Shown here: positions 1 through 64,000 of the stretch, in pieces
How the letters are laid out: the number at the start of each line of letters is the position of its first letter
Numbering within the stretch: position 1 is the first letter of the stretch
Source of the DNA: an uncultured Bacteroidales bacterium
Lineage (GTDB): Bacteria > Bacteroidota > Bacteroidia > Bacteroidales > Bacteroidaceae
Assembly (NCBI GenBank): GCA_902779165.1
Contig: CACZAN010000010.1
Span: 1-64,000, forward strand
DNA: 64,000 nt
Reading direction: 5' to 3'
Notes under the pieces: model-generated
What the model saw: only the letters and a program-made list of their open reading frames with translations
The model's database searches: none
Told to the model about the DNA's origin: nothing
Translations under genes and position numbers: made by a program

Positions 1-161
1 CCGCCCACATGGCGGTAATAGGCCTGCTGGCCCGTTGCTTCCAATAACCGTGAGGTCGGCAACTTCCCTTGTTCAACGAGTTTATAGACATACTGACGGA
101 ACGGCGCACCATCGGCTATTATGAATAACGAAAATGCCGGAGAATGGAGGTGACAGGACAA
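1..161 (-). CDS. Possible 5' end of an unidentified leftward gene (partial)
   Basis: The minus strand has a frame open from an in-frame stop near position 196 to the window edge. It reads as plausible protein, including FRQYVYKLVEQGKLP, but has no ATG; the only usable start seen is TTG at 161. No family is recognised. It could be the start of a gene outside the window, a decayed gene, or chance. Confidence 0.2.
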   Translation of the reverse strand, partial: MSCHLHSPAFSLFIIADGAPFRQYVYKLVEQGKLPTSRLLEATGQQAYYRHVG

Positions 162-201
162 ATTATTCGGAGAAAATGTGGAGAAATCGGATAATTAGTG
201 G

Positions 202-210
202 TATCTTTGC
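202..210 (+). promoter_or_regulatory. Bacteroidetes -7 element of queF
   Basis: TATCTTTGC followed by GGGCGAA fits the Bacteroidetes TAnnTTTG consensus. It leaves an untranslated leader of roughly 35 bases before the queF ATG. No clear TTTG -33 box was found upstream. Confidence 0.6.
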
Positions 211-250
211 GGGCGAATATCGAACGAAAATGCGAAAACGTATATAAAAT

Positions 251-718
251 ATGGAAGATCAAAGGAATGAAAGGGCCACGCTGTCTGCCCTGGGACGAAA
301 GACGGAGTATCCGACGGACTATGCACCGCAGGTGCTGGAGACCTTCGAGAACAGACACCCGGACAACGACTACTGGGTGCGCTTCAACTGCCCTGAGTTC
401 ACGAGTCTGTGCCCGATAACGGGGCAGCCGGACTTCGCAGAAATCCGCATCAACTACCTGCCGGGCAAGCTGATGGTGGAGAGCAAGTCGCTGAAGTTGT
501 ATTTGTTCAGCTTCCGCAATCACGGGGACTTCCATGAGGACTGCGTGAACACAATCATGAAGGATCTCATCCGACTGATGCAGCCGAAGTATATTGAGGT
601 CATCGGACTCTTCACCCCGCGCGGAGGCATCAGTATCTATCCGTATGCGAATTACGGCCTGCCGGGCACGAAATACGAGGAGATGGCGCAGTACCGATTG
701 CTGCACCACGACTTGTAA
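251..718 (+). CDS. queF: QueF, NADPH-dependent 7-cyano-7-deazaguanine reductase
   Basis: Reduces preQ0 to preQ1 in queuosine biosynthesis, a cytoplasmic tunnelling-fold enzyme. At 155 residues it is the short, unimodular type I form. The catalytic pair is visible as Cys54 and Asp61 in [13 protein letters not shown], and the NADPH-binding QueF motif ESKSLKLY lies at residues 77-84. The start is placed at ATG 251, downstream of the promoter; an upstream ATG at 198 lies in another frame. Two other queuosine genes, the precursor transporter and queC, sit together near 50 kb, so the pathway is split. The stop codon is followed immediately by a palindromic repeat. Confidence 0.95.
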
Positions 719-1087
719 GGTACGCGATAGGGATTCGTTGTCGCGTACCTAAAGGCACGCATATTTTTTTGCCATTGCATACCAGCCAGTAAAATGGCTG
801 GCTACCATTGTTATGCCCCTATGGGGCATAATAGGGCTGTTTATTGGCATTACGTTCGATAAAGAAAGGGTTAAAGGAATGAGTTGGCTAATATTGTTAT
901 GCCCCTGGGGCATTGCGTTTTCGAATTGTTGACATGCGTGCCGTTAGCCCCATCGGGGCGCGACAGAGATAGCCAGCCGTTTCCGCTCGGCGCTCTGCGA
1001 CGCTTCACGCTTGAAGAACGGCTGGAAATGATGATGTTAATGGATAGCGTGCCGTAGGTACGCGACAACGAATCCCTATCGCGTACC
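719..1087. repeat. 369-bp element with perfect 31-bp inverted repeats
   Basis: Bases 719-749 and 1057-1087 are exact reverse complements. Each arm is itself a palindrome, beginning GGTACGCGA and ending TCGCGTACC, so each can fold alone. The interior contains further stems: CCAGCCAGTAAAATGGCTGG near 783-802, TGCCCCTATGGGGCA near 815, TGCCCCTGGGGCA near 900, and GCCAGCCGTT...AACGGCTGG at about 972-1026. No credible ORF lies inside. It exactly fills the gap between two convergent genes, and its right end supplies the stop codon of the leftward gene. It may be a non-autonomous repeat that also ends transcription. Confidence 0.75.
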
Positions 1088-1674
1088 TAAAGGAAAGCCC
1101 GCTGAAGCAGTGCCATGACGATATCCAACGGGAAGCCCTCGAAGCGGCTGCGCACGCGTTGGGTCTTGTGGTTTATCAGGTTTTTGAGGTATTCCCCGAA
1201 GCGGGGAACGACGGACGCATTGTCCTTTGGTTCTGTGGACCAGATGCCGATGAAGCGTCCCTTCTTTGCATCGAAGCCGGTGGGATGGTGGTGGTTGGAG
1301 AACCACCAGTAGGCCTCGTAGAAATGCTTGTGCTGCGCGGGGCTGAGCACAGGTTCCACCAGGTCGGGCACGTGGATGTTGTCGAGGAAGGATTCGGGCG
1401 CCCCACCCTGCTGCCGCAACCCCAGTACTTCGGGGTATTTGTTGCGGTAGTAGGTGATGGCCGACAGCACCTGACCGAGAAAGGTGAAGAGCTGGGAGTT
1501 CCGTCCGACGCCGAAGTTCTCCACCGCATAGAGGTAGGACATCGCATCCTTTGCGGCCCTCGCTGCCGCCAGCAGCGCCTCGCGTTGTTGTTCGTAGCGA
1601 ACGTGCCCGAGGCGGCAGGCAAGCAGGAGAGGGTCGAGATAGAGGAAATCGGGGGCTGTGGAACCGGTTGGCAT
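1087..1674 (-). CDS. Hypothetical protein, 195 aa
   Basis: No family recognised. The sequence has the composition of a real soluble protein, with an Ala/Leu/Arg-rich helical N-terminal half and an aromatic, His-rich segment (FYEAYWWFSNHHHPTGF) at about residues 118-134. There is no signal peptide or membrane segment. It begins 48 bases after metY ends, on the same strand and without its own TTTGC promoter, so it is probably the last gene of the leftward operon. A long opposite-strand frame (1159-1989) runs through it and into metY; I regard that as a shadow. The stop codon comes from the adjacent inverted repeat. Confidence 0.6.
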   Translation of the reverse strand: MPTGSTAPDFLYLDPLLLACRLGHVRYEQQREALLAAARAAKDAMSYLYAVENFGVGRNSQLFTFLGQVLSAITYYRNKYPEVLGLRQQGGAPESFLDNIHVPDLVEPVLSPAQHKHFYEAYWWFSNHHHPTGFDAKKGRFIGIWSTEPKDNASVVPRFGEYLKNLINHKTQRVRSRFEGFPLDIVMALLQRAFL

Positions 1675-1722
1675 CGGACGAATTACAGGTGTGTTCTATT
1701 AATTATAATTTATAGGACCCAC

Positions 1723-3000
1723 CTACATCTTCTGCATCGCCTGTTCGAGGTCGGCGATGATGTCGTCGACATTCTCGATGCCCACGCTGAGGCGGATGAG
1801 GTCGGGTGCCACGCCTGCCTCCAGCAGCTGCTCGTCGGAGAGCTGACGGTGGGTGTGGCTGGCAGGATGGAGCACACAGGTGCGCGCGTCGGCCACGTGG
1901 GTGACAATGCTGACAAAATCGAGGTTATCCATGAAGCGTATGGCATCCTCGCGCGTGCCTTTCAGTCCGAAGGCAATGACTCCGCATGAACCGTTGGGCA
2001 GGTACTTCTGTGCCAACGGATAGTTTTTGTTGGAGGGCAGTCCGCAGTAGTTGACCCATCCCACACGCGGGTTCTTCTCCAGCCACTCGGCCACGCGCTG
2101 AGCATTCTCGCAGTGGCGCGGCATGCGCAGATGCAGGGTCTCGAGTCCGAGGTTGAGCAGGAAGCAGTTCTGGGGAGAGGGGATGCTGCCCAGGTCGCGC
2201 ATGAGTTGCGAGACGAGTTTGGTGACGTAGGCCTTACGGCCGAAGGCTTTGGTGTAGGTGAGGCCATGATAGCTCTCATCGGGGGTGGTCAGGCCGGGGA
2301 ACTTGTCGGCATGGGCATCCCAGTCGAAGTTGCCGCTGTCGATGATGGCGCCGCCAACCTGGGTGGCGTGGCCGTCCATGTATTTGGTGGTGGAGTGAGT
2401 GACGATGTCGCACCCCCACTCTATCGGCCGGCAGTTGATGGGTGTGGCGAAGGTGTTATCAACAATAAGGGGCACGCCGTGCTTGTGGGCCATCTTGGCA
2501 AAGCGCTCGATATCGAAGACATTGCCGCCGGGGTTGGAAATGGTCTCGCCGAAGAAGCACTTGGTATTCGGCCGGAAAGCGGCCTCGATGCGTTCGTCGT
2601 CCCAGTCCGGGTCGATGAAGGTGCAGTCGATGCCGAGTTTCTTCATCGTGACGCCGAAGAGGTTATAGGTGCCGCCATAGATGCTGTTGGCGGTGATGAA
2701 GTGGTCGCCGGCCTGACAGATATTGAAGACGGCATAGAACGAGGCGGCCTGACCTGAGGAGGTCAGCATACAGCCCACACCGCCCTCAAGGGCATTGATT
2801 TTGGCAGCCACGGCATCGTTCGTGGGGTTTGCCAGACGGGTGTAGAAATATCCTTCTTCCTCGAGGTCGAAGAGGCGTGCCATCTGTTCGCTGGTTTCGT
2901 AACGGAACGTGGTGCTCTGATAGATGGGCAGCTGCTGGGGCTGTCCCTTCGAGGGATGCCAACCGCCGTGAATGCATAGGGTTTCGAGATTCTTTTTCAT
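1723..3000 (-). CDS. metY: O-acetylhomoserine sulfhydrylase (MetY-type)
   Basis: PLP enzyme of the Cys/Met metabolism family that makes homocysteine from O-acetylhomoserine and sulfide, in the cytoplasm. The Schiff-base lysine is Lys206 in HSTTKYMDGH and the pyridine-binding Asp is Asp181 in DNTFATP. YFYTRLANPT near residues 51-60 and SSGQAA at 81-86 are typical of the family. The length of 425 residues and the N-terminal ETLCIHGGW favour MetY over the shorter cystathionine gamma-synthase/MetB group. It starts about 30 bases after dprA. No SAM riboswitch is visible in that short gap. Confidence 0.9.
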   Translation of the reverse strand: MKKNLETLCIHGGWHPSKGQPQQLPIYQSTTFRYETSEQMARLFDLEEEGYFYTRLANPTNDAVAAKINALEGGVGCMLTSSGQAASFYAVFNICQAGDHFITANSIYGGTYNLFGVTMKKLGIDCTFIDPDWDDERIEAAFRPNTKCFFGETISNPGGNVFDIERFAKMAHKHGVPLIVDNTFATPINCRPIEWGCDIVTHSTTKYMDGHATQVGGAIIDSGNFDWDAHADKFPGLTTPDESYHGLTYTKAFGRKAYVTKLVSQLMRDLGSIPSPQNCFLLNLGLETLHLRMPRHCENAQRVAEWLEKNPRVGWVNYCGLPSNKNYPLAQKYLPNGSCGVIAFGLKGTREDAIRFMDNLDFVSIVTHVADARTCVLHPASHTHRQLSDEQLLEAGVAPDLIRLSVGIENVDDIIADLEQAMQKM

Positions 3001-3031
3001 GCTGATTATTATTTAATTGTATCTGAACATT

Positions 3032-4198
3032 CTAATGGATGAGGTGGTACTTGTTGCCAGCCAGTTTCCGGATGATGCCCTTCATCTCCAGCGGCAGCAG
3101 GAAGGACGTGAGCCGCGCCACGGGCAGGCCGGTTTTGGCAATCAAGTCAGAGAGGGAGAGGTCGCCGCCGCACGCTTTGAGGGCAGAGACGATGGCCTGC
3201 TCCTCGGGCACAGCAACAAGCGGCGAGGCCGCGGATGCGGGGTTTTCGGAGGGCTGCGCTGCGGCAGGGAAATCCATCACCCCCTGTCCGTCGGGCTGGC
3301 AGACGGGCTCCCATCCGAGGTCGGCAAGGATATCTGCTGCGGAGGTGACGAGGTGGGCTCCCTGACGGCGGATGAGGTGGTTGCAGCCTGCCGACGCGAT
3401 GTCGGTAGGACGGCCCGGGAAGCTGCATACCTCGCGGTTGTAGCCGCTCGCCATCTCGGCCGTGATGAGCGATCCGCCCCGTTCGGGGCTCTCGATGACA
3501 ACGGTGGCGTCGGCGAGTCCGGCCACGATACGGTTGCGCTGCACAAAGTTCACTTTCTCTATCTGGGTATGACTCATAAACTCCGTCAGCAGTCCTCCCT
3601 GCTGCAGCATCTCTATGGCTGTCTGGCGATGCAGGCGGGGGTATATTTCATCAAGGCCGTGGGCGAGCACACCCACCGTAGGCAGATGATTGGCCAGCGA
3701 TGCACGATGAGCTGCGATGTCGATTCCGTAGGCCAGGCCGCTGACCACGAGTGTATCGGGCAGCAACCGCGCGAGGTCGGCAGCAAGGCTGTTGCAGAGG
3801 TCGCGCCCGCGCTCGGTGCAGCGACGGGTGCCGACGACACTGATGACATGTTTAGCATTGAGGTCTGCGGCGCCCAGCTGATAGAGGATTAGCGGGGCAT
3901 CGTCGCACTGCCGCAGCCGGCGGGGATAAGCCGACGGGTCCTGCAGCGCCAACACCTTTATTTTATGTTCGCGCGCGTAGGAGAGTTCCTGCTCACAGCG
4001 ACCGAGCTCGCTCTCCATCCCGGCCAGCACCTCTGCAGCACGCGGAGAGAAATGCTCCATCATGCGGCCCAGGTCGCGACGGTTCTCGAAGACCGCGGTG
4101 GCCGAGCCCACCTCGTTGAGCAAGGTGCGCTGCTGGCTGGCATTGAACGGCATCAGCCGCGTGAGAGCCATCGTATAGATCAGTTCCTGGTCTGTCAT
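3032..4198 (-). CDS. dprA: DprA/Smf, DNA-processing protein A
   Basis: Binds incoming single-stranded DNA and loads RecA in natural transformation; it is widely conserved even in species not known to be competent. The 388-residue protein has an N-terminal helical part, a central Rossmann-like domain with VVGTR at about residue 121, VVSGLAYGIDIAAHRA at about 154-169, and NFVQRNRIVAGLADATVVIE followed by GSLITAEMA, all hallmarks of DprA. The C-terminal 60 residues form a small winged-helix-like domain (LSDLIAKTGLPVARLTSFLL). The start lies 1 base after the thioesterase stop, so the two are probably translationally coupled. Confidence 0.93.
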   Translation of the reverse strand: MTDQELIYTMALTRLMPFNASQQRTLLNEVGSATAVFENRRDLGRMMEHFSPRAAEVLAGMESELGRCEQELSYAREHKIKVLALQDPSAYPRRLRQCDDAPLILYQLGAADLNAKHVISVVGTRRCTERGRDLCNSLAADLARLLPDTLVVSGLAYGIDIAAHRASLANHLPTVGVLAHGLDEIYPRLHRQTAIEMLQQGGLLTEFMSHTQIEKVNFVQRNRIVAGLADATVVIESPERGGSLITAEMASGYNREVCSFPGRPTDIASAGCNHLIRRQGAHLVTSAADILADLGWEPVCQPDGQGVMDFPAAAQPSENPASAASPLVAVPEEQAIVSALKACGGDLSLSDLIAKTGLPVARLTSFLLPLEMKGIIRKLAGNKYHLIH

Positions 4199-4199
4199 C

Positions 4200-4589
4200 C
4201 TACATGAGTTTATCCAATTCTTCGACGCCCAATGACAGCTGACCGTTGATCAGGCAGACGACATCCACCCGGGCCCGCAGAGAGAGTGTCTGGTCGGACT
4301 GGCGGATGATGTCCTGGTAGAAGACATAGCGCGCCCCCTCTTTCTGCACATTCACGCATGAGAGGAACTCGTCGCCGCTGCGCAGAGGGGCTTTGAACGA
4401 CATCGTGATGCGAGCCACCACGCAGTCGATGCCCCGGTCGTGGAGGTCGGCGAAGCTGACGCCCTCGGAGAGGATGAACTCATGGCGGGCGTGTTCCATA
4501 TAGTGCTGATAGTTGGCATTGTTGACAATGCCTTGCAGGTCGCATTCATAGTCGCGGACCTTCATGGGGAGTGTGAAACGATAGTCCAT
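4200..4589 (-). CDS. Hotdog-fold acyl-CoA thioesterase (YbgC/FadM-like)
   Basis: Single hotdog domain of 129 residues. The motif VRDYECDLQGIVNNANYQHY at residues 11-30 matches the 4-hydroxybenzoyl-CoA/YbgC group, with Asp17 in the position of the catalytic Asp, followed by EHARHEFI on the central helix. It probably hydrolyses an acyl-CoA in the cytoplasm; the substrate cannot be told from sequence. It lies between DUF2851 and dprA with single-base gaps on both sides, so it is inside the operon. Confidence 0.85.
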   Translation of the reverse strand: MDYRFTLPMKVRDYECDLQGIVNNANYQHYMEHARHEFILSEGVSFADLHDRGIDCVVARITMSFKAPLRSGDEFLSCVNVQKEGARYVFYQDIIRQSDQTLSLRARVDVVCLINGQLSLGVEELDKLM

Positions 4590-4590
4590 T

Positions 4591-5889
4591 TTAATGTTGT
4601 CTCAAATATTCGAATCCGAAACGGCAGTGGAGGCAGTCCTTGCGATCGCAGTACTCGCGCTTGAGTTGGATGAGTGCCTGGCTGTCGGCAGCACTGCCGA
4701 CGCTAATGCCGCATTGGCGCCACTGGCGGATGATGAAATTCTGTTCGGGCCTCAACTCCTCGAGCAGGCTCACTGCCCGCTCCTGTGCGGCTTCGTCGTT
4801 GTGCGCCTCGCCGTAAGCAAAGAGCATCGGGCAGACGGTGTTGATGATGATCAGGTCGCGGCTGGCTTCGGTAAGGTGCTTGGCCGACGGCTTGCTTTCG
4901 AGGCCGAAGAGGTAGTGGGTCTGCCAATACTCCGAGGGGGCGGTGTCGAGGGCCGCATGGAAAGCTTCGCGCGAGGTGGCTTTCATCAACTGCGAAAAGC
5001 CGGCAGTGGCGCGATGATAGAGCTGCGCTAACTGCACTATTCTCAGGTGCGGAAAGTTCTGCGGCCGCAGTCGCAGATAGCGCCAGCGCTCTGACTCCAT
5101 CGGCTCCGGCAGCTGGAATTTGTGCTGAAGGTAGGTCCATTCTTTCTGCAGCCGAAGGAAGTAGGTGTCCTGTGCGGCTGCCTCGCGCGATGTAGGGGGA
5201 ACGGCCTCGAGGCGGAGCAGTCCTGCCGTACCGAGGAAGAGGGCTTCGAGTTGGAAGAGGTCGTCGCGGTGCTTGGCGGCAGCATAGAGGGGCAGCTGTC
5301 GTCCCCACGCCTCGAAGGCATCGCCATTAAGGCCGAAGCCGAAATTGCGGGCCAGGGCGATGAAGAGGGTGCGCTCCCAGTCGCCATCGACGGATTGCAA
5401 CCAGTCGAGACAACGACGGGCGCGCTCGGTGAGGCGGTCGGCCAGCAGGGCAGACATCCACGAATGCACCGTCAGGGCACTGACCGAAGGGATGATACGC
5501 CAACAGCGCGGATAGTCTTCCGTGCGACAGAGTTCTGCGTAGTGCTGGCGAACGCTGTCAGGAACCGACAGACAGAGTTGAGGGAGCTGCTTGCCGTCGG
5601 CTGTGGTGACCTCGGCATCAGCCGTTTCGACGACGTGGAGAATTACATTGTTGTAGGCGGCATCCGTCTGATGACCGTGGCGCTGCCAGTCGCTGGAACG
5701 CAGGTGGATTTCCACATTTCCCACCCACATCGTTCCGCCGATACGCACTTTGGCATTAAAGAAGTCGGGACCGGAATCCCGATTATGCAGGCCGGGGTCT
5801 ATGACCTCCACCGTCTGTCCCCCGGTGGTCGTCAAGGGGCCAAGGGGCAGCATCCGATGTTTCCAGACGTAGTGCAGCAGCTTTTCCAT
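4591..5889 (-). CDS. DUF2851 family protein
   Basis: Recognisable from the N-terminal block LLHYVWKH...GLHNRDSGPDFFNAKVRIGG...WVGNVEIHLRSSDW, which in this family resembles a PD-(D/E)xK-like fold. Function unknown; about 432 residues, with a Cys-rich end (REYCDRKDCLHCRFG) that may bind metal. I chose ATG 5889: an upstream in-frame TTG at 5925 overlaps the promoter, so it would lie before the transcript begins. First gene of a leftward operon with thioesterase, dprA and metY. Confidence 0.85.
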   Translation of the reverse strand: MEKLLHYVWKHRMLPLGPLTTTGGQTVEVIDPGLHNRDSGPDFFNAKVRIGGTMWVGNVEIHLRSSDWQRHGHQTDAAYNNVILHVVETADAEVTTADGKQLPQLCLSVPDSVRQHYAELCRTEDYPRCWRIIPSVSALTVHSWMSALLADRLTERARRCLDWLQSVDGDWERTLFIALARNFGFGLNGDAFEAWGRQLPLYAAAKHRDDLFQLEALFLGTAGLLRLEAVPPTSREAAAQDTYFLRLQKEWTYLQHKFQLPEPMESERWRYLRLRPQNFPHLRIVQLAQLYHRATAGFSQLMKATSREAFHAALDTAPSEYWQTHYLFGLESKPSAKHLTEASRDLIIINTVCPMLFAYGEAHNDEAAQERAVSLLEELRPEQNFIIRQWRQCGISVGSAADSQALIQLKREYCDRKDCLHCRFGFEYLRQH

Positions 5890-5913
5890 AATGCTTTTTG
5901 CGCGATTTCGGGC

Positions 5914-5922
5914 GCAAAGATA
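5914..5922 (-). promoter_or_regulatory. Promoter -7 element for the DUF2851-thioesterase-dprA-metY operon
   Basis: On the minus strand it reads TATCTTTGC followed by GCCCGAAAT. The ATG lies 24 bases beyond it. It decides the start codon choice for DUF2851. Confidence 0.65.
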
Positions 5923-5929
5923 CAAATAA

Positions 5930-5956
5930 GTTTAGAGTTTAGGGTTTAGAGTTTAG
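5930..5956. repeat. Short GTTTAGAG/GTTTAGG tandem repeat
   Basis: Four near-copies of a 6-8-base unit (GTTTAGAG, TTTAGGG, TTTAGAG, TTTAG). It sits between the divergent promoters of the DUF2851 operon and dapB, just upstream of the first. Confidence 0.5.
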
Positions 5957-6050
5957 TGAAATTTCCATTTGCAACATTAAAAAACCTAATTATTGTGCCT
6001 TCCAACGCAAATATTACCGAGCTTTCAGCCTTAAACTATAAACTTTTCAC

Positions 6051-6059
6051 TACCTTTGC
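6051..6059 (+). promoter_or_regulatory. Promoter -7 element of dapB
   Basis: TACCTTTGC followed by GCCCGAATT, 24 bases before the dapB ATG. Confidence 0.65.
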
Positions 6060-6083
6060 GCCCGAATTCTAAAAACAAAGACA

Positions 6084-6839
6084 ATGAAGATAGCACTTAT
6101 CGGCTATGGCAAGATGGGGCGAATGATAGAAGAAATCGCCCTCAGCCGCGGCCATGAAATAGTCTGCCGAATCGATATAGACAATCAACAAGACTTCCAG
6201 AGCGAGGCATTCCGCACTGCGGACGTAGCCATAGAGTTCACGGCTCCGGCTGTGGCTTATGGTAATATACAACGTTGCTTCGAAACTGGAGTGAAAGTCG
6301 TCTCAGGCAGTACGGGCTGGATGGCAGATCATGCAGAAGAAGTCCGCCGCCAATGCCGCGAGGACGGCAAGACGCTGTTCTGGAGTTCAAATTTCTCGGT
6401 GGGGGTGTATCTCTTTGGAGCCATCAACCGCTACCTGGCCCGCCTGATGAACAACTTCCCGCAGTACGAGGTGCGGATGGAGGAGGTGCATCACATCCAT
6501 AAGCTGGATCACCCCAGTGGCACGGCGATTACGCTTGCCGAACAAATCCTGAGCGAGGTGGAACGTAAGGACTCCTGGAGTCTCGGCACCCTGACACAGC
6601 CCGACGGCAGCGTGGTCGACGAACATACGCCGGCGGCCAACGAGCTGGCCATCGACAGCATACGCCGAGGAGAAGTGCCGGGCATCCACAGCATCACCTG
6701 GAACAGCGAGGCCGACAGCATCACCATCACACACGATGCCCACTCGCGCCGAGGCTTTGCCCTGGGTGCCGTGCTTGCCGCAGAATACACGGCTCAGCAC
6801 AGCGGACTGCTCACGATGGATGATATGTTTGGGGAGTGA
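6084..6839 (+). CDS. dapB: DapB, 4-hydroxy-tetrahydrodipicolinate reductase
   Basis: Reduces the dihydrodipicolinate precursor with NAD(P)H in lysine and diaminopimelate synthesis, in the cytoplasm. The N-terminal nucleotide-binding loop is IGYGKMG (residues 6-12). The substrate domain holds the signature EVHHIHKLDHPSGTA, with His136/His137 and Lys140 in the catalytic positions. At 251 residues it is the usual length. It has its own promoter and is followed by lepB after an 80-base gap containing a palindromic repeat. Confidence 0.95.
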   Translation: MKIALIGYGKMGRMIEEIALSRGHEIVCRIDIDNQQDFQSEAFRTADVAIEFTAPAVAYGNIQRCFETGVKVVSGSTGWMADHAEEVRRQCREDGKTLFWSSNFSVGVYLFGAINRYLARLMNNFPQYEVRMEEVHHIHKLDHPSGTAITLAEQILSEVERKDSWSLGTLTQPDGSVVDEHTPAANELAIDSIRRGEVPGIHSITWNSEADSITITHDAHSRRGFALGAVLAAEYTAQHSGLLTMDDMFGE

Positions 6840-6840
6840 A

Positions 6841-6877
6841 AAGCCCACCCCCTCCCCCTCCCTGATGAGGGGAGATG
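6841..6877. repeat. GC-rich palindromic element, intergenic copy (dapB-lepB)
   Basis: AAGCCCACCCC, then a CCCCCTCCCTGATGAGGGGAG hairpin-like core. It belongs to the same family as copies at 10191, 30023, 42190, 47876, 48866, 60373 and 60468. It follows the dapB stop directly and could weaken read-through into lepB. Confidence 0.7.
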
Positions 6878-6922
6878 GGATTGAGATTTTGAAATATTGA
6901 ACATTGAATAGTAGACTTTTCT

Positions 6923-8380
6923 ATGAAGAAGATAAATAAAAAAGTTACTTGGAAAGATTGGGCTAAAATGCTCATCTTCGTGGCACTATACATCTGGTTC
7001 CTCGCGTGGGTTGATGCTTGGTGGGGACTCATCGTCGTTCCCTTTATCTTTGATGCTTACATCACCCATAAGATTCCATGGACGTGGTGGAAGGAGCTGG
7101 AGAATCCTGTCACACGGACTATCATGTCGTGGGTCGATGCTATCGTCTTCGCACTCGTGGCGGTGTATTTTGTCAACATCTATTTCTTCCAGAACTACAC
7201 CATACCTTCATCTTCGCTCGAAAAGAGCCTCCTCGTGGGAGACTACCTCTTCGTATCGAAGATGAGCTATGGCCCTCGCGTGCCTCAGACGCCTTTGCAC
7301 CTGCCCCTGGTGCAGCACACCCTGCCAGGAGGCATGAAGAGCTATAGCGAGCTGATTCAGTGGAAATACAAGCGCGTGTCGCCCAAGCCCGTGCAGCTCA
7401 ACGACATTGTCGTCTTCAACTATCCGGCCGGCGACAGCGTGCTCTCGAATCCGTTCTACCAGAGCACCGACCTCTATGCACTATCGTACGGCTATGGCCG
7501 GCAGATTGTAAAGCAGAATTCCGACTACCTCTCTCAGCTCGACAGCCTTCCGGCGTTGCAGCAGCGGCAGATCTTCAACTTCATCTATACCATTGGCCGC
7601 CAGTACCTCGCGCAGAACCGAGGGGAATTCGGCGACGTCAGCACTCGTCCTGTCGACCGCCGCGAGAACTATGTGAAGAGGTGCGTGGGGCTGCCCGGAC
7701 AGACGCTCGAGATCCGGGACCGCGTCGTCTACCTCGACGGAAAACCCAACAAGGAGCCTGACAATGTGCAATACAACTACCACGTCAAGCTGAAGGGCGG
7801 CCTGCGCGACCTGCCCGAAGAGTTCGCACACGAACTCGGCATCTCCGACGACGATCTGCGCGACCTGCATCAGACCGGCATCCTCCCCCTCACTGCTGCC
7901 ACCCGCGACCAACTGCTGGCCGCAACCAACTATGTGGATACTATTGCTGTCGTAGACATGAGCAGCGACAAGGGAGAAGTATATCCTCTCAATGCCTCTA
8001 CGGGCTGGACGCGCGACAACTACGGACCCGTCTGGATTCCGAAGAAAGGCGAGACCATTCAGCTCACGCTCGAGAACCTGCCGATTTACGAGCGGCCCAT
8101 CCACGCTTATGAAGGCAACAGCCTGCGAGTGGACGACGAGGGACACATCTTCATCAACGACAGCCTCGCCACCAGCTACACCTTCAAGATGGATTACTAC
8201 TGGATGATGGGCGACAACCGCCACAACTCTGCCGACTCCCGCTTCTGGGGCTTCGTGCCAGAGGACCACATCGTCGGAAAACCCATCATGATCTGGCTGT
8301 CCACCGACAAGGACAGAGGATGGCTACGCGGCCACATCCGATGGAACCGACTCTTCCGCTGGGTGGAGAACATCAATTAA
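6923..8380 (+). CDS. lepB: LepB, signal peptidase I
   Basis: Inner-membrane Ser/Lys endopeptidase that removes signal peptides. Two to three hydrophobic segments lie in the first 90 residues (about 15-45 and 70-90). The catalytic Ser98 is in IPSSSLEKSL and the general base Lys252 in NYVKRCVGLPG; the C-terminal box MMGDNRHNSADSRFWGFVPE is intact. At 485 residues it is much longer than the E. coli enzyme because of insertions between the Ser and Lys boxes and before the last box, as is common in Bacteroidetes. Confidence 0.93.
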   Translation: MKKINKKVTWKDWAKMLIFVALYIWFLAWVDAWWGLIVVPFIFDAYITHKIPWTWWKELENPVTRTIMSWVDAIVFALVAVYFVNIYFFQNYTIPSSSLEKSLLVGDYLFVSKMSYGPRVPQTPLHLPLVQHTLPGGMKSYSELIQWKYKRVSPKPVQLNDIVVFNYPAGDSVLSNPFYQSTDLYALSYGYGRQIVKQNSDYLSQLDSLPALQQRQIFNFIYTIGRQYLAQNRGEFGDVSTRPVDRRENYVKRCVGLPGQTLEIRDRVVYLDGKPNKEPDNVQYNYHVKLKGGLRDLPEEFAHELGISDDDLRDLHQTGILPLTAATRDQLLAATNYVDTIAVVDMSSDKGEVYPLNASTGWTRDNYGPVWIPKKGETIQLTLENLPIYERPIHAYEGNSLRVDDEGHIFINDSLATSYTFKMDYYWMMGDNRHNSADSRFWGFVPEDHIVGKPIMIWLSTDKDRGWLRGHIRWNRLFRWVENIN

Positions 8381-8415
8381 CAGGACGAATATTCACACTA
8401 ATCATCATATCCTTT

Positions 8416-9582
8416 ATGAACAAAAACATCACATCAGACATCCGTTATATCGGAGTCGATGACCCCGAACAACATCTCTTCGAAAGCCAATACGTTACCC
8501 CTGACGGGATGTGCTATAATTCCTATGTCATCCTCGATGAGAAGGTGGCAGTCATGGATACCAGCGATGCGCGAACAATGGACACGTGGAAAGCAAACCT
8601 CGCACAAGTCCTACAAGGACGCACGCCCGATTATCTTATCGTACATCATCTGGAGCCCGACCACGCCAGCGGAATTGCACAAGTGGCAGCCCTCTATCCT
8701 GAACTGAAAATCGTCTGCTCCGCAAAGGCCAAGCAGATGATGCCACAGTTCTTTGAGAACGGCATCCAGGAGAGCCGCGTTCTGGCCGTGAAGGAAGGCG
8801 ACACCCTCCCACTCGGCCACCACACGCTGAAATTCATCATGGCACCCATGGTGCACTGGCCGGAAGTCATGGTCAGCTATGACGATACCGACCACGTGCT
8901 CTTCTCTGCCGACGGCTTCGGAAAATTCGGAGTCTATGACTCTGACGCCGACGACTGGGCATGCGAGGCACGCCGATACTACTTCAACATCTGCGGAAAA
9001 TACGGACAGCCCGTCAGCACCCTGCTGAAGAAAGCTGCCGCGCTCGACATCCAGAAAATACTACCCCTGCACGGACCCATACTCGAAGGCGAACAGATGG
9101 CAGAGGCACTGCGACTCTATACCATCTGGAGTGCATACGATGTGGAGACAGAAGGAGTCTTCATCGCACACGCCAGCATCCATGGTAATACTGCTGCTGC
9201 CGCAGAACGACTTGCAGAGATCCTCAAGGAAAAAGGATGCCCGAAAGTCGCCGTCAGCGACCTCTGTCGCGATGACCTCGGCGAAGCCATCGAAGATGCA
9301 TTCCGCTATGGCAAGATGATCTGTATGGCCAGCAGCTACGATGCAGGAGTTTTTCCGCCCATGTATGATTTTCTCCATCACCTCGAAATCAAGGCCTACC
9401 AGAAGCGCCGAGTCGGCTTGGTTGAGAACGGATCTTGGGCACCCAGCGCCGCCAAGACCATGCGAGCCATGATCGAAGAAATGAAGCAAGTGGAAATCAT
9501 CGAGCCCGTAGTCACCCTGCGAGGCAAGATGAAGGAAGCCGACATCCCCCTCCTCGAATCACTGGCTGAAGCCATCCTCTAA
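8416..9582 (+). CDS. A-type flavoprotein (flavodiiron, FprA/ROO-like)
   Basis: Likely reduces O2 (or NO) to protect anaerobic metabolism. The N-terminal metallo-beta-lactamase-like domain keeps the diiron ligands: HLEPDH, the His of VHWPEVM, the Asp of LFSADGFG and the His of LPLHGP. The C-terminal flavodoxin domain begins at about residue 255 with IAHASIHGNTAAAAERL. I chose ATG 8416 (388 residues); an upstream in-frame ATG at 8320 lies inside lepB. No rubredoxin domain is fused, so the electron donor must be separate. Confidence 0.9.
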   Translation: MNKNITSDIRYIGVDDPEQHLFESQYVTPDGMCYNSYVILDEKVAVMDTSDARTMDTWKANLAQVLQGRTPDYLIVHHLEPDHASGIAQVAALYPELKIVCSAKAKQMMPQFFENGIQESRVLAVKEGDTLPLGHHTLKFIMAPMVHWPEVMVSYDDTDHVLFSADGFGKFGVYDSDADDWACEARRYYFNICGKYGQPVSTLLKKAAALDIQKILPLHGPILEGEQMAEALRLYTIWSAYDVETEGVFIAHASIHGNTAAAAERLAEILKEKGCPKVAVSDLCRDDLGEAIEDAFRYGKMICMASSYDAGVFPPMYDFLHHLEIKAYQKRRVGLVENGSWAPSAAKTMRAMIEEMKQVEIIEPVVTLRGKMKEADIPLLESLAEAIL

Positions 9583-9590
9583 ACACCAGA

Positions 9591-9633
9591 AGCCCTATTA
9601 GCTCCCATAAGCCCTATTAGCCCCATTAGCCCC
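9591..9633. repeat. 9-bp tandem repeat AGCCC(C/T)AT(T/A)
   Basis: Four and a half units of a 9-10-base repeat (AGCCCTATT, AGCTCCCATA, AGCCCTATT, AGCCCCATT, AGCCCC) between fprA and the MFS gene. The same unit recurs at 50748-50792 and, on the other strand, at 36281-36339, each time just before a gene start. Confidence 0.8.
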
Positions 9634-9672
9634 AGCTCACACGAACAGCTCTGGAATCGCAACTACTGCCGC

Positions 9673-10887
9673 GTGATGATAGCGAACTTCTCGCTGTTCT
9701 TCGCATTCTATCTGTTGACGCCGTTGCTGCCACTCTATCTCGTGGAGCGATTCGACGCCACAAAGGATGTGGTGGGGCTGGTGCTCAGCGGTTATACTCT
9801 GACAGCCCTGCTTGCGCGGCCCTTCAGCGGATTCCTTGTCGACACCTTCCCCCGAAAGAAGGTGCTTATGGTGTGTTTCTTCCTGTTCTTCATATTCTTC
9901 GGAGGATATCTCGGAGCTGCATCACTCCTTTTGTTCACTATGGTACGGACACTCCATGGAGCGCCCTTTGGAGCCCTGACCGTAGCGAATTCCACGATGG
10001 CAATCGATGTCTTGCCCTCGTCGCGCCGGAACGAAGGCATCGGGTATTATGGCCTCTCCAACAACCTCGCTATGGCTCTCGCACCAACGGTCGCCATCTA
10101 TCTCTATCGCCTCACCGACAATTTTCAGCTCCTCTTCTGGCTCGCGCTAATCATCGCCGGACTTGGATTGCTGGTGGATAGCAGAATACAGACCCAGAAC
10201 CACCCCCGACCCCGCCCGTCAGGGAGTGGAGACCTCCGGCCAGAGTCCAAGCCACATAGCGCAGCCGCTCCCCTCCATCACAAGAGGGGGCGGGGGTGGG
10301 TCTCACTTGACCGTTTCTTCCTCCTGCGCGGCTGGATCCTTGCCCTCAACATGATGTTCTACGGTTTCTGCTTTGGGGTCCTCAGCAACTACCTCGCCAT
10401 CTACAGCAAGGAAGTCATGAGCATCACAGGAGGAACGGGAACGTGGTTCCTACTCGTATCCCTTGGCCTCATCGCTTCCCGCCTGCAGGGAGCCAAAGCC
10501 TTGCGCGAGGGCAAGCTGGTGATGAACGCAGCAGAAGGTACCATCATCTCCTCATTCGCATACCTGCTCTTCGTCGTCTCGCCAAACGCCTTCGGATACT
10601 ACGGATCTGCCATCCTATTGGGATTAGGCAACGGACACCTGTGGCCCGCATTTCAGAATATGATTATCTCTATGGCCCGGCACAACGAGCGCGGAACGGC
10701 CAACTCCACCCTACTCATCTCGTGGGATATTGGAATAGGACTCGGAGTACTCCTTGGAGGACTCGTCAGCGAGCACCTCAGCTACACCGCTGCTTTCTGG
10801 ATGGTAGCCCTTGCACAGCTCCTCGGCACCGCCATCTTCTTCCTCTTCACGCGCACGTCATATAATAAAGGTATACTTACCCTATAA
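9673..10887 (+). CDS. MFS transporter
   Basis: Twelve-helix major facilitator, substrate unknown. The motif between helices 2 and 3 is GFLVDTFPRKKVL. The usable starts are GTG 9673 or ATG 9676. However, the frame stays open back to the fprA stop, and the bases just upstream encode LWNRNYCRV, which looks like genuine N-terminal protein. The original start may therefore have been displaced by the 9-bp repeats. The cytoplasmic loop after helix 6 carries an in-frame palindromic insertion (about residues 173-211). The next gene, a TonB-dependent receptor, starts 31 bases later, suggesting joint uptake or export of one ligand. Confidence 0.8.
   Translation: MMIANFSLFFAFYLLTPLLPLYLVERFDATKDVVGLVLSGYTLTALLARPFSGFLVDTFPRKKVLMVCFFLFFIFFGGYLGAASLLLFTMVRTLHGAPFGALTVANSTMAIDVLPSSRRNEGIGYYGLSNNLAMALAPTVAIYLYRLTDNFQLLFWLALIIAGLGLLVDSRIQTQNHPRPRPSGSGDLRPESKPHSAAAPLHHKRGRGWVSLDRFFLLRGWILALNMMFYGFCFGVLSNYLAIYSKEVMSITGGTGTWFLLVSLGLIASRLQGAKALREGKLVMNAAEGTIISSFAYLLFVVSPNAFGYYGSAILLGLGNGHLWPAFQNMIISMARHNERGTANSTLLISWDIGIGLGVLLGGLVSEHLSYTAAFWMVALAQLLGTAIFFLFTRTSYNKGILTL
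10191..10303. repeat. Two palindromic-element copies inside the MFS gene, in frame
   Basis: Two GC-rich units in opposite orientation, AGACCCAGAACCACCCCCG at the left and CGGGGGTGGGTCT at the right, separated by about 40 bases. Their total length keeps the reading frame, adding a Pro/Arg/Gly-rich stretch (PRPRPSGSGD ... HHKRGRGWVS) to the loop between transmembrane helices 6 and 7. Confidence 0.75.
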
Positions 10888-10918
10888 TATACAAACACAC
10901 TTGAAACAATTATTCGTT

Positions 10919-12823
10919 ATGAGAACAAGCAAACTCCTCGCATTGGCCCTCATCGCCACGCTGGGCACCTCCGCAAAAGCGACGAACGATGAAATCGCCA
11001 ATGACACCACCCTGCGCGATGTCGTAGTTACAGGCACACGTACTGCCGTCCCCGAACGGGCTATCATTTCCACCGTATCTACCGTCAACAGCGAACAGCT
11101 CAACCAGCTCGAGCGCGTCAGCCTCTTGCCCACCCTCTCGGAGCAAATCCCCAACCTCTTCATCACACAGCGCGGACTCATGGGCTATGGAGTCAGCGGA
11201 GGAGCGGCTGGAGGCATCAGCGTCCGAGGCATCAATTCCGGAACAGGACAAGTCATGGTACTTGTCGACGGACACCCCCAGTATCAGGGCATCTTCGGAC
11301 ACTCCATCGCCGACGCCTACCAGACCATGATAGCCGACCACGTAGAAGTCGTGCGCGGACCCGCATCCCTCCTCTATGGTTCCAACGCTATGGGCGGTGT
11401 CATCAATATCATCACCCGTCAGCCCAATCAGCAAGGCGTACGCACAGACTTCAACCTCGCCGGAGGATCCTTCGCCAGCGTGCAGGCAGACCTCCACAAC
11501 AGCGTGCGCTGTGGCAAGTTCTTCAGCGACATCGCCCTCAACTACCAGAGTTCCGACAACCATCGAGACAATATGAATTTCTACCAGTATGGCGGAATGG
11601 CCAAGCTGGGCTACGATTTCTCCTCGCACTGGCGCGCCTGGGGAACCTTCAATATGACACACTTCGCAGCCTCAAATCCCGGCCCTGAGAGCGCTCCCCT
11701 CCTCGATGCACGACAGTGGATAAACCGCGGCGTTGCGGAACTTGCAGTAGAGAACCGCTATGCCCGCACCAGCGGTGCCGTCAGCATATACCATAACTTC
11801 GGACGCCATCGCATCAACGACGGTCACACCGCAGATGCAGCACCACGCGACTACTATTTCCGTTCCAAGGACGCACTCACAGGCGTCAGTGCACATCAGG
11901 GTTTCGGGCTCTGGAAAGGCAGCTGGATCACACTCGGATTCGACTATCAGAACATCCACGGTGAAGCATGGAACAGCAGCATCGAAACTGGCGAAACACT
12001 CAACCGCAAGATGGAGCAGAACATGCACTACCCCCTCGACAAGAACCTCACCGAACTCGCAGGATACGTAGATGTGCGACAGGATATTTTCAAGTGGTGG
12101 ACCATCGAAGCTGGAGTGCGCTACGATCACCACAGCGAGGCTGGAGGCGAATGGATTCCACAAGGCGGATTCGTCTTCCGACCCGTCAGTAACGGCGAAA
12201 TCAAACTCAGCGCAGCCAAGGGATTCCGCGTCCCCAACCTCAAGGAAATGTTCCTCTATGGCGTAGCAAATCCCGACCTCAAGCCTGAACGGCTCTGGAA
12301 CTATGAGATTGCATGGAAACAGCGACTGCTACACGGAAACCTCACCTACGGCGTCAACCTCTTCTACCTCAAGGCCGACAACCTCATCGGAACCACGATG
12401 GTGGCAGAACTCGGTCGCAACGCTAACTACAACACGGGCAAACGCGAGCACTGGGGGGCTGAACTCGAGGCCACCTACCACATCAACAACCACTGGGACC
12501 TCACTACCAACCACAGCTATCTCCACATGGATAAGCCGCTGTTGGCTGCCCCTCAGTACAAAGGATACCTCGGTGCCCGCTATCGCGTCTGCAAGCTCGA
12601 GCTCACCGCTGGAGCACAATACGTCAGCGGACTCTGCACCAACGAGCAAACTGAAGCCAAACAGAACTTCTGCCTCGTCAATGCAGGTATCGCCTACCAC
12701 CTCTTCCCACAGGTGAAGATCTGGGCACGCGGCGAGAACCTGCTCGCACAGCGCTACGAAATCATCGAAGGATACCCCATGCCTAAAGCTACCTTCATGG
12801 TTGGAATTCACGTCAACTTCTGA
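10919..12823 (+). CDS. TonB-dependent outer-membrane receptor (BtuB/siderophore-receptor type)
   Basis: A 22-stranded barrel with an N-terminal plug that imports a scarce ligand using TonB energy. I chose ATG 10919 (634 residues), which gives a clean signal peptide (MRTSKLLALALIATLGTSAKA). A TonB-box-like LRDVVVTGTR follows at about residues 29-38, then plug motifs ISVRGINSGTGQVMVLVDG and VEVVRGPASLLYGSNAMGGVINIIT. The C-terminal phenylalanine (VGIHVNF) is the usual barrel signal. It lacks the SusC N-terminal CarboxypepD-like domain and no SusD follows, so it is not a glycan SusC. The ligand is not determinable. Confidence 0.88.
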   Translation: MRTSKLLALALIATLGTSAKATNDEIANDTTLRDVVVTGTRTAVPERAIISTVSTVNSEQLNQLERVSLLPTLSEQIPNLFITQRGLMGYGVSGGAAGGISVRGINSGTGQVMVLVDGHPQYQGIFGHSIADAYQTMIADHVEVVRGPASLLYGSNAMGGVINIITRQPNQQGVRTDFNLAGGSFASVQADLHNSVRCGKFFSDIALNYQSSDNHRDNMNFYQYGGMAKLGYDFSSHWRAWGTFNMTHFAASNPGPESAPLLDARQWINRGVAELAVENRYARTSGAVSIYHNFGRHRINDGHTADAAPRDYYFRSKDALTGVSAHQGFGLWKGSWITLGFDYQNIHGEAWNSSIETGETLNRKMEQNMHYPLDKNLTELAGYVDVRQDIFKWWTIEAGVRYDHHSEAGGEWIPQGGFVFRPVSNGEIKLSAAKGFRVPNLKEMFLYGVANPDLKPERLWNYEIAWKQRLLHGNLTYGVNLFYLKADNLIGTTMVAELGRNANYNTGKREHWGAELEATYHINNHWDLTTNHSYLHMDKPLLAAPQYKGYLGARYRVCKLELTAGAQYVSGLCTNEQTEAKQNFCLVNAGIAYHLFPQVKIWARGENLLAQRYEIIEGYPMPKATFMVGIHVNF

Positions 12824-12869
12824 TTCGTGAACATCCTCTGCTAACCAGCGCACAAAATCCTATTATCAC

Positions 12870-12905
12870 GTTCGGGTACATTTCCATGTGCCCGAACCTT
12901 TTTTT
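12870..12905 (+). terminator. Rho-independent terminator after the TonB receptor
   Basis: Stem GTTCGGGTACA / TGTGCCCGAAC (11 pairs with one G-T wobble), loop TTTCCA, followed by CC and a run of seven T. Confidence 0.85.
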
Positions 12906-12942
12906 CCCCTTTTCTGCTCTTTCTTGATGGGTATCACTAAGC

Positions 12943-13000
12943 GGTGTCATTTTTGGTTATGAAAAAGGAAGTGTGAACAAAATCTTTTTTATAACTTTGC
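12943..13000 (+). promoter_or_regulatory. Promoter and candidate operator of the cellobiose 2-epimerase gene
   Basis: The -7 element TAACTTTGC is at 12992-13000. A 22-base site at 12943-12964 (GGTG, CATTTTTGG, TAT and AAA, each separated by one variable base) matches a site upstream of araC at 14306-14327 in 19 of 22 positions. The spacing puts it just upstream of the -33 region, where an AraC-type activator would bind. Confidence 0.6.
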
Positions 13001-13027
13001 CGCCGAATTCAGCAAATAATAACAATT

Positions 13028-14284
13028 ATGGTCAGAATAGACACTCTTCGTAGCGAGGCAATAGACTGTCTTACAGAAAACATACTGCCGTTTTGGCTGA
13101 ACAACATGCGGGATCACAATAGGGGTGGCTGGTACGGTCAGATGACAGGCCATGGAGAACTGGTGAAGAATGCGCCACGCAGTGCGGTGCTCTATGCCCG
13201 CTTGTTATGGACCTTCGCTGCTGCTTATAGGGTATTGGGGAGCATGGAAAGCAAAGAACACATCTTGCCATCGCTGCTGCAGGCTGCAACCATAACCAGG
13301 GATTATATTCTCCAGCATTTCATAGACAAGGAACAGGGAGGCGTATATTGGAGTGTAACAGCAGATGGCAAACCATTAGATTCCAAAAAGCAGTTTTATG
13401 CCATTGCATTTATGATCTATGGATTCTCGGAATATGCGCGTGCTACGGGCGACCGAAGTTCTCTACAGACTGCCGTGGAACTATTTAAGGTCATCGAGCT
13501 ATATGGTTGGGATGCAACACACAACGGATACATCGAAGCATGTATGCGCGATTGGCAACCCATCTCGGACATGCGACTCTCAACAAAGGACGAGAACTAT
13601 CCAAAGAGTCAGAACACTCATCTGCATATCCTTGAATCCTACACGAACCTTTACAGGGTCTTGGATGAATTAAGATGCAAAAAGGACTTGGATGCAGATT
13701 ATGATTCTATAGTTGACTCCTTATATTCAAGGCTTAAAACATTGATTACCCTCTTCACTGACCGCATTCTGAACCCTAAAACACATCACCTTGATCTGTT
13801 CTTCGACATGGATTGGAGGAGAAAGAGTACCACAGCGAGTTACGGTCACGATATTGAATGCTCGTGGTTGCTGCATGAAGCGTCACTCGTGCTTGATGAC
13901 GAACATCTATTAAGCCATACAGAGTCCATCGTTAGAGAGGTGGCTCAGGCTGGCGCAGAAGGGTTGCGCATGGACGGCTCTATGGTCTATGAGAGCGATG
14001 ATGAAGACCGGCACTGGTGGGTGCAGGCTGAAGCCGTTGTTGGTTTCTTCAACCTCTATCAGCACTTTGATGATGAAGCGGCACTGAAGAAAGCCCTGAA
14101 CTTATGGAAATACATCAAAGTGCACCTCATTGATTACGAGCACGGTGAATGGTATTGGAGCGTGCGTGCCGACGGCAGCGTGAACCTCGAAGAAGACCAC
14201 GCCGGCTTCTGGAAGTGTCCGTACCACAACGCCCGAATGTGCTTGGAAATCATCCAGCGTACGGCCACCTTGTCTCAGGAATGA
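13028..14284 (+). CDS. Cellobiose 2-epimerase (mannobiose 2-epimerase)
   Basis: AGE-superfamily alpha/alpha-barrel of 418 residues without a signal peptide, so cytoplasmic. In mannan-degrading Bacteroidetes this enzyme turns 4-O-beta-mannosyl-mannose into mannosyl-glucose, the substrate of the GH130 phosphorylase encoded downstream. Family blocks seen: NRGGWYGQMTG, NTHLHILESYTNLYR, SYGHDIECSWLLHEA, HWWVQAEAVVGFFNLYQ and, near the end, FWKCPYHNARMCLEI. The CPYHN(A/G)RMC block separates cellobiose epimerases from GlcNAc 2-epimerases; compare the true GlcNAc type at 44048-45286. Confidence 0.9.
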   Translation: MVRIDTLRSEAIDCLTENILPFWLNNMRDHNRGGWYGQMTGHGELVKNAPRSAVLYARLLWTFAAAYRVLGSMESKEHILPSLLQAATITRDYILQHFIDKEQGGVYWSVTADGKPLDSKKQFYAIAFMIYGFSEYARATGDRSSLQTAVELFKVIELYGWDATHNGYIEACMRDWQPISDMRLSTKDENYPKSQNTHLHILESYTNLYRVLDELRCKKDLDADYDSIVDSLYSRLKTLITLFTDRILNPKTHHLDLFFDMDWRRKSTTASYGHDIECSWLLHEASLVLDDEHLLSHTESIVREVAQAGAEGLRMDGSMVYESDDEDRHWWVQAEAVVGFFNLYQHFDDEAALKKALNLWKYIKVHLIDYEHGEWYWSVRADGSVNLEEDHAGFWKCPYHNARMCLEIIQRTATLSQE

Positions 14285-14305
14285 TGGCGCCGAATGAAAA
14301 GTGCT

Positions 14306-14392
14306 GGTGACATTTTTGGCTATAAAAGTATGTGTGTGTCGATATTTGTTAAGAAAGTAGCAGTCTGAATAGAATTATTTCACTACCTTTGC
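14306..14392 (+). promoter_or_regulatory. Promoter and candidate operator of the araC-type gene
   Basis: A second copy of the 22-base site is at 14306-14327, and the -7 element TACCTTTGC is at 14384-14392. Here the site lies about 29 bases further from the -7 element than in the epimerase promoter. Presence at the regulator's own gene suggests autoregulation. Confidence 0.55.
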
Positions 14393-14425
14393 AGCGTCAA
14401 TCCTCCATAAACAAGACTTTCTACT

Positions 14426-15334
14426 ATGCCCACGTCTCTTCCCCACATGGAACACGAGCCGCATATTATGCGGGAAATCACGCCATTAGCAGAGTGTGAC
14501 TGTTTCTACGTAGCCGACCGCCATAAGACCGCCTTCAACTACCCCATTCACTGTCATCCGGAATTTGAGCTGAACTTTACGGAACACGCTATAGGCGTAC
14601 GCCGCACGGTGGGAGACAGCAGTGAAATCATCGGTGACTACGACCTCGTGCTCATCACCAGCCCAGATTTGGAACACGTCTGGGAACAGGCCGATTGCAC
14701 ACGACACGACATCCGCGAAATCACCATTCAGTTTACACGTGACATCTTTCCAGACAGCCTGTTGCGGAAGAACCAGTTCAACAGTATTCGTCGTATGCTG
14801 GAACGGGCGCGCTGCGGGCTGGCATTCCCGCTGCCCGCCATCATGAAGGTCTATGCTAAGCTGGATGACCTGGCTACCCACTGCAAGGGCTTTCACGCTG
14901 TGCTGAAATTCATGGATATTATGTATGAACTGTCCATTTGTGAAGATGCTTGGGAACTTTCTTCCTCAGCCTTTGCACGGTTGGAAACGAAAAGCGAGAG
15001 CCGACGTGTGAACAAAGTACAGCAGTATATCGCTTGCCACTTCCATGAAGACATCCGATTGGAGACGCTTGCCGATTTGATAGGAATGACGCCTGTGGCC
15101 TTCTCCCGCTTCTTCCGCCAGCGCACGGGGCGCACCCTCTCCGACTACATCATCGACATCCGCATAGGGCACGCCGCACGCCTGCTGGTGGACTCCGCAC
15201 AGACGGTGGCGGAGATCTGCTACGACTGCGGCTTCAACACCCTCTCGAACTTCAACCGCCTCTTCCGTCGCCGCAAGGGATGCTCCCCCAAGGAGTTCCG
15301 CGAGGACTACCAGAAGAAGAAAGTGTTCATCTGA
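14426..15334 (+). CDS. AraC-family transcriptional regulator
   Basis: Residues 1-150 form a cupin-type sensor (NYPIHCHPEFELNFTE). Residues about 190-300 form the double helix-turn-helix AraC domain: IRLETLADLIGMTPVAFSRF, then TVAEICYDCGFNTLSNFNRL and the closing CSPKEFRE. It sits between the epimerase gene and the secreted mannan genes, and its likely inducer is a manno-oligosaccharide. This is a one-component cytoplasmic regulator rather than the hybrid two-component or SusR type common in Bacteroides PULs. Starts at 14447 or 14468 are also possible. Confidence 0.88.
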   Translation: MPTSLPHMEHEPHIMREITPLAECDCFYVADRHKTAFNYPIHCHPEFELNFTEHAIGVRRTVGDSSEIIGDYDLVLITSPDLEHVWEQADCTRHDIREITIQFTRDIFPDSLLRKNQFNSIRRMLERARCGLAFPLPAIMKVYAKLDDLATHCKGFHAVLKFMDIMYELSICEDAWELSSSAFARLETKSESRRVNKVQQYIACHFHEDIRLETLADLIGMTPVAFSRFFRQRTGRTLSDYIIDIRIGHAARLLVDSAQTVAEICYDCGFNTLSNFNRLFRRRKGCSPKEFREDYQKKKVFI

Positions 15335-15390
15335 TGCAGCCTGTGTCGGCAACGGTTAATATTGTGTCACGATAGAATAGGAATAACCCG

Positions 15391-15399
15391 TACCTTTGC
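15391..15399 (+). promoter_or_regulatory. Promoter -7 element of the secreted mannan operon
   Basis: TACCTTTGC, about 40 bases before the start of the large secreted protein. No further TTTGC promoter was seen before the GPH symporter gene, so this may drive much of 15.4-30.7 kb. Confidence 0.55.
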
Positions 15400-15439
15400 A
15401 GCGAAAATCGTTCAAAATTTAGGTTTAACCATTCAAATT

Positions 15440-18400
15440 ATGTGTCAAATGAAAAGAATCTTTACATGTTTACTGATGGTCCTGATGACCCTCGGTGCAA
15501 ATGCAAAAGTTGATGTGGACTTCTCCTCGCGCTTCATGGAGGGAACCAACGTCATTGACGCCGCCAGCGCATGGGGCTGGCACAGCGTTGATCTTCGCAG
15601 CTACGATGTGATGGACTATGAATACCTCTACATCAGGTACGAGTCCACCTGCAGCTTCAACCTGATCCTGCAGAATCCCGACTGGCAGAACGCCTACCAG
15701 GTCAGCTGCAACGCCAACGAGACGGAGGCGTATATAAAGCTGACGCCCCATGCCTACACGGGCTACAGCTGCGTGGTCATCCAGAACCATGCCGAAGGTC
15801 AGATCACCGTTGAAAAAATCTATTTCTGCACGGAGGATGAGTTCTTCAACCCTGCTCCGGAGGACCATGACGAGGCGGTGGAAAACCTCGTCGACATCTA
15901 CCTGCGCTACCAGCAGTACGAGGACGGACTGCCCCTGGGCGACGACTATGGTTACTATTCCGAGGAGCTGTACAATGAGTTCGTCAAGGCGCTGGACGTG
16001 GTGAACAACCTGGGCGACAAGGCCATGCAGGAAATGACCACCGAGGCGCTGAATGCAGTTGCGCAGGCCATCGTGGACGCCTATCGCACGCTGATGGCAT
16101 CGAAGAAGCAGTACCTGCCGGAGAATGGATATTATAGGTTCGTGTGCGCGCGCCAGTTCTTCACCGAGGACGAGGAGACGGGCGAGACCGCTTTCTTCCA
16201 GAAGGCGCTCTACAGCGGCAACGACGGCACCAACCAGTGGAAGACCCTGGATGCCGCAGACCCCACCTTCCTCTGGACACTGCAGCGGCAGGAGGACGGC
16301 ACCTACCTGATGGCAAATCCTGCCAACCACCTCTATTTCAGCTCCCCGGAGAAGTGCTCCGAGGCGCAGAAGTTCATCGCCTTCGACCCCGTGCTCAGAA
16401 CAGACGGAGCCTATGAGTTCAGCTGGCCTATGAGCACAGAGGAGGATGTCGTGGTCTTCAACTTCAGATTCAGCGACCAGCCGGCCAACAGCCAGATGTA
16501 CATCCACTGCAACTGGCACGACGGCGGCAAGGGATGGGGAGGCCCCATGACCACCTGGTTCAACACCAACACCGACAGCGGTGCCAGCGAGTGGTTCATC
16601 CAGCCCGTCAGCGACGAGGAAGCACAGGCAATCCTCAACGACAACTCCTTCGTACATGACTTCGTGGTCATGCTCGCCGATGCCAAGGAGAAGGCTATCC
16701 TGGCCGACGACATGATCAAGACCAAACTCATCACCGAAGCCAGCCAGCTCAGCAGCCCCTACAGCCAGAACGACCTCGGCAACCGCGACGGCGGCGACCT
16801 CAGCTCAGGCGTGCTCATCGACGGCGACCTCAGCAGCTTCTGGCACAGCCACTGGGAAGGCGGCAACGTCGAAGCCGGAGTGCACTACCTCCAGGTGGAA
16901 CTGCCGGAGGCCGTGGGAGGCTCCCTGGAGTTCGACATCGCACGACGCCAGAACATCGCCAGCGACCACGTCACCAAGTGGAGCGTCTATGGCAGCGACT
17001 CGCCCGACGGCGGCAAGGACTCCTACGAGTGGATTGCTGACCTCGAGACCCCCTACACGGACTACAGCGAGCAGCCCTCTGTCATGTTCACCATCGAAGA
17101 CGGCAAGGAATTTGAGTACCTGCGCTTCTACGCCGAAGCCACCACCAGCGGTCGCGGATACTTCCACGTCAGCGAGCTGCAGCTCTACGCCCTCTCCGCC
17201 AATCCCACCAACCAGGCTGCCACCATGGGCAAGGTGTTCACCGACCTGCAGGCTGCCATTGCCGCTGCCGACCTGGTGGACCAGAACGCCGTCAGCCGTG
17301 CTGACTACGAGGCGCTGAAGGCTGCCTACGCCCCCTTCGTTGCGCTCTTCGTGGATCCCACGCCCTTGCGCGAAGCCATTGCCGGAGCAGAGAACATCGT
17401 CCGGGTGGCGGAGGTAGGCAGCAATCCCGGTCAGTGGAGCCAGCAGGCTATAGACGGCTGGAACCAGCTCATGGCAGACGCCAGAGCCTACGATCAGGCA
17501 GGCAAGTACACCTCGGCACAGAGTGAGGACTACATCTCGAAGCTCGCTGCTGCCAACTTCTCGGCAGCTGCCAACCAGCTGAACCCCAACAAGTACTACG
17601 CCATCCGCTTTGCCAGCGAGGAGAAGTACGAGGAGCAGGGATGGAGCACCGGCAATGTGGCGGAGAGCGACTTCGGACCCCTCTTCGACACCTACCTCGC
17701 ACCGGCTGGGGAGTCCGACCTGGTTCCCACACCGGCAGGCGACGTACGTCAGGGCTCCTTCATGTTCTTCACCGACTACAAGAATGCCGACATCGCCTTC
17801 CGCTTCGTGCCGGCAGGTGACAACCGCTACATCATCCAGCACAAGGCCAGCGGACTCTTTGTCCAGGTCTACGGCTACGATAGCTGGACGGGTCTGACGC
17901 TGAATCCCACCGTCTTCACCATCGAAGCCGTGGGCAACGGCGAATGCACACTCCACGGCGCAGACTATGCCGGCAACGACCTCTCCTACCTCCACGCACA
18001 GCTGCGTGACCACCGCCTGGTCACCTGGCACGACCACAACGTAGGCAGCAACTCCGGTCTGATCATCGAGGAGGTGGCAGACGTGGAAGGCGAACCTGCA
18101 CAGCCGCTGGCTGACTTCCGTACGGGCGAGCTGACAACGATGTGCTATCCCGTGGCCGTGGCTCCCTCGGCAGGCAGCCTCTACACCGTGGCAGGCACCT
18201 ACGACAAGGACGGGAAGGTCTTCGTGGCGCTGAACAAGGTTCAGAAGGCTGCGGCAGGACAGCCTGTGGTTTACATCGCCGAAGGCACCTACGACGCAGA
18301 GAACGTGGAGGCGCGCACCACCGCCACCCTCAACGTGGGCACAGACATCGCCGCCCAGCCCCTGAACGACGGAGCGCTGAAGGGTGTCTATGCCGACACC

Positions 18401-18718
18401 GACCTGACAGAGGCTGCCTTCATCGTCAACAAGAATGCTTTCCAGCCCACCACCGAGGAGGACGCCAAGGTCTGGGCTAACCACGCCTACATCGTGCCGG
18501 GTGCCGGAGCTGCAGATGCAGACGCCACCTACGACCTCGTGCTCGAAGTGGGAGGCGACCTGACGGGAGTGCAGCAGACGCTGAGCAACGTCGCCCGGAG
18601 CGGAAACGTCTATAATGCTGCCGGACAGCTCGTCCGTAGGGGGGCCACCCTCAACGAGGTGCAGCAGCTGCCCAGCGGCCTCTACATCCTCAACGGGGTG
18701 AAGGTGCTGGTGAAATAA
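15440..18718 (+). CDS. Large secreted discoidin-domain protein, putative surface glycan-binding protein
   Basis: About 1,090 residues, with signal peptide MKRIFTCLLMVLMTLGANA (start at 15440 or, more likely, 15449). No catalytic family recognised. An F5/8 type C (discoidin) domain spans roughly residues 430-590: VLIDGDLSSFWHSHWEGG ... HYLQVELPE ... GYFHVSELQLYAL. Two flanking segments that open YYRFVCAR and YYAIRFAS resemble beta-trefoil-like glycan-binding modules, and an Ala-rich helical linker follows the discoidin domain. The last 35 residues (NVYNAAGQLVRRG ... LPSGLYILNGVKV) look like a type A sorting tail. With no SusD in the locus, it is the best candidate for mannan capture at the cell surface. 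Confidence 0.7.
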   Translation: MCQMKRIFTCLLMVLMTLGANAKVDVDFSSRFMEGTNVIDAASAWGWHSVDLRSYDVMDYEYLYIRYESTCSFNLILQNPDWQNAYQVSCNANETEAYIKLTPHAYTGYSCVVIQNHAEGQITVEKIYFCTEDEFFNPAPEDHDEAVENLVDIYLRYQQYEDGLPLGDDYGYYSEELYNEFVKALDVVNNLGDKAMQEMTTEALNAVAQAIVDAYRTLMASKKQYLPENGYYRFVCARQFFTEDEETGETAFFQKALYSGNDGTNQWKTLDAADPTFLWTLQRQEDGTYLMANPANHLYFSSPEKCSEAQKFIAFDPVLRTDGAYEFSWPMSTEEDVVVFNFRFSDQPANSQMYIHCNWHDGGKGWGGPMTTWFNTNTDSGASEWFIQPVSDEEAQAILNDNSFVHDFVVMLADAKEKAILADDMIKTKLITEASQLSSPYSQNDLGNRDGGDLSSGVLIDGDLSSFWHSHWEGGNVEAGVHYLQVELPEAVGGSLEFDIARRQNIASDHVTKWSVYGSDSPDGGKDSYEWIADLETPYTDYSEQPSVMFTIEDGKEFEYLRFYAEATTSGRGYFHVSELQLYALSANPTNQAATMGKVFTDLQAAIAAADLVDQNAVSRADYEALKAAYAPFVALFVDPTPLREAIAGAENIVRVAEVGSNPGQWSQQAIDGWNQLMADARAYDQAGKYTSAQSEDYISKLAAANFSAAANQLNPNKYYAIRFASEEKYEEQGWSTGNVAESDFGPLFDTYLAPAGESDLVPTPAGDVRQGSFMFFTDYKNADIAFRFVPAGDNRYIIQHKASGLFVQVYGYDSWTGLTLNPTVFTIEAVGNGECTLHGADYAGNDLSYLHAQLRDHRLVTWHDHNVGSNSGLIIEEVADVEGEPAQPLADFRTGELTTMCYPVAVAPSAGSLYTVAGTYDKDGKVFVALNKVQKAAAGQPVVYIAEGTYDAENVEARTTATLNVGTDIAAQPLNDGALKGVYADTDLTEAAFIVNKNAFQPTTEEDAKVWANHAYIVPGAGAADADATYDLVLEVGGDLTGVQQTLSNVARSGNVYNAAGQLVRRGATLNEVQQLPSGLYILNGVKVLVK

Positions 18719-18792
18719 GTGCTCATTTGAACCTGTAAAAATCCTTACGATATGATGCAGCAGATGCATAATCGTCATCGTCCAGTACGGCG

Positions 18793-18812
18793 AGTCCTCT
18801 CTGGAGGACTTG
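18793..18812 (+). other. Hairpin in the gap before the CE1-like esterase gene
   Basis: AGTCCTC and GAGGACT face each other across a short loop, with GCG/TGC flanks that extend the pairing. No T-run follows, so it is more likely an attenuator or RNA-processing site than a terminator. Nothing else is visible in the 164-base gap. Confidence 0.35.
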
Positions 18813-18882
18813 CCCTGCTGTTTCCCATTCCCGTAATTACTACTTCAGAGACACAAAATAACTAACGCATAAAACCTGTAGA

Positions 18883-19962
18883 ATGATGAAACGACTACTC
18901 CTATCCGTCTTTTTCCTGGCAGCAGTCCTTGGCGCACATGCTCAGTGGCGCAGGAACCTGACACCTGCCGACACACTCAAGTCCATAGAACAACTCAGCG
19001 ATGGCTCCACAGCCTTCCGCATCTACGCTCCCAAAGCCGAAGCCGTGGCGCTGGGAGGTGACCTGGCTGGCCTGAAAGCTCAGTTCCAAAAGGATGCCGA
19101 CGGCATCTGGACGGCTGTCGTCCCCAAAGTTCCTACGGATGCCTATCGCTACCATTTCATCGTCGATGGCGTGCGCGTCATCGACCCCCGCTACCGCTTC
19201 TTTTCTGAAATCACTCCGGTGGCAAAGATCACCAACGGCGAGGACATCTTCTGGGCACAGCGCGATGTGCCGCATGGACCTGTTTCGCAAATCTTCTATA
19301 AGTCCACCACCACGGGCAGCACACGCAGCCTGCATGTATGGCAGCCCGCCGGCAAGGCTGCCAAGGAGCCGCTGCCTGTGCTCTATCTCATTCATGGCGC
19401 CGGAGACAACGACGGCTCCTGGACTTCCATCGGATGCGCCGGTCACATCCTCGACAACCTCTATGCCGAGGGGAAGATTGCTCCGATGATTGTGGTGATG
19501 CCCCATGGAGGCATGGACACGGAGAAATTCGTGGATGAGCTCGTCGTCGATATCATGCCGCGCGTGGAAGAGCAGTTCCACATCAAGACGGGTGCAGACA
19601 ACACCGCCCTGGCAGGACTCTCGATGGGAGGACTCGAAACCCTCAACACATTCATGGCGCACCCTGAGATGTTCGGATACATCAATGTGATGAGTTCCGG
19701 CTGGTTCCGCAGCAACGATGCCGACCGGCAGGCCAAGACCGAGCGCCTGCGCCAGATTGCTTCCACCTTGAACAAGACCGCGCACGTGCTGCGTTTCACG
19801 ATGGGAGGCAGGGAGGACTTCGCACACGCCAGCTGTCAGCAGACGCTGAAATGCTTTGACGAGGCTGGAGTGAAATACGAGTACAGCGAAACACCTGGAG
19901 GCCACAGCTGGCACGTCTGGCACTATGACCTGCGCGACTTCGCTCCACGTCTTTTCAAGTAA
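18883..19962 (+). CDS. Secreted CE1-like esterase with N-terminal Ig/CBM48-like domain
   Basis: 359 residues with signal peptide ending AHAQ. Residues about 40-125 form an E-set/CBM48-like beta domain (TAFRIYAPKAEAVALGGD ... YRYHFIVDGV). Residues 135-359 form an alpha/beta hydrolase of the feruloyl/acetyl esterase D type: YLIHGAGDNDGSW, the nucleophile Ser in LAGLSMGGLET, and the catalytic His in TPGGHSWHVWHYDL. In this setting it probably removes acetyl (or feruloyl) groups from mannan or attached hemicellulose in the periplasm or outside the cell. The first codon may be either of two adjacent ATGs. Confidence 0.85.
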   Translation: MMKRLLLSVFFLAAVLGAHAQWRRNLTPADTLKSIEQLSDGSTAFRIYAPKAEAVALGGDLAGLKAQFQKDADGIWTAVVPKVPTDAYRYHFIVDGVRVIDPRYRFFSEITPVAKITNGEDIFWAQRDVPHGPVSQIFYKSTTTGSTRSLHVWQPAGKAAKEPLPVLYLIHGAGDNDGSWTSIGCAGHILDNLYAEGKIAPMIVVMPHGGMDTEKFVDELVVDIMPRVEEQFHIKTGADNTALAGLSMGGLETLNTFMAHPEMFGYINVMSSGWFRSNDADRQAKTERLRQIASTLNKTAHVLRFTMGGREDFAHASCQQTLKCFDEAGVKYEYSETPGGHSWHVWHYDLRDFAPRLFK

Positions 19963-20021
19963 ACGGAGGATGGAGCAGGTACGAATTTTGGGAAATATTC
20001 AAGCAAAAAGACCATACACAC

Positions 20022-21221
20022 ATGAGACAGAGACGAATCCTACACTTGCTGTTGTTGCTGCTGCTCTGCGGCAGCGCATCGGCTCAGGACACTCCCCAGC
20101 GCTCTGCTGAGGCAGAGGAGCTGCTGCAGTGCTTCCATCAGATCTTTGGAGAGAAGATACTCTCCGGCGCCACGGCCAACGTGAACTGGAACCTCAACGA
20201 AGCCAAGTGGGTACACCAGCACACGGGCAAGTGGCCTGCCGTGAACTGCTTCGACTACCTGCACCATCCCTTCGCCTCCAAGGGCGGGTGGATTGACTAC
20301 ACCAACGTGACCGAGCTCGTCAACTGGCACAAGGCTGGCGGAGTCATCGAGATCATGTGGCACTGGAACGTGCCTGCCAACAAGAGCGGGCAGTACTCGT
20401 TCTACTGGGGGACGGAGGACGACAAGACGACTTTTGATGTCAAGAAAATATTTGACCCTACGTCGAGCGAATATAAGCTAATGATGAAAGATATCAACAC
20501 CATTGGAGGCTACCTGAAGCTGCTGAAGACCCGCAAGATTCCCGTGCTATGGCGTCCGCTGCACGAGGCGGGAGGTATGTGGTTCTGGTGGGGGCGCGAC
20601 CCTGAAGCCTGCAATGAGCTCTGGAAGGTCATGTACCGCCGGTTCCAGGAACTCGGACTGGACAACCTCATCTGGGTGTGGACGCAGTCGGCGGCATGGG
20701 GAAAACCGTACAGCGACGGCTACCGCTGGTACCCCGGCGACGAGTATGTGGATATCGTCAGCATCGATGTCTACAACAACACCAATGCCTCCAACATCTA
20801 CAGCACCTGCTTCAACTTCCTGAAGAAAGCCTCGCCCACCAAGCTGGTGGCTCTGACCGAGTGCGGAAATCTCTCCAAGATCAGTCAGCAGTGGAAGGCG
20901 CGCGCGCGCTGGCTGTACTTCGCGCCCTGGTATGACTATGGTCGCACCAGCAATCCCAACAGCTCGGAATTCAAGAGCAGGGACCACGGCAGCTGCAATG
21001 CAGACTGGTGGGACGATGCCTTCGCCCAGGACTATGTCCTCTCTCGCGAGGACTTCAAGGCGTTGCGACAGGAACTCGTCGGAATCGGCGATCTGCAGGA
21101 CGACAATTTCGTGACTCTCAAGCCTGAAGACGATAAGTCCTTCGACCTGAACGGACGCCCCTGGCAGCCGGGACAGAAAGGACTGGTCATCCGTGGAGGT
21201 AAGAAATATTTTGTCAGATAG
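20022..21221 (+). CDS. GH26 endo-beta-1,4-mannanase
   Basis: Clan A TIM barrel of 399 residues with signal peptide (cleavage near SASA-QD). The acid/base is Glu182 in WRPLHEAGGMWFWWG and the nucleophile Glu280 in LVALTECGN, both at the normal GH26 positions. IMWHWNVP near residue 112 is also typical. It cuts beta-1,4-mannan backbones. It is the first of three GH26 modules in a row, the other two being fused to other enzymes. A Cys at position 16 precedes the cleavage site, but the bases around it do not make a good lipobox. Confidence 0.92.
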   Translation: MRQRRILHLLLLLLLCGSASAQDTPQRSAEAEELLQCFHQIFGEKILSGATANVNWNLNEAKWVHQHTGKWPAVNCFDYLHHPFASKGGWIDYTNVTELVNWHKAGGVIEIMWHWNVPANKSGQYSFYWGTEDDKTTFDVKKIFDPTSSEYKLMMKDINTIGGYLKLLKTRKIPVLWRPLHEAGGMWFWWGRDPEACNELWKVMYRRFQELGLDNLIWVWTQSAAWGKPYSDGYRWYPGDEYVDIVSIDVYNNTNASNIYSTCFNFLKKASPTKLVALTECGNLSKISQQWKARARWLYFAPWYDYGRTSNPNSSEFKSRDHGSCNADWWDDAFAQDYVLSREDFKALRQELVGIGDLQDDNFVTLKPEDDKSFDLNGRPWQPGQKGLVIRGGKKYFVR

Positions 21222-21313
21222 AATCCGCCGCTCAAATAGCATGTCTGGAATGACAACTGCCTCTGAAGTGAACCTAAGATAACATTTGAACTCTATTTAA
21301 TTAAGGAATACAC

Positions 21314-23350
21314 ATGCAAAAGTTCTCCCTCATTTCTTTCCTCATGGCTGCCGCCCTTGCCACGAGTGCACAAGCCCAACCCCTGCAAGTCAGTGCCACA
21401 GCCTCCGGCAAGGCATTCGACGGTATTGGAGCCGTCAACGGCGGCGGTGCAACCTCTGTGTTGCTGCGTGCCTACCCAGAGCCGCAGCGTTCACAAATCC
21501 TCGACTTCGTCTTCCGCCCGAAGTTCGGAGCCAGCGTGAGCACCATGCTCGTGGAAATTCCCGGCGACGGAAACTCCACGCAGGGTTCCATGCCCACCCA
21601 TGCCCACTACCGTGGCGATGCCAACTTCGAACGGGGCTATATGTGGTGGGTGATGACCGAAGCCAAGCAACGCAATCCGCAGTTAGCCATCGACGCCACA
21701 GGATGGAGTGCACCTGCTTGGGTAGGAAATATCTGGTCGCAGGAGATGGCGGACTACTACGTCGACTGGCTCACGGGGCTGCGCGAGCACTATGGACTGG
21801 AGCTCGATGCCCTGGGCTGCCACAACGAGAAGGGCTACAACTACGACTTCGCCAAGCGCCTTCGCCGAACGATGAACGAGCGCGGATTCAGGAATGTGAA
21901 GCTGCACGGCTTCGACAACTGGGGCAAGAACAAGATGGACTTCCTCGCAGAGATGCAGCGCGATCCTGAACTGGCTGCAGCCATCGATGCCGTCAGCGCC
22001 CACACCTTCAGCGAGATACAGCTCACACCCGAGCAGCGTGCTGCTACCGAGGCGCTGGGAAAACCCATCTGGAACAGCGAGGACCACGTCTACCGCAAGG
22101 GCTTCGATGTGCTCATCACCATCGTTAAGTGTTTCAACGAGAACTATATCATCAGCGGAGCTACACGCGTCATCAACTGGTATGACATTGCTGCCGTCTA
22201 TCCCTTGGAACCCTATGGCGTAGACCCTGCCATGATGATTGCCCACGAGCCCTGGAGCGGACACTACAGCGTGCGTGAGTCGCTGTGGGGATATGCCCAC
22301 TACGGCCAGTTCACACAGATAGGATGGCGATATGTCGACTCCGCTTGTAGGAAGCTGCCTGGCGGAGGCTCAGTCATCACCATGCGCGACCCTTCAACAG
22401 GCGACTACAGCATCATCATAGAGACCAAGGAGGCCAAGGCTCCGCAGACCCTGAAGTTCGAGGTCGCCAAGGGACTCAGCCGTGCTGACCTCTGCGTCTG
22501 GCGCAGCATACCCGAGCAGCTGTTCGTGCAGCAGCAGGACATCCATCCCCGTCGCGGTCGTTTCGAAATCACACTCGAGCCTGGGGCTGTCTACTCGCTT
22601 TCCACCACGCGCGGACAGCAGAAGGGTTCCTTCGCCAACGTCCCCGCTTCGCAACCCTTCCCCTTCCCCTATGCTGATGACTTCGAGAAGTACCAGCCAG
22701 CCTCTGCCTATGGCTACCTGCCCAACTATCTCGCGGACATCATCGGTGCCTTCGAACTCACGGAACGCCCTGACCACCAGGGACAGTGCGTGAGGCAGGT
22801 GGTGGGCGACCACACCCTCAGCTGGGCACCCGAATGGCATCACTACACCATCGTGGGCGACTCTGCCTGGCGCGACTATGAGGTCAGTGCCGATGTCTAC
22901 CTGAACCCACAGGACGAAGCGGCTGTGATGGGACGTGTCATCGACGTGGGCTCCGGCTACGGCGTGTGGGTCAAGGGCTACTACCTGAAACTCGACGACC
23001 AGGGACGCGCCAGCCTCGTCATGAGCTGCGGCAAGCGCAACAAGCAGGAACTCATCGGCGATGCCGAGCAGCAGGCACTCATCCGTGCACGCAAAGACAT
23101 GGAAGTGGGTGGGGAATTCGTGCTCGACAGTGCACAGGTGGAGGGCATCCGCCCCTGCAAGTGGCACAATCTCCGACTGCGCATGCAGGGTTCCACACTC
23201 ACTGGTTTTGTCGACGGGCAACAAGTGGTCAGCACCTCCTCAGACCGCTACCATCGCGGTATGGCTGGTTTGATGGCTCCGCTACAGCAGCGTCGCGTCT
23301 GCACTCCCTACTTCGACAACCTCAAGATTACCCCTCTCAGTGGGCAGTAA
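21314..23350 (+). CDS. GH59 beta-galactosidase (galactocerebrosidase-like)
   Basis: 678 residues with signal peptide ending SAQAQ. The match to animal galactosylceramidase runs over the whole length: FDGIGAVNGGGATSVLL, YPEPQRSQILDFVF, GASVSTMLVEIPGDG, GYMWWVMTEAKQRNP, then EPWSGHYSV, QFTQIGWRY and a C-terminal lectin-like beta-sandwich (GDYSIIIETKEAK onward). Glu172 (in HNEKGYN) corresponds to the acid/base and Glu256 (in WNSEDH) to the nucleophile. A lipid substrate is unlikely here; a beta-galactosyl decoration, such as on galactoglucomannan or attached xyloglucan, fits better. That substrate is inference. Confidence 0.88.
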   Translation: MQKFSLISFLMAAALATSAQAQPLQVSATASGKAFDGIGAVNGGGATSVLLRAYPEPQRSQILDFVFRPKFGASVSTMLVEIPGDGNSTQGSMPTHAHYRGDANFERGYMWWVMTEAKQRNPQLAIDATGWSAPAWVGNIWSQEMADYYVDWLTGLREHYGLELDALGCHNEKGYNYDFAKRLRRTMNERGFRNVKLHGFDNWGKNKMDFLAEMQRDPELAAAIDAVSAHTFSEIQLTPEQRAATEALGKPIWNSEDHVYRKGFDVLITIVKCFNENYIISGATRVINWYDIAAVYPLEPYGVDPAMMIAHEPWSGHYSVRESLWGYAHYGQFTQIGWRYVDSACRKLPGGGSVITMRDPSTGDYSIIIETKEAKAPQTLKFEVAKGLSRADLCVWRSIPEQLFVQQQDIHPRRGRFEITLEPGAVYSLSTTRGQQKGSFANVPASQPFPFPYADDFEKYQPASAYGYLPNYLADIIGAFELTERPDHQGQCVRQVVGDHTLSWAPEWHHYTIVGDSAWRDYEVSADVYLNPQDEAAVMGRVIDVGSGYGVWVKGYYLKLDDQGRASLVMSCGKRNKQELIGDAEQQALIRARKDMEVGGEFVLDSAQVEGIRPCKWHNLRLRMQGSTLTGFVDGQQVVSTSSDRYHRGMAGLMAPLQQRRVCTPYFDNLKITPLSGQ

Positions 23351-23404
23351 TTTAACTGATAAAGCGTAACGATACTTTTTTACCTCCTCAAGAACTCCTT
23401 CGAT

Positions 23405-25690
23405 ATGAAACGCTTGCTACTGCTATCTGCGCTCGTGCAGGCTCTCTTCATGCCAAGAACCTTCGCCCAGGGAGAAGTCTCCCCGCAGCCCATCGACCGC
23501 GAGGCCACAGGTCCTACGCGGCAGCTCTACCGCTATCTCCGCGACAAGGTGTGGGGCAGGCAGGTGCTGGCCGGTTGTCAGGCTCGTTGGGACTACAACA
23601 CCACGGACGCCGACGTCATCCGCGAGTGCGCAGGGAAGTATCCTGCCGTGAATATCTTTGACTTCCAGCACTTCCGCCAGCGCAACCTCAACTACCTAGC
23701 TCCGACGGCTAAGCAGTGGAACGACGCTGGCGGCATCGTGGGCTTCATCTGGCACTGGAGCGTGCCTGTGGATCCGGAACTGACGCCGAAGGACGGCTTC
23801 GCCTTTTACACTCCCACGGGTGCAGAGGGACGTCGCCCGGGCACCCTCTTCTCTGCTCGCAGAGCGGTGCAGGAGGGCACGCTGGAGCAGCGCATCATCA
23901 ACGAGAACCTCGACACCATCGTGCGCTATCTCCTCCACTACCAGGAGCAGGGAATCCCCATCCTCTGGCGACCCTTTCACGAGGCAGCAGGCAACACCAA
24001 CCGCGGCGGAAAGGCATGGTTCTGGTGGGGAAACGATGGTGCCGAAGCCTTCAAAAAGCTCTACCTCTACGCACAGCGCTACCTCATGCAGCGAGGCGTG
24101 CACAACCTCATCTACATCTGGACCTCGGAACTGGATGACGACGACTGGTACCCCGGCGACGAGTACGTGGACATCGTGGCTCGCGACCAGTACCGCGTGG
24201 CTTCGGACCACGGCTCCTTCAAGCAGCAGTTCAACCTCCTGCGCAGCAAGTATCCCACGAAGATGCTGGCGCTGGCGGAGTGCGACGTGGTACCCTCGGC
24301 AGCTGCCATGGAGCAGGACGAGGCACGTTGGCTCTTCGTGGCGCCGTGGACTACGCCTTTCGTCTTCAGCCGTCAGAACGACGATGCCTTCTGGAAGCAG
24401 TTCCTGGGCGAGAAGCTCATCCTGACGCGCGACGAGGTCGACCGCGCAGGCACCTACCGGCTGGACATCGACCACGCCAACGGCATCTACGCCAAGGGCG
24501 AGCGTGCCGTGGTCACCTGCCATGCAGAGGAAGTGCCGCTGGACTCCGTGCGCGTGCGTGTTTACCTCAACAATATGCTCAACCGCGAGTTCAGCCTGAT
24601 GCCTGCCAGCCACACCTTCACAGCGCTGGAACTGGCGCTGGACAGCACGTGTGCCGTCAGCGTGGAGCTGCAGGAACGCCATGGCAAACCCGCCTCCATC
24701 GGCTATGTCGTGGCTCCGGAGGGCTTCCGTGCGGGCTACGAGGAGCCAGCAGACCTGATGCAGTACTGGGCAGACCAGAAGCGACAGCTGAAGGCGCTGC
24801 CCATGCAGGTGAAGACCACTCCGCTGGCTGTTCCCGCTCAGTACCAGGGAAAGTACGTCTGCCAAGACCTGGAAATCAACTGCCTGGGACCTGCACCCGT
24901 GCGTGGCTACATGGCCAAACCCGTGGGTGCGAAGAAGAAGTCGCTGCCCATCATCATCCTCTGCCGCGCTGCAGGCGTCAGTGGCTACTGGTGCCGCTGC
25001 CAGGTGGGCGAGTGTGTGGGTAATGCTGCCCTGGGCGGAGGAGCCCTCAGCCTGGACCTGAACGCCCACGGTATGCTCAACGGGCAGACGGACGACTACT
25101 ACCGCATGCTGGAGAACGGCCTCCTGCGCAACTACTGGGAGCACAACGCCGCCGACCGCGAGACCTATTATTTCCGCGGTATGTACCTGCGCCTGCTGCG
25201 TGCCATCGAGTACATGGCGAGCCAGCCGGAGTGGGACGGCAAGCGCATCATCGTCATCGGCGAGAGCCAGGGCGGAGGACAGGCCATGGCGGCTGCCGGG
25301 CTGGACGAGCGCGTCTCTGCAGTCTGCGTCCATGTGCCTGCCATGCAGGATCTGGGCGGAGCGCGTGCGGGCCGACGCAGCGGCTGGCCTCAGCCCATCG
25401 AGAACCACCCGCAGCTGGATGCTTCCATGCTGGATGCCACGCTGCCTTATTTCGACGGCGCTCTGCTCATCCGCCATTCGCGTGCAGAGATATTCTGCGA
25501 GATGGGACTCATCGACCCCACCTGTCCGCCTGCCAGCGTATGGGCATCACTCAACGCCGCTCCGGGCAAGAAGACCGTCAACTGTGTGCCCTATCGCACC
25601 CACGCCTGGCCATCGAACGAAGAGCATCCCTCCTGGCGAAATGATTACCTCCAGCCCCGTCTGGACTTCATTGAAAACTACCTGAAATAA
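23405..25690 (+). CDS. Bifunctional GH26 mannanase - CE7 acetyl esterase fusion
   Basis: 761 residues with signal peptide ending RTFAQ. Residues about 35-340 are GH26: acid/base Glu192 in WRPFHEAAGN and nucleophile Glu292 in LALAECDVV. Residues about 350-430 look like a linking beta-sandwich. Residues about 445-761 are an AXE1/CE7 acetyl esterase: Ser621 in GESQGGG, Asp704 in GLIDPTCPP and His733 in YRTHAWP complete a triad. A single secreted enzyme would deacetylate and cut acetylated mannan. The flanking genes show no frame breaks and the linker is open, so this is a real fusion rather than a sequencing artefact. Confidence 0.9.
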   Translation: MKRLLLLSALVQALFMPRTFAQGEVSPQPIDREATGPTRQLYRYLRDKVWGRQVLAGCQARWDYNTTDADVIRECAGKYPAVNIFDFQHFRQRNLNYLAPTAKQWNDAGGIVGFIWHWSVPVDPELTPKDGFAFYTPTGAEGRRPGTLFSARRAVQEGTLEQRIINENLDTIVRYLLHYQEQGIPILWRPFHEAAGNTNRGGKAWFWWGNDGAEAFKKLYLYAQRYLMQRGVHNLIYIWTSELDDDDWYPGDEYVDIVARDQYRVASDHGSFKQQFNLLRSKYPTKMLALAECDVVPSAAAMEQDEARWLFVAPWTTPFVFSRQNDDAFWKQFLGEKLILTRDEVDRAGTYRLDIDHANGIYAKGERAVVTCHAEEVPLDSVRVRVYLNNMLNREFSLMPASHTFTALELALDSTCAVSVELQERHGKPASIGYVVAPEGFRAGYEEPADLMQYWADQKRQLKALPMQVKTTPLAVPAQYQGKYVCQDLEINCLGPAPVRGYMAKPVGAKKKSLPIIILCRAAGVSGYWCRCQVGECVGNAALGGGALSLDLNAHGMLNGQTDDYYRMLENGLLRNYWEHNAADRETYYFRGMYLRLLRAIEYMASQPEWDGKRIIVIGESQGGGQAMAAAGLDERVSAVCVHVPAMQDLGGARAGRRSGWPQPIENHPQLDASMLDATLPYFDGALLIRHSRAEIFCEMGLIDPTCPPASVWASLNAAPGKKTVNCVPYRTHAWPSNEEHPSWRNDYLQPRLDFIENYLK

Positions 25691-25794
25691 GTTCATAAGA
25701 AAGATTATACCTTATGAAACATAAACGATTCATGCACCTGCTGATATTCTTACACCAAGAACAAGAAGAACAACAATAAAAATCATCTTCAAAA

Positions 25795-28032
25795 ATGAAA
25801 AAGATTCTATGTATCCTTCTCTGCGTCGTTGCCTGCCAAGGCCTGATGGCGCAGAAATGGGAAAAGATCGGAGACCGACCACAAATGGGATGGAACACCT
25901 GGAACAAGTTTGCCGGAAACATCAACGAGGAACTCGTGCGGGGAATCGCCGACGCCCTCGTGGAGACTGGCATGCGCGATGCCGGCTACACCTATATCAA
26001 CCTCGACGACTGCTGGCACGGCCAGCGCGACGCCGACGGCTTCATCCAGGCTGATCCTAAGCGCTTTCCAAGCGGTATCAAGGCACTGGCGGACTACGTT
26101 CATGCCAAAGGCCTGAAGCTGGGTATCTACAGCGACTGCGGCACGGAAACCTGTGCTGGCAAACCCGGAAGCCTCGGACACGAGTATCAGGATGCACTCC
26201 AATATGCCCGCTGGGAGGTGGACTACCTGAAGGAGGACTGGTGCAACACCACGAATATCAACGCCCGCGGAGCCTACAAACTGATGAGTGATGCCCTGCG
26301 TGCTTCCGGACGACCCATCTTCCTGAGTATGTGCGAGTGGGGCAGCAACAAGCCTTGGGAGTGGGCTGCAGAAATCGGTCACAGCTGGCGCATAGGTCCT
26401 GACATCTGGTGCAACTTCGATTCCACACGTGTGCATCCACAGGGATTCACGGACATCGGCGTCATGCAGTGCATTCGTCTCTGCGAGCCGCTGCGTAAGT
26501 ACGCCGGTCCCGGTCATTGGAACGACCCAGACATGCTCGAGGTGGGCAATGGCATGACGGTGAACGAGGACCGCGCGCACTTCGCCATGTGGTGCATGAT
26601 GGCGTCGCCACTCATCCTGGGCAACGACCTCCGTGCCATGAGCGAGGAGACCAAGGCAATCCTCATGAACCGAGAGATGATAGCCGTAGACCAAGACGAG
26701 CTGGGAGTGCAGGGACTGCGCTATGCTACCGAGCAGGGGCTGGAATTCTGGTTCAAACCCCTGAAAGGCGGAGACTGGGCGTTCACCATCCTCAACCCCA
26801 CCAAGGCGCCCGTCAGCTATGACCTCAACTGGCAGCACTTCAACCTCATCGACATGGAGGTGAGTCGTCTGGGCACCTATTTCGACCAGGTGACCTATTC
26901 CATCCGTAACCTCTGGACGCACGCCGACGAGGGCCGCACGCAGACCGCCGACAAGGTGTGGCGCACGTTGACTGTGCCTGCCCGCGATGTCATCTCCTAC
27001 CGCCTCTCGCCTTTGGCTAAGAATGCTTCCACAGCTGCCTCGCTGCTGCGTCAACGCCTGCAACGACTTCAGAAGCGTGGCATCATGTTCGGACATCAGG
27101 ACGATCCCTTCTATGGCTTAGGCTGGAGCTATGAAGCGGGTCGCAGCGATGTGCGCGACCTCGTGGGTGACTATCCGGCAGTAATGGGCTTCGAGCTCGG
27201 AGGCATCGAGTTGGGCGACGAGAAGAATCTCGATAGCGTGCCTTTCAACCTGATGCGTCAGGAGATGATTGCCCAGTCCCGAAGAGGCGGCATCATCACC
27301 ATCTCCTGGCATCCCCGCAATCCTCTGACGGGAGGCACGGCATGGGTCAACAACGAGGAGCGCAGCAAGAACACCGTCGCTGCCGTGCTTCCTGGAGGCA
27401 AGGTGCATGGAGTGTTCCATATTTGGCTGGGACGTCTCACCAGCTTCCTGGCATCGCTGAAGGACGAGCAGGGGCATCAGATTCCCATCATCTTCCGCCC
27501 CTGGCACGAGAACAGCGGAGCATGGTTCTGGTGGGGACGCGGGCTGTGCTCCAGCGAGGAGTACCGTGCCCTATGGAATATGACGCAGGACTTCGTTGCC
27601 AAGACGCTGCCCTACAACATCCTCTGGAGCTGGAGCCCCAACTATGGTTTTGAGCCGGACGAACTCGACACCTATCCCGGCGACGAGCGCGTGGACATCA
27701 TCGGACTTGATGCCTACCAGCAACGGGGAGGCGAGGAGGCATTCGTCAGTCAGCTGAACAAGGACCTCACTACGCTCTGCAACATGGCAAAGAAGAGCGG
27801 AAGACTTGTGGCTCTCACAGAATGCGGATTCCTGAACATCCCGGATCCCACGTGGTGGACGCGTGTGCTGAAGCCGCAGATTGAGAAATACCCCATCTGC
27901 TACTTCCTCGTATGGCGCAACGCCGACCGCAGGCAGTACTTCGCTCCAGCGAAGAATACCAAGGACGCAGAAGACTTCTGCAAGATGGTGAAAGACAAGA
28001 GAATACTCATGCTTAAAGACATTATCAAGTAA
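25795..28032 (+). CDS. Bifunctional GH27 alpha-galactosidase - GH26 mannanase fusion
   Basis: 745 residues. Residues about 25-405 are GH27: MGWNTWNKF, nucleophile Asp148 in YLKEDWC and acid/base Asp203 in WRIGPDIW. Residues about 412-745 are GH26: acid/base Glu572 in FRPWHENSGAWFWWG and nucleophile Glu676 in LVALTECGF. It would remove alpha-1,6-galactose and cut the exposed mannan chain of galactomannan. The N-terminus has both a VVAC lipobox at Cys14 and a possible signal peptidase I site (LMA-QK), so it may be a lipoprotein. The GH26 part may release mannobiose, like other periplasmic-type Bacteroides GH26 enzymes (inference). Confidence 0.92.
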   Translation: MKKILCILLCVVACQGLMAQKWEKIGDRPQMGWNTWNKFAGNINEELVRGIADALVETGMRDAGYTYINLDDCWHGQRDADGFIQADPKRFPSGIKALADYVHAKGLKLGIYSDCGTETCAGKPGSLGHEYQDALQYARWEVDYLKEDWCNTTNINARGAYKLMSDALRASGRPIFLSMCEWGSNKPWEWAAEIGHSWRIGPDIWCNFDSTRVHPQGFTDIGVMQCIRLCEPLRKYAGPGHWNDPDMLEVGNGMTVNEDRAHFAMWCMMASPLILGNDLRAMSEETKAILMNREMIAVDQDELGVQGLRYATEQGLEFWFKPLKGGDWAFTILNPTKAPVSYDLNWQHFNLIDMEVSRLGTYFDQVTYSIRNLWTHADEGRTQTADKVWRTLTVPARDVISYRLSPLAKNASTAASLLRQRLQRLQKRGIMFGHQDDPFYGLGWSYEAGRSDVRDLVGDYPAVMGFELGGIELGDEKNLDSVPFNLMRQEMIAQSRRGGIITISWHPRNPLTGGTAWVNNEERSKNTVAAVLPGGKVHGVFHIWLGRLTSFLASLKDEQGHQIPIIFRPWHENSGAWFWWGRGLCSSEEYRALWNMTQDFVAKTLPYNILWSWSPNYGFEPDELDTYPGDERVDIIGLDAYQQRGGEEAFVSQLNKDLTTLCNMAKKSGRLVALTECGFLNIPDPTWWTRVLKPQIEKYPICYFLVWRNADRRQYFAPAKNTKDAEDFCKMVKDKRILMLKDIIK

Positions 28033-28053
28033 GCAAAAAAATACAAGCATCAC

Positions 28054-29229
28054 ATGAATAGCCAGACTTTTACAGAAAGAATAAAGGAAATACGGGCACA
28101 CCACGAGCAGCTGCTGACGCGCACCAACGAGCCACTGACATGGGGGAACGGCATCTATGAGAAATACCAACATCCCATCCTCACCGCGGAACACACACCC
28201 CTGGAATGGCGCTACGACTTCTCGGAGCAGGACAACCCCTACCTGATGCAGCGCATCATGATGAATGCCGTGCTGAATGCCGGAGCCATTAAACTCAATG
28301 GACGCTACCTCGTTGTCTGCCGCGTGGAGGGAGCTGACCGCAAGAGCTTCTTTGCCGTGGCTGAGTCGCCCAACGGAGTGGACAACTTCCGATTCTGGGA
28401 TGAGCCCATCACCTTGCCCGAAGACAGCATCCCTGCCACTAACGTCTACGACATGAGACTCACCCAGCACCAGGATGGATGGATCTACGGCGTCTTCTGC
28501 GCTGAGCGCCACGATGACTCGCAGCCCGGCAACCTCAGCGCCGCCACAGCTACAGCAGGAATTGCCCGCACCAAAGACCTCATCACCTGGCAACGACTGC
28601 CAGACCTTCAGAGCAAGAGCCAGCAACGCAATGTTGTGCTGCATCCAGAGTTCGTGGAAGGCAAATATGCCCTCTACACCCGCCCGCAGGACGGATTCAT
28701 CGACACCGGCAGCGGTGGAGGCATCGGTTGGGCGTTGGTCGACGACATCACCCACGCTGAAGTGAAGGACGAGGTGATCATCAACGCGCGCCACTACCAC
28801 ACCATCCAGGAGGTGAAAAACGGTGAGGGGCCTGCACCCTTGAAGACCCCGAAGGGCTGGTTGCACCTGGCTCATGGAGTGCGTGGTACTGCCGACGGAC
28901 TGCGCTATGTACTATACATGTATATGACAGCTCTCGACGAACCAACCCGTGTCATCGCCCAGCCTGGCGGGTGGTTCCTCGTACCCGAGGGGCAGGAATA
29001 CGTGGGCGACGTGATGAACGTAGCCTTCTCCAACGGATGGATTCTCGATGACGACGGCCGCGTCCTCATCTATTACGCCACAGCCGACACACGTCTCCAT
29101 GTAGCCGTCAGTTCCATCGACCGTCTCATTGATTACTGCCTGAACACTCCGGAAGACGGGTTGAACACTGCAGCAAGTGTGGAAACCATCAAACAACTCA
29201 TCCGCAAGAATCATGGCACACTTAAGTGA
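28054..29229 (+). CDS. GH130 4-O-beta-mannosyl-glucose phosphorylase
   Basis: 391 residues, no signal peptide, five-bladed propeller family. Phosphorolyses mannosyl-glucose to alpha-mannose-1-phosphate and glucose in the cytoplasm. Motifs: WGNGIYEKY at 30-38, [29 protein letters not shown] with the catalytic-type Asp, and the phosphate-binding region near RNVVLHPEF and ARHYHTIQE. The pairing with cellobiose 2-epimerase in the same locus favours subfamily 1 activity on Man-Glc over mannan oligosaccharide phosphorylase; subfamily assignment by alignment would settle it. Its last 17 bases overlap the symporter start. Confidence 0.92.
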
Positions 29230-30676
29230 AAAAATCGGCTACGGCTTGGGCGACATGTCGTCCTCGATGTTCTGGAAGGTCTTTTCATACTACCTCCCTT
29301 TCTTCTACAGCAACGTCTTCGGACTCTCACTCATCGATGCCGGAGTGCTCGTTCTCGTCACACGTATCTGGGATGCCGTCAGCGACCCCCTGATGGGAGT
29401 CATCGCCGACCGCACCCAAACGCGATGGGGAAAGTACCGTCCCTACCTGCTTTGGATTGCACCCTTGTTCAGCATTTGCGGTATCCTGCTTTTCACCACA
29501 CCCGACTGGACCTACAGTGCCAAACTCATCTACGCCTACGTCACTTACATCTTGATGATGACCGTCTATACCGCCATCAACGTCCCCTACGGCGCCATGC
29601 TTGGCGTAATGACAGCCGACCCACAGGAAAAGACCGTATTCTCCTCCTTCCGTATGTTCTTCGCCTATGGAGGCTCCTTCATCGCGCTGGCCGCTTGGGA
29701 ACCCCTGGTTGGCTTCTTCAAAGCTAACAGTCTTTGCGGAGAAAACGCCGGGAACACCTCTGCTGCTGTTGCCTGGCAGCACGCGATGATGGTCATCGCT
29801 ACAGCATGCCTCATCCTGTTCATCCTTACTTTTCGCCTAACGCGTGAGCGACTGAAAACTGTCAGCACCGTCTCCGTCGGCAGCGACTTCAAGGCCCTCC
29901 TCTCCAATCGTCCATGGTGGATCCTCATCGGCGCCGCCCTCTGTTTCAACCTTTTCAGCACCGTCCGCGGTGCCACCGTAGCCTATTACTTTGCCGACAT
30001 CATCGGTTTCGATGCGCAGCTCCATCTCCCCTCCCTTGGGGAGGGGCAAGGGGTGGGCTTCCTGTTCTACGCAGGTCTGTTCCTTAGTGTAGGCGAAGTC
30101 GCCAATATGGCAGGCGTAGCGTTGACCGTCGCCTTAGCCCGTCGTTTCGGCAAAAAGTCCCTGTTCATGGGCGTTAATGCGGCACTGGTCGTACTCAGCA
30201 CCACATTCTTTTTCATTCCCATTTCACAGACAGGCTTCTGGCTCATGTTGCTGTTCCAAATACTGATTTCCATACTCACTGGAATCATGTCGCCACTCAT
30301 CTGGTCGATGTATGCCGACGTCAGCGACTACGCCGAATATCACTACCACACAGCCTCCACAGGTCTCATCTTCTCCTCGTCCTCGATGGCTCAGAAATTC
30401 GGAGGTGCCTTCGGCGGAGCTGCCGTCCTCTGGCTACTCTCGGCCTGTGGCTACACCCCACGTACCGATGAACAATTAGCAGCCCAGGCCCTCATCACCC
30501 AGCCCGACTCCGCCCTCCTCTGCCTCCGCTATCTGATATCCTTCATCCCCGCTGCCGTCGCACTGATCGCCATACTTGTCTGCTATTTCTACCCCCTCAC
30601 GACTGCTCGAGTCAGGAACATCAGTGAGCAACTGAAAAGCATACGCTGCACGATCACCGCAGACAACGATGCTTAG
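29213..30676 (+). CDS. GPH-family cation:glycoside symporter (probable mannobiose importer)
   Basis: Twelve-helix inner-membrane transporter of 487 residues beginning [20 protein letters not shown], with the family motif [28 protein letters not shown] at about 48-75. I chose ATG 29213, which matches the usual N-terminus; it overlaps the phosphorylase gene by 17 bases, implying coupled translation. B. fragilis has a similar transporter next to its epimerase and GH130. A palindromic repeat is inserted in frame before helix 8. Confidence 0.9.
30023..30059. repeat. Palindromic element inside the symporter gene, in frame
   Basis: Core CTCCCCTCCC-TTGG-GGAGGGG followed by a GGGGTGGGCTT tail. It encodes [12 protein letters not shown] at about residues 272-283, between transmembrane segments 7 and 8. 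Confidence 0.8.
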
Positions 30677-30757
30677 CCATCAAGTATTCACTCACCACCA
30701 CTTGCCTAAGGCAAAGATAATAGATAAAGACAGACAGAAGCGTCCGCTTCCTATCTC

Positions 30758-30790
30758 GCCTCTCCGCCACCCTCGGAGAGGCTTTCTTCT
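30758..30790 (+). terminator. Terminator after the mannan operon
   Basis: Perfect 9-bp stem GCCTCTCCG / CGGAGAGGC with a 7-base loop, followed by TTTCTTCT. It lies 82 bases after the symporter stop. Confidence 0.75.
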
Positions 30791-30825
30791 GCCCTATTCT
30801 TTGCCTTTACGACGCTCTACACCTC

Positions 30826-30970
30826 GTCGCGCGGGGAAGTAGTACTTGGTCGCGCGTGGAAGTATAGTTTGTCGTCGCAGGAAGTATAGTCTGTTGACTG
30901 TTCCATTAGTGGGACTGCTGTGTTCCACTGGTGGAACTCGCTGAGACATATATACGTGAGGGCTGAGACA
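30826..30970. repeat. 23-bp tandem repeat array plus small palindromes
   Basis: Three tandem units of 23, 23 and 22 bases (30826-30848, 30849-30871, 30872-30893) sharing a GTCGCGCG-like start and a GGAAGTATAGT middle. They are followed by two related palindromes (GTTCCATTAGTGGGAC, GTTCCACTGGTGGAAC) and a repeated GCTGAGACA. It fills the junction between the convergent symporter and GH16 genes. No ORF. Confidence 0.7.
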
Positions 30971-30981
30971 CTTAAGTGCGA

Positions 30982-31902
30982 TCAGCGGTTCTGATACACT
31001 CGGACGTAGTCGACTTCGTAGATGAGGGGGAAGGCGGTGTCGTCAACTTCGCCTCCGCTGCTGCCGATGGCCAGATTCAGGAGGATGTAGTGGCCGAAGC
31101 CGGGGCGGTCGGTAGAGAAGGGATTGAAGTTGCCGGGTCGGGCAGGAGCAGCCTGCGTTGCTTCGATTTCGTTGAGGAGTTCATCGTCGAGGTAGAGCCG
31201 GATGCTCTCGGGTGTCCAGTCCATTCGCCAGACGTGGAATTTCGATGCCCAGTCGGGGTCGCGGTCGGTGAAGTGGGTGAAGGGAACGCGCTGGGTGTCC
31301 CATGCGTCGCGCCCGTCGGCTCCTTGCCAGCAGGCATTCGCAAGGATTATGGGCATGGTGCGCTGGCGACTGGCCTGATCGTGGTGAATACCCATTGTGG
31401 CAGGCGGCACTCGGTAGAACTCCATCACATCGACCTCGCCTCCTGCTGGCCACCCTCCCTGATTCCCAAGTGTCCAGATGGCAGGCCATGAACCTGAGGC
31501 GATGGGTATGCGGGCGCGGACTTCGAGGCGTCCGTAGAGAAAGTCGAATCGTCCGCGGCTCTCAACGCAGGAACTGGTGTATTCCGCAAACTCCTGATTG
31601 CGACGCCAATCGCGGCTTCCGGCCTGATAGCGGGGATTGCGTACTCGCTCGCGCCGCCCTGTGATTTGCAGCACTCCGTCGGTGACACGGGCATTCTGCG
31701 GCTGGTACCATTGTAGCTCGTGGTTGCGCACGAATCCGTGTTCAAACTGCCAGCGTGTGGAGTCGGGTGCTCCGGGCTGGTCGAACTCATCGTGCCAGAC
31801 GAGTTTCATGCCTTCGTATTCGCGCACGTCCGCAGGTGCCTGCGCGTAGATAAAAAGAGGTGTGAGAAGGGCTGTGAAGAGGGTGTAAAGGGTCTTTTTC
31901 AT
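30982..31902 (-). CDS. GH16 endo-beta-glucanase (laminarinase-like)
   Basis: 306 residues, signal peptide ending FIYAQA, then a single jelly-roll GH16 domain. The catalytic motif GGEVDVMEF gives nucleophile Glu156, Asp158 and acid/base Glu161. SWPAIWTLGNQGGWPAGGE is typical of laminarinase-type enzymes acting on beta-1,3 or mixed-linkage glucan. It has its own promoter and points against the mannan operon, so it is probably regulated separately. Confidence 0.9.
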   Translation of the reverse strand: MKKTLYTLFTALLTPLFIYAQAPADVREYEGMKLVWHDEFDQPGAPDSTRWQFEHGFVRNHELQWYQPQNARVTDGVLQITGRRERVRNPRYQAGSRDWRRNQEFAEYTSSCVESRGRFDFLYGRLEVRARIPIASGSWPAIWTLGNQGGWPAGGEVDVMEFYRVPPATMGIHHDQASRQRTMPIILANACWQGADGRDAWDTQRVPFTHFTDRDPDWASKFHVWRMDWTPESIRLYLDDELLNEIEATQAAPARPGNFNPFSTDRPGFGHYILLNLAIGSSGGEVDDTAFPLIYEVDYVRVYQNR

Positions 31903-31924
31903 ACTTGTTTGTGCTTTTTCTGCG

Positions 31925-31985
31925 GCAAAGTTACAAAAAAATTGCCTATTTCGATACAGTATTGCGGACTTTTTTGTATTTTTGC
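31925..31985. promoter_or_regulatory. Divergent promoters of GH16 and the nucleoside transporter
   Basis: The minus strand has TAACTTTGC at 31925-31933 and the plus strand TATTTTTGC at 31977-31985. Only 43 bases separate them, so the upstream regions overlap. Confidence 0.6.
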
Positions 31986-32013
31986 GCCGTAATCAAACAA
32001 CATTTCAAAGAAG

Positions 32014-33285
32014 ATGAACTTAAAGTTTAGACTTACATTACTCAATTTCATCGAGTTTGCCGTTTGGGGCGCATACCTCACCTCGATGGGAACCTATCTG
32101 GCCACCGTAGGTTTAGGTCAGAACATCGGATGGTTCTACTCCGTGCAGGGCATCGTGAGTATTTTCATGCCGGCACTGATGGGAATTCTGGCCGACCGAT
32201 GGATGGAGGGACAGAAGGTGCTGAGCCTCTGCCACGCGCTGGCGGGCCTGTTCATGATTGGTGCCTCGGCGTATGCCTACAACGCTGGCGACAGCGTAGA
32301 GTTTGGCCCGCTCTTTGCTCTCTACACCGGTTCTGTAGCATTCTTCATGCCTACCATTGCGCTGAGTTATTCGGTGGCCTATTCGGCTCTGGAGAAGGCG
32401 GGCTTCGACTCCGTGAAGGCCTTCCCGCCCATTCGTGTCTGGGGCACCGTAGGTTTCATCGTGACGATGTGGATTGTGGATTTGTGCGGTCTGCAGGCAA
32501 CGCCCGGTCAGTGGATGGTGAGCGGCGCTCTGAGTATCGTTATGGCAGCCTACTCGCTGACGATGCCGAAGATGAAGATTGAGAAAGGTGCAGCCAAAAA
32601 GTCTTTGGCCGAAGCACTTGGGCTAAATGCCTTCAAGCTCTTCTTAAATCCAAGGATGGCAACCTTCTTTGTGTTTGCTATGCTTTTGGGAGTCTGTCTG
32701 CAAGTGACCAACGGCTTCGCCAATCCCTATATCACCAGCTTCGGCGCTGTTCCTGAATATGCCGACACCTTCGGCGTGCAGCATGCAAATATCCTGATTT
32801 CGCTGTCGCAGATGAGCGAGACGCTGTGCATTCTGCTCATCCCCTTCTTCCTCTCGCGCTTCGGAATCAAGAAGGTGGTGCTCATAGCCCTCATCGCCTG
32901 GGTGCTGCGCTTCGCCTTTTTCGGCCTCGGCAACCCTGGAAGCGGCGTGTGGCTATTCATCCTCTCGATGCTGGTTTACGGCGTAGCCTTTGACTTCTTC
33001 AACATCTCCGGTTCGCTGTATGTCAACCAGGAGACAGACGAGAGCATCCGCTCGAGTGCTCAGGGTCTGTTCATGATGATGACCAACGGTTTGGGCTCCT
33101 TCACGGGTTCACTGCTCGCACAGCATGTCATCAACAAGCGCGTCTTCAGTGCCGGCGTGACGGGTGAAGAAGCCATTGCCGGCTGGCAGACCAGCTGGTT
33201 TATCTTCGCCGCCTACGCTCTCGCGGTTGCTGTGCTCTTCGCCATCTTCTTCAAAGACGGAAAGAAGGAAACGTTGAAAGGTTGA
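32014..33285 (+). CDS. Nucleoside:H+ symporter family MFS transporter (NupG-like)
   Basis: Twelve-helix transporter of 423 residues. The opening LTLLNFIEFAVWGAYLTSMGTYL and the stretches MPALMGILADRW, FPPIRVWGTVGFI and SGSLYVNQETDESIRSSAQGL are characteristic of the Nuc_H_symport group found in Bacteroidetes. Likely imports nucleosides; the exact substrate is not determined. A single-gene unit by its context. Confidence 0.85.
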   Translation: MNLKFRLTLLNFIEFAVWGAYLTSMGTYLATVGLGQNIGWFYSVQGIVSIFMPALMGILADRWMEGQKVLSLCHALAGLFMIGASAYAYNAGDSVEFGPLFALYTGSVAFFMPTIALSYSVAYSALEKAGFDSVKAFPPIRVWGTVGFIVTMWIVDLCGLQATPGQWMVSGALSIVMAAYSLTMPKMKIEKGAAKKSLAEALGLNAFKLFLNPRMATFFVFAMLLGVCLQVTNGFANPYITSFGAVPEYADTFGVQHANILISLSQMSETLCILLIPFFLSRFGIKKVVLIALIAWVLRFAFFGLGNPGSGVWLFILSMLVYGVAFDFFNISGSLYVNQETDESIRSSAQGLFMMMTNGLGSFTGSLLAQHVINKRVFSAGVTGEEAIAGWQTSWFIFAAYALAVAVLFAIFFKDGKKETLKG

Positions 33286-33474
33286 AAAGTTGAAAAGTTC
33301 TCCAAGTGTGGAGCGTCGCAAGGCGCCGAGCGCTTGAAGTATCAAGCGACCAAAGGTCGAGCTGAAAGGTGGAAAAGTTGGGGCGGCCGATAACATGACG
33401 GAATAACGGAATGACGGAATAACGGAATGACGTGATAACATGATAACGGAGGCCGCTAAAGTTGAAAAGATAGT
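33286..33474. repeat. Intergenic cluster of small hairpins and short repeats
   Basis: After the transporter stop come GTTGAAAAGTT repeats, then four adjacent stem-loops with AAG-type loops: CTCCAAGTGTGGAG, GCGTCGCAAGGCGC, CGCTTGAAGTATCAAGCG and GACCAAAGGTC. A run of GACGGAATAACGGAAT repeats (33398-33452) follows. No ORF and no TTTGC promoter is evident, so the next gene may be read from upstream or through this region. Confidence 0.65.
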
Positions 33475-34059
33475 ATGTTTGACAATTCTGAAAATAAGAC
33501 AAAGGTAGAACTCTTCATCCATGCAATAGCAAGGACCAGTTCAGACGACTCACAGAGTGTGCTGCTGTTGAAGGAAAAGAAGGGGGAACGAATACTGCCC
33601 ATCATCACCACATACCACAAGGCGGTGAGGATGATGGCGGGGTCGCAGATTGCAGAATTCATGCTTCTGCCGATGTCCCCCGCAGATATTGGCAGCCAGC
33701 TGATGAAGAAGTTTGGCATCCGCCTGACTTCTGTGGAACTGACGTCCCTGCAGGACGGGAAGTTCATCTGTGCCGTCAGGGCAGAACGCGACGGCGAGGT
33801 GCAGTCGCTGGACTTCTGCAAAGCAGAGGACGCACTCATTATGGCAATCTCTGCCGGGTGTCCGATTATGATTGATGAGAAGTTGCTGGAGGCTCAATAT
33901 ATGCACCCCACGGGCGAAAACTCATTTGCCCTGAATATCAGCACACTCAGCCGCCAGATGCTGGAAGATGCCCTGAAATATGCCGTGGAGAACGAGAAAT
34001 ACGAGATCGCCTCGCGTCTGCGCGACGAACTGGCCAAGCGAAACGCCACGAATGCATGA
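33475..34059 (+). CDS. Bifunctional nuclease family protein (DUF151) with UVR-like tail
   Basis: 194 residues. The N-terminal 130 residues carry the bifunctional-nuclease/DUF151 pattern (LPIITTYHKAV, ISAGCPIMIDEKLLEA). The C-terminal 35 residues (LEDALKYAVENEKYEIASRLRDEL) match the UvrB/UvrC helical motif that often ends this family in Bacteroidetes. Exact role unknown, perhaps nucleic-acid binding or repair. Its stop overlaps the start of rsmE by four bases. Confidence 0.85.
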   Translation: MFDNSENKTKVELFIHAIARTSSDDSQSVLLLKEKKGERILPIITTYHKAVRMMAGSQIAEFMLLPMSPADIGSQLMKKFGIRLTSVELTSLQDGKFICAVRAERDGEVQSLDFCKAEDALIMAISAGCPIMIDEKLLEAQYMHPTGENSFALNISTLSRQMLEDALKYAVENEKYEIASRLRDELAKRNATNA

Positions 34060-34802
34060 AAGAACTCCGTTTCTTCTATACTCCCGACCCCTCGGCAGGC
34101 CAGCTGCCTGCTGACGAGGCGCAACACGCCCTGCGCGTACTGCGACTGCAGATGGGCGATGAGCTGCATCTGATGGACGGACAAGGAGCATTCTATCGGG
34201 CCGTCATCACTGAGGCCGGAGGCCACCACTGCCGCTATCGTATAGAAGAGATACTGCCGCAACATCCTGAATGGCAGGGCACTATACATCTCGCCGTAGC
34301 GCCCACAAAGAACATGGACCGCATGGAGTGGTTCACCGAGAAAGCCACCGAAATCGGCATCGACCGCCTCTCGCTGCTCGACTGCCGCTTCTCCGAGCGC
34401 AAGGTGGTGAAGACGGATCGGCTGGAGAAAATCATCGTGGCAGCCATGAAGCAGAGCCACAAGGCCTGGAAGCCACAACTCGATGAGGTGCAGCCCTTCA
34501 AGCGGTTCATCGCTCGCGAAGACCTGCCTGCCCAGCGGTTCATCGCCCATTGCTATGAGATGGCAGACGTGCGCCCAGCGCCAGAAGACTCCTTAGCGGG
34601 CAACAAGCCCTTCCTCCTCGACCTCCTTCAGCCTCACACTCCCGCCCTCGTCCTGATTGGCCCCGAGGGGGATTTCAGCATCGATGAAGTGCGCGAGGCA
34701 GAAGCCGCAGGATTCCGTTCCGTATCCCTCGGCACCAGCCGACTGCGCACAGAGACCGCCGCCCTCGCTGCCGTTCACATGATGCGCCTTGCCAACAGAT
34801 AA
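34056..34802 (+). CDS. rsmE: RsmE, 16S rRNA (uracil-1498-N3)-methyltransferase
   Basis: 248-residue SPOUT methyltransferase that modifies U1498 of 16S rRNA. An N-terminal PUA-like part (DEAQHALRVLRLQMGDELHLMDG) is followed by the knotted domain with PTKNMDRMEWFTEKATEIG, CRFSERKV, MKQSHKAW, LIGPEGDFS and SLGTSRLRTETAAL, the classical RsmE motifs. It overlaps the preceding gene and is 12 bases from the next. Confidence 0.95.
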   Translation: MKELRFFYTPDPSAGQLPADEAQHALRVLRLQMGDELHLMDGQGAFYRAVITEAGGHHCRYRIEEILPQHPEWQGTIHLAVAPTKNMDRMEWFTEKATEIGIDRLSLLDCRFSERKVVKTDRLEKIIVAAMKQSHKAWKPQLDEVQPFKRFIAREDLPAQRFIAHCYEMADVRPAPEDSLAGNKPFLLDLLQPHTPALVLIGPEGDFSIDEVREAEAAGFRSVSLGTSRLRTETAALAAVHMMRLANR

Positions 34803-34814
34803 ACCCAACCTATT

Positions 34815-36272
34815 ATGAATAAGTCAAGAATCCTACTCATCATCACCATCGCCATCGTTGTCACCCTCGTGGCCATAGCTGTGACGTTCTTTTCCCTGCG
34901 CAAGTCCAGTGATGCTTACGCAAGCTGCCTGCCCTACGATGCCACCTCCATCACGCGACTGGATGCCAAGTCTTTCCTGAGTGCCGCCAAGCTGGGACCC
35001 AAGGACTTGCTGGACCTGCTGCGTCGCACGCGCGACAATCAGGACTCCCACGACACGCAGTCACTCGGCATCGACGTGATGCGCCCCATCTATGCCTTCT
35101 CATCGGCCACGGGAAACTTCGGAATCGTGGCTGCGATGGACGACATCGATGACTTCGAAGCCTTCCTCGAAGAAGAGAGCAAGGCAGGCCGGGCCTCGGA
35201 AATAACCCGTCAACGCGGCTTCTCGTGGGCTACGATAGGAGAACAATGGCTGTTGGCTTTCGACAAGGAGAAGGCTTTGGCTATGGGACCTGCTGTCGGA
35301 GCGGCACAAGACCAGCTGCGCAATGAGATGGCACGCCTGATGGAACAGGAGAAAAAGGACAGCGGGCTGCAATCTTCCATCTATGAGGAACTTAAGAAAT
35401 CCGACGAACCGCTGGCAGCCGTCGTGGCACCTGAAATACTGCCCGACGCCACAGACAGCTTCCTGAAGCAATTCAGTGTCAGTTCGAAGAACGACGCCCT
35501 GCTCCGCATCTCGCTCGAGACGGATGATAATGAGCTGGAAATGGATGCCGACATCATCGCCAAGTCTCCTGCGGTGAAGGATCACCTGAACCGCATCAAC
35601 CAGCTGATGCGCCCCATCAAAGGCTCGCAGTTGAACTATGCTCATGCTGACAATGTGGCGTGGATGGCGCTCAACGTGCAGGGCAGCGAGCTGCTGGATG
35701 TACTGCGTTCCAACCAGACCGTCCGCACAGCCCTTATCGCCCTGAACCTGGTCCTCGACCTCGATCGCATCATCCGAGCCATTGATGGAGATGTGGCACT
35801 GGAACTGACCTCAACAGATATCTTCGACAGCTCCGACATCCAAATCAAGCACCTCTATCTGACAGCCGATGTTGCAAACAGCGACTTCCTCAGCAACGCT
35901 TCCACCTGGGGCAACCAGCTGATAGGCGTTCAAGCGCTGACGCAGCAGGATTTCGCCGTGAACCTCGGCACATCGTCTGTTTACTTCGGCGTGGACAAGA
36001 ACACGCTCTATATCAGTGGCGAACGCGGACTGACCAGGGGCGAAAATGCCTACCTGAACGATGAACGCAGCGACATTCGCGACTCCCGCTTCTATGCTAC
36101 AGTTGCCCTTCCACAAGTCATCAGCCGGCTGGGAGCAAACACAGACTTGCCTGCTGCCGTCAACAATTTCCAGCGTCTGGTCTTCGAAATGGAAGATGCC
36201 GGTGAGTTCAAACTAAAGCTCATAGCCCCGCGCGGCATGAATATTGCCCGCGAGCTCCTGCTGGCAGAGTAG
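34815..36272 (+). CDS. DUF4836 family protein
   Basis: 485 residues with an N-terminal membrane anchor or signal (ILLIITIAIVVTLVAIAVTFF, residues 6-26). The rest is a long extracytoplasmic region with LPYDATSITRLDAKSFL at the start of the mature part, as in Bacteroidetes DUF4836 proteins. Function unknown. It follows rsmE closely and precedes an ABC transporter pair, so it may be a partner of that transporter (inference). Confidence 0.75.
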   Translation: MNKSRILLIITIAIVVTLVAIAVTFFSLRKSSDAYASCLPYDATSITRLDAKSFLSAAKLGPKDLLDLLRRTRDNQDSHDTQSLGIDVMRPIYAFSSATGNFGIVAAMDDIDDFEAFLEEESKAGRASEITRQRGFSWATIGEQWLLAFDKEKALAMGPAVGAAQDQLRNEMARLMEQEKKDSGLQSSIYEELKKSDEPLAAVVAPEILPDATDSFLKQFSVSSKNDALLRISLETDDNELEMDADIIAKSPAVKDHLNRINQLMRPIKGSQLNYAHADNVAWMALNVQGSELLDVLRSNQTVRTALIALNLVLDLDRIIRAIDGDVALELTSTDIFDSSDIQIKHLYLTADVANSDFLSNASTWGNQLIGVQALTQQDFAVNLGTSSVYFGVDKNTLYISGERGLTRGENAYLNDERSDIRDSRFYATVALPQVISRLGANTDLPAAVNNFQRLVFEMEDAGEFKLKLIAPRGMNIARELLLAE

Positions 36273-36280
36273 CATTCAAT

Positions 36281-36387
36281 GGGGACAATGGGGCCTATGG
36301 GGCCAATAGGGCCTATGGGGCGAATAGGGCTTAATGGGCAGCCTTCAATTTTCAATAATTCAATATTTCAATAATTCAATTTTCAAC
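36281..36387. repeat. 9-bp tandem repeat followed by ATTTTCAAT repeats
   Basis: Six units of (G/A)GGGC(C)NAT occupy 36281-36339, the reverse complement of the repeat at 9591. Then TTCAATTTTCAATAATTCAA-type repeats run to 36386. The second type recurs at 59020-59077. The region ends directly at the ABC ATPase start. Confidence 0.75.
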
Positions 36388-37032
36388 TTGAATCAGATTT
36401 CCCTCCATAACACCTTGCCTCTGGTCTTTGCCCAGCGCTCGGACAACACGTCTGAACTCTGGCTGCAAAACGTCAGCTTCGAACGCGGACACCTCTATCT
36501 TATTGAGGCCGCCTCGGGAACAGGCAAATCCTCGCTCTGTGCCTACCTCACAGGCTACCGCCGAGACTACAGCGGCGCCATCACCTTTGACGGCCGCGAC
36601 ATCCGCGACCTCCACAACTTCGAATGGACAGGCATCCGCAGGCGTTCGCTCAGCCTGATGTTTCAGGAACTGCGACTCTTTCCTGAACTGACGGCGTGGG
36701 AGAACGTGGAAATCAAGAACCAGCTCACCCGCCACAAGAGTGAGGCCGAACTGACAGCATGGTTCGAGGCACTCGGCATCGACGAGAAGCGCAACACTCG
36801 CCTCGGACTGATGAGTTTCGGACAGCAGCAGCGCGTGGCCCTCATTCGCGCCCTCTGTCAACCTTTTGACTTCCTGCTGGCGGATGAACCCGTGAGTCAT
36901 TTGGATCAGGAGAACAGCCAGGTCATGGGCGAAGTGATGATGCAAGAGGCTCAACGTCAGGGCGCTGCAGTCATCATCACCAGTATCGGACATCACATGG
37001 AATTACCCTACGAACGCGTTTTTAAGCTATGA
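36388..37032 (+). CDS. ABC transporter ATP-binding protein (FtsE/LolD-like)
   Basis: About 214 residues. Walker A is EAASGTGKSS, the Q-loop is LMFQELRLF, the signature is a variant LMSFGQQQRV, and Walker B is FLLADEP followed by SHLD. I prefer a TTG start at 36388; an ATG at 36334 would translate 18 residues of pure repeat sequence. Pairs with the adjacent FtsX-like permease, overlapping it by four bases. The non-canonical signature (FGQQQ instead of SGGQQ) is notable and could mark a specialised pair. Confidence 0.85.
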   Translation: MNQISLHNTLPLVFAQRSDNTSELWLQNVSFERGHLYLIEAASGTGKSSLCAYLTGYRRDYSGAITFDGRDIRDLHNFEWTGIRRRSLSLMFQELRLFPELTAWENVEIKNQLTRHKSEAELTAWFEALGIDEKRNTRLGLMSFGQQQRVALIRALCQPFDFLLADEPVSHLDQENSQVMGEVMMQEAQRQGAAVIITSIGHHMELPYERVFKL

Positions 37033-38234
37033 AACTCCTCTGGAAACTCCTTCGTCAGCACGTCAGCATCGGGCAGTTGGCCGGCTTCTTCCTCGCTAAT
37101 CTGCTGGGAATGCTCATTGTGCTGCTCTCGTTGCAATTCTACGAAGACGTCGTGCCAGCCTTCTCTGGCGAAGACGGCGTGATAAAGAATACTTATGTCA
37201 TTCTATCTAAGCGCATTGCTGCCGTTTCCGCACTTCGCGGCGAGGCACAGACGTTCTCTGAAAGCGACATCAGCGACCTGAGCCAGCAACCCTTTGTGCG
37301 CAAGGTTGGAGTCTTCACCGCCTCGCAGTATCAGGTCTACGCCAGCCTCTCCACAGGGGGAATAGGCATGGGAACGGATATGTTCTTCGAGAGTGTGCCC
37401 GACGATTTCGTGGATATTAAATGGCCAGCGTCGGCCACCTCCCACGATGCCGGACAGATGAGCGAAGTGCCTATTATCTTGCCGCGCACCTACCTGGCGC
37501 TCTATAATTTCGGCTTCGCTCAGACCAAGAACCTTCCTAAGCTCTCCGAGGGCGTCGTATCCATGATTCCGATGGACATTCGGCTGCGCGGAGAAGCGGG
37601 GAAAGAAATGCGCTTGAAGGGACGTGTCGTGGGCTTCAGCACCCGTCTGAATACGGTCCTCGTGCCCGAGTCGTTCATGCAGCGCACCAACGCCGACCTG
37701 GCTCCCAGCGCCTCTGCCGCACCCACCCGCCTCATCGTCGAGGTGAAGAATCCTGCCGACGATGCTATTGCCAGCTACGTGCAGGAACGGGGTTATGAGT
37801 TGGAAAACAACAGCCTCGAAGCGGGCCGAGCCACCTATTTCCTGAAAATCACGGCAGCGATTGTGATGGCAGTGGGGCTGCTCATCAGCGCGCTGTCGTT
37901 CTATATTCTGATGCTCAGCGTGTTCCTGCTCGTGCAGAAGAATGCCGAGAAGCTACAGAACCTACTCCTTATAGGATACTCGCGCGCGCGCGTGGCCCTA
38001 CCCTATCAACTGCTGACCATCGGGTTGAATGCTGCCGTACTGCTTCTCGCCATCGCTGTGCTCTTCTGGGTGCGCGACTGGTACCTGCATCGCCTGTGGC
38101 AGATGTTCCCCGCTCTCAGCGAAGGCAGTGTGAACAGCACATTGCTGATCGGGTTGGCGCTGTTCTGCCTGGTTTCGTTCCTGAACGCACTCGCCATTCG
38201 CAGAAAGATCACCTCCATCTCACGTCCAAGATAA
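37029..38234 (+). CDS. FtsX/MacB-like ABC transporter permease
   Basis: 401 residues with four predicted helices: one at about 15-37, then a 220-residue extracytoplasmic domain, and three at about 275-305, 325-350 and 375-395. This is the FtsX-like layout, used for mechanical coupling or lipoprotein/cell-wall signalling rather than bulk transport. It is overlapped by the ATPase gene upstream, and its stop shares one base with the next start. Confidence 0.8.
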   Translation: MKLLWKLLRQHVSIGQLAGFFLANLLGMLIVLLSLQFYEDVVPAFSGEDGVIKNTYVILSKRIAAVSALRGEAQTFSESDISDLSQQPFVRKVGVFTASQYQVYASLSTGGIGMGTDMFFESVPDDFVDIKWPASATSHDAGQMSEVPIILPRTYLALYNFGFAQTKNLPKLSEGVVSMIPMDIRLRGEAGKEMRLKGRVVGFSTRLNTVLVPESFMQRTNADLAPSASAAPTRLIVEVKNPADDAIASYVQERGYELENNSLEAGRATYFLKITAAIVMAVGLLISALSFYILMLSVFLLVQKNAEKLQNLLLIGYSRARVALPYQLLTIGLNAAVLLLAIAVLFWVRDWYLHRLWQMFPALSEGSVNSTLLIGLALFCLVSFLNALAIRRKITSISRPR

Positions 38235-39784
38235 TGCAACAACTCACCGCCCTATATACCGCTTTCACAGGCCAGGCGCCCAAGACCACGGAAGTCATTG
38301 CCGGCTCAGGAAGCAATCGTCAGTACGTACGTTTCACCTCCTCCGAAGGACAGAGCATCATCGGAGTCGTGGGCACTTCGCTGGAAGAGAACCACGCCTT
38401 CTGCTACCTCGCCGACCACTTTTCCGGAAAGGAACTACCTGTGCCTCACGTACTTGCCGTCGCAGAAGATGGTCTGCGATACCTTCAGCAGGATCTGGGC
38501 TCGCGCTCGCTCTTCGATGCGCTGAAAGGCGGACGCGATGCCGGAGGACAGTACAGCGAGGAGGAGCGACAGCTGCTGCGCCGCACCATTGCAGAACTGC
38601 CGCGACTGCAGGTTCTGGGAGCCCAAGGGCTGGATTTCTCCAACTGCTACCCACAAGCTGAGATGGACGAGATGAATGTCTTTTTCGACCTCAACTATTT
38701 CAAATACTGCTTCCTGAAAGCCACAGGAATCGACTTCCACGAGGTGAGGCTGGAACAGGACTTCAGGGCGCTGGCAAAAGATTTACTGGAAGGTCAGAAG
38801 AACGCAATCCCCACCTTCCTCTATCGCGACTTCCAGGCTCGCAATGTGATGCTTGATGCGGCAGGGAATCCTCATTTCATTGACTTTCAGGGAGGCCGAC
38901 GCGGGCCCATCTATTACGACCTCGCCAGTTTTCTTTGGCAAGCCTCAGCCCGTTATCCCCAGGACCTGCGCCAAGAGTTGATAGACGTTTATCGCGAGAG
39001 CCTCAACAGGACCCTTGCAGCGCATAACCTCCCCGTTTTCGATTTTCATTTTTCCATTTTCAATTCCTTCATCCTCTTCCGCCTGCTGCAAGTGCTTGGT
39101 GCCTACGGCTTTCGCGGTTACTTCGAGCGCAAACAGCACTTCCTCGACAGCATTCCGCCCGCCCTCAAAAACCTGCGCGACCTGCTGGCAGAAGAAGGCA
39201 GTTGCCCGTATAGTGAACTGAGAAAGGTGCTCGAGCAACTGACACAAGAGTCGGCGGACGCCCACTCTACACCTACCGCTCCCCTGCCCGCTCGGCTCGA
39301 AAAGACGCAAGCCCCCTCAAGAACAGGGGGAACGGGGGAAGAGTCCGCAACGAAAGGAAAACCCTCACTCGTTGTCCGCATCTTCTCCTTCTCCTACAAG
39401 CGCGGCATTCCCGAAGACACGTCGGGCAACGGAGGCGGCTACGTCTTCGACTGCCGCAGCACCCACAACCCCGGGCGCTATGAACCGTACAAGCAGATCA
39501 CCGGTTTGGATGCTCCTGTCATCAAGTTCCTGGAAGACGACGGCGAGATACTGACCTTCCTCGACAGCGTCTATCGGCTGGCAGACGCTCATGTGGAACG
39601 CTACCTCCAACGCGGCTTCACCGACCTGATGTTCTCCTTCGGTTGCACGGGCGGACAGCATCGTTCTGTCTACTGCGCGCAGCACCTGGCCGAACACCTG
39701 AACAAGAAATACGGCATCGAAGTAGACCTCACCCACCGCGAACGGGGTATTCATACCCTCTTACCCTCCGCCGCCAAAGGATAA
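38234..39784 (+). CDS. AmgK-like sugar kinase fused to a RapZ C-terminal domain
   Basis: 516 residues. Residues 1-335 are an aminoglycoside-phosphotransferase-fold kinase: Asp199 and Asn204 in YRDFQARN and Asp218 in HFIDFQGG are the catalytic and Mg-binding residues. This subgroup includes AmgK, which phosphorylates MurNAc/GlcNAc at C1 in cell-wall recycling. Residues 380-516 match the RapZ C-terminal domain (FSFSYKRGIP, VFDCRS.HNPG, FSFGCTGGQHRSVY), which senses glucosamine-6-phosphate in E. coli. The linker (345-378) is low complexity and contains a repeat-derived GT-rich piece. The start is ATG 38234, overlapping the permease stop. Confidence 0.85.
   Translation: MQQLTALYTAFTGQAPKTTEVIAGSGSNRQYVRFTSSEGQSIIGVVGTSLEENHAFCYLADHFSGKELPVPHVLAVAEDGLRYLQQDLGSRSLFDALKGGRDAGGQYSEEERQLLRRTIAELPRLQVLGAQGLDFSNCYPQAEMDEMNVFFDLNYFKYCFLKATGIDFHEVRLEQDFRALAKDLLEGQKNAIPTFLYRDFQARNVMLDAAGNPHFIDFQGGRRGPIYYDLASFLWQASARYPQDLRQELIDVYRESLNRTLAAHNLPVFDFHFSIFNSFILFRLLQVLGAYGFRGYFERKQHFLDSIPPALKNLRDLLAEEGSCPYSELRKVLEQLTQESADAHSTPTAPLPARLEKTQAPSRTGGTGEESATKGKPSLVVRIFSFSYKRGIPEDTSGNGGGYVFDCRSTHNPGRYEPYKQITGLDAPVIKFLEDDGEILTFLDSVYRLADAHVERYLQRGFTDLMFSFGCTGGQHRSVYCAQHLAEHLNKKYGIEVDLTHRERGIHTLLPSAAKG
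39309..39346. repeat. Palindromic repeat in the kinase-RapZ linker
   Basis: GCCCCCTCAAGAACAGGGGG forms a CCCCCT/AGGGGG hairpin and is followed by AACGGGGGAAGAGTC. It resembles the other GC-rich elements but has a different core. It encodes APSRTGGTGEES in the linker between the two domains. Confidence 0.5.
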
Positions 39785-39859
39785 TAGGCTTTATCAGAGG
39801 CTCAAAAGGCAATTTTCTCTACGTTTTGGCACTCTGCAGTATCTTTTTTTGCGTTTTAT

Positions 39860-39891
39860 TTTGCGAGGTGGCAAAGAATAGCTATCTTTGC
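39860..39891 (+). promoter_or_regulatory. Promoter of the TlpA-DUF6029-Omp28 operon
   Basis: TTTG at 39860-39863, 19 bases, then TATCTTTGC at 39883-39891. Both boxes and the spacing fit the Bacteroidetes consensus. Confidence 0.7.
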
Positions 39892-39914
39892 ACAGATTTT
39901 AAACGCATTTGACT

Positions 39915-40448
39915 ATGAAACGCATTCTTTTTATCCTTTCCGTCTGCCTGTCGGTGGTGGCCAGCGAGACCTTTGCCCAGAAGCTGCCGCAGATTGTCCT
40001 GAAGGATATCAACGGAAAAGCCATCAGCGTAGACACCCTCTCCAACGGCGGCAAACCCTTCATCATCGACTTCTTCGCCACGTGGTGCAAACCCTGCAAC
40101 CGCGAACTCGACGCCATCGCCGAGGTTTATGAAGAGTGGCAGGAGGAGACGGGAGTGAAGCTCTTTGCCGTGAGCATCGACCGCGCTCAGAATACCAATA
40201 AAGTGAAACCCCTCGTGGACAACCACGGCTGGACCTACGATGTGCTGCTCGACCCCAACAGCGAACTGAGGCGCACCTTCGGAGGCGAACTCATCCCTTA
40301 CGTCGTCATCTGCGACGGCAAAGGAAATGTTGTCTACAAGCACAACGGTTACACCGATGGCGCTGAGAACGAGTTGATTGAGAAAGTACGTGAGCTCGTG
40401 GCAGAGGACGGCGACAAGGACAAGGAGAAAGACCAGACAAAGGAATAA
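39915..40448 (+). CDS. TlpA-like thiol-disulfide oxidoreductase
   Basis: 177 residues from ATG 39915 (an in-frame TTG two codons earlier is less likely). Signal peptide ends SETFAQ. A thioredoxin fold follows with FIIDFFATWCKPCNREL, whose WCKPC active site is intact, and the cis-Pro region ELIPYVVICDG. Acidic, Lys-rich tail. Probably a periplasmic reductant for the Cys-containing Omp28-type lipoprotein encoded two genes on. Confidence 0.88.
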   Translation: MKRILFILSVCLSVVASETFAQKLPQIVLKDINGKAISVDTLSNGGKPFIIDFFATWCKPCNRELDAIAEVYEEWQEETGVKLFAVSIDRAQNTNKVKPLVDNHGWTYDVLLDPNSELRRTFGGELIPYVVICDGKGNVVYKHNGYTDGAENELIEKVRELVAEDGDKDKEKDQTKE

Positions 40449-40475
40449 ATTGTAGCACCACGAATCTCTCGAACT

Positions 40476-42134
40476 ATGGCTTCGCTGGTTAAGAACCTGT
40501 TATTGTCTGCCTGCGCCTGTGTGCTGGGGGCTGTGTCTCTGCCGGCTCAGGAAGAGCAGAAGGAGCGCGCCACCCTCAGCGGCAGCATTCAAGCCGACAT
40601 CCTTGTGCCGCAGGAAGACAAAGCAATAGGCGCCCAGAAATACGATGAATGGGCGCTGGCCAACACGTATGCCGACCTGCGCCTGCAAAGCAAATACGTG
40701 GATGCAGGCGGCCGCTTCGAGTGGAACCAATTCCCCCTGCCCGGATATGAGGCAGACTTCAAGGGCTGGGGACTCGGCAACTTCTACACGCGTGCCCACT
40801 GGAAGAACGGCGCTGTCACCTTAGGTGACTTCTACGAGCAGTTCGGCTCCGGCTTCATCCTCCGCACCTACGAAGAGCGCTCATTAGGCATTGACAACAG
40901 CCTGCGAGGACTGCATTTCGCGTGGAATCCTTTCAAGGGAATCGCGCTGAAGGTGCTCAGCGGCCGTCAGCGTCGATATTGGGAACACAACGAAGCGTGG
41001 GTCAGCGGAGGCGACGTGGAGCTGAGTCTCGACGAGTGGATTCCAGCCATGAGCGCGCGCGGCCGCTACCTTACCATCGGTGGGTCGTATGTCAATAAAT
41101 ATGAGGAGGATGAGGACATCTTCGTCGATGCCACCCACCGGCTGAACCTTCCAACAATGGTGCATGCATTCGACATTCGCGCCCGTTATCAGTCAGGCGG
41201 CTGGAACCTCCTGGCAGAGTACGCCCGCAAGGGTCAGGACCCGAATTTCGACAACGGATACATCTACCGCCCAGGCTATGTCGCCATGATCTCCGGCAGC
41301 TATTCCCAGCGCGGACTGAGCATCCTGCTGCAAGCCAAGCGCAGCGACAACATGTCGTTCCGCAGCCGTCGTGCGATGCTCGGAACCTCATCAATGATCA
41401 ACCACCTGCCCGCCTTCACCCTCGATCACACCTATGCACTCGCAGCCCTCTATCCCTACGCCACAAACGCCAACGGCGAGTGGGCCTATCAGGCAGAATT
41501 CGGATATAACTTCAAGCGCAAGACCGCCCTCGGAGGCAAGTACGGCACCACGATAAAAGTCAACTTCTCGCACGTTCACGCACCCGCCGTAGAACAACAG
41601 CTGCTGAACGGCAACGTGAAGGGCAGCAACGGCTACACCTCACCCTTCTGGAGTTGGGGCGATGAGGTTTACTACCAAGACCTCAATGTGCAGTTCGACA
41701 AGAAGCTCACCGCCGACTGGAAACTGAACCTCATGTACATGTACCAGCGCTACAACAAGACGGCCGTGGAGGGCGAAGGCGGCATGATCAACAGCCACAT
41801 CATCATCGGCGAAGCCAAATGGCGCATCTCCAACAAGCTCACCCTGCGCGGCGAGGCACAGTACCTCTTCACCAAGGACGACGAGGGAGACTGGGCTTTC
41901 GGACTGCTGGAGCTTTCGCTGAATCCCCATTGGATGTTCACGGTCAGCGACATGTATAATGTGGGCACCACCCACAACCACTATTATCAGATTGGTGCCA
42001 CCTACAACGTGGGAGCCCACCGCATTCAGGGAACCTACGGCCGCACCCGTGCCGGATTCAACTGCACAGGCGGCGTCTGCCGATGGATTCCGGCCACCCG
42101 CGGCTTCACCCTGAGCTACAACTTTAATTTCTAA
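40476..42134 (+). CDS. DUF6029-type outer-membrane beta-barrel protein
   Basis: 552 residues, signal peptide ending LPAQE. The rest alternates aromatic and polar residues in strands of 8-12, with many YGG/GNFY/WGWG-type turns, and ends in a terminal Phe (FTLSYNFNF), as in outer-membrane barrels. In Bacteroidales such proteins sit beside TlpA and Omp28 genes, as here. Function unknown; possibly part of a redox- or sorting-related envelope complex. Confidence 0.75.
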   Translation: MASLVKNLLLSACACVLGAVSLPAQEEQKERATLSGSIQADILVPQEDKAIGAQKYDEWALANTYADLRLQSKYVDAGGRFEWNQFPLPGYEADFKGWGLGNFYTRAHWKNGAVTLGDFYEQFGSGFILRTYEERSLGIDNSLRGLHFAWNPFKGIALKVLSGRQRRYWEHNEAWVSGGDVELSLDEWIPAMSARGRYLTIGGSYVNKYEEDEDIFVDATHRLNLPTMVHAFDIRARYQSGGWNLLAEYARKGQDPNFDNGYIYRPGYVAMISGSYSQRGLSILLQAKRSDNMSFRSRRAMLGTSSMINHLPAFTLDHTYALAALYPYATNANGEWAYQAEFGYNFKRKTALGGKYGTTIKVNFSHVHAPAVEQQLLNGNVKGSNGYTSPFWSWGDEVYYQDLNVQFDKKLTADWKLNLMYMYQRYNKTAVEGEGGMINSHIIIGEAKWRISNKLTLRGEAQYLFTKDDEGDWAFGLLELSLNPHWMFTVSDMYNVGTTHNHYYQIGATYNVGAHRIQGTYGRTRAGFNCTGGVCRWIPATRGFTLSYNFNF

Positions 42135-42150
42135 AGGCCCAACGAATAGT

Positions 42151-42993
42151 ATGATAAGAACCATTCGAAGACAGCTCGCAAAAGTGAATACTCCCTCCCT
42201 CACAGGGAGGGTGAGGGGTGCGTCTGTGTGTGTCCTCTTCCTCTGCCTGCTTATCTCCTGCACCGGTATCTCGGAAGAAGAGCGCTATATCTACATGCCG
42301 CCCGTTCGGAGCGCCCACGCCGTGCTCATCGAGGACTTCACGGGGCAGCGCTGCATCAACTGCCCCAACGCCGCCCTCGAAATCGAGAAGCTGAAAGAGC
42401 AGTACGGCGCAGACACCATCATCGCAGTAGGTATTCATAGCGGCCCGCTCGCCGTCTACTCCCGAGGCAATGTTCTCGGCCTCAGGACGGAAGAGGGCGA
42501 CGAATACTACGAGCACTGGAAAATAGAACAGGAGCCCATGGGGTACATCAACCGCCGCGGCTCACCCGCCACCCCCGACCAATGGGGAACCCTCGTACGC
42601 GAGGCCATACAAGTGCCCACCGATTTGAAAATCACCCTCGCACCCGTCAAGGACAGCCTCGACAGCAAGCTCCGAGTCCACCTGACCATCGTCAACGGCG
42701 AACCCATCAAAGGACGCCTGCAGCTATGGCTCACGGAGTCGAAGATCACCGCCCTGCAGATGATGCCCGACGGCACCGCCAACCCGTCCTACGTCCACAA
42801 CCACGTCTTCCGCCGCAGCATCAACGGCACGTGGGGCGAGGACTACGTGGCCGCAGAGGGCGAAATCCGCGACCTCGACTTCGAGTGCGAGCTGGACGAG
42901 ACGTGGAAGCAAGAGAACCTCGCCGTTGTAGCCTTCATCGAGAGCGCAAACGGTGTTGAACAGGTGGCAGAAAAAGTCATAATAATCCAATAA
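42151..42993 (+). CDS. Omp28-related outer-membrane lipoprotein
   Basis: 280 residues. A lipobox LLISC (Cys34) follows a hydrophobic stretch, so it should be lipidated. The mature part starts with the thioredoxin-like Omp28 signature VLIEDFTGQRCINCPNA, whose CxxC matches the partner TlpA. The first 25 residues are unusual: they include TPSLTGRVRGAS encoded by a palindromic repeat, which lengthens the region before the signal peptide core. Confidence 0.8.
   Translation: MIRTIRRQLAKVNTPSLTGRVRGASVCVLFLCLLISCTGISEEERYIYMPPVRSAHAVLIEDFTGQRCINCPNAALEIEKLKEQYGADTIIAVGIHSGPLAVYSRGNVLGLRTEEGDEYYEHWKIEQEPMGYINRRGSPATPDQWGTLVREAIQVPTDLKITLAPVKDSLDSKLRVHLTIVNGEPIKGRLQLWLTESKITALQMMPDGTANPSYVHNHVFRRSINGTWGEDYVAAEGEIRDLDFECELDETWKQENLAVVAFIESANGVEQVAEKVIIIQ
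42190..42222. repeat. Palindromic element inside the Omp28 gene, in frame
   Basis: CTCCCTCCC-TCACA-GGGAGGG core with a GTGAGGGGTGCGTCT tail. It encodes PSLTGRVRGAS upstream of the lipoprotein signal core, residues about 15-25. Confidence 0.8.
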
Positions 42994-43045
42994 ACAAAGA
43001 ATCACCCAACGTATATTATAACAAAAAAACAATAAACGTACGCCT

Positions 43046-43666
43046 ATGAAAAGAATCTTTACATCACTCGCACTACTCTGTGCAACCCTCTTCACCCTCC
43101 ACGCCCAAGACTGCGTCTTCCAGTACGAAGGCAAACCCTTGGAGGACGGAGCCACGGTGACCATCAATGCTGCCCCTGACGCCCTCTTCGGTGAGCCAGA
43201 GTGCAACACAAACCCCGCAGACGACATTGCCAATGGACTCTTCATCGTCAACAAGACCAACAAGGCGCTGTCCGGCTCTGCCAAAATTACTATCAGCGAC
43301 AAGACCCTGCAAACGGGTAATATCCAATGGTGTATGGGTGGCACTTGCCAGATAGTGCAATCCACCACTATGACAAAGAGCTTCTCCATCGCAGCCAACA
43401 ATAAGACCGCCATTCAGTACGACTGCGCTGTGGAAGGCGAAGGCGGTGAGATGACGACCAAGCTCGAAGCCACCATTGGCGGCAAGACCTACACCGTCTT
43501 CATCCACTTCATCAACGACCCCAACCTCCACGTCTCCAGCACCACCACGACCGCCAAGCCCGTGGCCTACTACACCCTCGACGGCCGTCAGGTCAGTCAG
43601 CGTCCTCGCGGCGTCTGCCTCGTGAAGTTCAGCGATGGTCGTGTCCGCAAAATGGTCAGCAAGTAA
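43046..43666 (+). CDS. Small secreted protein with sorting-like C-terminal tail
   Basis: 206 residues, signal peptide MKRIFTSLALLCATLFTLHAQ. A beta-rich central domain with Cys pairs (QWCMGGTCQ) has no family I can name. The last 35 residues (YYTLDGRQVSQRPRGVCLVKFSDGRVRKMVSK in part) resemble type A sorting tails seen at 18.7 and 53.8 kb. Last gene of the TlpA operon; the Cys residues make it another potential client of TlpA. Confidence 0.65.
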   Translation: MKRIFTSLALLCATLFTLHAQDCVFQYEGKPLEDGATVTINAAPDALFGEPECNTNPADDIANGLFIVNKTNKALSGSAKITISDKTLQTGNIQWCMGGTCQIVQSTTMTKSFSIAANNKTAIQYDCAVEGEGGEMTTKLEATIGGKTYTVFIHFINDPNLHVSSTTTTAKPVAYYTLDGRQVSQRPRGVCLVKFSDGRVRKMVSK

Positions 43667-43748
43667 CTCCATTACTTTCAGCAAGTTACTCCGCCCCAAC
43701 AAATAGCTTTTCCCCTCCTGCCCTTTCTGAGGCAGAGAACATGTGCTT

Positions 43749-43795
43749 GTGCGTGTGTGCTTCCTAATATATATATAAAGGAAGCACGCACGCAC
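43749..43795. other. 16-bp hairpin with AT-rich loop
   Basis: GTGCGTGTGTGCTTCC pairs with GGAAGCACGCACGCAC with a single G-T mismatch, across a 15-base TAATATATATATAAA loop. It may end the TlpA-operon transcript, but no T-run follows. Confidence 0.5.
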
Positions 43796-43867
43796 ATCAT
43801 TCACAAGCACGCACAAAGCCACAGAGTCGTCTGTTCAACAACTACAAACCATTGTGCCGCTAACCTC

Positions 43868-43964
43868 AGGACGTCCTTCAGTTTGTACTGGGACGTCCTT
43901 TCGTTTACACCAAGTCATCTTTTCGTTTACGTCAAGACGTCCCGTCGTCAGCACTGAGACGCCC
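43868..43964. repeat. 22-bp tandem repeat array
   Basis: Four successive 22-base units (43868, 43890, 43912, 43934) plus nine bases of a fifth, each starting with a GACGTC-like core then TTCGTTTAC. The period is exact. It lies between convergent genes, like the 23-bp array at 30826. Confidence 0.75.
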
Positions 43965-43966
43965 AT

Positions 43967-44006
43967 ACACAAAGGCCGGGACTGATATTCGTCTCGGCCC
44001 TTGTGT
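43967..44006. terminator. Bidirectional terminator-like hairpin between convergent genes
   Basis: ACACAAAGGCCGGGAC pairs with GTCTCGGCCCTTGTGT (14 of 16 pairs) across an 8-base loop. It lies about 40 bases from the epimerase stop and could end transcription from both sides. No long T-run. Confidence 0.55.
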
Positions 44007-44047
44007 CCTATTGTCTCGGGCATCACGTTCTGATGTTTTGCCCCTTA

Positions 44048-45286
44048 TTATTCTCTGTCAGCCAGGTCTTCGAGGATTTTCCAGACGTTGAGGAGTCCGC
44101 GGGGGACGTGGAAGCAGCCTTTCCACTTGCCACCCTTCAGGGGCAGGAGGACTTCGCCCTGACGGTTGAGGTAGCCGTACCACTCAGGATATTCGGCATC
44201 GCGGAAATGGCTCCACGTGTAGTCGTGAACGCGCTGGAACCAGTCGAGGCAGCGCTGGTCGCCAGTGAGCTGGTAGCCCTTGATGAGGGAGATGAGGGTT
44301 TCGAGGTGCACCCACCACAGCTTCTGGTCGAACTCCAATTCATGACGTGGTTTGCCCAGACGATCCATGAAGTAGAAGACGCCTCCAAACTCCTTGTCCC
44401 AGCCGTATTCGACTTCTTGCAGGCAGATATCCACTGCTTTCTGGATGAGCTCAGGTCGGCCGAGCCGCTTTCCGAGATCCATGACAAACCACATGGCCTC
44501 GATGGCGTGACCGGGGTTGAGCTTGCGACCGTCGAAGCAATCCACGAGGTTGCCGTCCTTGCCCAGTGCCTCTACAATCAGCCCGATTTCAGGGCGATAG
44601 AAGACATCCATGACCTCATGGAGGCAGTCGTCAATGGCCTTTTGCAGGAAGGCAGGCTCCAGCAACGCTTCGATTTCAAGAGAGACATTGCAGAGAATCA
44701 TTGGCAGGTCGAAGGTCTTCATGGCGCGAGCACCTGGCGATGCTTTGCTCCAGCGCCCCTTGGGATTATCGACCTTGGAGAGAACGATGTCGAAAGTGCG
44801 CTTGGCGATAGAGGCATATTCAGCAGAGAGCTCTGCCGCTGACACTCCGCCACACACGCTACCGGAGGCGGGATTGTTCTTGGCGAAAGCTGCAAGCGCT
44901 ATGGAGAGCTGGCCGAAAGCGATGACGGCGAAGGTGTAGGAGAAGATGTTGTAGGGTTCCACGAGTGGGCGGCCTTCGCGGTCGAGGGCGAAGTACCAGT
45001 TGAGGTTGCCGTCGTGACCATACTTCTTCAGGAACTCGGCGCCCTGAATGGCGGCATCGAGCCACTCCTGACGGGGCTCCACGGTGTTGTAGAGTTTCGC
45101 GAACATCCATACTTCGCGGCCTTGCAGCCAAATGAACTTATCGGTGTCGTAAACCGAGCCGTCGCGGTCGAGGCAGGTGAAGTAGCCACCGAACTCGGTG
45201 TCTTGGGATTTGTTGAGCCAGAAGGGGACCACGCGAAAGAGGAGCTCAGAGCGATACTGCTCCGCTAATAACTTGAAATCAATCAT
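44048..45286 (-). CDS. N-acylglucosamine 2-epimerase (sialic-acid catabolism)
   Basis: AGE-family barrel of 412 residues that interconverts ManNAc and GlcNAc in the cytoplasm. Signature blocks: FGGYFTCLDRDG, IWLQGREVWMF, NIFSYTFAVIAF, HAIEAMWFVMDLG and WWVHLETLISL, ending WKGCFHVPRGLLN instead of the CPYHN block of the cellobiose epimerase at 13 kb. It lies in the same leftward cluster as nanA and the sialate transporter, consistent with the NanA-epimerase-kinase route described for Bacteroides (no kinase gene is in the window). Confidence 0.9.
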   Translation of the reverse strand: MIDFKLLAEQYRSELLFRVVPFWLNKSQDTEFGGYFTCLDRDGSVYDTDKFIWLQGREVWMFAKLYNTVEPRQEWLDAAIQGAEFLKKYGHDGNLNWYFALDREGRPLVEPYNIFSYTFAVIAFGQLSIALAAFAKNNPASGSVCGGVSAAELSAEYASIAKRTFDIVLSKVDNPKGRWSKASPGARAMKTFDLPMILCNVSLEIEALLEPAFLQKAIDDCLHEVMDVFYRPEIGLIVEALGKDGNLVDCFDGRKLNPGHAIEAMWFVMDLGKRLGRPELIQKAVDICLQEVEYGWDKEFGGVFYFMDRLGKPRHELEFDQKLWWVHLETLISLIKGYQLTGDQRCLDWFQRVHDYTWSHFRDAEYPEWYGYLNRQGEVLLPLKGGKWKGCFHVPRGLLNVWKILEDLADRE

Positions 45287-45288
45287 AT

Positions 45289-45410
45289 AAGTATTCTGTT
45301 AAGTTGACATATAATATTTTCTACTGCTAATGGCTAATGTTTTTTTACATCTAATGGCCATGAATGGGGACATATAATGGTCATGAATAATATGCTGGTT
45401 AGGTTTCAAA
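45289..45410. other. Repeat-rich gap between the epimerase and GxxExxY genes
   Basis: About 120 bases with recurring TAATGG(C)CAT / TAATGGTCATGAAT motifs. No ORF and no TTTGC promoter for the epimerase gene is seen. Confidence 0.4.
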
Positions 45411-45418
45411 TATACAGG

Positions 45419-45889
45419 TTAGGTTTCTTCCTCCAAGCCATAATAATCACTATTGGGGTCATCATAGACTGGGTTCATATTACGGTCGAGCAGTACACAT
45501 TCATTCGTTTCTTCATTCAACCAGTAACGTTCTCCTTGCAGAAGCGGCTGGCCAAAATTGATGAGCAAGCCGATAGGAGTACGTGTGAGTCGCATGTAGT
45601 TGAAGAGTTGCGCCCGATGTGCCGAGATGAGCTCCGACACGGACTTCAGCTCTATCATAATATCACCTGCCATAATGTCTGGCTGATAGAATTTCGCCAT
45701 GAGTTTACCTTTATAGTAACAGGGAACCTGGGCCTCCATCTTGTTTTCGATACCTCTTTCAAGAAGTTCCACGTGCAAGGCCTCTGTGTAGAAAGCCTCT
45801 GCCAGCCCCCAATTCAGTTCGTCCTGAACGGTCATTGCTGCACCAATAATACGATAAACGAGATTATAGTATGATTTAGGATCTGTCAT
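45419..45889 (-). CDS. GxxExxY family protein
   Basis: 156 residues from ATG 45889. An upstream in-frame ATG at 45943 would add 18 residues from an ATTCATG-repeat region and is less likely. The name motif is GLAEAFY at about residue 27. ELKSV with the preceding PDIMAGDIMIE gives a PD-(D/E)xK-like core, so it may be a nuclease relative. These proteins are common in Bacteroidetes, often near short repeats, and their function is unknown. It has no obvious link to sialic acid although it lies inside that operon. Confidence 0.8.
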   Translation of the reverse strand: MTDPKSYYNLVYRIIGAAMTVQDELNWGLAEAFYTEALHVELLERGIENKMEAQVPCYYKGKLMAKFYQPDIMAGDIMIELKSVSELISAHRAQLFNYMRLTRTPIGLLINFGQPLLQGERYWLNEETNECVLLDRNMNPVYDDPNSDYYGLEEET

Positions 45890-45985
45890 CTTATCTAATA
45901 ATTCATGAGCATTTATATATTCATGAACATTATATGTACCCATTCATGGATATTCGTGTGAAAAAATTCCAATTCAAATTTTAGT

Positions 45986-48814
45986 TCATTTTTCATTCAA
46001 TGTCTTCCATGTCAGCCCCTTCTGTTCCTCCCTTTGTGGAATAAACACACTGAGGAGAAGGGCGACGAGGACACTGACGAACATCGAGACAAAGCCGAAG
46101 AGGAGGAAGTTGGCCTGCGTGTAGAAGTTCATATAGAAGACCGTTGCTGTGCCGCACAGGAAACCAATGAGAGCCGCACGCGACCCTATTCGCGGGAAGA
46201 AGATGCCCATGAGGAACAGACCGCCAATGGCTCCGCTGAGGAGGCCGAGAATGGTGTTGAAGTAGTCGAGAAGCGACTGAATATCAACGGTAGCCATCAG
46301 CCAAGCGATTGCCATTCCAAGCAGACCGGCACAGATTCCCGCAATGCGAGCGGTGCGGACTCCCCCTTCGCCTTTCCACTTCGACCATAGATCCACGGTA
46401 AAGGCGGTGGAGATGGAGTTGATATTGGAGGCGATGGTGCTCATTGTGGCAGCGAAGACGGCAGCAATGAGAAGTCCCGCGAGGCCGGCTGGCAGCTGGC
46501 TCATCATGAAGAAGGGGAAGATGGCGTCGCCTTTCGCCATTGTGATATCGAGCTCGGCGGGGTGCGTCTTGAAGAAAGTATAGAGGCCCGTTCCTATCGT
46601 GAAGAAAGCGATGGTCACCACGACAGACATCAAGCCGTTGGTGAGGATTCCGCGAGCCGCACTCTTCTCGTCGCTGGTGGTCAGATAGCGCTGGATAACC
46701 GTCTGGTCGCTGGTGTAGCTGATGAGGTTGTTGGCCAAGCCGCCGAGGATGACGACCCACCAAGTGGCATTGACGAAGTCGAAGGGATTCTCGGAATTGA
46801 AGAGGAAGAGGCGGAACTTATCGTGCTCGGTGGCAATCTGCCAGAAGTCCGAAGCACCGTTATCGCCCGTGTTCACAATCAGATACACCGCCGCAAGAAC
46901 AGCTCCCCCGACAAGAATGATACCCTGAATGACGTCGCCCCACACAACTGCCTCTACCCCACCCATTGTGCAATAGAGAATGGTGATGAGAGCCATCAGC
47001 GCTATACAGATATATATATTGATACCCGTGACGGCAGTCATGGCGAGGGACGGCAGGAAGAGAACCAGTGCCGTGCGGGCCACCATGAAGACGATGAACA
47101 GGATGCTGGCCATCAGGCGCGTGGCCGAGTTGAAGCGGCGTTCGAGGTACTCATAAGCGGTGGTGACGTTCAGCCGGCGGAAGAAAGGCAGATAATACCT
47201 GATGACGGGGAACGAAACCAAAAGGATACAAATCTGCATGGGATAGTACGTCCAGTCGGTGGCGTAGGCCTTGGCGGGAATACTCATATAGGTGATGGCG
47301 CTGAGCATCGTGGCAAAAATGCTGATGCCCGCTGCCCACCAGGGAATGCGACCGCCCCCCTTGAAGAAGTCGTCGGAGGAATTGGAAGCACGCTTCATGA
47401 AGTAGTAACCCAGATAGACCATTCCTAAGAGATAAACGATGAGCACCGTCCAGTTCAGCCAACCGAAATGAGCCGTGTAGGTGATATCCACCCGTGTGGC
47501 ATCAGCAGAACGCACTCCCGGCTTCTCCTCGCCGCCAATAACGAGGGCAGAAAGGGTGCCGGAGGGCGACACCAGCGGCACCACGGCAGCTCCGGCGCGA
47601 GCGATGAGGGGCGAATCGAAGACCTCGGCCCAAGAGTCGGTAACGGTGTGATAGACAAGGATACTGCGGCGAAATTGATACCACTCGGGCTCCTGGGTCA
47701 TGTAGTAGTAAACTTCCTCGCGCAGTTGTGCCAGTCGCTGGGCGGTCTGAATCGTGGTATCAGAGAGCTGGTAGTTGCGATCAAGTGCCTGCTCGAAGAT
47801 GCGTTTGTTGACACCGCCAAAGCAAAGGACGTGGGCTGCGCCGGAGGAGATGGCAGAAGCGCCGACTAAAGAGAGAAGACCCTCTCCCTGCTCACCCGTA
47901 AGGGGGAGAGCCTCGCTTCGTTCGGAAACTGACGCGCTGCCACTTCCCTCCCTATCGTGAGGGGGCTGGGGGTGGGTCTGCATTAAACTGGTAGCAAACC
48001 AATTCCCCTTCCTGGGATCGTAGTAGACGCCGTTGGCAACGGCCTTGCGGTAGCGCGGGTCAAAGCCTCCGAGGAGGTAGAAATTGCTGCCGATGGCACC
48101 TTTCTGCACCACCGCACAGGGTTGCACACGAGCGGGGCCCGGCACATCAGGCAACTCTTCCCAAGCAGCACCCGTCTGTGCCTCGAACCAGGAAGAGGGT
48201 AACGGCCACTTCAGGCGGAAAGCCTTGCGGTTGGGAGTCCCATTATGCTGACCTCCAGCGGCGTAGATAAACCCGTCGCCATAAGCGGTAGCAAAGTTAT
48301 CGAGGCTGACTGGCAGTGGCGGAAGCGCACTACTGACCACGGCCCCTGTAGCATCAAGGGTCAGGAGAGCCGCAAAATCCTCGCTCTTCTTGCCGTCGGA
48401 CGTACCACCCAGACATACCACACCCTCGGGAGTAGAAACGCTGGCGCCATAAGCGAGAGCACACGGCAAGGAACCCACGCGAGACCAACCTGCCGACGGA
48501 GTCGCAGCATCTGCTGCAATGGCATAAATGTCGGTGTAGAAAACTTTTTGGCCGCCCTCTGCCGCTGGCGTTTCAGGGAAGTTACAGCCACCAGCCACAA
48601 GGACATAATCACCCGCCGCCCCAGAAAAAGCTCCGCTCACGCCCTGACCGCCAAAAGCAGAAAGAGAGGGAACGGGCAAGAAAGAGGCATCATTGAAGCG
48701 ATGAGCCGACCCACCCCCCTGCTCCTCCTGGGCATGGAGGGGAGTAGTATCCTGAGCTATTGAGAGGCCAAAGGATGAAACATAAGCCAAGAGAAAAAAC
48801 AACAATTTCTTCAT
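45986..48814 (-). CDS. Kelch-type sialate mutarotase fused to SSS sodium symporter
   Basis: 942 residues. After a signal peptide (ending SIAQ), residues about 40-435 form a kelch beta-propeller of the NanM/N-acetylneuraminate epimerase type (VLVAGGCNFPETP, EGVVCLGGTSDG, FIYAAGGQHNG, FYLLGGFDPRY). Residues about 445-940 are a sodium:solute symporter with some 13-14 helices (MSIPAKAYATDWTYYPMQ, TDSDQT-like YTSDQTVIQRYL). The propeller should face the periplasm, deliver the right sialate anomer and pass it to the transporter. A repeat insertion lies in the propeller at about residues 279-313. Confidence 0.85.
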   Translation of the reverse strand: MKKLLFFLLAYVSSFGLSIAQDTTPLHAQEEQGGGSAHRFNDASFLPVPSLSAFGGQGVSGAFSGAAGDYVLVAGGCNFPETPAAEGGQKVFYTDIYAIAADAATPSAGWSRVGSLPCALAYGASVSTPEGVVCLGGTSDGKKSEDFAALLTLDATGAVVSSALPPLPVSLDNFATAYGDGFIYAAGGQHNGTPNRKAFRLKWPLPSSWFEAQTGAAWEELPDVPGPARVQPCAVVQKGAIGSNFYLLGGFDPRYRKAVANGVYYDPRKGNWFATSLMQTHPQPPHDREGSGSASVSERSEALPLTGEQGEGLLSLVGASAISSGAAHVLCFGGVNKRIFEQALDRNYQLSDTTIQTAQRLAQLREEVYYYMTQEPEWYQFRRSILVYHTVTDSWAEVFDSPLIARAGAAVVPLVSPSGTLSALVIGGEEKPGVRSADATRVDITYTAHFGWLNWTVLIVYLLGMVYLGYYFMKRASNSSDDFFKGGGRIPWWAAGISIFATMLSAITYMSIPAKAYATDWTYYPMQICILLVSFPVIRYYLPFFRRLNVTTAYEYLERRFNSATRLMASILFIVFMVARTALVLFLPSLAMTAVTGINIYICIALMALITILYCTMGGVEAVVWGDVIQGIILVGGAVLAAVYLIVNTGDNGASDFWQIATEHDKFRLFLFNSENPFDFVNATWWVVILGGLANNLISYTSDQTVIQRYLTTSDEKSAARGILTNGLMSVVVTIAFFTIGTGLYTFFKTHPAELDITMAKGDAIFPFFMMSQLPAGLAGLLIAAVFAATMSTIASNINSISTAFTVDLWSKWKGEGGVRTARIAGICAGLLGMAIAWLMATVDIQSLLDYFNTILGLLSGAIGGLFLMGIFFPRIGSRAALIGFLCGTATVFYMNFYTQANFLLFGFVSMFVSVLVALLLSVFIPQREEQKGLTWKTLNEK
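47876..47978. repeat. Two palindromic-element copies inside the mutarotase-symporter gene, in frame
   Basis: Left unit GACCCTCTCCCTGCTCACCC and right unit GAGGGGGCTGGGGGTGGGTCT face each other with about 30 bases between. The insertion encodes PQPPHDREGSGS ... ALPLTGEQGEGLL in a propeller loop without breaking the frame. Confidence 0.75.
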
Positions 48815-48865
48815 TGGGCAAACAACAAATTAATTCAACCAACTGATTTGATTATACAAAGGTAT

Positions 48866-48902
48866 CCACCCTCTCCCTTACAGGGAGGGCGGGGGTGGGT
48901 CT
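48866..48902. repeat. Palindromic element between nanA and the mutarotase-symporter gene
   Basis: CCACCCTCTCCCTTACAGGGAGGG followed by CGGGGGTGGGTCT. It fills the middle of the 89-base intergenic gap in the operon. Confidence 0.75.
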
Positions 48903-48903
48903 T

Positions 48904-49824
48904 TTACTTGTTACAATGATTGAAGAAATCAATGGCTTCAAGTTCTGCCTTCAGACGGGCTTCCTCTTCATCGGTGATGTTCTGGAAGGGCGTGCGGTTG
49001 GGACCGAGGTCGAGGCCAATAAGCTTCATGATTCGCTTGCCACCCACGATGTTACCGCGGAAATGACAGATGACATCTATAACGTCCTGAGCATAATTCT
49101 GAAGCCTGCGGGCACCTTCGAGGTCGCCCTCTTCCCACGCTTTCTGAATTGCCGTGAGGCAGCGGCCGTTGTAGTTCGTGGTGCCGCCGATACCGCCTTG
49201 TGCGCCGCCCATTGCCAGACACGGAAGAATCGTCTCGTCCTGACCGTGGAGCATATCGAACTTGCCGTCCTTGTAGCGGCGGCAGCGGTTGTACTCATAG
49301 AGGCTCTCGAACGTATACTTGATGCCAGCAAAGTTGGGGATGCGGCCGTCCACTGCCTGAAGGAAGTCGTACATCGAAAGGAACGCGCCGTTGAAGGCGG
49401 GAATGTGGTAGAAATAGAACGGAAGCTTCGGTGCACCACAGGCTATCTCCTCGCAGTACTTCACCAGTTCCTCGATCCGGCCCACCTTCGGGAAGGGAGG
49501 TGCCATGGCCCCAATACCAAAAGCCCCTATTGCTTGGGCGTGCTCAGCCAGTTTCTTGGAGGAACGCACACACGTACTTCCCACATGAACAATAACTTTG
49601 AAGTCCTCAAAGCCTTTCGTAGCTGCCATCCAAGCCTCAGCCAGTTGCCGGCGTTCGTCCTCGGTGAGCATATAGCCCTCGCCACTGGAGCCATTGATAA
49701 ACACGCCTTTAAGGCCATTGCGTTGTAGCAGGGCGGCATATTCGGGAATAACACTGAGATTGATGCTACCATCGGGGTACATCGGGGTGAAAGGGGCGTC
49801 AATGAGACCTTTGATTTTTTCCAT
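48904..49824 (-). CDS. nanA: NanA, N-acetylneuraminate lyase
   Basis: Class I aldolase of the DHDPS/NAL superfamily, 306 residues, cytoplasmic; splits sialic acid into ManNAc and pyruvate. GSSGEG at 45-50, catalytic Tyr139 in FYFYHIPA and Schiff-base Lys169 in FAGIKYTF. First gene of the leftward sialic-acid operon, with its own TATCTTTGC promoter. The downstream epimerase handles its ManNAc. Confidence 0.93.
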   Translation of the reverse strand: MEKIKGLIDAPFTPMYPDGSINLSVIPEYAALLQRNGLKGVFINGSSGEGYMLTEDERRQLAEAWMAATKGFEDFKVIVHVGSTCVRSSKKLAEHAQAIGAFGIGAMAPPFPKVGRIEELVKYCEEIACGAPKLPFYFYHIPAFNGAFLSMYDFLQAVDGRIPNFAGIKYTFESLYEYNRCRRYKDGKFDMLHGQDETILPCLAMGGAQGGIGGTTNYNGRCLTAIQKAWEEGDLEGARRLQNYAQDVIDVICHFRGNIVGGKRIMKLIGLDLGPNRTPFQNITDEEEARLKAELEAIDFFNHCNK

Positions 49825-49880
49825 AATGATTAGGGATGATTTAGAAGTTTAGGAGTTAGTGATTTTCCTTAAATGTTGGT

Positions 49881-50013
49881 GCAAAGATACGGAGAAATCA
49901 TGAATGCTCCAAATTTCAGGTGATATATTGTCGTAAAATCACGAAAAAAAGACGGATGAAACAGAGATGTAGCCCTAAAATTTGGTCAAGTCGCAGAAAA
50001 GCAGTACCTTTGC
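49881..50013. promoter_or_regulatory. Divergent promoters of the nan operon and the queuosine transporter
   Basis: Minus strand: TATCTTTGC at 49881-49889 with TTTG at 49910-49913 (20-base spacing). Plus strand: TTTG at 49981-49984, 20 bases, TACCTTTGC at 50005-50013. Between them the sequence is AT-rich. No preQ1 riboswitch was seen in the plus-strand leader. Confidence 0.7.
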
Positions 50014-50032
50014 CGCCGTTTAACGCATAGGG

Positions 50033-50057
50033 GTACCCTAGCCCACCCCCTTTAACA
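50033..50057. repeat. Partial palindromic-element remnant
   Basis: TAGCCCACCCCCT matches the arm of the GC-rich family (compare AAGCCCACCCCC at 6841), but the hairpin half is missing. It lies in the leader of the queuosine transporter gene. Confidence 0.4.
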
Positions 50058-50069
50058 AAACAAGGAACA

Positions 50070-50741
50070 ATGAAACAGAAAGAACCTGTCAGCGTGACGT
50101 TCATGTTGCTCGGCGTCACGTTCTGCGTTTGCCTCATTCTGGCAAACCTTCTCGCAACAAAGCAGATACAATTCGGCCCACTCAATCTGACGACGGGAGT
50201 ACTCGTCTTCCCCATTTCGTATGTCGTCAACGACTGCATCACGGAAGTATGGGGCTACCGCCGCGCCAAGCTCATTATCTGGACGGGCTTTGTCATGAAC
50301 TTCGCCTTCGTCCTCTTAGCGTGGCTGGCAGACCTCATTCCCGGCGCCCCCTACTGGACGAATCAGGAAGGCTTCCACGCCCTCTTCGGCCTTGCACCGC
50401 GCGTAGCTTTGGCTTCTTTTATCGCCTTCCTCGTGGGTTCACTGTTGAACGCCTACGTGATGAGCCGCATGAAGATCCGCGATAAAGGTCGCCACTTTTC
50501 ACTGCGTGCTATTGCCTCCACCATCGTTGGTGAACTCGCCGACTCCCTCATCTTCTTCCCCATCGCGCTGGGAGGCATCGTACCTAAAGAAAACCTTGCA
50601 CTAATGATGGTTAGCCAACTGGTTATCAAAACGCTATACGAAGTCGTTATCCTACCCATCACCATTCGTATCGTAGCCTGGCTGAAGAAAACAGAAGGCC
50701 TTGACACTTATGATGACGATGTCAAATACAGCCTGATTTAA
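50070..50741 (+). CDS. Queuosine precursor transporter (YhhQ/QPTR, DUF165)
   Basis: 223 residues with six predicted helices and no signal peptide. VTFCVCLILANLLATKQIQ, SYVVNDCITEVWGYRRAK and SLIFFPIAL are typical of the family, which imports preQ0/preQ1. It is directly followed by queC, so the cell both makes and can salvage preQ0. Confidence 0.92.
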   Translation: MKQKEPVSVTFMLLGVTFCVCLILANLLATKQIQFGPLNLTTGVLVFPISYVVNDCITEVWGYRRAKLIIWTGFVMNFAFVLLAWLADLIPGAPYWTNQEGFHALFGLAPRVALASFIAFLVGSLLNAYVMSRMKIRDKGRHFSLRAIASTIVGELADSLIFFPIALGGIVPKENLALMMVSQLVIKTLYEVVILPITIRIVAWLKKTEGLDTYDDDVKYSLI

Positions 50742-50747
50742 CGCCAA

Positions 50748-50792
50748 CCCCACATAAGTCTCATTAGCCCCATAAGCCCCATAAGCCCCATC
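50748..50792. repeat. 9-bp tandem repeat before queC
   Basis: CCCCACATA, AGTCTCATT, AGCCCCATA, AGCCCCATA, AGCCCCATC: five units of the 9-bp repeat also at 9591 and 36281. It ends five bases before the queC ATG. Confidence 0.8.
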
Positions 50793-50797
50793 CACCA

Positions 50798-51517
50798 ATG
50801 AAACCCATGAATAAAGAAACCGCCCTTGTTATCTTCAGCGGCGGTCAGGACTCCACCACCTGCCTCTTTTGGGCACTGAAGCACTTCCAGAAAGTGGTTG
50901 CACTGACCTTCACATACGGCCAGAAACACATCGTAGAAGTGGAGAAAGCACGCGAAATTGCAGCCATTGCAGGCGAAACTGCCCGGAATAACGGCCTGAA
51001 CTGCGGCGGAGGCGATGTGGAGTGGCACCAGATGGACATCTCGTTCATCAGCCAGCTTTCGCACAACTCACTGACAGACAGCAGCATTGAAATGGACCAA
51101 GAGAAACCCGCCGACGGCCCGCCCAACACGTTCGTGCCCGGCCGCAACCTCTTTTTCATCGCCGTAGCAGCCGTCTTTGCCAGGGAAAGGAACATAAACC
51201 ACCTCGTCACGGGCGTATCGCAGACCGACTACAGCGGCTACCCCGACTGCCGCGATGCATTCATCAAGTCGCTGAATGTCAGCCTGAATCTCGGAATGGA
51301 AGAACAATTCGTTATCCACACCCCACTCATGTGGATTGACAAAGCACAAACGTGGGCCAAAGCCGACAAAATGGGCGTACTCGACCTCATTCGAACGCAG
51401 ACGCTTACTTGCTACAACGGCATCGTGGGCGACGGATGTGGCCACTGCCCCGCCTGCAGGCTGAGGCAAGAAGGATTAAAGGCGTACCTCGCAACTCGCT
51501 CGAAGGCTGACGATTAA
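50798..51517 (+). CDS. queC: QueC, 7-cyano-7-deazaguanine synthase
   Basis: 239 residues; converts CDG to preQ0 with ATP and ammonia. PP-loop motif [13 protein letters not shown] near residue 13, [11 protein letters not shown] near 109 and a C-terminal zinc site ([13 protein letters not shown]). ATG 50798 or ATG 50807 may be the start. Co-directional with the transporter, 56 bases downstream. queD and queE are not in the window. Confidence 0.95.
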
Positions 51518-51570
51518 CATTTTTTATACCAACACAAACGAGAATCACATGATGTAATAGGCCCAGAAAT

Positions 51571-51602
51571 TTGGTCATTTCATAGAAATGAACTACCTTT
51601 GC
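51571..51602 (+). promoter_or_regulatory. Promoter of the TlpA-like gene at 51.6 kb
   Basis: TTGG at 51571, 19 bases, then TACCTTTGC at 51594-51602. The segment before it (AAATTTGGTCA) is similar to the one before the promoter at 50005. Confidence 0.65.
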
Positions 51603-51626
51603 ACCAGAAAACGATAACAAAACACT

Positions 51627-52454
51627 ATGAAGAAGTTTCTTTTCTTAATCCTAACAGCGTTCTCGCTGAATGTCAGCGCACAAGAGCTGCAGGCTGTATC
51701 AGATAGTGTAGACCACAGCTTGAGCATCATCCGCGATAAGCAAGACGAGCTTATGATCTACCTACGGGCACAGGAGCTCACGCCCGAACGAAGAGCCGTG
51801 GCAGACAGTATTGCAAGGACCTACATGCAGCTCTACTCCCAGACTACCGATTACCTTAAGCAGCAACTCGAGAGTCATCGCGAAAGCCCCGAATGCGCGT
51901 CGCTCATCAACAAATATCAGCGCATGCTTGGACTGGATTACCTCGAAGAATACATGGACACCTACCCTCATGCTGCCCTGCCCGAACTGGAAGAATTGCG
52001 TCAGCAAATCGCCATAAATAAAAGGTTAAAGCCGGGCTCAGAACTTATTGACTTCGAGCTGCCTGACGAAGTTGGAGTAAAGCATCACTTGAGCGAATAT
52101 ATTGGCCACGGAAGATACGTCCTCGTAGACTTCTGGGCCAGTTGGTGCGGTCCCTGCATTCAGGAATTACCGAATGTGGTGGCCGCCTACGAGCGCTTCC
52201 ACGAACGGGGATTTGACATCGTAGGACTTTCCTTCGACACCAACCGCCAGTCGTGGCTGAAGGCCGTGGCTAAACACAGTATGACCTGGACGCAACTCAG
52301 CGACCTGAAAGGTTGGGAGAGCCTTGCTGCCAAGACTTACAACGTGCGTGCCATTCCTTTTACCATCCTCTTTGATCCCGACGGGAAGATTGTTGATTCC
52401 AACCTCAGGGGAGAAGCACTCAGCCACAAGCTCGAAGAACTGATAGGGAAATAA
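51627..52454 (+). CDS. TlpA-family thiol-disulfide oxidoreductase
   Basis: 275 residues, signal peptide ending NVSAQE. Residues about 20-130 are a helical N-terminal extension of the DUF4369-like type. Residues 135-275 are a thioredoxin domain with FWASWCGPCIQELP, where WCGPC is the redox pair, and IPFTILFDPDG. Periplasmic; a Bacteroidetes TlpA paralogue distinct from the 39.9 kb copy. Confidence 0.85.
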   Translation: MKKFLFLILTAFSLNVSAQELQAVSDSVDHSLSIIRDKQDELMIYLRAQELTPERRAVADSIARTYMQLYSQTTDYLKQQLESHRESPECASLINKYQRMLGLDYLEEYMDTYPHAALPELEELRQQIAINKRLKPGSELIDFELPDEVGVKHHLSEYIGHGRYVLVDFWASWCGPCIQELPNVVAAYERFHERGFDIVGLSFDTNRQSWLKAVAKHSMTWTQLSDLKGWESLAAKTYNVRAIPFTILFDPDGKIVDSNLRGEALSHKLEELIGK

Positions 52455-52464
52455 ATGAATAACA

Positions 52465-52508
52465 TTTAGGATAACCTAAAATATTATATATTTTTAGGTA
52501 ATCCTAAA
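52465..52508. other. 17-bp AT-rich hairpin before rnz
   Basis: TTTAGGATAACCTAAAA pairs with TTTTAGGTAATCCTAAA (one mismatch) across 10 bases. It follows the TlpA stop by about 10 bases and ends 15 bases before the rnz ATG. It may terminate, or control rnz translation. Confidence 0.55.
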
Positions 52509-52523
52509 ATCACAAAGAATACG

Positions 52524-53438
52524 ATGCAGCCTTTTGAAATCCATATCCTTGGTTGCGGTTCAGCGCTTCCGACCCCTCGCCATCTGCCTTCCGCACAAGT
52601 CGTGAATTTGCGCGACAAGCTGTTGCTCATCGACTGCGGCGAAGGTACCCAGATAGCCTGGCGCCACACGGGATTGAATTGGCAACGCATCTCACATATC
52701 TTCCTCAGCCACGCCCACGGCGACCATGTATTCGGGCTTCCCGGACTCATTTCCACGATGGGACTGATGGGGCGCACGTCACCCCTTTACATCCACGGGC
52801 CAGCCAACCTGCGAAACTACATTGAGTTCACAATAGCCCATTTCTGCCCCGATATGGATTACGAGGTGCAGTTCTGCCCTGTGGATACGACCAAACACGC
52901 CCTCATTTTCGAGGACCGTTCCATGGAAGTGTGGTCGCTGCCGCTTCGCCACCGCGTGCCCTGCTCCGGCTACCTCATCAAAGAGAAGCCTGGGCTGCCG
53001 CATATCCGTCGCGAAATGATTGACTTCTATGAGATTCCCACTTGGGCCATCAATAAAATCAAAGCCGGCGAGGACTGGCAGACACCCGAAGGAGACATCA
53101 TCCCCAACAGCCGCCTCATCACCCCACCCGACCCTGTTCGCAGCTACGCCTACTGCTCCGACACGATGAGTGTTCCCGAACTCGCCGAGTGGTGCCACGA
53201 CGTTACCTTGATGTACCACGAGGCCACTTACGCCACCTCTGAAATAAGCCACGCCGACAAGTACGGGCACTCCACAGCAGCCCAGGCAGCAGCCTGCGCA
53301 AAGAGTGCCAACGCCCAACGTCTTATGCTCGGGCACTTCTCGGCACGCTACGAAGACGAAAATCTGTTGTTAAACGAAGCAAAAGCCATCTTCGAAAACA
53401 CCATTTTGGCACAAGAACGACTAAGAATAGCACTATAA
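52524..53438 (+). CDS. rnz: RNase Z (tRNA 3'-processing endonuclease)
   Basis: Metallo-beta-lactamase endonuclease of 304 residues that trims tRNA 3' ends. The zinc motif is SHAHGDH, with His63, His65, Asp67 and His68. GCGSALPTPRH at 10-20, LIDCGEGTQ, and YCSDTM/EATYA in the second half are conserved for the family. No competing start. Confidence 0.95.
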   Translation: MQPFEIHILGCGSALPTPRHLPSAQVVNLRDKLLLIDCGEGTQIAWRHTGLNWQRISHIFLSHAHGDHVFGLPGLISTMGLMGRTSPLYIHGPANLRNYIEFTIAHFCPDMDYEVQFCPVDTTKHALIFEDRSMEVWSLPLRHRVPCSGYLIKEKPGLPHIRREMIDFYEIPTWAINKIKAGEDWQTPEGDIIPNSRLITPPDPVRSYAYCSDTMSVPELAEWCHDVTLMYHEATYATSEISHADKYGHSTAAQAAACAKSANAQRLMLGHFSARYEDENLLLNEAKAIFENTILAQERLRIAL

Positions 53439-53470
53439 CCAACCTTTTTGAGAGATTTTTCCTAAAAAAA

Positions 53471-53503
53471 TTTGCAGGAATCAAGGAAAAAGCATACATT
53501 TGC
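53471..53503 (+). promoter_or_regulatory. Promoter of the small secreted protein gene
   Basis: TTTG at 53471-53474, 20 bases, TACATTTGC at 53495-53503. Confidence 0.65.
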
Positions 53504-53531
53504 CCCAAATAAACGCAAAAAACGCTTCATT

Positions 53532-53876
53532 ATGAAGAAAAACATACTCCTTTTGGCATTATTTGCCCTCGGAACAGCTCTGCCCCTCATGGCCAGCGAG
53601 CCCGAAATCGGAGTTGCTTCCGACTTCGAATCGCCCGCTACATACATCAGTGAGGCAGATGCAGAGATGCAGAACATCAAAATAGAAGTCGAAGGTACTC
53701 AGGTACACGTCTCTAATGCTGAAGGACTCACCCTTGAGGTCTACAACCTCACTGGAGTCCGAGTTGGCAACTACAAAATCGACAGCGACGATAAGGTCAT
53801 CAACCTCAACCTCAAGTACGGTTGCTATATCCTCAAGGTTGGCAAGGTCGTTCGCAAAGCACCAATCCGCCCATAA
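53532..53876 (+). CDS. Small secreted protein with sorting-like beta domain
   Basis: 114 residues from ATG 53532. A signal peptide (MKKNILLLALFALGTALPLMA) is followed by an acidic stretch and one beta-sandwich-like unit (LTLEVYNLTGVRVGNYKI ... YGCYILKVGKVVRK) that closely resembles a type A sorting tail on its own. Function unknown. Unlike the other secreted proteins, nearly the whole mature chain is that domain. Confidence 0.65.
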   Translation: MKKNILLLALFALGTALPLMASEPEIGVASDFESPATYISEADAEMQNIKIEVEGTQVHVSNAEGLTLEVYNLTGVRVGNYKIDSDDKVINLNLKYGCYILKVGKVVRKAPIRP

Positions 53877-53925
53877 TTCATCATTATCACAAATCCTTTC
53901 CTCACATCTTGCACGATTAGGAACT

Positions 53926-53962
53926 AAGGGTCGGACACCAACCGCGGTTCCGGCCCTTTTAA
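53926..53962 (+). terminator. Terminator after the small secreted protein gene
   Basis: AAGGGTCGGA pairs with TCCGGCCCTT (one G-T) across a 13-base loop, and TTTT follows. Confidence 0.75.
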
Positions 53963-54017
53963 AATAGAAGAACACTTTACCTTACCGAACGAAACGTTCA
54001 CCCAGCCAAGCCCAGCA

Positions 54018-54455
54018 ATGAAAGCAACGCAGCAAACCATCCAGCAAATCCAGCGCGCCATCCACAAGGTGGCCTCCAAGTTCCCCAAAGACGCAGAACC
54101 CGTGCTCACCGACATTCACATGCAGGTGAAGCCTGAGAGCGCAGAACTGCTGACCTACAACGACGATATGGAGGAACTCGACCGCGCCGTCATTGGACAG
54201 TGGCTGGAACCCACGGAAGAAGACCTGTACGAAGTCGCAGCACCTGTCATCAAGCAGTGTCTCGGCCAACTGCGCAAGGAAATCGATGCCATGAGCATTC
54301 TCCACCCCTTCTCCTTCGTACTTATGGGCGAGGACGGCGAAACCATCTGCGACCTCTACCTCGTTGATGACGATGCCATGATGCTCGACACGGAACTTCT
54401 GAAGGGACTGGACAAAGAACTCGATGCCTTCCTCGAAGAACTGATGAAGGAATAG
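54018..54455 (+). CDS. Hypothetical acidic cytoplasmic protein
   Basis: 145 residues, no signal peptide, strongly acidic. An N-terminal amphipathic helix (TQQTIQQIQRAIHKVASKF) leads into a mixed alpha/beta body with FSFVLMGEDGETICDLYLVDDDAMM. No family recognised. It follows a terminator and has no clear TTTGC promoter, so its expression is uncertain. Confidence 0.55.
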   Translation: MKATQQTIQQIQRAIHKVASKFPKDAEPVLTDIHMQVKPESAELLTYNDDMEELDRAVIGQWLEPTEEDLYEVAAPVIKQCLGQLRKEIDAMSILHPFSFVLMGEDGETICDLYLVDDDAMMLDTELLKGLDKELDAFLEELMKE

Positions 54456-54762
54456 CATGTAGCCAAGGTCATCCCAGACAAGGTTTTCTACATTACAGGT
54501 TCCCAACTGCTCATCCTATCCATTATCTTAGGGTTCGTGAATCTTATGCTATCACGTTAAAAACATTCTTTTGCAAGAGACAATAGCACAAAAGGAGCCC
54601 TGATAACATCATTTTTCCCAAAAATACACATCTTTCCCAACAATCCATCAATCTTTTCGCGCGCATTACCTTATATAAGAAAAGAAAGTATTACCTTTGC
54701 ACAACAATTGATGATCATATCGAATAGCGTCATCGGATTTAACATAGCAATCAATAATCATT
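54456..54762. other. 307-base gene-free stretch with a promoter for the next gene
   Basis: AT-rich. The only feature seen is TACCTTTGC at 54692-54700, 63 bases before the next ATG. No convincing RNA gene or repeat. Confidence 0.5.
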
Positions 54763-55542
54763 ATGAAAAAGAGAAATGCTTTACTATTTGTTCTTGGACT
54801 GGCTTTAGCCTCCCCTGCAAGTGCACAATGGACCGGTTATGACACCTCACGCACCATTAGCGGTATTCTCGGTATTGCTCGACAGAGTATAGAATCAGCA
54901 GAAAGGAAGAAAGAGATGGAGATCCTTGCTCGTCAGAAGTTGGAGTTCGAACAGAGTTACAAAGACGCCATGAATGAGGCAAAGGCTTTCGAGAACGAAG
55001 AGAAGTGGGAGGAAGCACTGGAGAAATATGAAGAAGCGGCAAAGCTCAACTGCCAGTACGAATACTCTGAACAGCGCATCCTCTCGCAGAAGATTACCAG
55101 CCTTTACGTCAAAAGTGGTCGCGAGGAGGACGGACCAAGCATCCTGAATAATGCAAAAACAATCCTGCCCGACTATTCTGCATATCGCTATGTGAAGGAG
55201 AATCCTGTGTTCACAAACAAAAAGAAGGCAGCAGGTATCACTATCTGCCGCGTGGCCTGTTCTGATAAGGAAACACGCATAGAGATGGAAGTAGAAGCTT
55301 TCTCGTCCAATATGTACTGCAGCATCCAGGGAACCACTTATATCAAGGGCAACAAGGGTGGCAAACTGGGATTGGAAAGTTTAGAGAATGTCACCTTGGA
55401 GCCGGCTCGCACCTACATACCCTGGCCCTATCAGAAGTTGCGCTTCGCACTCATCTTCCCGCCCCTGACCGAAGAAGCCAAGGAATTTGAACTTATCTTT
55501 CCAAAAACGGCTTGGCAGTTCAAGGACATCAAATGCAAGTAG
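54763..55542 (+). CDS. Secreted protein with coiled-coil/TPR-like middle, unknown function
   Basis: 259 residues. Signal peptide ends SPASAQ. Residues about 45-120 are strongly helical and charged (ERKKEMEILARQKLEFEQSY ... NEEKWEEALEKYEEAAKL), with one recognisable TPR-like unit. The C-terminal half is a beta domain (YCSIQGTTYIKGNKGGKLG). No enzyme motif. Own TACCTTTGC promoter. Confidence 0.6.
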   Translation: MKKRNALLFVLGLALASPASAQWTGYDTSRTISGILGIARQSIESAERKKEMEILARQKLEFEQSYKDAMNEAKAFENEEKWEEALEKYEEAAKLNCQYEYSEQRILSQKITSLYVKSGREEDGPSILNNAKTILPDYSAYRYVKENPVFTNKKKAAGITICRVACSDKETRIEMEVEAFSSNMYCSIQGTTYIKGNKGGKLGLESLENVTLEPARTYIPWPYQKLRFALIFPPLTEEAKEFELIFPKTAWQFKDIKCK

Positions 55543-55634
55543 CGCAAGCAAATCTTGACCAGCAAGTATGATGTCTGCCAGTAAAACTCAGCAAAAACAA
55601 ACCATTTTTATTAACTGTTTTTTATAACCCAACA

Positions 55635-56306
55635 ATGAAGAAAAATCTTTTATGGATGTTCGCCGCCATCCTTCTCTGCGGCCTCACGATCACAATGTTC
55701 ACCGCCTGCGGAGGTGATGATGAAGACACCAGACCCAATTCCGAACAACAGGGCGGCGATGAAGGAGACGATCCCGCAATCCCGGAAGCGACTGCCTACG
55801 ACATCACCTTCACCGTTGTGGCTCCGACCAACGCCTTTGACATCACTTCATACGACTTCACATACGCAGACAGCAAAGGCAACAAAATCACTAAGGAAAT
55901 CGATGCAGACATGCCCAACGAACCCTTATCAGAACTGGAAAAAAATGGACTGGATATGTATATAAAAACATCAAGCATGACGAATTCCAATTTTGCTGAA
56001 CTACTTTCCGACACCCGCGCACAGCATTTCACCCTCACGAACATTCCAGCAGGAAGCAAGGTACAATACCAACTGGTCATGCATCCGAGCCCCGAGTATA
56101 AGCCAGCAGAGGGAACGACCATTTCGTTTGCGACTCCAGCCGTCAATGTGACACAGACCCCCAAAAATGGTAAAAAGACAATTACCAGCAGCTTTGAAAA
56201 TAAAGTATACACCTTCAAGGATACTAAATGGGAGGATTTCAAGACGAGGATGGAAGGTCGCGTGCTTATCGACAGAGAGATTACCGTGGGGCTTCCCAGA
56301 GAGTAA
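55635..56306 (+). CDS. Hypothetical lipoprotein
   Basis: 223 residues. Lipobox FTAC (Cys25) then GGDDED, an acidic linker typical of surface-exposed Bacteroidetes lipoproteins, and a beta-sandwich-like body (YDITFTVVAPTNAFDITSYDF). No family recognised. It ends at a strong terminator. Confidence 0.65.
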   Translation: MKKNLLWMFAAILLCGLTITMFTACGGDDEDTRPNSEQQGGDEGDDPAIPEATAYDITFTVVAPTNAFDITSYDFTYADSKGNKITKEIDADMPNEPLSELEKNGLDMYIKTSSMTNSNFAELLSDTRAQHFTLTNIPAGSKVQYQLVMHPSPEYKPAEGTTISFATPAVNVTQTPKNGKKTITSSFENKVYTFKDTKWEDFKTRMEGRVLIDREITVGLPRE

Positions 56307-56340
56307 CTCCATTTTTCCAAGAAACCACAGTTTCACATAG

Positions 56341-56378
56341 AAAAGAGCGCACCCATTTCGTAACGGGTGCGCTCTTTT
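56341..56378. terminator. Bidirectional terminator
   Basis: Perfect 14-bp stem AAAAGAGCGCACCC / GGGTGCGCTCTTTT with a 10-base loop. T-runs on both strands serve the lipoprotein gene and the convergent Spy-like operon. Confidence 0.9.
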
Positions 56379-56419
56379 ATTCTGTTATAACCTGAAAGGG
56401 ACTTCAGTGAGAGCGGATG

Positions 56420-56902
56420 TTATTGCTTCGGTGCGCGCGGACCACCTTGTCCTCTGCCAGCACCGCCCCACCGGCCTCGCGGTCCCTGTACCATGCGACG
56501 GTGGAAGTCGTCCTCAGCCTTCATGACCTTGAATACTTTGGAGGCAGGAACTACCTCAAGGAGGCGACGGTAGTAATTCTGTTCCAATTGTGCCGACTCG
56601 ACCAATAACTGCTTAATCTTAGTGATAGTCGTAGTATAGGCAGCCTCATCGGGCTGGCATTGTTTCTTCAGCTGATGAATCTGAACACCTATCGCACGCT
56701 GCTTGTCCTTCATCTCCTGATAGATAGGAAAGAAGGCCTTGGCCTCATCGGCTGTCAGTCCTGCCTGACGCGTCAATGCCTCTTCCATACGCTGCTGGAA
56801 CTCCTGAGGATCGAAGCGGGGCTTGCCTGCCCCTTGCGTTTGCTGAGCCCATAAATTCATCGTGAATAGCGCCATCAGCGCCACAAAAGCTATTCGTTTC
56901 AT
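56420..56902 (-). CDS. Spy/CpxP-like periplasmic protein
   Basis: About 160 residues, signal peptide MKRIAFVALMALFTMNLWAQ (start ATG 56902, or ATG 56911). The body is helical, with an LTADEAKAFFPIYQEMKDKQ segment resembling the LTxxQ motif, and a Gly/Arg-rich tail (GRWGGAGRGQGGPRAPKQ). Probably a periplasmic chaperone-like stress protein. It is third in the sigma operon, which suggests it is a target or modulator. Confidence 0.7.
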   Translation of the reverse strand: MKRIAFVALMALFTMNLWAQQTQGAGKPRFDPQEFQQRMEEALTRQAGLTADEAKAFFPIYQEMKDKQRAIGVQIHQLKKQCQPDEAAYTTTITKIKQLLVESAQLEQNYYRRLLEVVPASKVFKVMKAEDDFHRRMVQGPRGRWGGAGRGQGGPRAPKQ

Positions 56903-56943
56903 CGTTCTCATTAGTTTTCGTTTATAAAGAAAGTGCGCAGGTC

Positions 56944-57360
56944 TTAATAGGCCTCGGTCAGATAGTATTCAATGTGCTGGTTGTCGACCAGCTCGTAGTC
57001 GAGTATTGCATTGATGTCCTCCTCTGAGTAGTCGAAGGCCGGTGTCTCCGTCTGGGCAGCCAGCTGTGCACCATCGCCCGCCGGATTACGCACTCCGTAG
57101 AGCCATGCTCCGCCTACGCAGACTGCCACGGCAGCTACTGCTGCAGCATAGCGCAAGGTCCGACGCCAGAGCGGAAGTTTCACCACACGAGTCTGGTGCT
57201 CAACGGGTTCTGACAGGAGCCCCTCATCTGCCAAACGATTCATCATCCGCTCCGTGAATCCCTCGAAATAGCCTTCGGGAACCTTGAACGGACGGCGACC
57301 GCTGTCGTGTTCTCTTATTATTTTCTCTTCCTGTATCATATCTTTTATGTTTTGTTTCAC
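56944..57360 (-). CDS. Probable membrane anti-sigma factor
   Basis: 138 residues with a cytoplasmic N-terminal half (VPEGYFEGFTERMMNRLAD), one hydrophobic segment at about 71-90 (RYAAAVAAVAVCVGGAWLYG) and an acidic periplasmic tail. It directly follows an ECF sigma gene (28-base gap) and shows the anti-sigma layout, but no named anti-sigma motif was found. Confidence 0.6.
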   Translation of the reverse strand: MKQNIKDMIQEEKIIREHDSGRRPFKVPEGYFEGFTERMMNRLADEGLLSEPVEHQTRVVKLPLWRRTLRYAAAVAAVAVCVGGAWLYGVRNPAGDGAQLAAQTETPAFDYSEEDINAILDYELVDNQHIEYYLTEAY

Positions 57361-57388
57361 TTGTTTGACTGCAATAGAAGGAAAAAGT

Positions 57389-57931
57389 TTAATCGCGTGC
57401 GTGGAAAAAATCAGATATTTTTCTGACTGCGTGGTGATAGGAGGCTTTCAGCGCTCCCACACTGGTTCCCAACAAATCACTCATGTCCTCATATTTCATC
57501 TCTTCAAAGTACTTGAGGTTGAAGACCTGGCGCTGGCGGTCGGGCAGCGTGGAAATAGCTTCCTGGAGCATACGTTCTGTCTCGTCGCCGTCAAAGTAGG
57601 GGTCACTCTCCAAGCGTGCAGCCACCCCTTCTGCCGCCTCTTCGTCCAAGCTCGTCGTTTGGCGGTTGCGATCGAGGAAGTTCAGCGTCTCGTTATTGGC
57701 AATGCGGAAGAGCCAGGTGCCCAACTGTGAATCGCCCCTGAAACCAGACAGCCCTGTCCAAGCCTTCAGAAACGTATTCTGCAGCACATCGTCGGCATCG
57801 TCGTGCGAGAAGACCATACGACGAATCTGCCAGTAGAGCTGTTCCTTGAAGTGCTCTACCACCGCCGCAAAGGCACGTTCGCGGGTGCGCTCGTCGTGCA
57901 GTTGTGATATTATTAGATTCTCATTCCACAT
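57389..57931 (-). CDS. ECF-type RNA polymerase sigma factor
   Basis: 180 residues. Region 2 has DDADDVLQNTFLKAWTGLSGF and LGTWLFRIANNETLNFLDR; region 4 has LPDRQRQVFNLKYFEEMKYEDMSDLLGTSVGALKASYHHAV. First gene of a leftward operon with the anti-sigma-like and Spy-like genes. Its own promoter reads TATCTTTGC. Confidence 0.9.
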   Translation of the reverse strand: MWNENLIISQLHDERTRERAFAAVVEHFKEQLYWQIRRMVFSHDDADDVLQNTFLKAWTGLSGFRGDSQLGTWLFRIANNETLNFLDRNRQTTSLDEEAAEGVAARLESDPYFDGDETERMLQEAISTLPDRQRQVFNLKYFEEMKYEDMSDLLGTSVGALKASYHHAVRKISDFFHARD

Positions 57932-57993
57932 AAAATAATGTTCACGCGCAGGCGATAAAGGTCTTTTTCACACTGCAAATAAAGATTTCGGGC

Positions 57994-58033
57994 GCAAAGA
58001 TAGTGTTTTCTCGTCGAAAAACAGTAATTTTGC
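57994..58033. promoter_or_regulatory. Divergent promoters of the sigma operon and DUF486 gene
   Basis: Minus strand TATCTTTGC followed by GCCCGAAATC at 57994-58002; plus strand TAATTTTGC followed by GCCCGAATTT at 58025-58033. The two elements are only 22 bases apart. Confidence 0.65.
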
Positions 58034-58110
58034 GCCCGAATTTCAATGAAAACGGTATTTCGTAGTACGAATTCCGCTCTCCATAAACCTCAATTCGAAT
58101 TTTCGTAGCT

Positions 58111-58476
58111 ATGCAAGGATTTCAAACCATCCTACTTCTGCTCACAAGCAACATCTTCATGACGCTGGCCTGGTACGGCCACTTGCGCCTGCAACAGGCG
58201 GGCATCAGTACCCACTGGCCCCTCATCGCGGTCATCGCGTTCTCGTGGGGCATTGCTTTTATTGAGTACTGCTTCGCCGTACCTGCAAACCGAATAGGCT
58301 ATGATGCCAACGGCGGCCCCTTCTCTTTAGTGCAGCTGAAGGTGATTCAGGAAATCATCTCTCTAGTGATTTTCACCCTTATTGCGGGCTTCCTCTTCCA
58401 GGGACAGAGCTTGCATTGGAACCACTTGGCAGCTTTCATCTGCCTGGTGCTCGCTGTTTATTTTGTCTTTAAATAG
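58111..58476 (+). CDS. DUF486/DMT family small membrane protein
   Basis: 121 residues with four predicted helices. WYGHLRLQ, WGIAFIEYCFAVPANRIGY and FQGQSLHWNHLAAFICLVLAVYFVF are typical of the family. Substrate unknown. Converges with the ACT-domain gene, leaving six bases between. Confidence 0.85.
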   Translation: MQGFQTILLLLTSNIFMTLAWYGHLRLQQAGISTHWPLIAVIAFSWGIAFIEYCFAVPANRIGYDANGGPFSLVQLKVIQEIISLVIFTLIAGFLFQGQSLHWNHLAAFICLVLAVYFVFK

Positions 58477-58482
58477 GAGGCA

Positions 58483-58911
58483 CTAAGCCAGGGCCGTCAA
58501 GGCCTCTTCGCCAATACTCTTGAGGTTATTGGCCTTGATGACCTGAGCTGCGCTTTCGTTGTTGTCTGTGCGGAAGATCAGGATTCCCTTGCCGCGCAGC
58601 AAGAACGAATACATATAGGTGATGCTGATGTCTGCCTGACTGAACATCTTCACGGCATCAGCAGCGCGGCCGGGCTCGTTGTCGAGTTCGAGGGCGAAGA
58701 CTTCGCTGAGGGCCACAGCCACACCTGCATTCTTCAGTTCGTCGCAAGCACGCATGGGCTCGCTACAGATGAGACGATAGATGCCGTACTCGGCCGTATC
58801 GGCAATAGTAGAGGCAATAATTTGAATACCAGCCTGTTTCAGGGCGTCAAGAACCTTGATGAGTGTGCCGGAACGGTTCTCAATGAAAATGGAGAGTTGA
58901 TGGATAGTCAT
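58483..58911 (-). CDS. ACT-domain protein (two ACT repeats)
   Basis: 142 residues with two ACT folds, residues 1-70 (IHQLSIFIENRSGTLIKVLDAL) and 72-142 (VFALELDNEPGRAADAVKMF). It probably binds an amino acid. In Bacteroidales such genes are often next to phenylacetate-CoA ligase and indolepyruvate oxidoreductase genes; the two ligases follow here, the oxidoreductase does not. Confidence 0.85.
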   Translation of the reverse strand: MTIHQLSIFIENRSGTLIKVLDALKQAGIQIIASTIADTAEYGIYRLICSEPMRACDELKNAGVAVALSEVFALELDNEPGRAADAVKMFSQADISITYMYSFLLRGKGILIFRTDNNESAAQVIKANNLKSIGEEALTALA

Positions 58912-58920
58912 AGTTTTATT

Positions 58921-59075
58921 TTACGATTTGACGATTTAACGATTTGGCTATTTGACGATTTAACGATTTGGCTATTTGACGATTGGGCTATTGTGTGATT
59001 TAAGAGCAATTGATAATCTGCAATTTTCAATAATTCAATATTTCAATTTTCAATTCTCAATATTTCTATTTTCAA
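58921..59075. repeat. 24-bp tandem repeat and ATTTTCAAT repeats
   Basis: GACGATTTAACGATTTGGC plus TATTT is repeated twice exactly (58930-58953, 58954-58977), with a shortened third copy. TTTCAATAATTCAATATTTC-type repeats follow to 59075, similar to 36345-36386. No ORF. The stretch separates the ACT gene from the first phenylacetate-CoA ligase on the same strand. Confidence 0.7.
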
Positions 59076-60437
59076 TTACTGATACACTTTGCGCTTGTCG
59101 ACTACACGAACGGCCTTACCTTCGCTTACGGGCAGCGTGCCACGAGGAACGAGCTTCACAATGGGCGTAAGCAGTATCTCATCCTTCAGCTGACGGCGGA
59201 TTTCGCGCTCCAGAGCCTGCAGCTTCTTGTAGTCGTCAGTGGGTTCGGCGAGTTCTACTTCTACGGTCATGTTGTCGTTTTCTTCATCGGTGGTCAGCGT
59301 GATGAGGTAGTTGTTGCCCAGCTCCTCGAAGTGCATCAGGATCTTCTCTATCTGAATCGGGAAGATGTTAACGCCTCGCAGCACCATCATATCGTCCGAA
59401 CGGCCACGCATGCGATCGAGGCGGATGTGGTTTCGGCCACAAGGACAGGAACGGCCCAACACGCGCGTGAGGTCACGGGTACGATAGCGCAACAGGGGCA
59501 TAGCTTCGCGACACAGGGTGGTCAGCACCAGCTCGCCAATCTCGCCGTCGGGCACGGGTTCCAGTGTCTCGGGGTCCACAATCTCTACGATATAATAATC
59601 TTCCCAGAAATGCAAGCCGTTCTGTTCGGGACATTCGAAGCCCACACCAGGACCGCACATCTCGCTCATTCCAAAGCTGTTGTAGGCCTTCACGCCCATC
59701 ATTTCCTCAATGCGCCTGCGCTGTTCCTCGGAGTGAGGTTCTGCGCCGATAGCCAGCACCTTGAGTTTCGTGTCTTTGCGAGGATCTACGCCCTGTTCCT
59801 TCATCACCTCGTACAAGCGGGTGACGTAACTGGGAACTGCATGTATGGCAGTAGTACCGAAGTCCTTGATGAACTTTATCTGCCTCAAGGAGTTACCTGC
59901 TGCGGCAGGCACGGTGAGCATCCCCAATTTCTCAGCTCCATACTGGAATCCCAGACCGCCAGTGAACATTCCGTAGCCAGAGGAATTCTGGAAGACATCA
60001 TCGGGACGCAGGCCTACCATCCACAGATTTCTGGCCACCTGGTTTGCCCACTCGTCCAAGTCCTTCTGGGTATGGAGAATGACGGTGGGGTTACCCGTGG
60101 TGCCGGAAGACGAGTGCAGACGAACGCAGTCGCGCAGGGGCACACACGCCATCCCGAAAGGATAGGTCGAGCGCAGGTCGTCCTTCGTTGTGAAAGGCAG
60201 TTTCCGTACGTCGTCCAACGTCTGGATATCCTCGGGGGTGATGCCTGCCTCAGCAAACTTCTTGCGGTAGAATTCATTGTTCATGCAGTGGCGCACAGTC
60301 TTCTTGAGGCGTTCCAGTTGCAAAGCCTCAATTTCTGCACGCGACAGCGTTTCAGTTTCAGGATTGAAGAAAAGACCCACCCCATCCCCTCCCGTGAGGG
60401 AGGGGTGAGGCTTGCGCATTGTTTCGTTTTTGTCCAT
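59076..60437 (-). CDS. paaK: Phenylacetate-CoA ligase
   Basis: ANL-family adenylate-forming enzyme of 453 residues; activates phenylacetate (or a related aryl acid) with ATP and CoA. LHSSSGTTGNPTVI is the P-loop-like A3 motif, YNSFGMSEMCGPGVGFEC and YRTRDLTRVL follow. The first 22 residues (MDKNETMRKPHPSLTGGDGV) are encoded by a palindromic repeat; homologues are expected to begin near FFNPETETL. The true start may have been lost when the repeat inserted. Confidence 0.9.
   Translation of the reverse strand: MDKNETMRKPHPSLTGGDGVGLFFNPETETLSRAEIEALQLERLKKTVRHCMNNEFYRKKFAEAGITPEDIQTLDDVRKLPFTTKDDLRSTYPFGMACVPLRDCVRLHSSSGTTGNPTVILHTQKDLDEWANQVARNLWMVGLRPDDVFQNSSGYGMFTGGLGFQYGAEKLGMLTVPAAAGNSLRQIKFIKDFGTTAIHAVPSYVTRLYEVMKEQGVDPRKDTKLKVLAIGAEPHSEEQRRRIEEMMGVKAYNSFGMSEMCGPGVGFECPEQNGLHFWEDYYIVEIVDPETLEPVPDGEIGELVLTTLCREAMPLLRYRTRDLTRVLGRSCPCGRNHIRLDRMRGRSDDMMVLRGVNIFPIQIEKILMHFEELGNNYLITLTTDEENDNMTVEVELAEPTDDYKKLQALEREIRRQLKDEILLTPIVKLVPRGTLPVSEGKAVRVVDKRKVYQ
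60373..60415. repeat. Palindromic element at the 5' end of the first paaK gene, in frame
   Basis: AGACCCACCCC-ATCC-CCTCCCGTGAGGGAGGGG-TGAGG. Read on the coding strand it encodes PHPSLTGGDGVGLF at residues 10-23. Confidence 0.85.
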
Positions 60438-60467
60438 ATTTTATCAGTTTTTTACCCAACCCGCAGG

Positions 60468-60503
60468 TCTCCCCTCCCTCACGGGAGGGGTCGGGGGTGG
60501 GTC
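60468..60503. repeat. Palindromic element between the two paaK genes
   Basis: CCCCTCCC-TCAC-GGGAGGGG core followed by TCGGGGGTGGGTCT. Only about 90 bases separate it from the copy in the first paaK gene, in opposite orientation. It reaches the stop region of the second ligase gene. Confidence 0.85.
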
Positions 60504-61810
60504 TACAGTTTACGCTTATCTATCACATGTGCGCTCTTGCCCTGACTGCGTTCAATGGTGTTCGGAGCCTTCAGCTGCACCTTGGCAGCAATGCTGAGCA
60601 CACTCTTGAGCTTGGCTGCCAGCTTCTTCTCGAGCTGGTCGACGGCGGCAGGAGTATCGAATACACCGGTGAAGAACTCTTGGCGGATTTCCACCTGCAC
60701 CTGCAGGGTATCGAGGTTGTTGACGCGGTCCACAACCAGCATGTAGCGAGGAGCAAACTCCGGCATCGACAGCACCACACTCTCCACCTGAGAGGGGAAG
60801 ACATTGATACCGCGAATGATGAGCATGTCGTCCGAGCGGCCCTCAATACGGCTCATGCGAATTGCCGTGCGGCCACAATCGCAAGTGCCCGGCATCAAAG
60901 AACAGAGGTCGCGGGTGCGATAACGCAAAACGGGCATTCCTTCCTTCGTCAGGGTGGTGAAGACGAGTTCACCTGTTTGACCTACAGGCAGGGGTTCCAG
61001 CGTCACGGGGTTTATGATTTCAGGATAGAAGTGGTCCTCGCAGATGTGGGAGCCGTGCTGCATCTGGCATTCGTAGCTGACACTGGGTCCCATGACCTCC
61101 GAAAGCCCATAGATGTTATATCCCTTCAAGCCCAGACGCTCCTCAATCTCCTGGCGCATGTTCTCTGTCCAGGGCTCAGCGCCAAAGGCTCCGACATGCA
61201 GCTTGATATCTTCCTTGCGGATTCCCAGTTTGTCCATTGTCTCGGCGAGGTACAAGGCATAGGAAGGGGTGCAGGCAATGCCTGTGATGCCGAGGTCGCG
61301 TATGAGTTTCAGGTGCTTTTCCGTGTTACCCGTTCCCGCAGGAATGCAGGCGGCACCCAAGTGTTCCACTCCGTAGTGAGCACCCAGGCCGCCCGTGAAG
61401 AGGCCATAGCCGTATGCTACAGAGAACGTATCGTCGCGAGTGACACCAAAAGCCGTAAGACAGCGGGCCATGCACTCGCTCCATATACCTATATCTTTGC
61501 GTGTATAGCCCACAATGGTGGGATTGCCCGTGGTGCCACTGGACGCGTGCACGCGGATAATCTCGCTCTGCGGAGCTGCCTGCAATCCGAAGGGATAGTT
61601 GTCGCGCAAATCCTTCTTGGTGGTGAAGGGGAGCTTCCGGATATCCTCTATCGTCTGGATGTCATCCGGACGGATATCCATTTCCTGTAGTTTGTTACGA
61701 TAGAAGGGCACGTTGTGATAGACGTACTCCACAATCTTGTGAAGTCGTTTGCCCTGGAGCGCGCTCATCTCGTCGCGACTCATACATTCCTTGTTAGGGT
61801 TCCAAATCAT
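60503..61810 (-). CDS. paaK: Phenylacetate-CoA ligase (second copy)
   Basis: About 435 residues from ATG 61810 (MIWNPNKECMS), the usual N-terminus. An ATG at 61837 would lie six bases from the -7 element and so at the transcript end. Motifs VHASSGTTGNPTIV, YNIYGLSEVMGPSV and YRTRDLCSLM match the neighbour. The pair is a tandem duplication. Confidence 0.92.
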   Translation of the reverse strand: MIWNPNKECMSRDEMSALQGKRLHKIVEYVYHNVPFYRNKLQEMDIRPDDIQTIEDIRKLPFTTKKDLRDNYPFGLQAAPQSEIIRVHASSGTTGNPTIVGYTRKDIGIWSECMARCLTAFGVTRDDTFSVAYGYGLFTGGLGAHYGVEHLGAACIPAGTGNTEKHLKLIRDLGITGIACTPSYALYLAETMDKLGIRKEDIKLHVGAFGAEPWTENMRQEIEERLGLKGYNIYGLSEVMGPSVSYECQMQHGSHICEDHFYPEIINPVTLEPLPVGQTGELVFTTLTKEGMPVLRYRTRDLCSLMPGTCDCGRTAIRMSRIEGRSDDMLIIRGINVFPSQVESVVLSMPEFAPRYMLVVDRVNNLDTLQVQVEIRQEFFTGVFDTPAAVDQLEKKLAAKLKSVLSIAAKVQLKAPNTIERSQGKSAHVIDKRKL

Positions 61811-61843
61811 GTCGTTTTGTGTATTTTTGTGTGACATTTGGGT

Positions 61844-61852
61844 GCAAAGGTA
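61844..61852 (-). promoter_or_regulatory. Promoter -7 element for the paaK pair
   Basis: TACCTTTGC on the minus strand. It argues for the ATG at 61810 as start. Confidence 0.6.
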
Positions 61853-61979
61853 AGAAAAAGAAGAGCATTAAGTGCAGGAAGTCGGAAGATTTTGCAGTTA
61901 GACGCACAAAAAGCTATCATTTTCCCCTTTTAAACACCAAAAAGTAACGAAATCGCACCCCGAAAGGCTCTTTAACCGG

Positions 61980-63866
61980 TTATTGAGGCACACCGAGGAA
62001 GGAGCGGAAGTAATCGATACACGTCTGGCGCCACTCGCGGGCGTTCTGCTGCTGATGCTGCAACCGGTCCTCCACTTCCTGCCAACGGCGGGAGTCATCT
62101 TTATCCGCAAGGAGTACGAGGGGGCGCATCTGCTGCCAGACCTCGTGGAAACGGTCCACCTCTGCCACACCGCGGTCGTAATGAGCGCAAAGTTCCTCCC
62201 ACAACGGGCGGCCGCTCTTCATCTTGTAGTCCCAAGGCACATGATGGAACCAGAGCAACAAGTTCTCAGGGCAAGTGGAGAGATCGTCGTACTGCGAACG
62301 GTAGGGCTCGCGATACTGCGAGGTGGCATTGGTGCCTGTGGAACTGCGGTTGAAGCCTACTCCGAGGCTGTCGGCCTGATGATAGTAGACGGGGCACCAC
62401 TCCAGCGGATAATCTGGCTTGAAGCCCCCGGGGTCGGGACCATAGTGGTGGTCGAACTGGAAGATATGATGCAACCCGAGAGGCATCATGTAATCCACGC
62501 AAGCCTCGCGGCTGGCCATCATCACTTCGGTCATGGGGTTCACAAAGGCTTCGTCCCGGGTGAAGGTCAACTTCAGCCACTCGCGCGCTATGGCCTCAGC
62601 AGAAAGTCCCGGATTCCAGGCCAGACGGCCGAAGGCATACCAGTTGGCCTGCGAGAAGTGGTGGCCGCACCAGTTGTCGTCCAAGCCCACATTGGCCACA
62701 CCGGCAATGCCACGCAGGCGCTGAGGGCTGACAAAGGAGAAGAACTCCTTCCACATCGGAGCCAGATAGACCAGGTGGCGCGACTGCCCCAGGTATTCCT
62801 GCGTAATCTGCAGCTCCACCATGTTGGGCGTCTTCGTAATCTGATCAAAGACAGGACTATAGGGCTCACGGGGCTGGAAGTCCAGCGGCCCGTTCTTGGT
62901 TTGCAGGATCACGTTGGGCAGGAACTGTCCATCGAGGGGCTGGAACTCCGACACAGCCTGCTTCACTCGATCCTCGCCCTTGTGATTGGCCCCATAGACA
63001 AAGCATCGCCACATGACAATGCCCCCATGAGGCTGCAACGCTTCGGCAAGCATATTCGCGCCGTCGGCATGAGAGCGCTGGTAGTCGCCCGGCCCAGGCT
63101 GTCCCTCGCTGTTGGCTTTCACGAGGAAGCCTCCGAAGTTGGGCATCAGGCGATAGATGGCATCCACTTTCTCGCGCCACCACTGTCGCACTTGCGGATC
63201 CAGCGGGTCGGCTGTTGGCAGACCTCCCAGCGCCATAGGCGAGGCGAAATTGATGCTCAAGTAAGTGCGTATTCCATAGCGTTCGAGATAGCTGTTGATC
63301 ACACACACCTTCTCCAGCCACTCTTCCGAAAGCATCTTGGGCGAAGCATTTACATTATTGATAACGATTCCGTTGATACCCAAGCTGGCGTTGGCACGGG
63401 CATAATCGGCCATCCGGTCAGAGAGTGTTGGATAGAGGATGCTCTTGCCCGCATAGCCGCGCTCCACACTGCCATCGAGGTTATCCCAGTGGTTGATGAG
63501 CCGGAGGTCAAAGGCAGGATGCTCCTCCTTGGAACGGATATCGCCCAGCTGCTGCATCCGCAACAGGTCGAAGGCGGCATAGAGCAAACCGTTGGAAGTC
63601 GACGCCGTCAGTTCTATCTGTCTGGTAGTAACCACTATACGGTATGCATCACCCTGCAAGGCATTCTTCTCCAACTTCATCCTTACGGGCATCGGTCCCT
63701 TGTAGTAGGTCCTCAGCTCATCCAACGCCGTCCCCTGGGGACCGCGCACGAGCGTACTCGCCACTTCATTCTTCTCTCGCGGCAACCACAGCGATGAGCC
63801 GTCATTGGCTCTGGCTGCAACTATCAGCTGGCAAGCCACCAGCAACACCATACCTATTCTTTTCAT
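61980..63866 (-). CDS. GH67 alpha-glucuronidase
   Basis: 628 residues. The N-terminus (LLVAC at about residues 8-12) fits a lipobox, or a signal peptidase I site ARA-ND. The catalytic acid is Glu254 in FLVKANSEGQPGPGDY, with Asp329 in GPLDFQPR and Glu351 in MVELQIT as the base pair. It removes (4-O-methyl-)glucuronic acid from xylo-oligosaccharides, so the window carries part of a xylan-processing set. Slightly shorter than the common 670-730 residues. Confidence 0.9.
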   Translation of the reverse strand: MKRIGMVLLVACQLIVAARANDGSSLWLPREKNEVASTLVRGPQGTALDELRTYYKGPMPVRMKLEKNALQGDAYRIVVTTRQIELTASTSNGLLYAAFDLLRMQQLGDIRSKEEHPAFDLRLINHWDNLDGSVERGYAGKSILYPTLSDRMADYARANASLGINGIVINNVNASPKMLSEEWLEKVCVINSYLERYGIRTYLSINFASPMALGGLPTADPLDPQVRQWWREKVDAIYRLMPNFGGFLVKANSEGQPGPGDYQRSHADGANMLAEALQPHGGIVMWRCFVYGANHKGEDRVKQAVSEFQPLDGQFLPNVILQTKNGPLDFQPREPYSPVFDQITKTPNMVELQITQEYLGQSRHLVYLAPMWKEFFSFVSPQRLRGIAGVANVGLDDNWCGHHFSQANWYAFGRLAWNPGLSAEAIAREWLKLTFTRDEAFVNPMTEVMMASREACVDYMMPLGLHHIFQFDHHYGPDPGGFKPDYPLEWCPVYYHQADSLGVGFNRSSTGTNATSQYREPYRSQYDDLSTCPENLLLWFHHVPWDYKMKSGRPLWEELCAHYDRGVAEVDRFHEVWQQMRPLVLLADKDDSRRWQEVEDRLQHQQQNAREWRQTCIDYFRSFLGVPQ

Positions 63867-63897
63867 TCTGCGTATTTATCAGTTATACATTATACTA

Positions 63898-64000
63898 TTA
63901 ATAGAAAAGTGACTCAACATTCATTTGAAAGAACTCTTCAAGGGGGATGCCATCAGTACCAATGACTAATGCTCGTTTGGGGTGAAATCGTTCACAGAAA
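63898..64000 (-). CDS. 3' end of a gene, probably a DUF4143-type ATPase (partial)
   Basis: The minus strand reads FCERFHPKRALVIGTDGIPL and then EEFFQMNVESLFY before a TAA at 63898-63900. The KRALVIG...GIPLEEF pattern is like the end of the AAA+ ATPase/DUF4143 proteins common in Bacteroidetes. Only 33 residues are in the window, so the family call is tentative. No terminator before GH67, so the two could be co-transcribed. Confidence 0.4.
   Translation of the reverse strand, partial: FCERFHPKRALVIGTDGIPLEEFFQMNVESLFY

Follow-up and report, generated by a model that had tools for sequence, protein, structure and literature searches.

Does the GC-rich palindrome that recurs in the genes of this contig represent mobile DNA that tolerates translation and, if so, what is the unit that moves? 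The window, that is, the whole stretch of 64,000 nucleotides analysed here, belongs to a 3.59 Mb draft genome, Bacteroidaceae-like and 86% complete. The initial annotation had listed a 35-40-bp unit at eight positions and a possible half copy at 50033, and had read it as a mobile, probably non-autonomous and translation-tolerant element resembling the Rickettsia palindromic elements (RPE).

Palindromic units of the window

A covariance model, R1, was built from the units of this genome, window units included. It gave 11 matches in the window at E<=0.0025; these arise partly by construction because of the origin of the model, and an independent test comes from the genome count given below. R1 and inspection located a unit at every listed position save 50033, which holds none: its sequence belongs to a leader, GGGGTA..CCACCCCCTTTAACAAAACAAG or nearly so, that is conserved in all six flank-aligned relatives. 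The R1 units and pairs are as follows:

6841..6880, plus strand: single unit of the AAGCCCACC type (37.4 bits), immediately past the stop codon that ends ORF 6084-6839, which we take to be dapB, and outside that ORF
10190..10303, no strand: convergent pair in an MFS transporter gene, 9673-10887 (+; Pfam MFS_1)
30021..30060, minus strand: single unit in a GPH symporter gene, 29177-30676 (+; Pfam MFS_2)
42187..42225, minus strand: single unit near the N-terminus of an Omp28-like gene, 42151-42993 (+)
47877..47979, no strand: convergent pair in the nanM-SSF fusion gene, 45986-48814 (-), with arms 47877-47916 (+) and 47940-47979 (-)
48707..48902, no strand: convergent pair around the nanM-SSF gene start, with arms 48707-48747 (+) and 48865-48902 (-)
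60373..60504, no strand: convergent pair around the paaK1 start codon (Pfam AMP-binding), with arms 60373-60410 (+) and 60466-60504 (-)

The unit of 35-40 bp is thus real, but several of the copies first counted singly belong to convergent pairs. Those at 60373 and 60468 are the two arms of one pair, and those at 10191, 47876 and 48866 are each one arm of a pair, the last with its partner at 48707. The claim that the copies in the MFS, GPH symporter, Omp28, nanM-SSF and paaK genes keep the frame held for all five, each gene being a single open frame free of stops before its last codon.

The MFS pair, with arms at 10196-10234 (+, degraded) and 10265-10303 (-), encodes about QNHPRPRPSGSGDLRPESKPHSAAAPLHHKRGRGWVS, and its loop is 42 and 48 nt longer than in two alignable relatives (of three loci given). 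The 47877-47979 pair forms residues 279-313 of the nanM-SSF product, in a propeller loop whose segment is 34 residues longer than in orthologue L100. The 13-residue peptide of the GPH symporter unit lies in a hypervariable loop and gives zero net length gain, relatives with different sequence having loops of similar length. The Omp28-like unit encodes the peptide NTPSLTGRVRGAS directly ahead of a hydrophobic stretch.

Two pairs bracket gene starts. At nanM, arm 48865-48902 is intergenic, past the nanA stop and ahead of the nanM start, the spacer holds the nanM start codon and signal peptide, and arm 48707-48747 comes after the signal peptide, at about residues 23-36; by eye, several relatives have a similar arm there. 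The paaK1 gene runs from 59076 to 60437 (-), and its pair extends to the stop codon of gene 60503-61837 (-), which lies upstream. For the Omp28 and paaK units a later start is possible because an in-frame GTG lies in or beside the N-terminal arm. These start-type pairs enclose native starts, which is unexplained by one-step insertion of a ready-made element. The near-identity of the nanM start spacer in several species raised the idea of a mobile signal-peptide cassette, and a search matched 10 of 101 genus genomes; the idea was dropped because the three strongest matches were at nanM and the other seven were weak and partial.

Copy number, anatomy and reading frame of the family

In the whole genome AGACCCACCCC occurred at 73 places (35+38), against none for a reversed-pattern control and about 3.3 expected from the base composition of the window, and the hairpin pattern CCCCTCCC-N0-12-GGGAGGGG occurred at 38 places, against none for the control. 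The whole-genome covariance search proposed in the initial annotation, done with R1, returned at least 130 units. Among 130 units, neighbours no more than 350 bp apart were convergent in 37 cases, tandem in one and divergent in none. Mostly, then, the 35-40-bp unit is half of a larger element made of two inverted hairpin arms and a variable spacer, and the mobile entity is probably this inverted pair with its spacer rather than the unit first proposed. We read out 40 pairs, 103-284 bp long, of which eight measure 115-118 bp. Terminal inverted repeats are present, with 32-35 of 35 arm positions matching in nine copies of this genome, and in single-stranded DNA the arms can fold together as one long stem (arm-arm stem z of -10.6 and -11.2 in the two copies tested). 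By inspection, the 5' side of the hairpin is AGACCCACCCC or AGACTCTCCCC, and AGTGG or AGTAG stands on its 3' side. The Bacteroidetes -7 box has the motif TAnnTTTG, and the inner arm end GGTTACCTTTG looks like such a box, which may hint at a promoter.

By a mechanical rule, 17 of the 40 pairs lie wholly within ORFs of at least 100 codons, and the eight 115-118-bp pairs from the R1 list are all in ORFs, each beginning at residue 70 or later. R1 matched 24 of 151 genomes of the family, in 9 of 30 genera. The genomes compared are drafts, mostly MAGs; for nanM, the nearest orthologues belong to gut MAGs, many of them of ruminant origin, whose titles read Bacteroidaceae, Prevotellaceae or Bacteroidales.

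The 115-bp subclass was followed with a query sequence in which it occupies positions 610-724. Among the matches listed, it has at least 26 distinct places outside its own genome, and 16 of these 26 alignments begin at 608-611 and end at 723-726. We read 22 copies (nine of our own genome and 13 of the 26 other listed places). All 22 lie in open frames, one of them only 92 codons long, and 21 of the 22, in either orientation, use one frame: x-DSPPALPVREG-[15-16]-APSLTGRAGGES. When standard-length copies were reversed, 5/5 and 10/13 were still open in the same frame. The subclass is spread across the genus: 115-bp copies that have a spacer in common and almost invariant ends sit in unrelated genes of the 11 genomes read, and the Pfam-supported hosts of the subclass are PurL, MFS, MutS2, an RND pump, a DHH phosphoesterase, a 4Fe-4S protein, HisRS and MazG. 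In HisRS the element forms residues 80-118, and the alignment to solved chain 6nhi breaks at query 77/122 and chain 83/95; in the RND pump it forms residues 427-465, and the alignment to 5t0o breaks at query 426/465 and chain 423/432. The pN/pS of the spacer peptide was 0.71 (18 copies) and third-position excess within one orientation was not significant (2756 of 20000 shuffles), so purifying selection on this peptide is not claimed.

Filled and empty sites and the origin of the copies

Relatives lacking individual copies, which the initial annotation had proposed to check for a clean target site, were found, but no clean insertion scar was seen at either of the two sites compared for it. At C35:17590 the flanks are 92-98% alike and the filled allele additionally replaces about 41 nt. 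In the DHH linker our allele exceeds 16 of 19 relatives, always by a multiple of three (51-111 nt), and the difference never equals the 114 or 117 nt of the element. The genomes L098 and L100 (86.6% alike over aligned parts) differ in the nanM loop by an in-frame pair of 105 nt. No consistent target-site duplication appeared among 21 copies, two of which show a 4- or 6-nt repeat.

Shared positions, which would speak for ancestral copies, were encountered in part. Within the genus, among 12 relatives comparable at the paaK site, two have the pair, one a single unit, four a 15-22-nt junction and five other sequence; the symporter unit is clearly common to one of 23 relatives, and the PurL copy also occurs in G019. 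A perfect GC-rich hairpin occupies the nanM loop in 10 of 30 nearer orthologues and, beyond the genus, in 1 of 50 farther ones, namely L137 (titled Prevotella sp.). The idea that farther nanM orthologues are free of palindromes is thereby ruled out, and hotspot and shared origin are not separated at this loop because L137 carries a hairpin in it. In the structural model of nanM, runs of at least three residues below pLDDT 50 occur only at 15-36 (signal peptide end and unit) and 283-312 (inside the pair), low values that are expected for any poorly aligned insert. For nanM, the protein modelled, the element peptide would lie in an exposed loop.

We consider it likely, from the sequence comparisons above, that the copies belong to one family of mobile, non-autonomous elements found in rumen Bacteroidaceae. 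A complete element would have two GC-rich hairpin arms, each about 35-45 nt long, inverted around a variable spacer. These palindromes appear to have been inserted in genes, some of them expected to be essential, with the frame unbroken. Copy number, the 115-bp copies in unrelated genes, the filled and empty sites and the shared frame support the core of the first reading, which nevertheless needs three changes: the pair with its spacer is probably what moves, some copies are shared with relatives, and the symporter copy brings no gain in length. The element would move as a folded single strand, aided by an enzyme encoded elsewhere, and would insert widely, surviving in genes only in a tolerated frame within a loop, linker or N-terminal tail. 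Extra protein loops are expected because the insertions leave the reading frame unbroken, and translation of the copies should yield flexible loops or N-terminal extensions. Local copying may exchange sequence between arms, both within a copy and from one copy to another, and would hold the arms similar as the spacers diverge. Arms do match within pairs: none of 5000 permutations reached their likeness, in a test that partly reflects subfamilies, the arms of L101 are identical over 44 nt, and both arms of the C27 pair carry one and the same nested insert, about 42 nt long. For a unit that stands alone, the best reading is a surviving arm after decay or deletion.

It is unlikely, though deserving of some weight, that these are simply hypervariable tolerant sites where loops, linkers and junctions fill with GC- or AT-rich low-cost sequence, and where palindromes are made locally by template switching between nearby inverted sequences. 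In the nanM loop, symporter loop, DHH linker and paaK junction, repeat types vary by genome and include AT-rich TCAATTGTCAATT and unrelated palindromes. The nested insert shared by the two arms of the C27 pair also fits local copying. But recurrence of the same 115-bp sequence, spacer included, in unrelated genes and in the 11 genomes read is beyond local origin, even if the arms may still have been shaped by local copying.

Quite unlikely is a true REPIN-RAYT system of Bacteroidota, in which REP doublets are moved by a tyrosine transposase of this genome. Inverted doublets, a variable spacer, a long hairpin and the absence of target duplication all fit such a system, and the genome holds a single clear Y1_Tnp gene together with two weak hits. 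However, the clear gene has its own flanking GTAG hairpins (by eye), and no unit of the family was found in the 3.2-3.3-kb loci around the three Y1_Tnp-like genes, so that RAYT was rejected as the mover. In REPINs a GTAG-type tag precedes the hairpin on its 5' side, where no GTAG-like tag stands here.

We regard as improbable a cis-acting RNA device, in which arms around the start codon form a long mRNA stem controlling translation or stability for the gene downstream, with coding copies as by-products. Pairs do bracket the starts of nanM, paaK, NadC, HisB, HolB and a MacB-like gene, and upstream arms frequently run on into GGTTACCTTTCAAGAATTG or similar (by eye). The many pairs lying wholly within ORFs, the 115-118-bp pairs at residue 70 or later of their ORFs and the close relatives without a pair at the same gene argue against it, and Rfam gave no match at gathering score for the window and five loci. 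An assembly or binning artefact is hardly conceivable even with draft genomes, as the elements stand at matching orthologue places in assemblies of different hosts and projects.

Returning to the mobile family, we put forward tentatively that the 115-118-bp subclass may be a transposable element adapted to coding sequence. With single-phase entry and both orientations open, it would amount to a peptide, some 38 residues long (DSPPALPVREG-variable-SAPSLTGRAGGES), that is mobile and ambidextrous and spreads in the essential genes of a gut lineage that is free-living; copying within loci and between them would hold its arms similar, and start-type relatives would split around native starts to give N-terminal tails and leaders.

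The best-known cases of in-frame palindromic elements are those of Rickettsia and Wolbachia, for which, in our reading, weak selection offers a ready excuse. Similar behaviour appears common in gut Bacteroidaceae, with many sequenced relatives, hosts such as HisRS and several palindrome families in the same loops. How a cell survives the entry of selfish DNA into its proteins, and whether that DNA becomes useful there, is therefore testable, given sequenced relatives with filled and empty alleles. It is also a warning for annotation, as loop and N-terminal differences among orthologues of this group can be mobile DNA.

Comparison with known systems

A literature search of open-licence papers, judged from listings, gave none on these elements or peptides in Bacteroidaceae. 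Classical MITEs (Correia, ERIC, RUP), in the part of PMC2229807 available to us, are likewise small and non-autonomous, with terminal inverted repeats, stem-loops and some in-frame fusions. Of the features of DDE-transposon MITEs, terminal inverted repeats are present here; in contrast to the classical elements, no consistent target duplication (21 copies) and no TA ends are seen.

The GTAG- and CGTC-REPs found in ORFs likewise come as dimers or groups inside genes, lengthening the product by 20 to 30 residues, and also supply stop codons or N-termini, and CGTC repeats have been reported in Bacteroidetes (available portion of PMC3733652). Here neither tag is at the outer end and, unlike the repeats as that portion describes them, 21 of 22 copies have a common frame across genes and species. 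With REPINs, as outlined in the accessible text of PMC3116915, the family shares inverted doublets, a spacer less conserved than the arms, a whole-unit hairpin and singles that are likely remnants. The REPINs of that account are extragenic and accompanied by a RAYT, whereas many copies here are coding and have no linked RAYT. Over-representation of inverted doublets is thus found, and three of four REPIN features (5' tag, RAYT flanked by the repeat and extragenic location) are not, the RAYT being judged on three Y1_Tnp hits in an 86%-complete genome whose missing part possibly holds one.

The palindromic elements of Rickettsia and Wolbachia, as described in the available parts of PMC2229807 and PMC3767692, come closest in behaviour. 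Like them, the present elements are about 105-146 bp long, with terminal inverted repeats, a long stem-loop and several families; they lie between and inside genes, making in-frame fusions in conserved proteins, at a position predicted to be exposed in nanM, and orthologues hold different groups. Both the palindrome of about 100-150 bp with inverted repeats and stem-loop and the in-frame insertion of RPE are found here, outside a Rickettsia or Wolbachia host. Unlike RPE, they reside in gut Bacteroidaceae rather than in an intracellular alphaproteobacterium, they are GC-rich, each arm is itself a hairpin, and copies of one subclass share one frame, mostly open when reversed. The family behaves like RPE as these are described, and resembles REPINs in its anatomy.

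Repeat family and paired arms

The GC-rich hairpin unit (about 35-45 nt) belongs to a repeat family of the draft genome that contains the window (C10:1-64000 of G000; 75 contigs totalling 3,589,683 bases, completeness 86%). Its outer motif AGACCCACCCC occurred at 35 + 38 places against none for the reversed letters, about 3.3 being expected in the genome from the base composition of the window, and the bare palindrome was located at 38 places against none in the control. A covariance model (R1), built from 30 typed unit sequences with one of them entered twice, identified at least 130 units at E<=0.01, with 150 of 1323 candidates scored. Across the bacterial family, R1 matched in 24 of 151 genomes and 9 of 30 genera (E<=1e-4, stricter filters); an exact-pattern search was positive in 9 of 25 congeneric genomes and in none of 16 genomes from other families of the order. 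Based on sequence and R1, the places listed by the initial annotation hold the unit, all but 50033. No unit lies at this supposed half copy; there is instead a conserved leader, shared by 6/6 relatives with aligned flanks. This leader (window ~49995-50062, GGGGTA..CCACCCCCTTTAACAAAACAAG or close, upstream of a gene at ~50073) may be a structured 5' UTR.

Neighbouring units no more than 350 bp apart were convergent in 37 cases, tandem in one and divergent in none, and 74 of the 130 units belong to such neighbour pairs. The mobile entity is probably the pair, two convergent arms around a variable spacer, with outer lengths clustering at 115-118 bp (8/37) and 151-164 bp (14/37). Three pairs added by hand brought those read out to 40. 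The window contains:

10190-10303, pair in an MFS gene (R1)
47877-47979, pair (R1)
48707-48902, pair; arms joined by hand, left arm weak (24 bits, R1)
60373-60504, pair (R1)
6841, 30021 (GPH symporter) and 42187 (Omp28-like), single units (R1)

Folded as single strands, both arms of a pair form one joint stem of roughly 35 bp; z was -10.6 and -11.2 in two copies of 115 bp, -9.3 in the paaK pair and -3.0 in the decayed MFS pair. Subfamilies differ in loop and outer letters (AGACCC.., AGACTC.., AGCCC..) and are mixed inside several pairs. Arms are more alike within than between pairs (0/5000 permutations), which is partly a subfamily effect. Two cases exceed that effect: the C27:18881 pair, which has a nested insert of ~42 nt common to both arms, and the nanM start of locus L101, whose arms are identical over 44 nt and of a type found there otherwise in L102. 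We read both as probable copying between arms. Pairs directly before ATG in L013, L022, L084, L090 and L258 have a common spacer core, ATTAAAAG(C)AATGACCCTAT..AAGCGC, and on this basis we class them as a second spacer-conserved subclass, outside genes.

The coding subclass of 115-118 bp

Each of the eight 115/118-bp pairs listed by R1 is inside an ORF, and all have one frame in common. When a segment that includes one 115-bp pair served as DNA query, the element with its spacer was found at no fewer than 26 distinct places outside the genome. The ends are near-constant: among the matches listed, 16 of these 26 alignments stop within 3 nt of the element ends. We read 22 copies, nine from this genome and 13 of the 26 outside ones (from ten other genomes), and open frames surround every one, the shortest of 92 codons, several being truncated where a short stretch ends. 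In 21 of them the encoded peptide is x-DSPPALPVREG-(15-16 residues)-(A/T)PSLTGRAGGES, or nearly so; the remaining copy, in G092, uses a different frame. Mean pairwise differences among 18 copies of 114 nt were 0.06-0.16 in the arms and 0.41-0.57 in the spacers; with copies reversed, the same frame was still open in 5/5 and 10/13 of the 18. No consistent target duplication was observed among the copies checked.

Host genes of the elements (Pfam assignments)
PurL; host
FecR-like protein; host
MFS transporter; host
MutS2; host
RND pump; host, element at residues 427-465
DHH phosphoesterase; host
4Fe-4S protein; host
HisRS; host, element at residues 80-118
MazG; host

Alignments to solved chains break around the element, at query 77/122 and chain 83/95 for HisRS (6nhi) and at query 426/465 and chain 423/432 for the RND pump (5t0o). 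G019 has the PurL copy at an identical position, which makes common descent probable for this copy. A nanM propeller model from 33 sequences (mean pLDDT 82.9) fell below 50 in segments of three or more residues only at 15-36, the signal peptide end plus unit, and 283-312, within the pair, although the inserts' poor alignment also depresses pLDDT.

Filled and empty sites in relatives

A mobile element, as initially proposed, should be missing individually from related genomes and leave a clean target site. The first was found for the nanM loop, paaK and C35:17590; the second was not, given replacement at C35:17590 and discordant lengths at the DHH linker. The closest nanM orthologues are those of gut MAGs, many of them from ruminants, whose titles read Bacteroidaceae, Prevotellaceae or Bacteroidales. 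The shortest near forms of the loop have 20 residues between anchors (L100, L112, L117, L118), and L098, 86.6% alike to L100 in aligned parts, carries an in-frame 105-nt pair of another palindrome family. Loops of at least 45 residues, some of them not palindromes, occur in 15/30 nearer orthologues versus 1/50 farther ones, and a perfect 7-nt-arm hairpin in 10/30 versus 1/50. This last is L137, titled Prevotella sp.; the other 49 farther segments lack such a hairpin.

At the paaK junction, 12 of 20 fetched loci were comparable: four have a junction of 15-22 nt, two a pair (G057, G015), one a single other unit (G056) and five other sequence. At C35:17590 the pair is absent from G002, G003 and G016 (41 nt versus 178 nt between flanks 92-98% alike), present in G093 and represented by a different pair in G104; this amounts to a replacement, not a clean insertion. 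The DHH linker (C16:65358) is longer here than in 16/19 relatives, the excess being in every case divisible by three (51-111 nt) and never equal to the element length among the 19; in G056 and G015 the linker resembles element remnants. Where this gene starts (C16:65939), G059 has 15 nt versus 154 nt here, and several relatives have pairs of other types (by eye). The MFS loop exceeds those of two relatives by 42 and 48 nt. Among 23 relatives with both symporter flanks, the unit is clear in one, a weaker palindrome occurs in two and other sequence in 20. Since loop lengths are similar (from 6 nt longer to 21 nt shorter here), no net insertion is shown at this site.

In other species (L220, L221, L223, L227, L230, L231; L065, L075, L076), AT-rich repeats (TCAATTGTCAATTATCAATT, TTTTCAACTTTCAAC and like) occupy the symporter loop, where they keep the frame, or the paaK junction; these tolerant sites thus host a second type of repeat. 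A further palindrome recurs inside and close to the gene for the DHH phosphoesterase (L346, L347, L348, L352, L353): CCCGAGGG or CCCTCGGG in inverted repetition (CCCGAGGGNNNNCCCTCGGG), with ACGGTAACGG after it in L347 and L353.

In nanM, the upstream arm follows the stop codon of nanA, and the downstream arm follows the signal peptide, so that start codon and signal peptide fall within the spacer; both are retained in L103, where neither arm is present. The paaK start reads MDK as in G059, then arm, then FFNPE. Start-type pairs also occur at genes for NadC, HisB, HolB, an amidohydrolase and a MacB-like permease. A ready-made element inserting once does not account for such starts; the options are two insertions or inverted local copying. 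N-terminal copies may go untranslated where translation begins further downstream, a doubt from which nanM is exempt, its signal peptide lying ahead of the arm.

Elsewhere in the window, a PDDEXK_3 (GxxExxY-like) protein gene (45341-45966, minus strand, 174 residues) lies between 49-nt inverted repeats and has a homologue at the nanA-nanM junction of L104; these repeats and the second location make it a possible mobile cassette. The ~14.5-29.2 kb region, in which R1 detected no unit, shows 97% identity with 14 kb of G110:C72 and 95% with 11 kb of G059:C14, against mostly 66-85% for the other relatives listed; recent horizontal transfer is probable.

Proposed movement and known systems

The elements would move in trans through a folded single strand, be translated inside host proteins and survive only in tolerated frames and loops, their arms being homogenised by copying. 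A RAYT of this 86%-complete draft is an unlikely mover: the clear Y1_Tnp gene has its own GTAG hairpins, and no unit was present in the loci around the three Y1_Tnp-like hits. That gene (L005, G000:C5:81182-81523) is flanked, by eye, by GTAGCCAGCCG..CGGCTGG and GCCCCAGCGGGGC, and so represents a RAYT whose GTAG-type REPs are unrelated to the palindrome family. Beside it lies GCGTGCCTTTAGGTACGCGACA, similar to AGGTACGCGATAGGGATTCGTTGTCGCGTACCTA, a perfect 34-nt inverted repeat at window 718-751 and 1055-1088 with 303 nt between.

Both intragenic REPs and CGTC repeats of Bacteroidetes are already in print (PMC3733652); for Bacteroidaceae, searches of an open-licence library listed no paper on the present elements or their peptides. 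The family is like REPINs in anatomy (PMC3116915), but departs from them in tag position, RAYT linkage and location. In behaviour it resembles, by description, the Rickettsia palindromic elements (PMC2229807 and PMC3767692), the likeness first suggested by the initial annotation.
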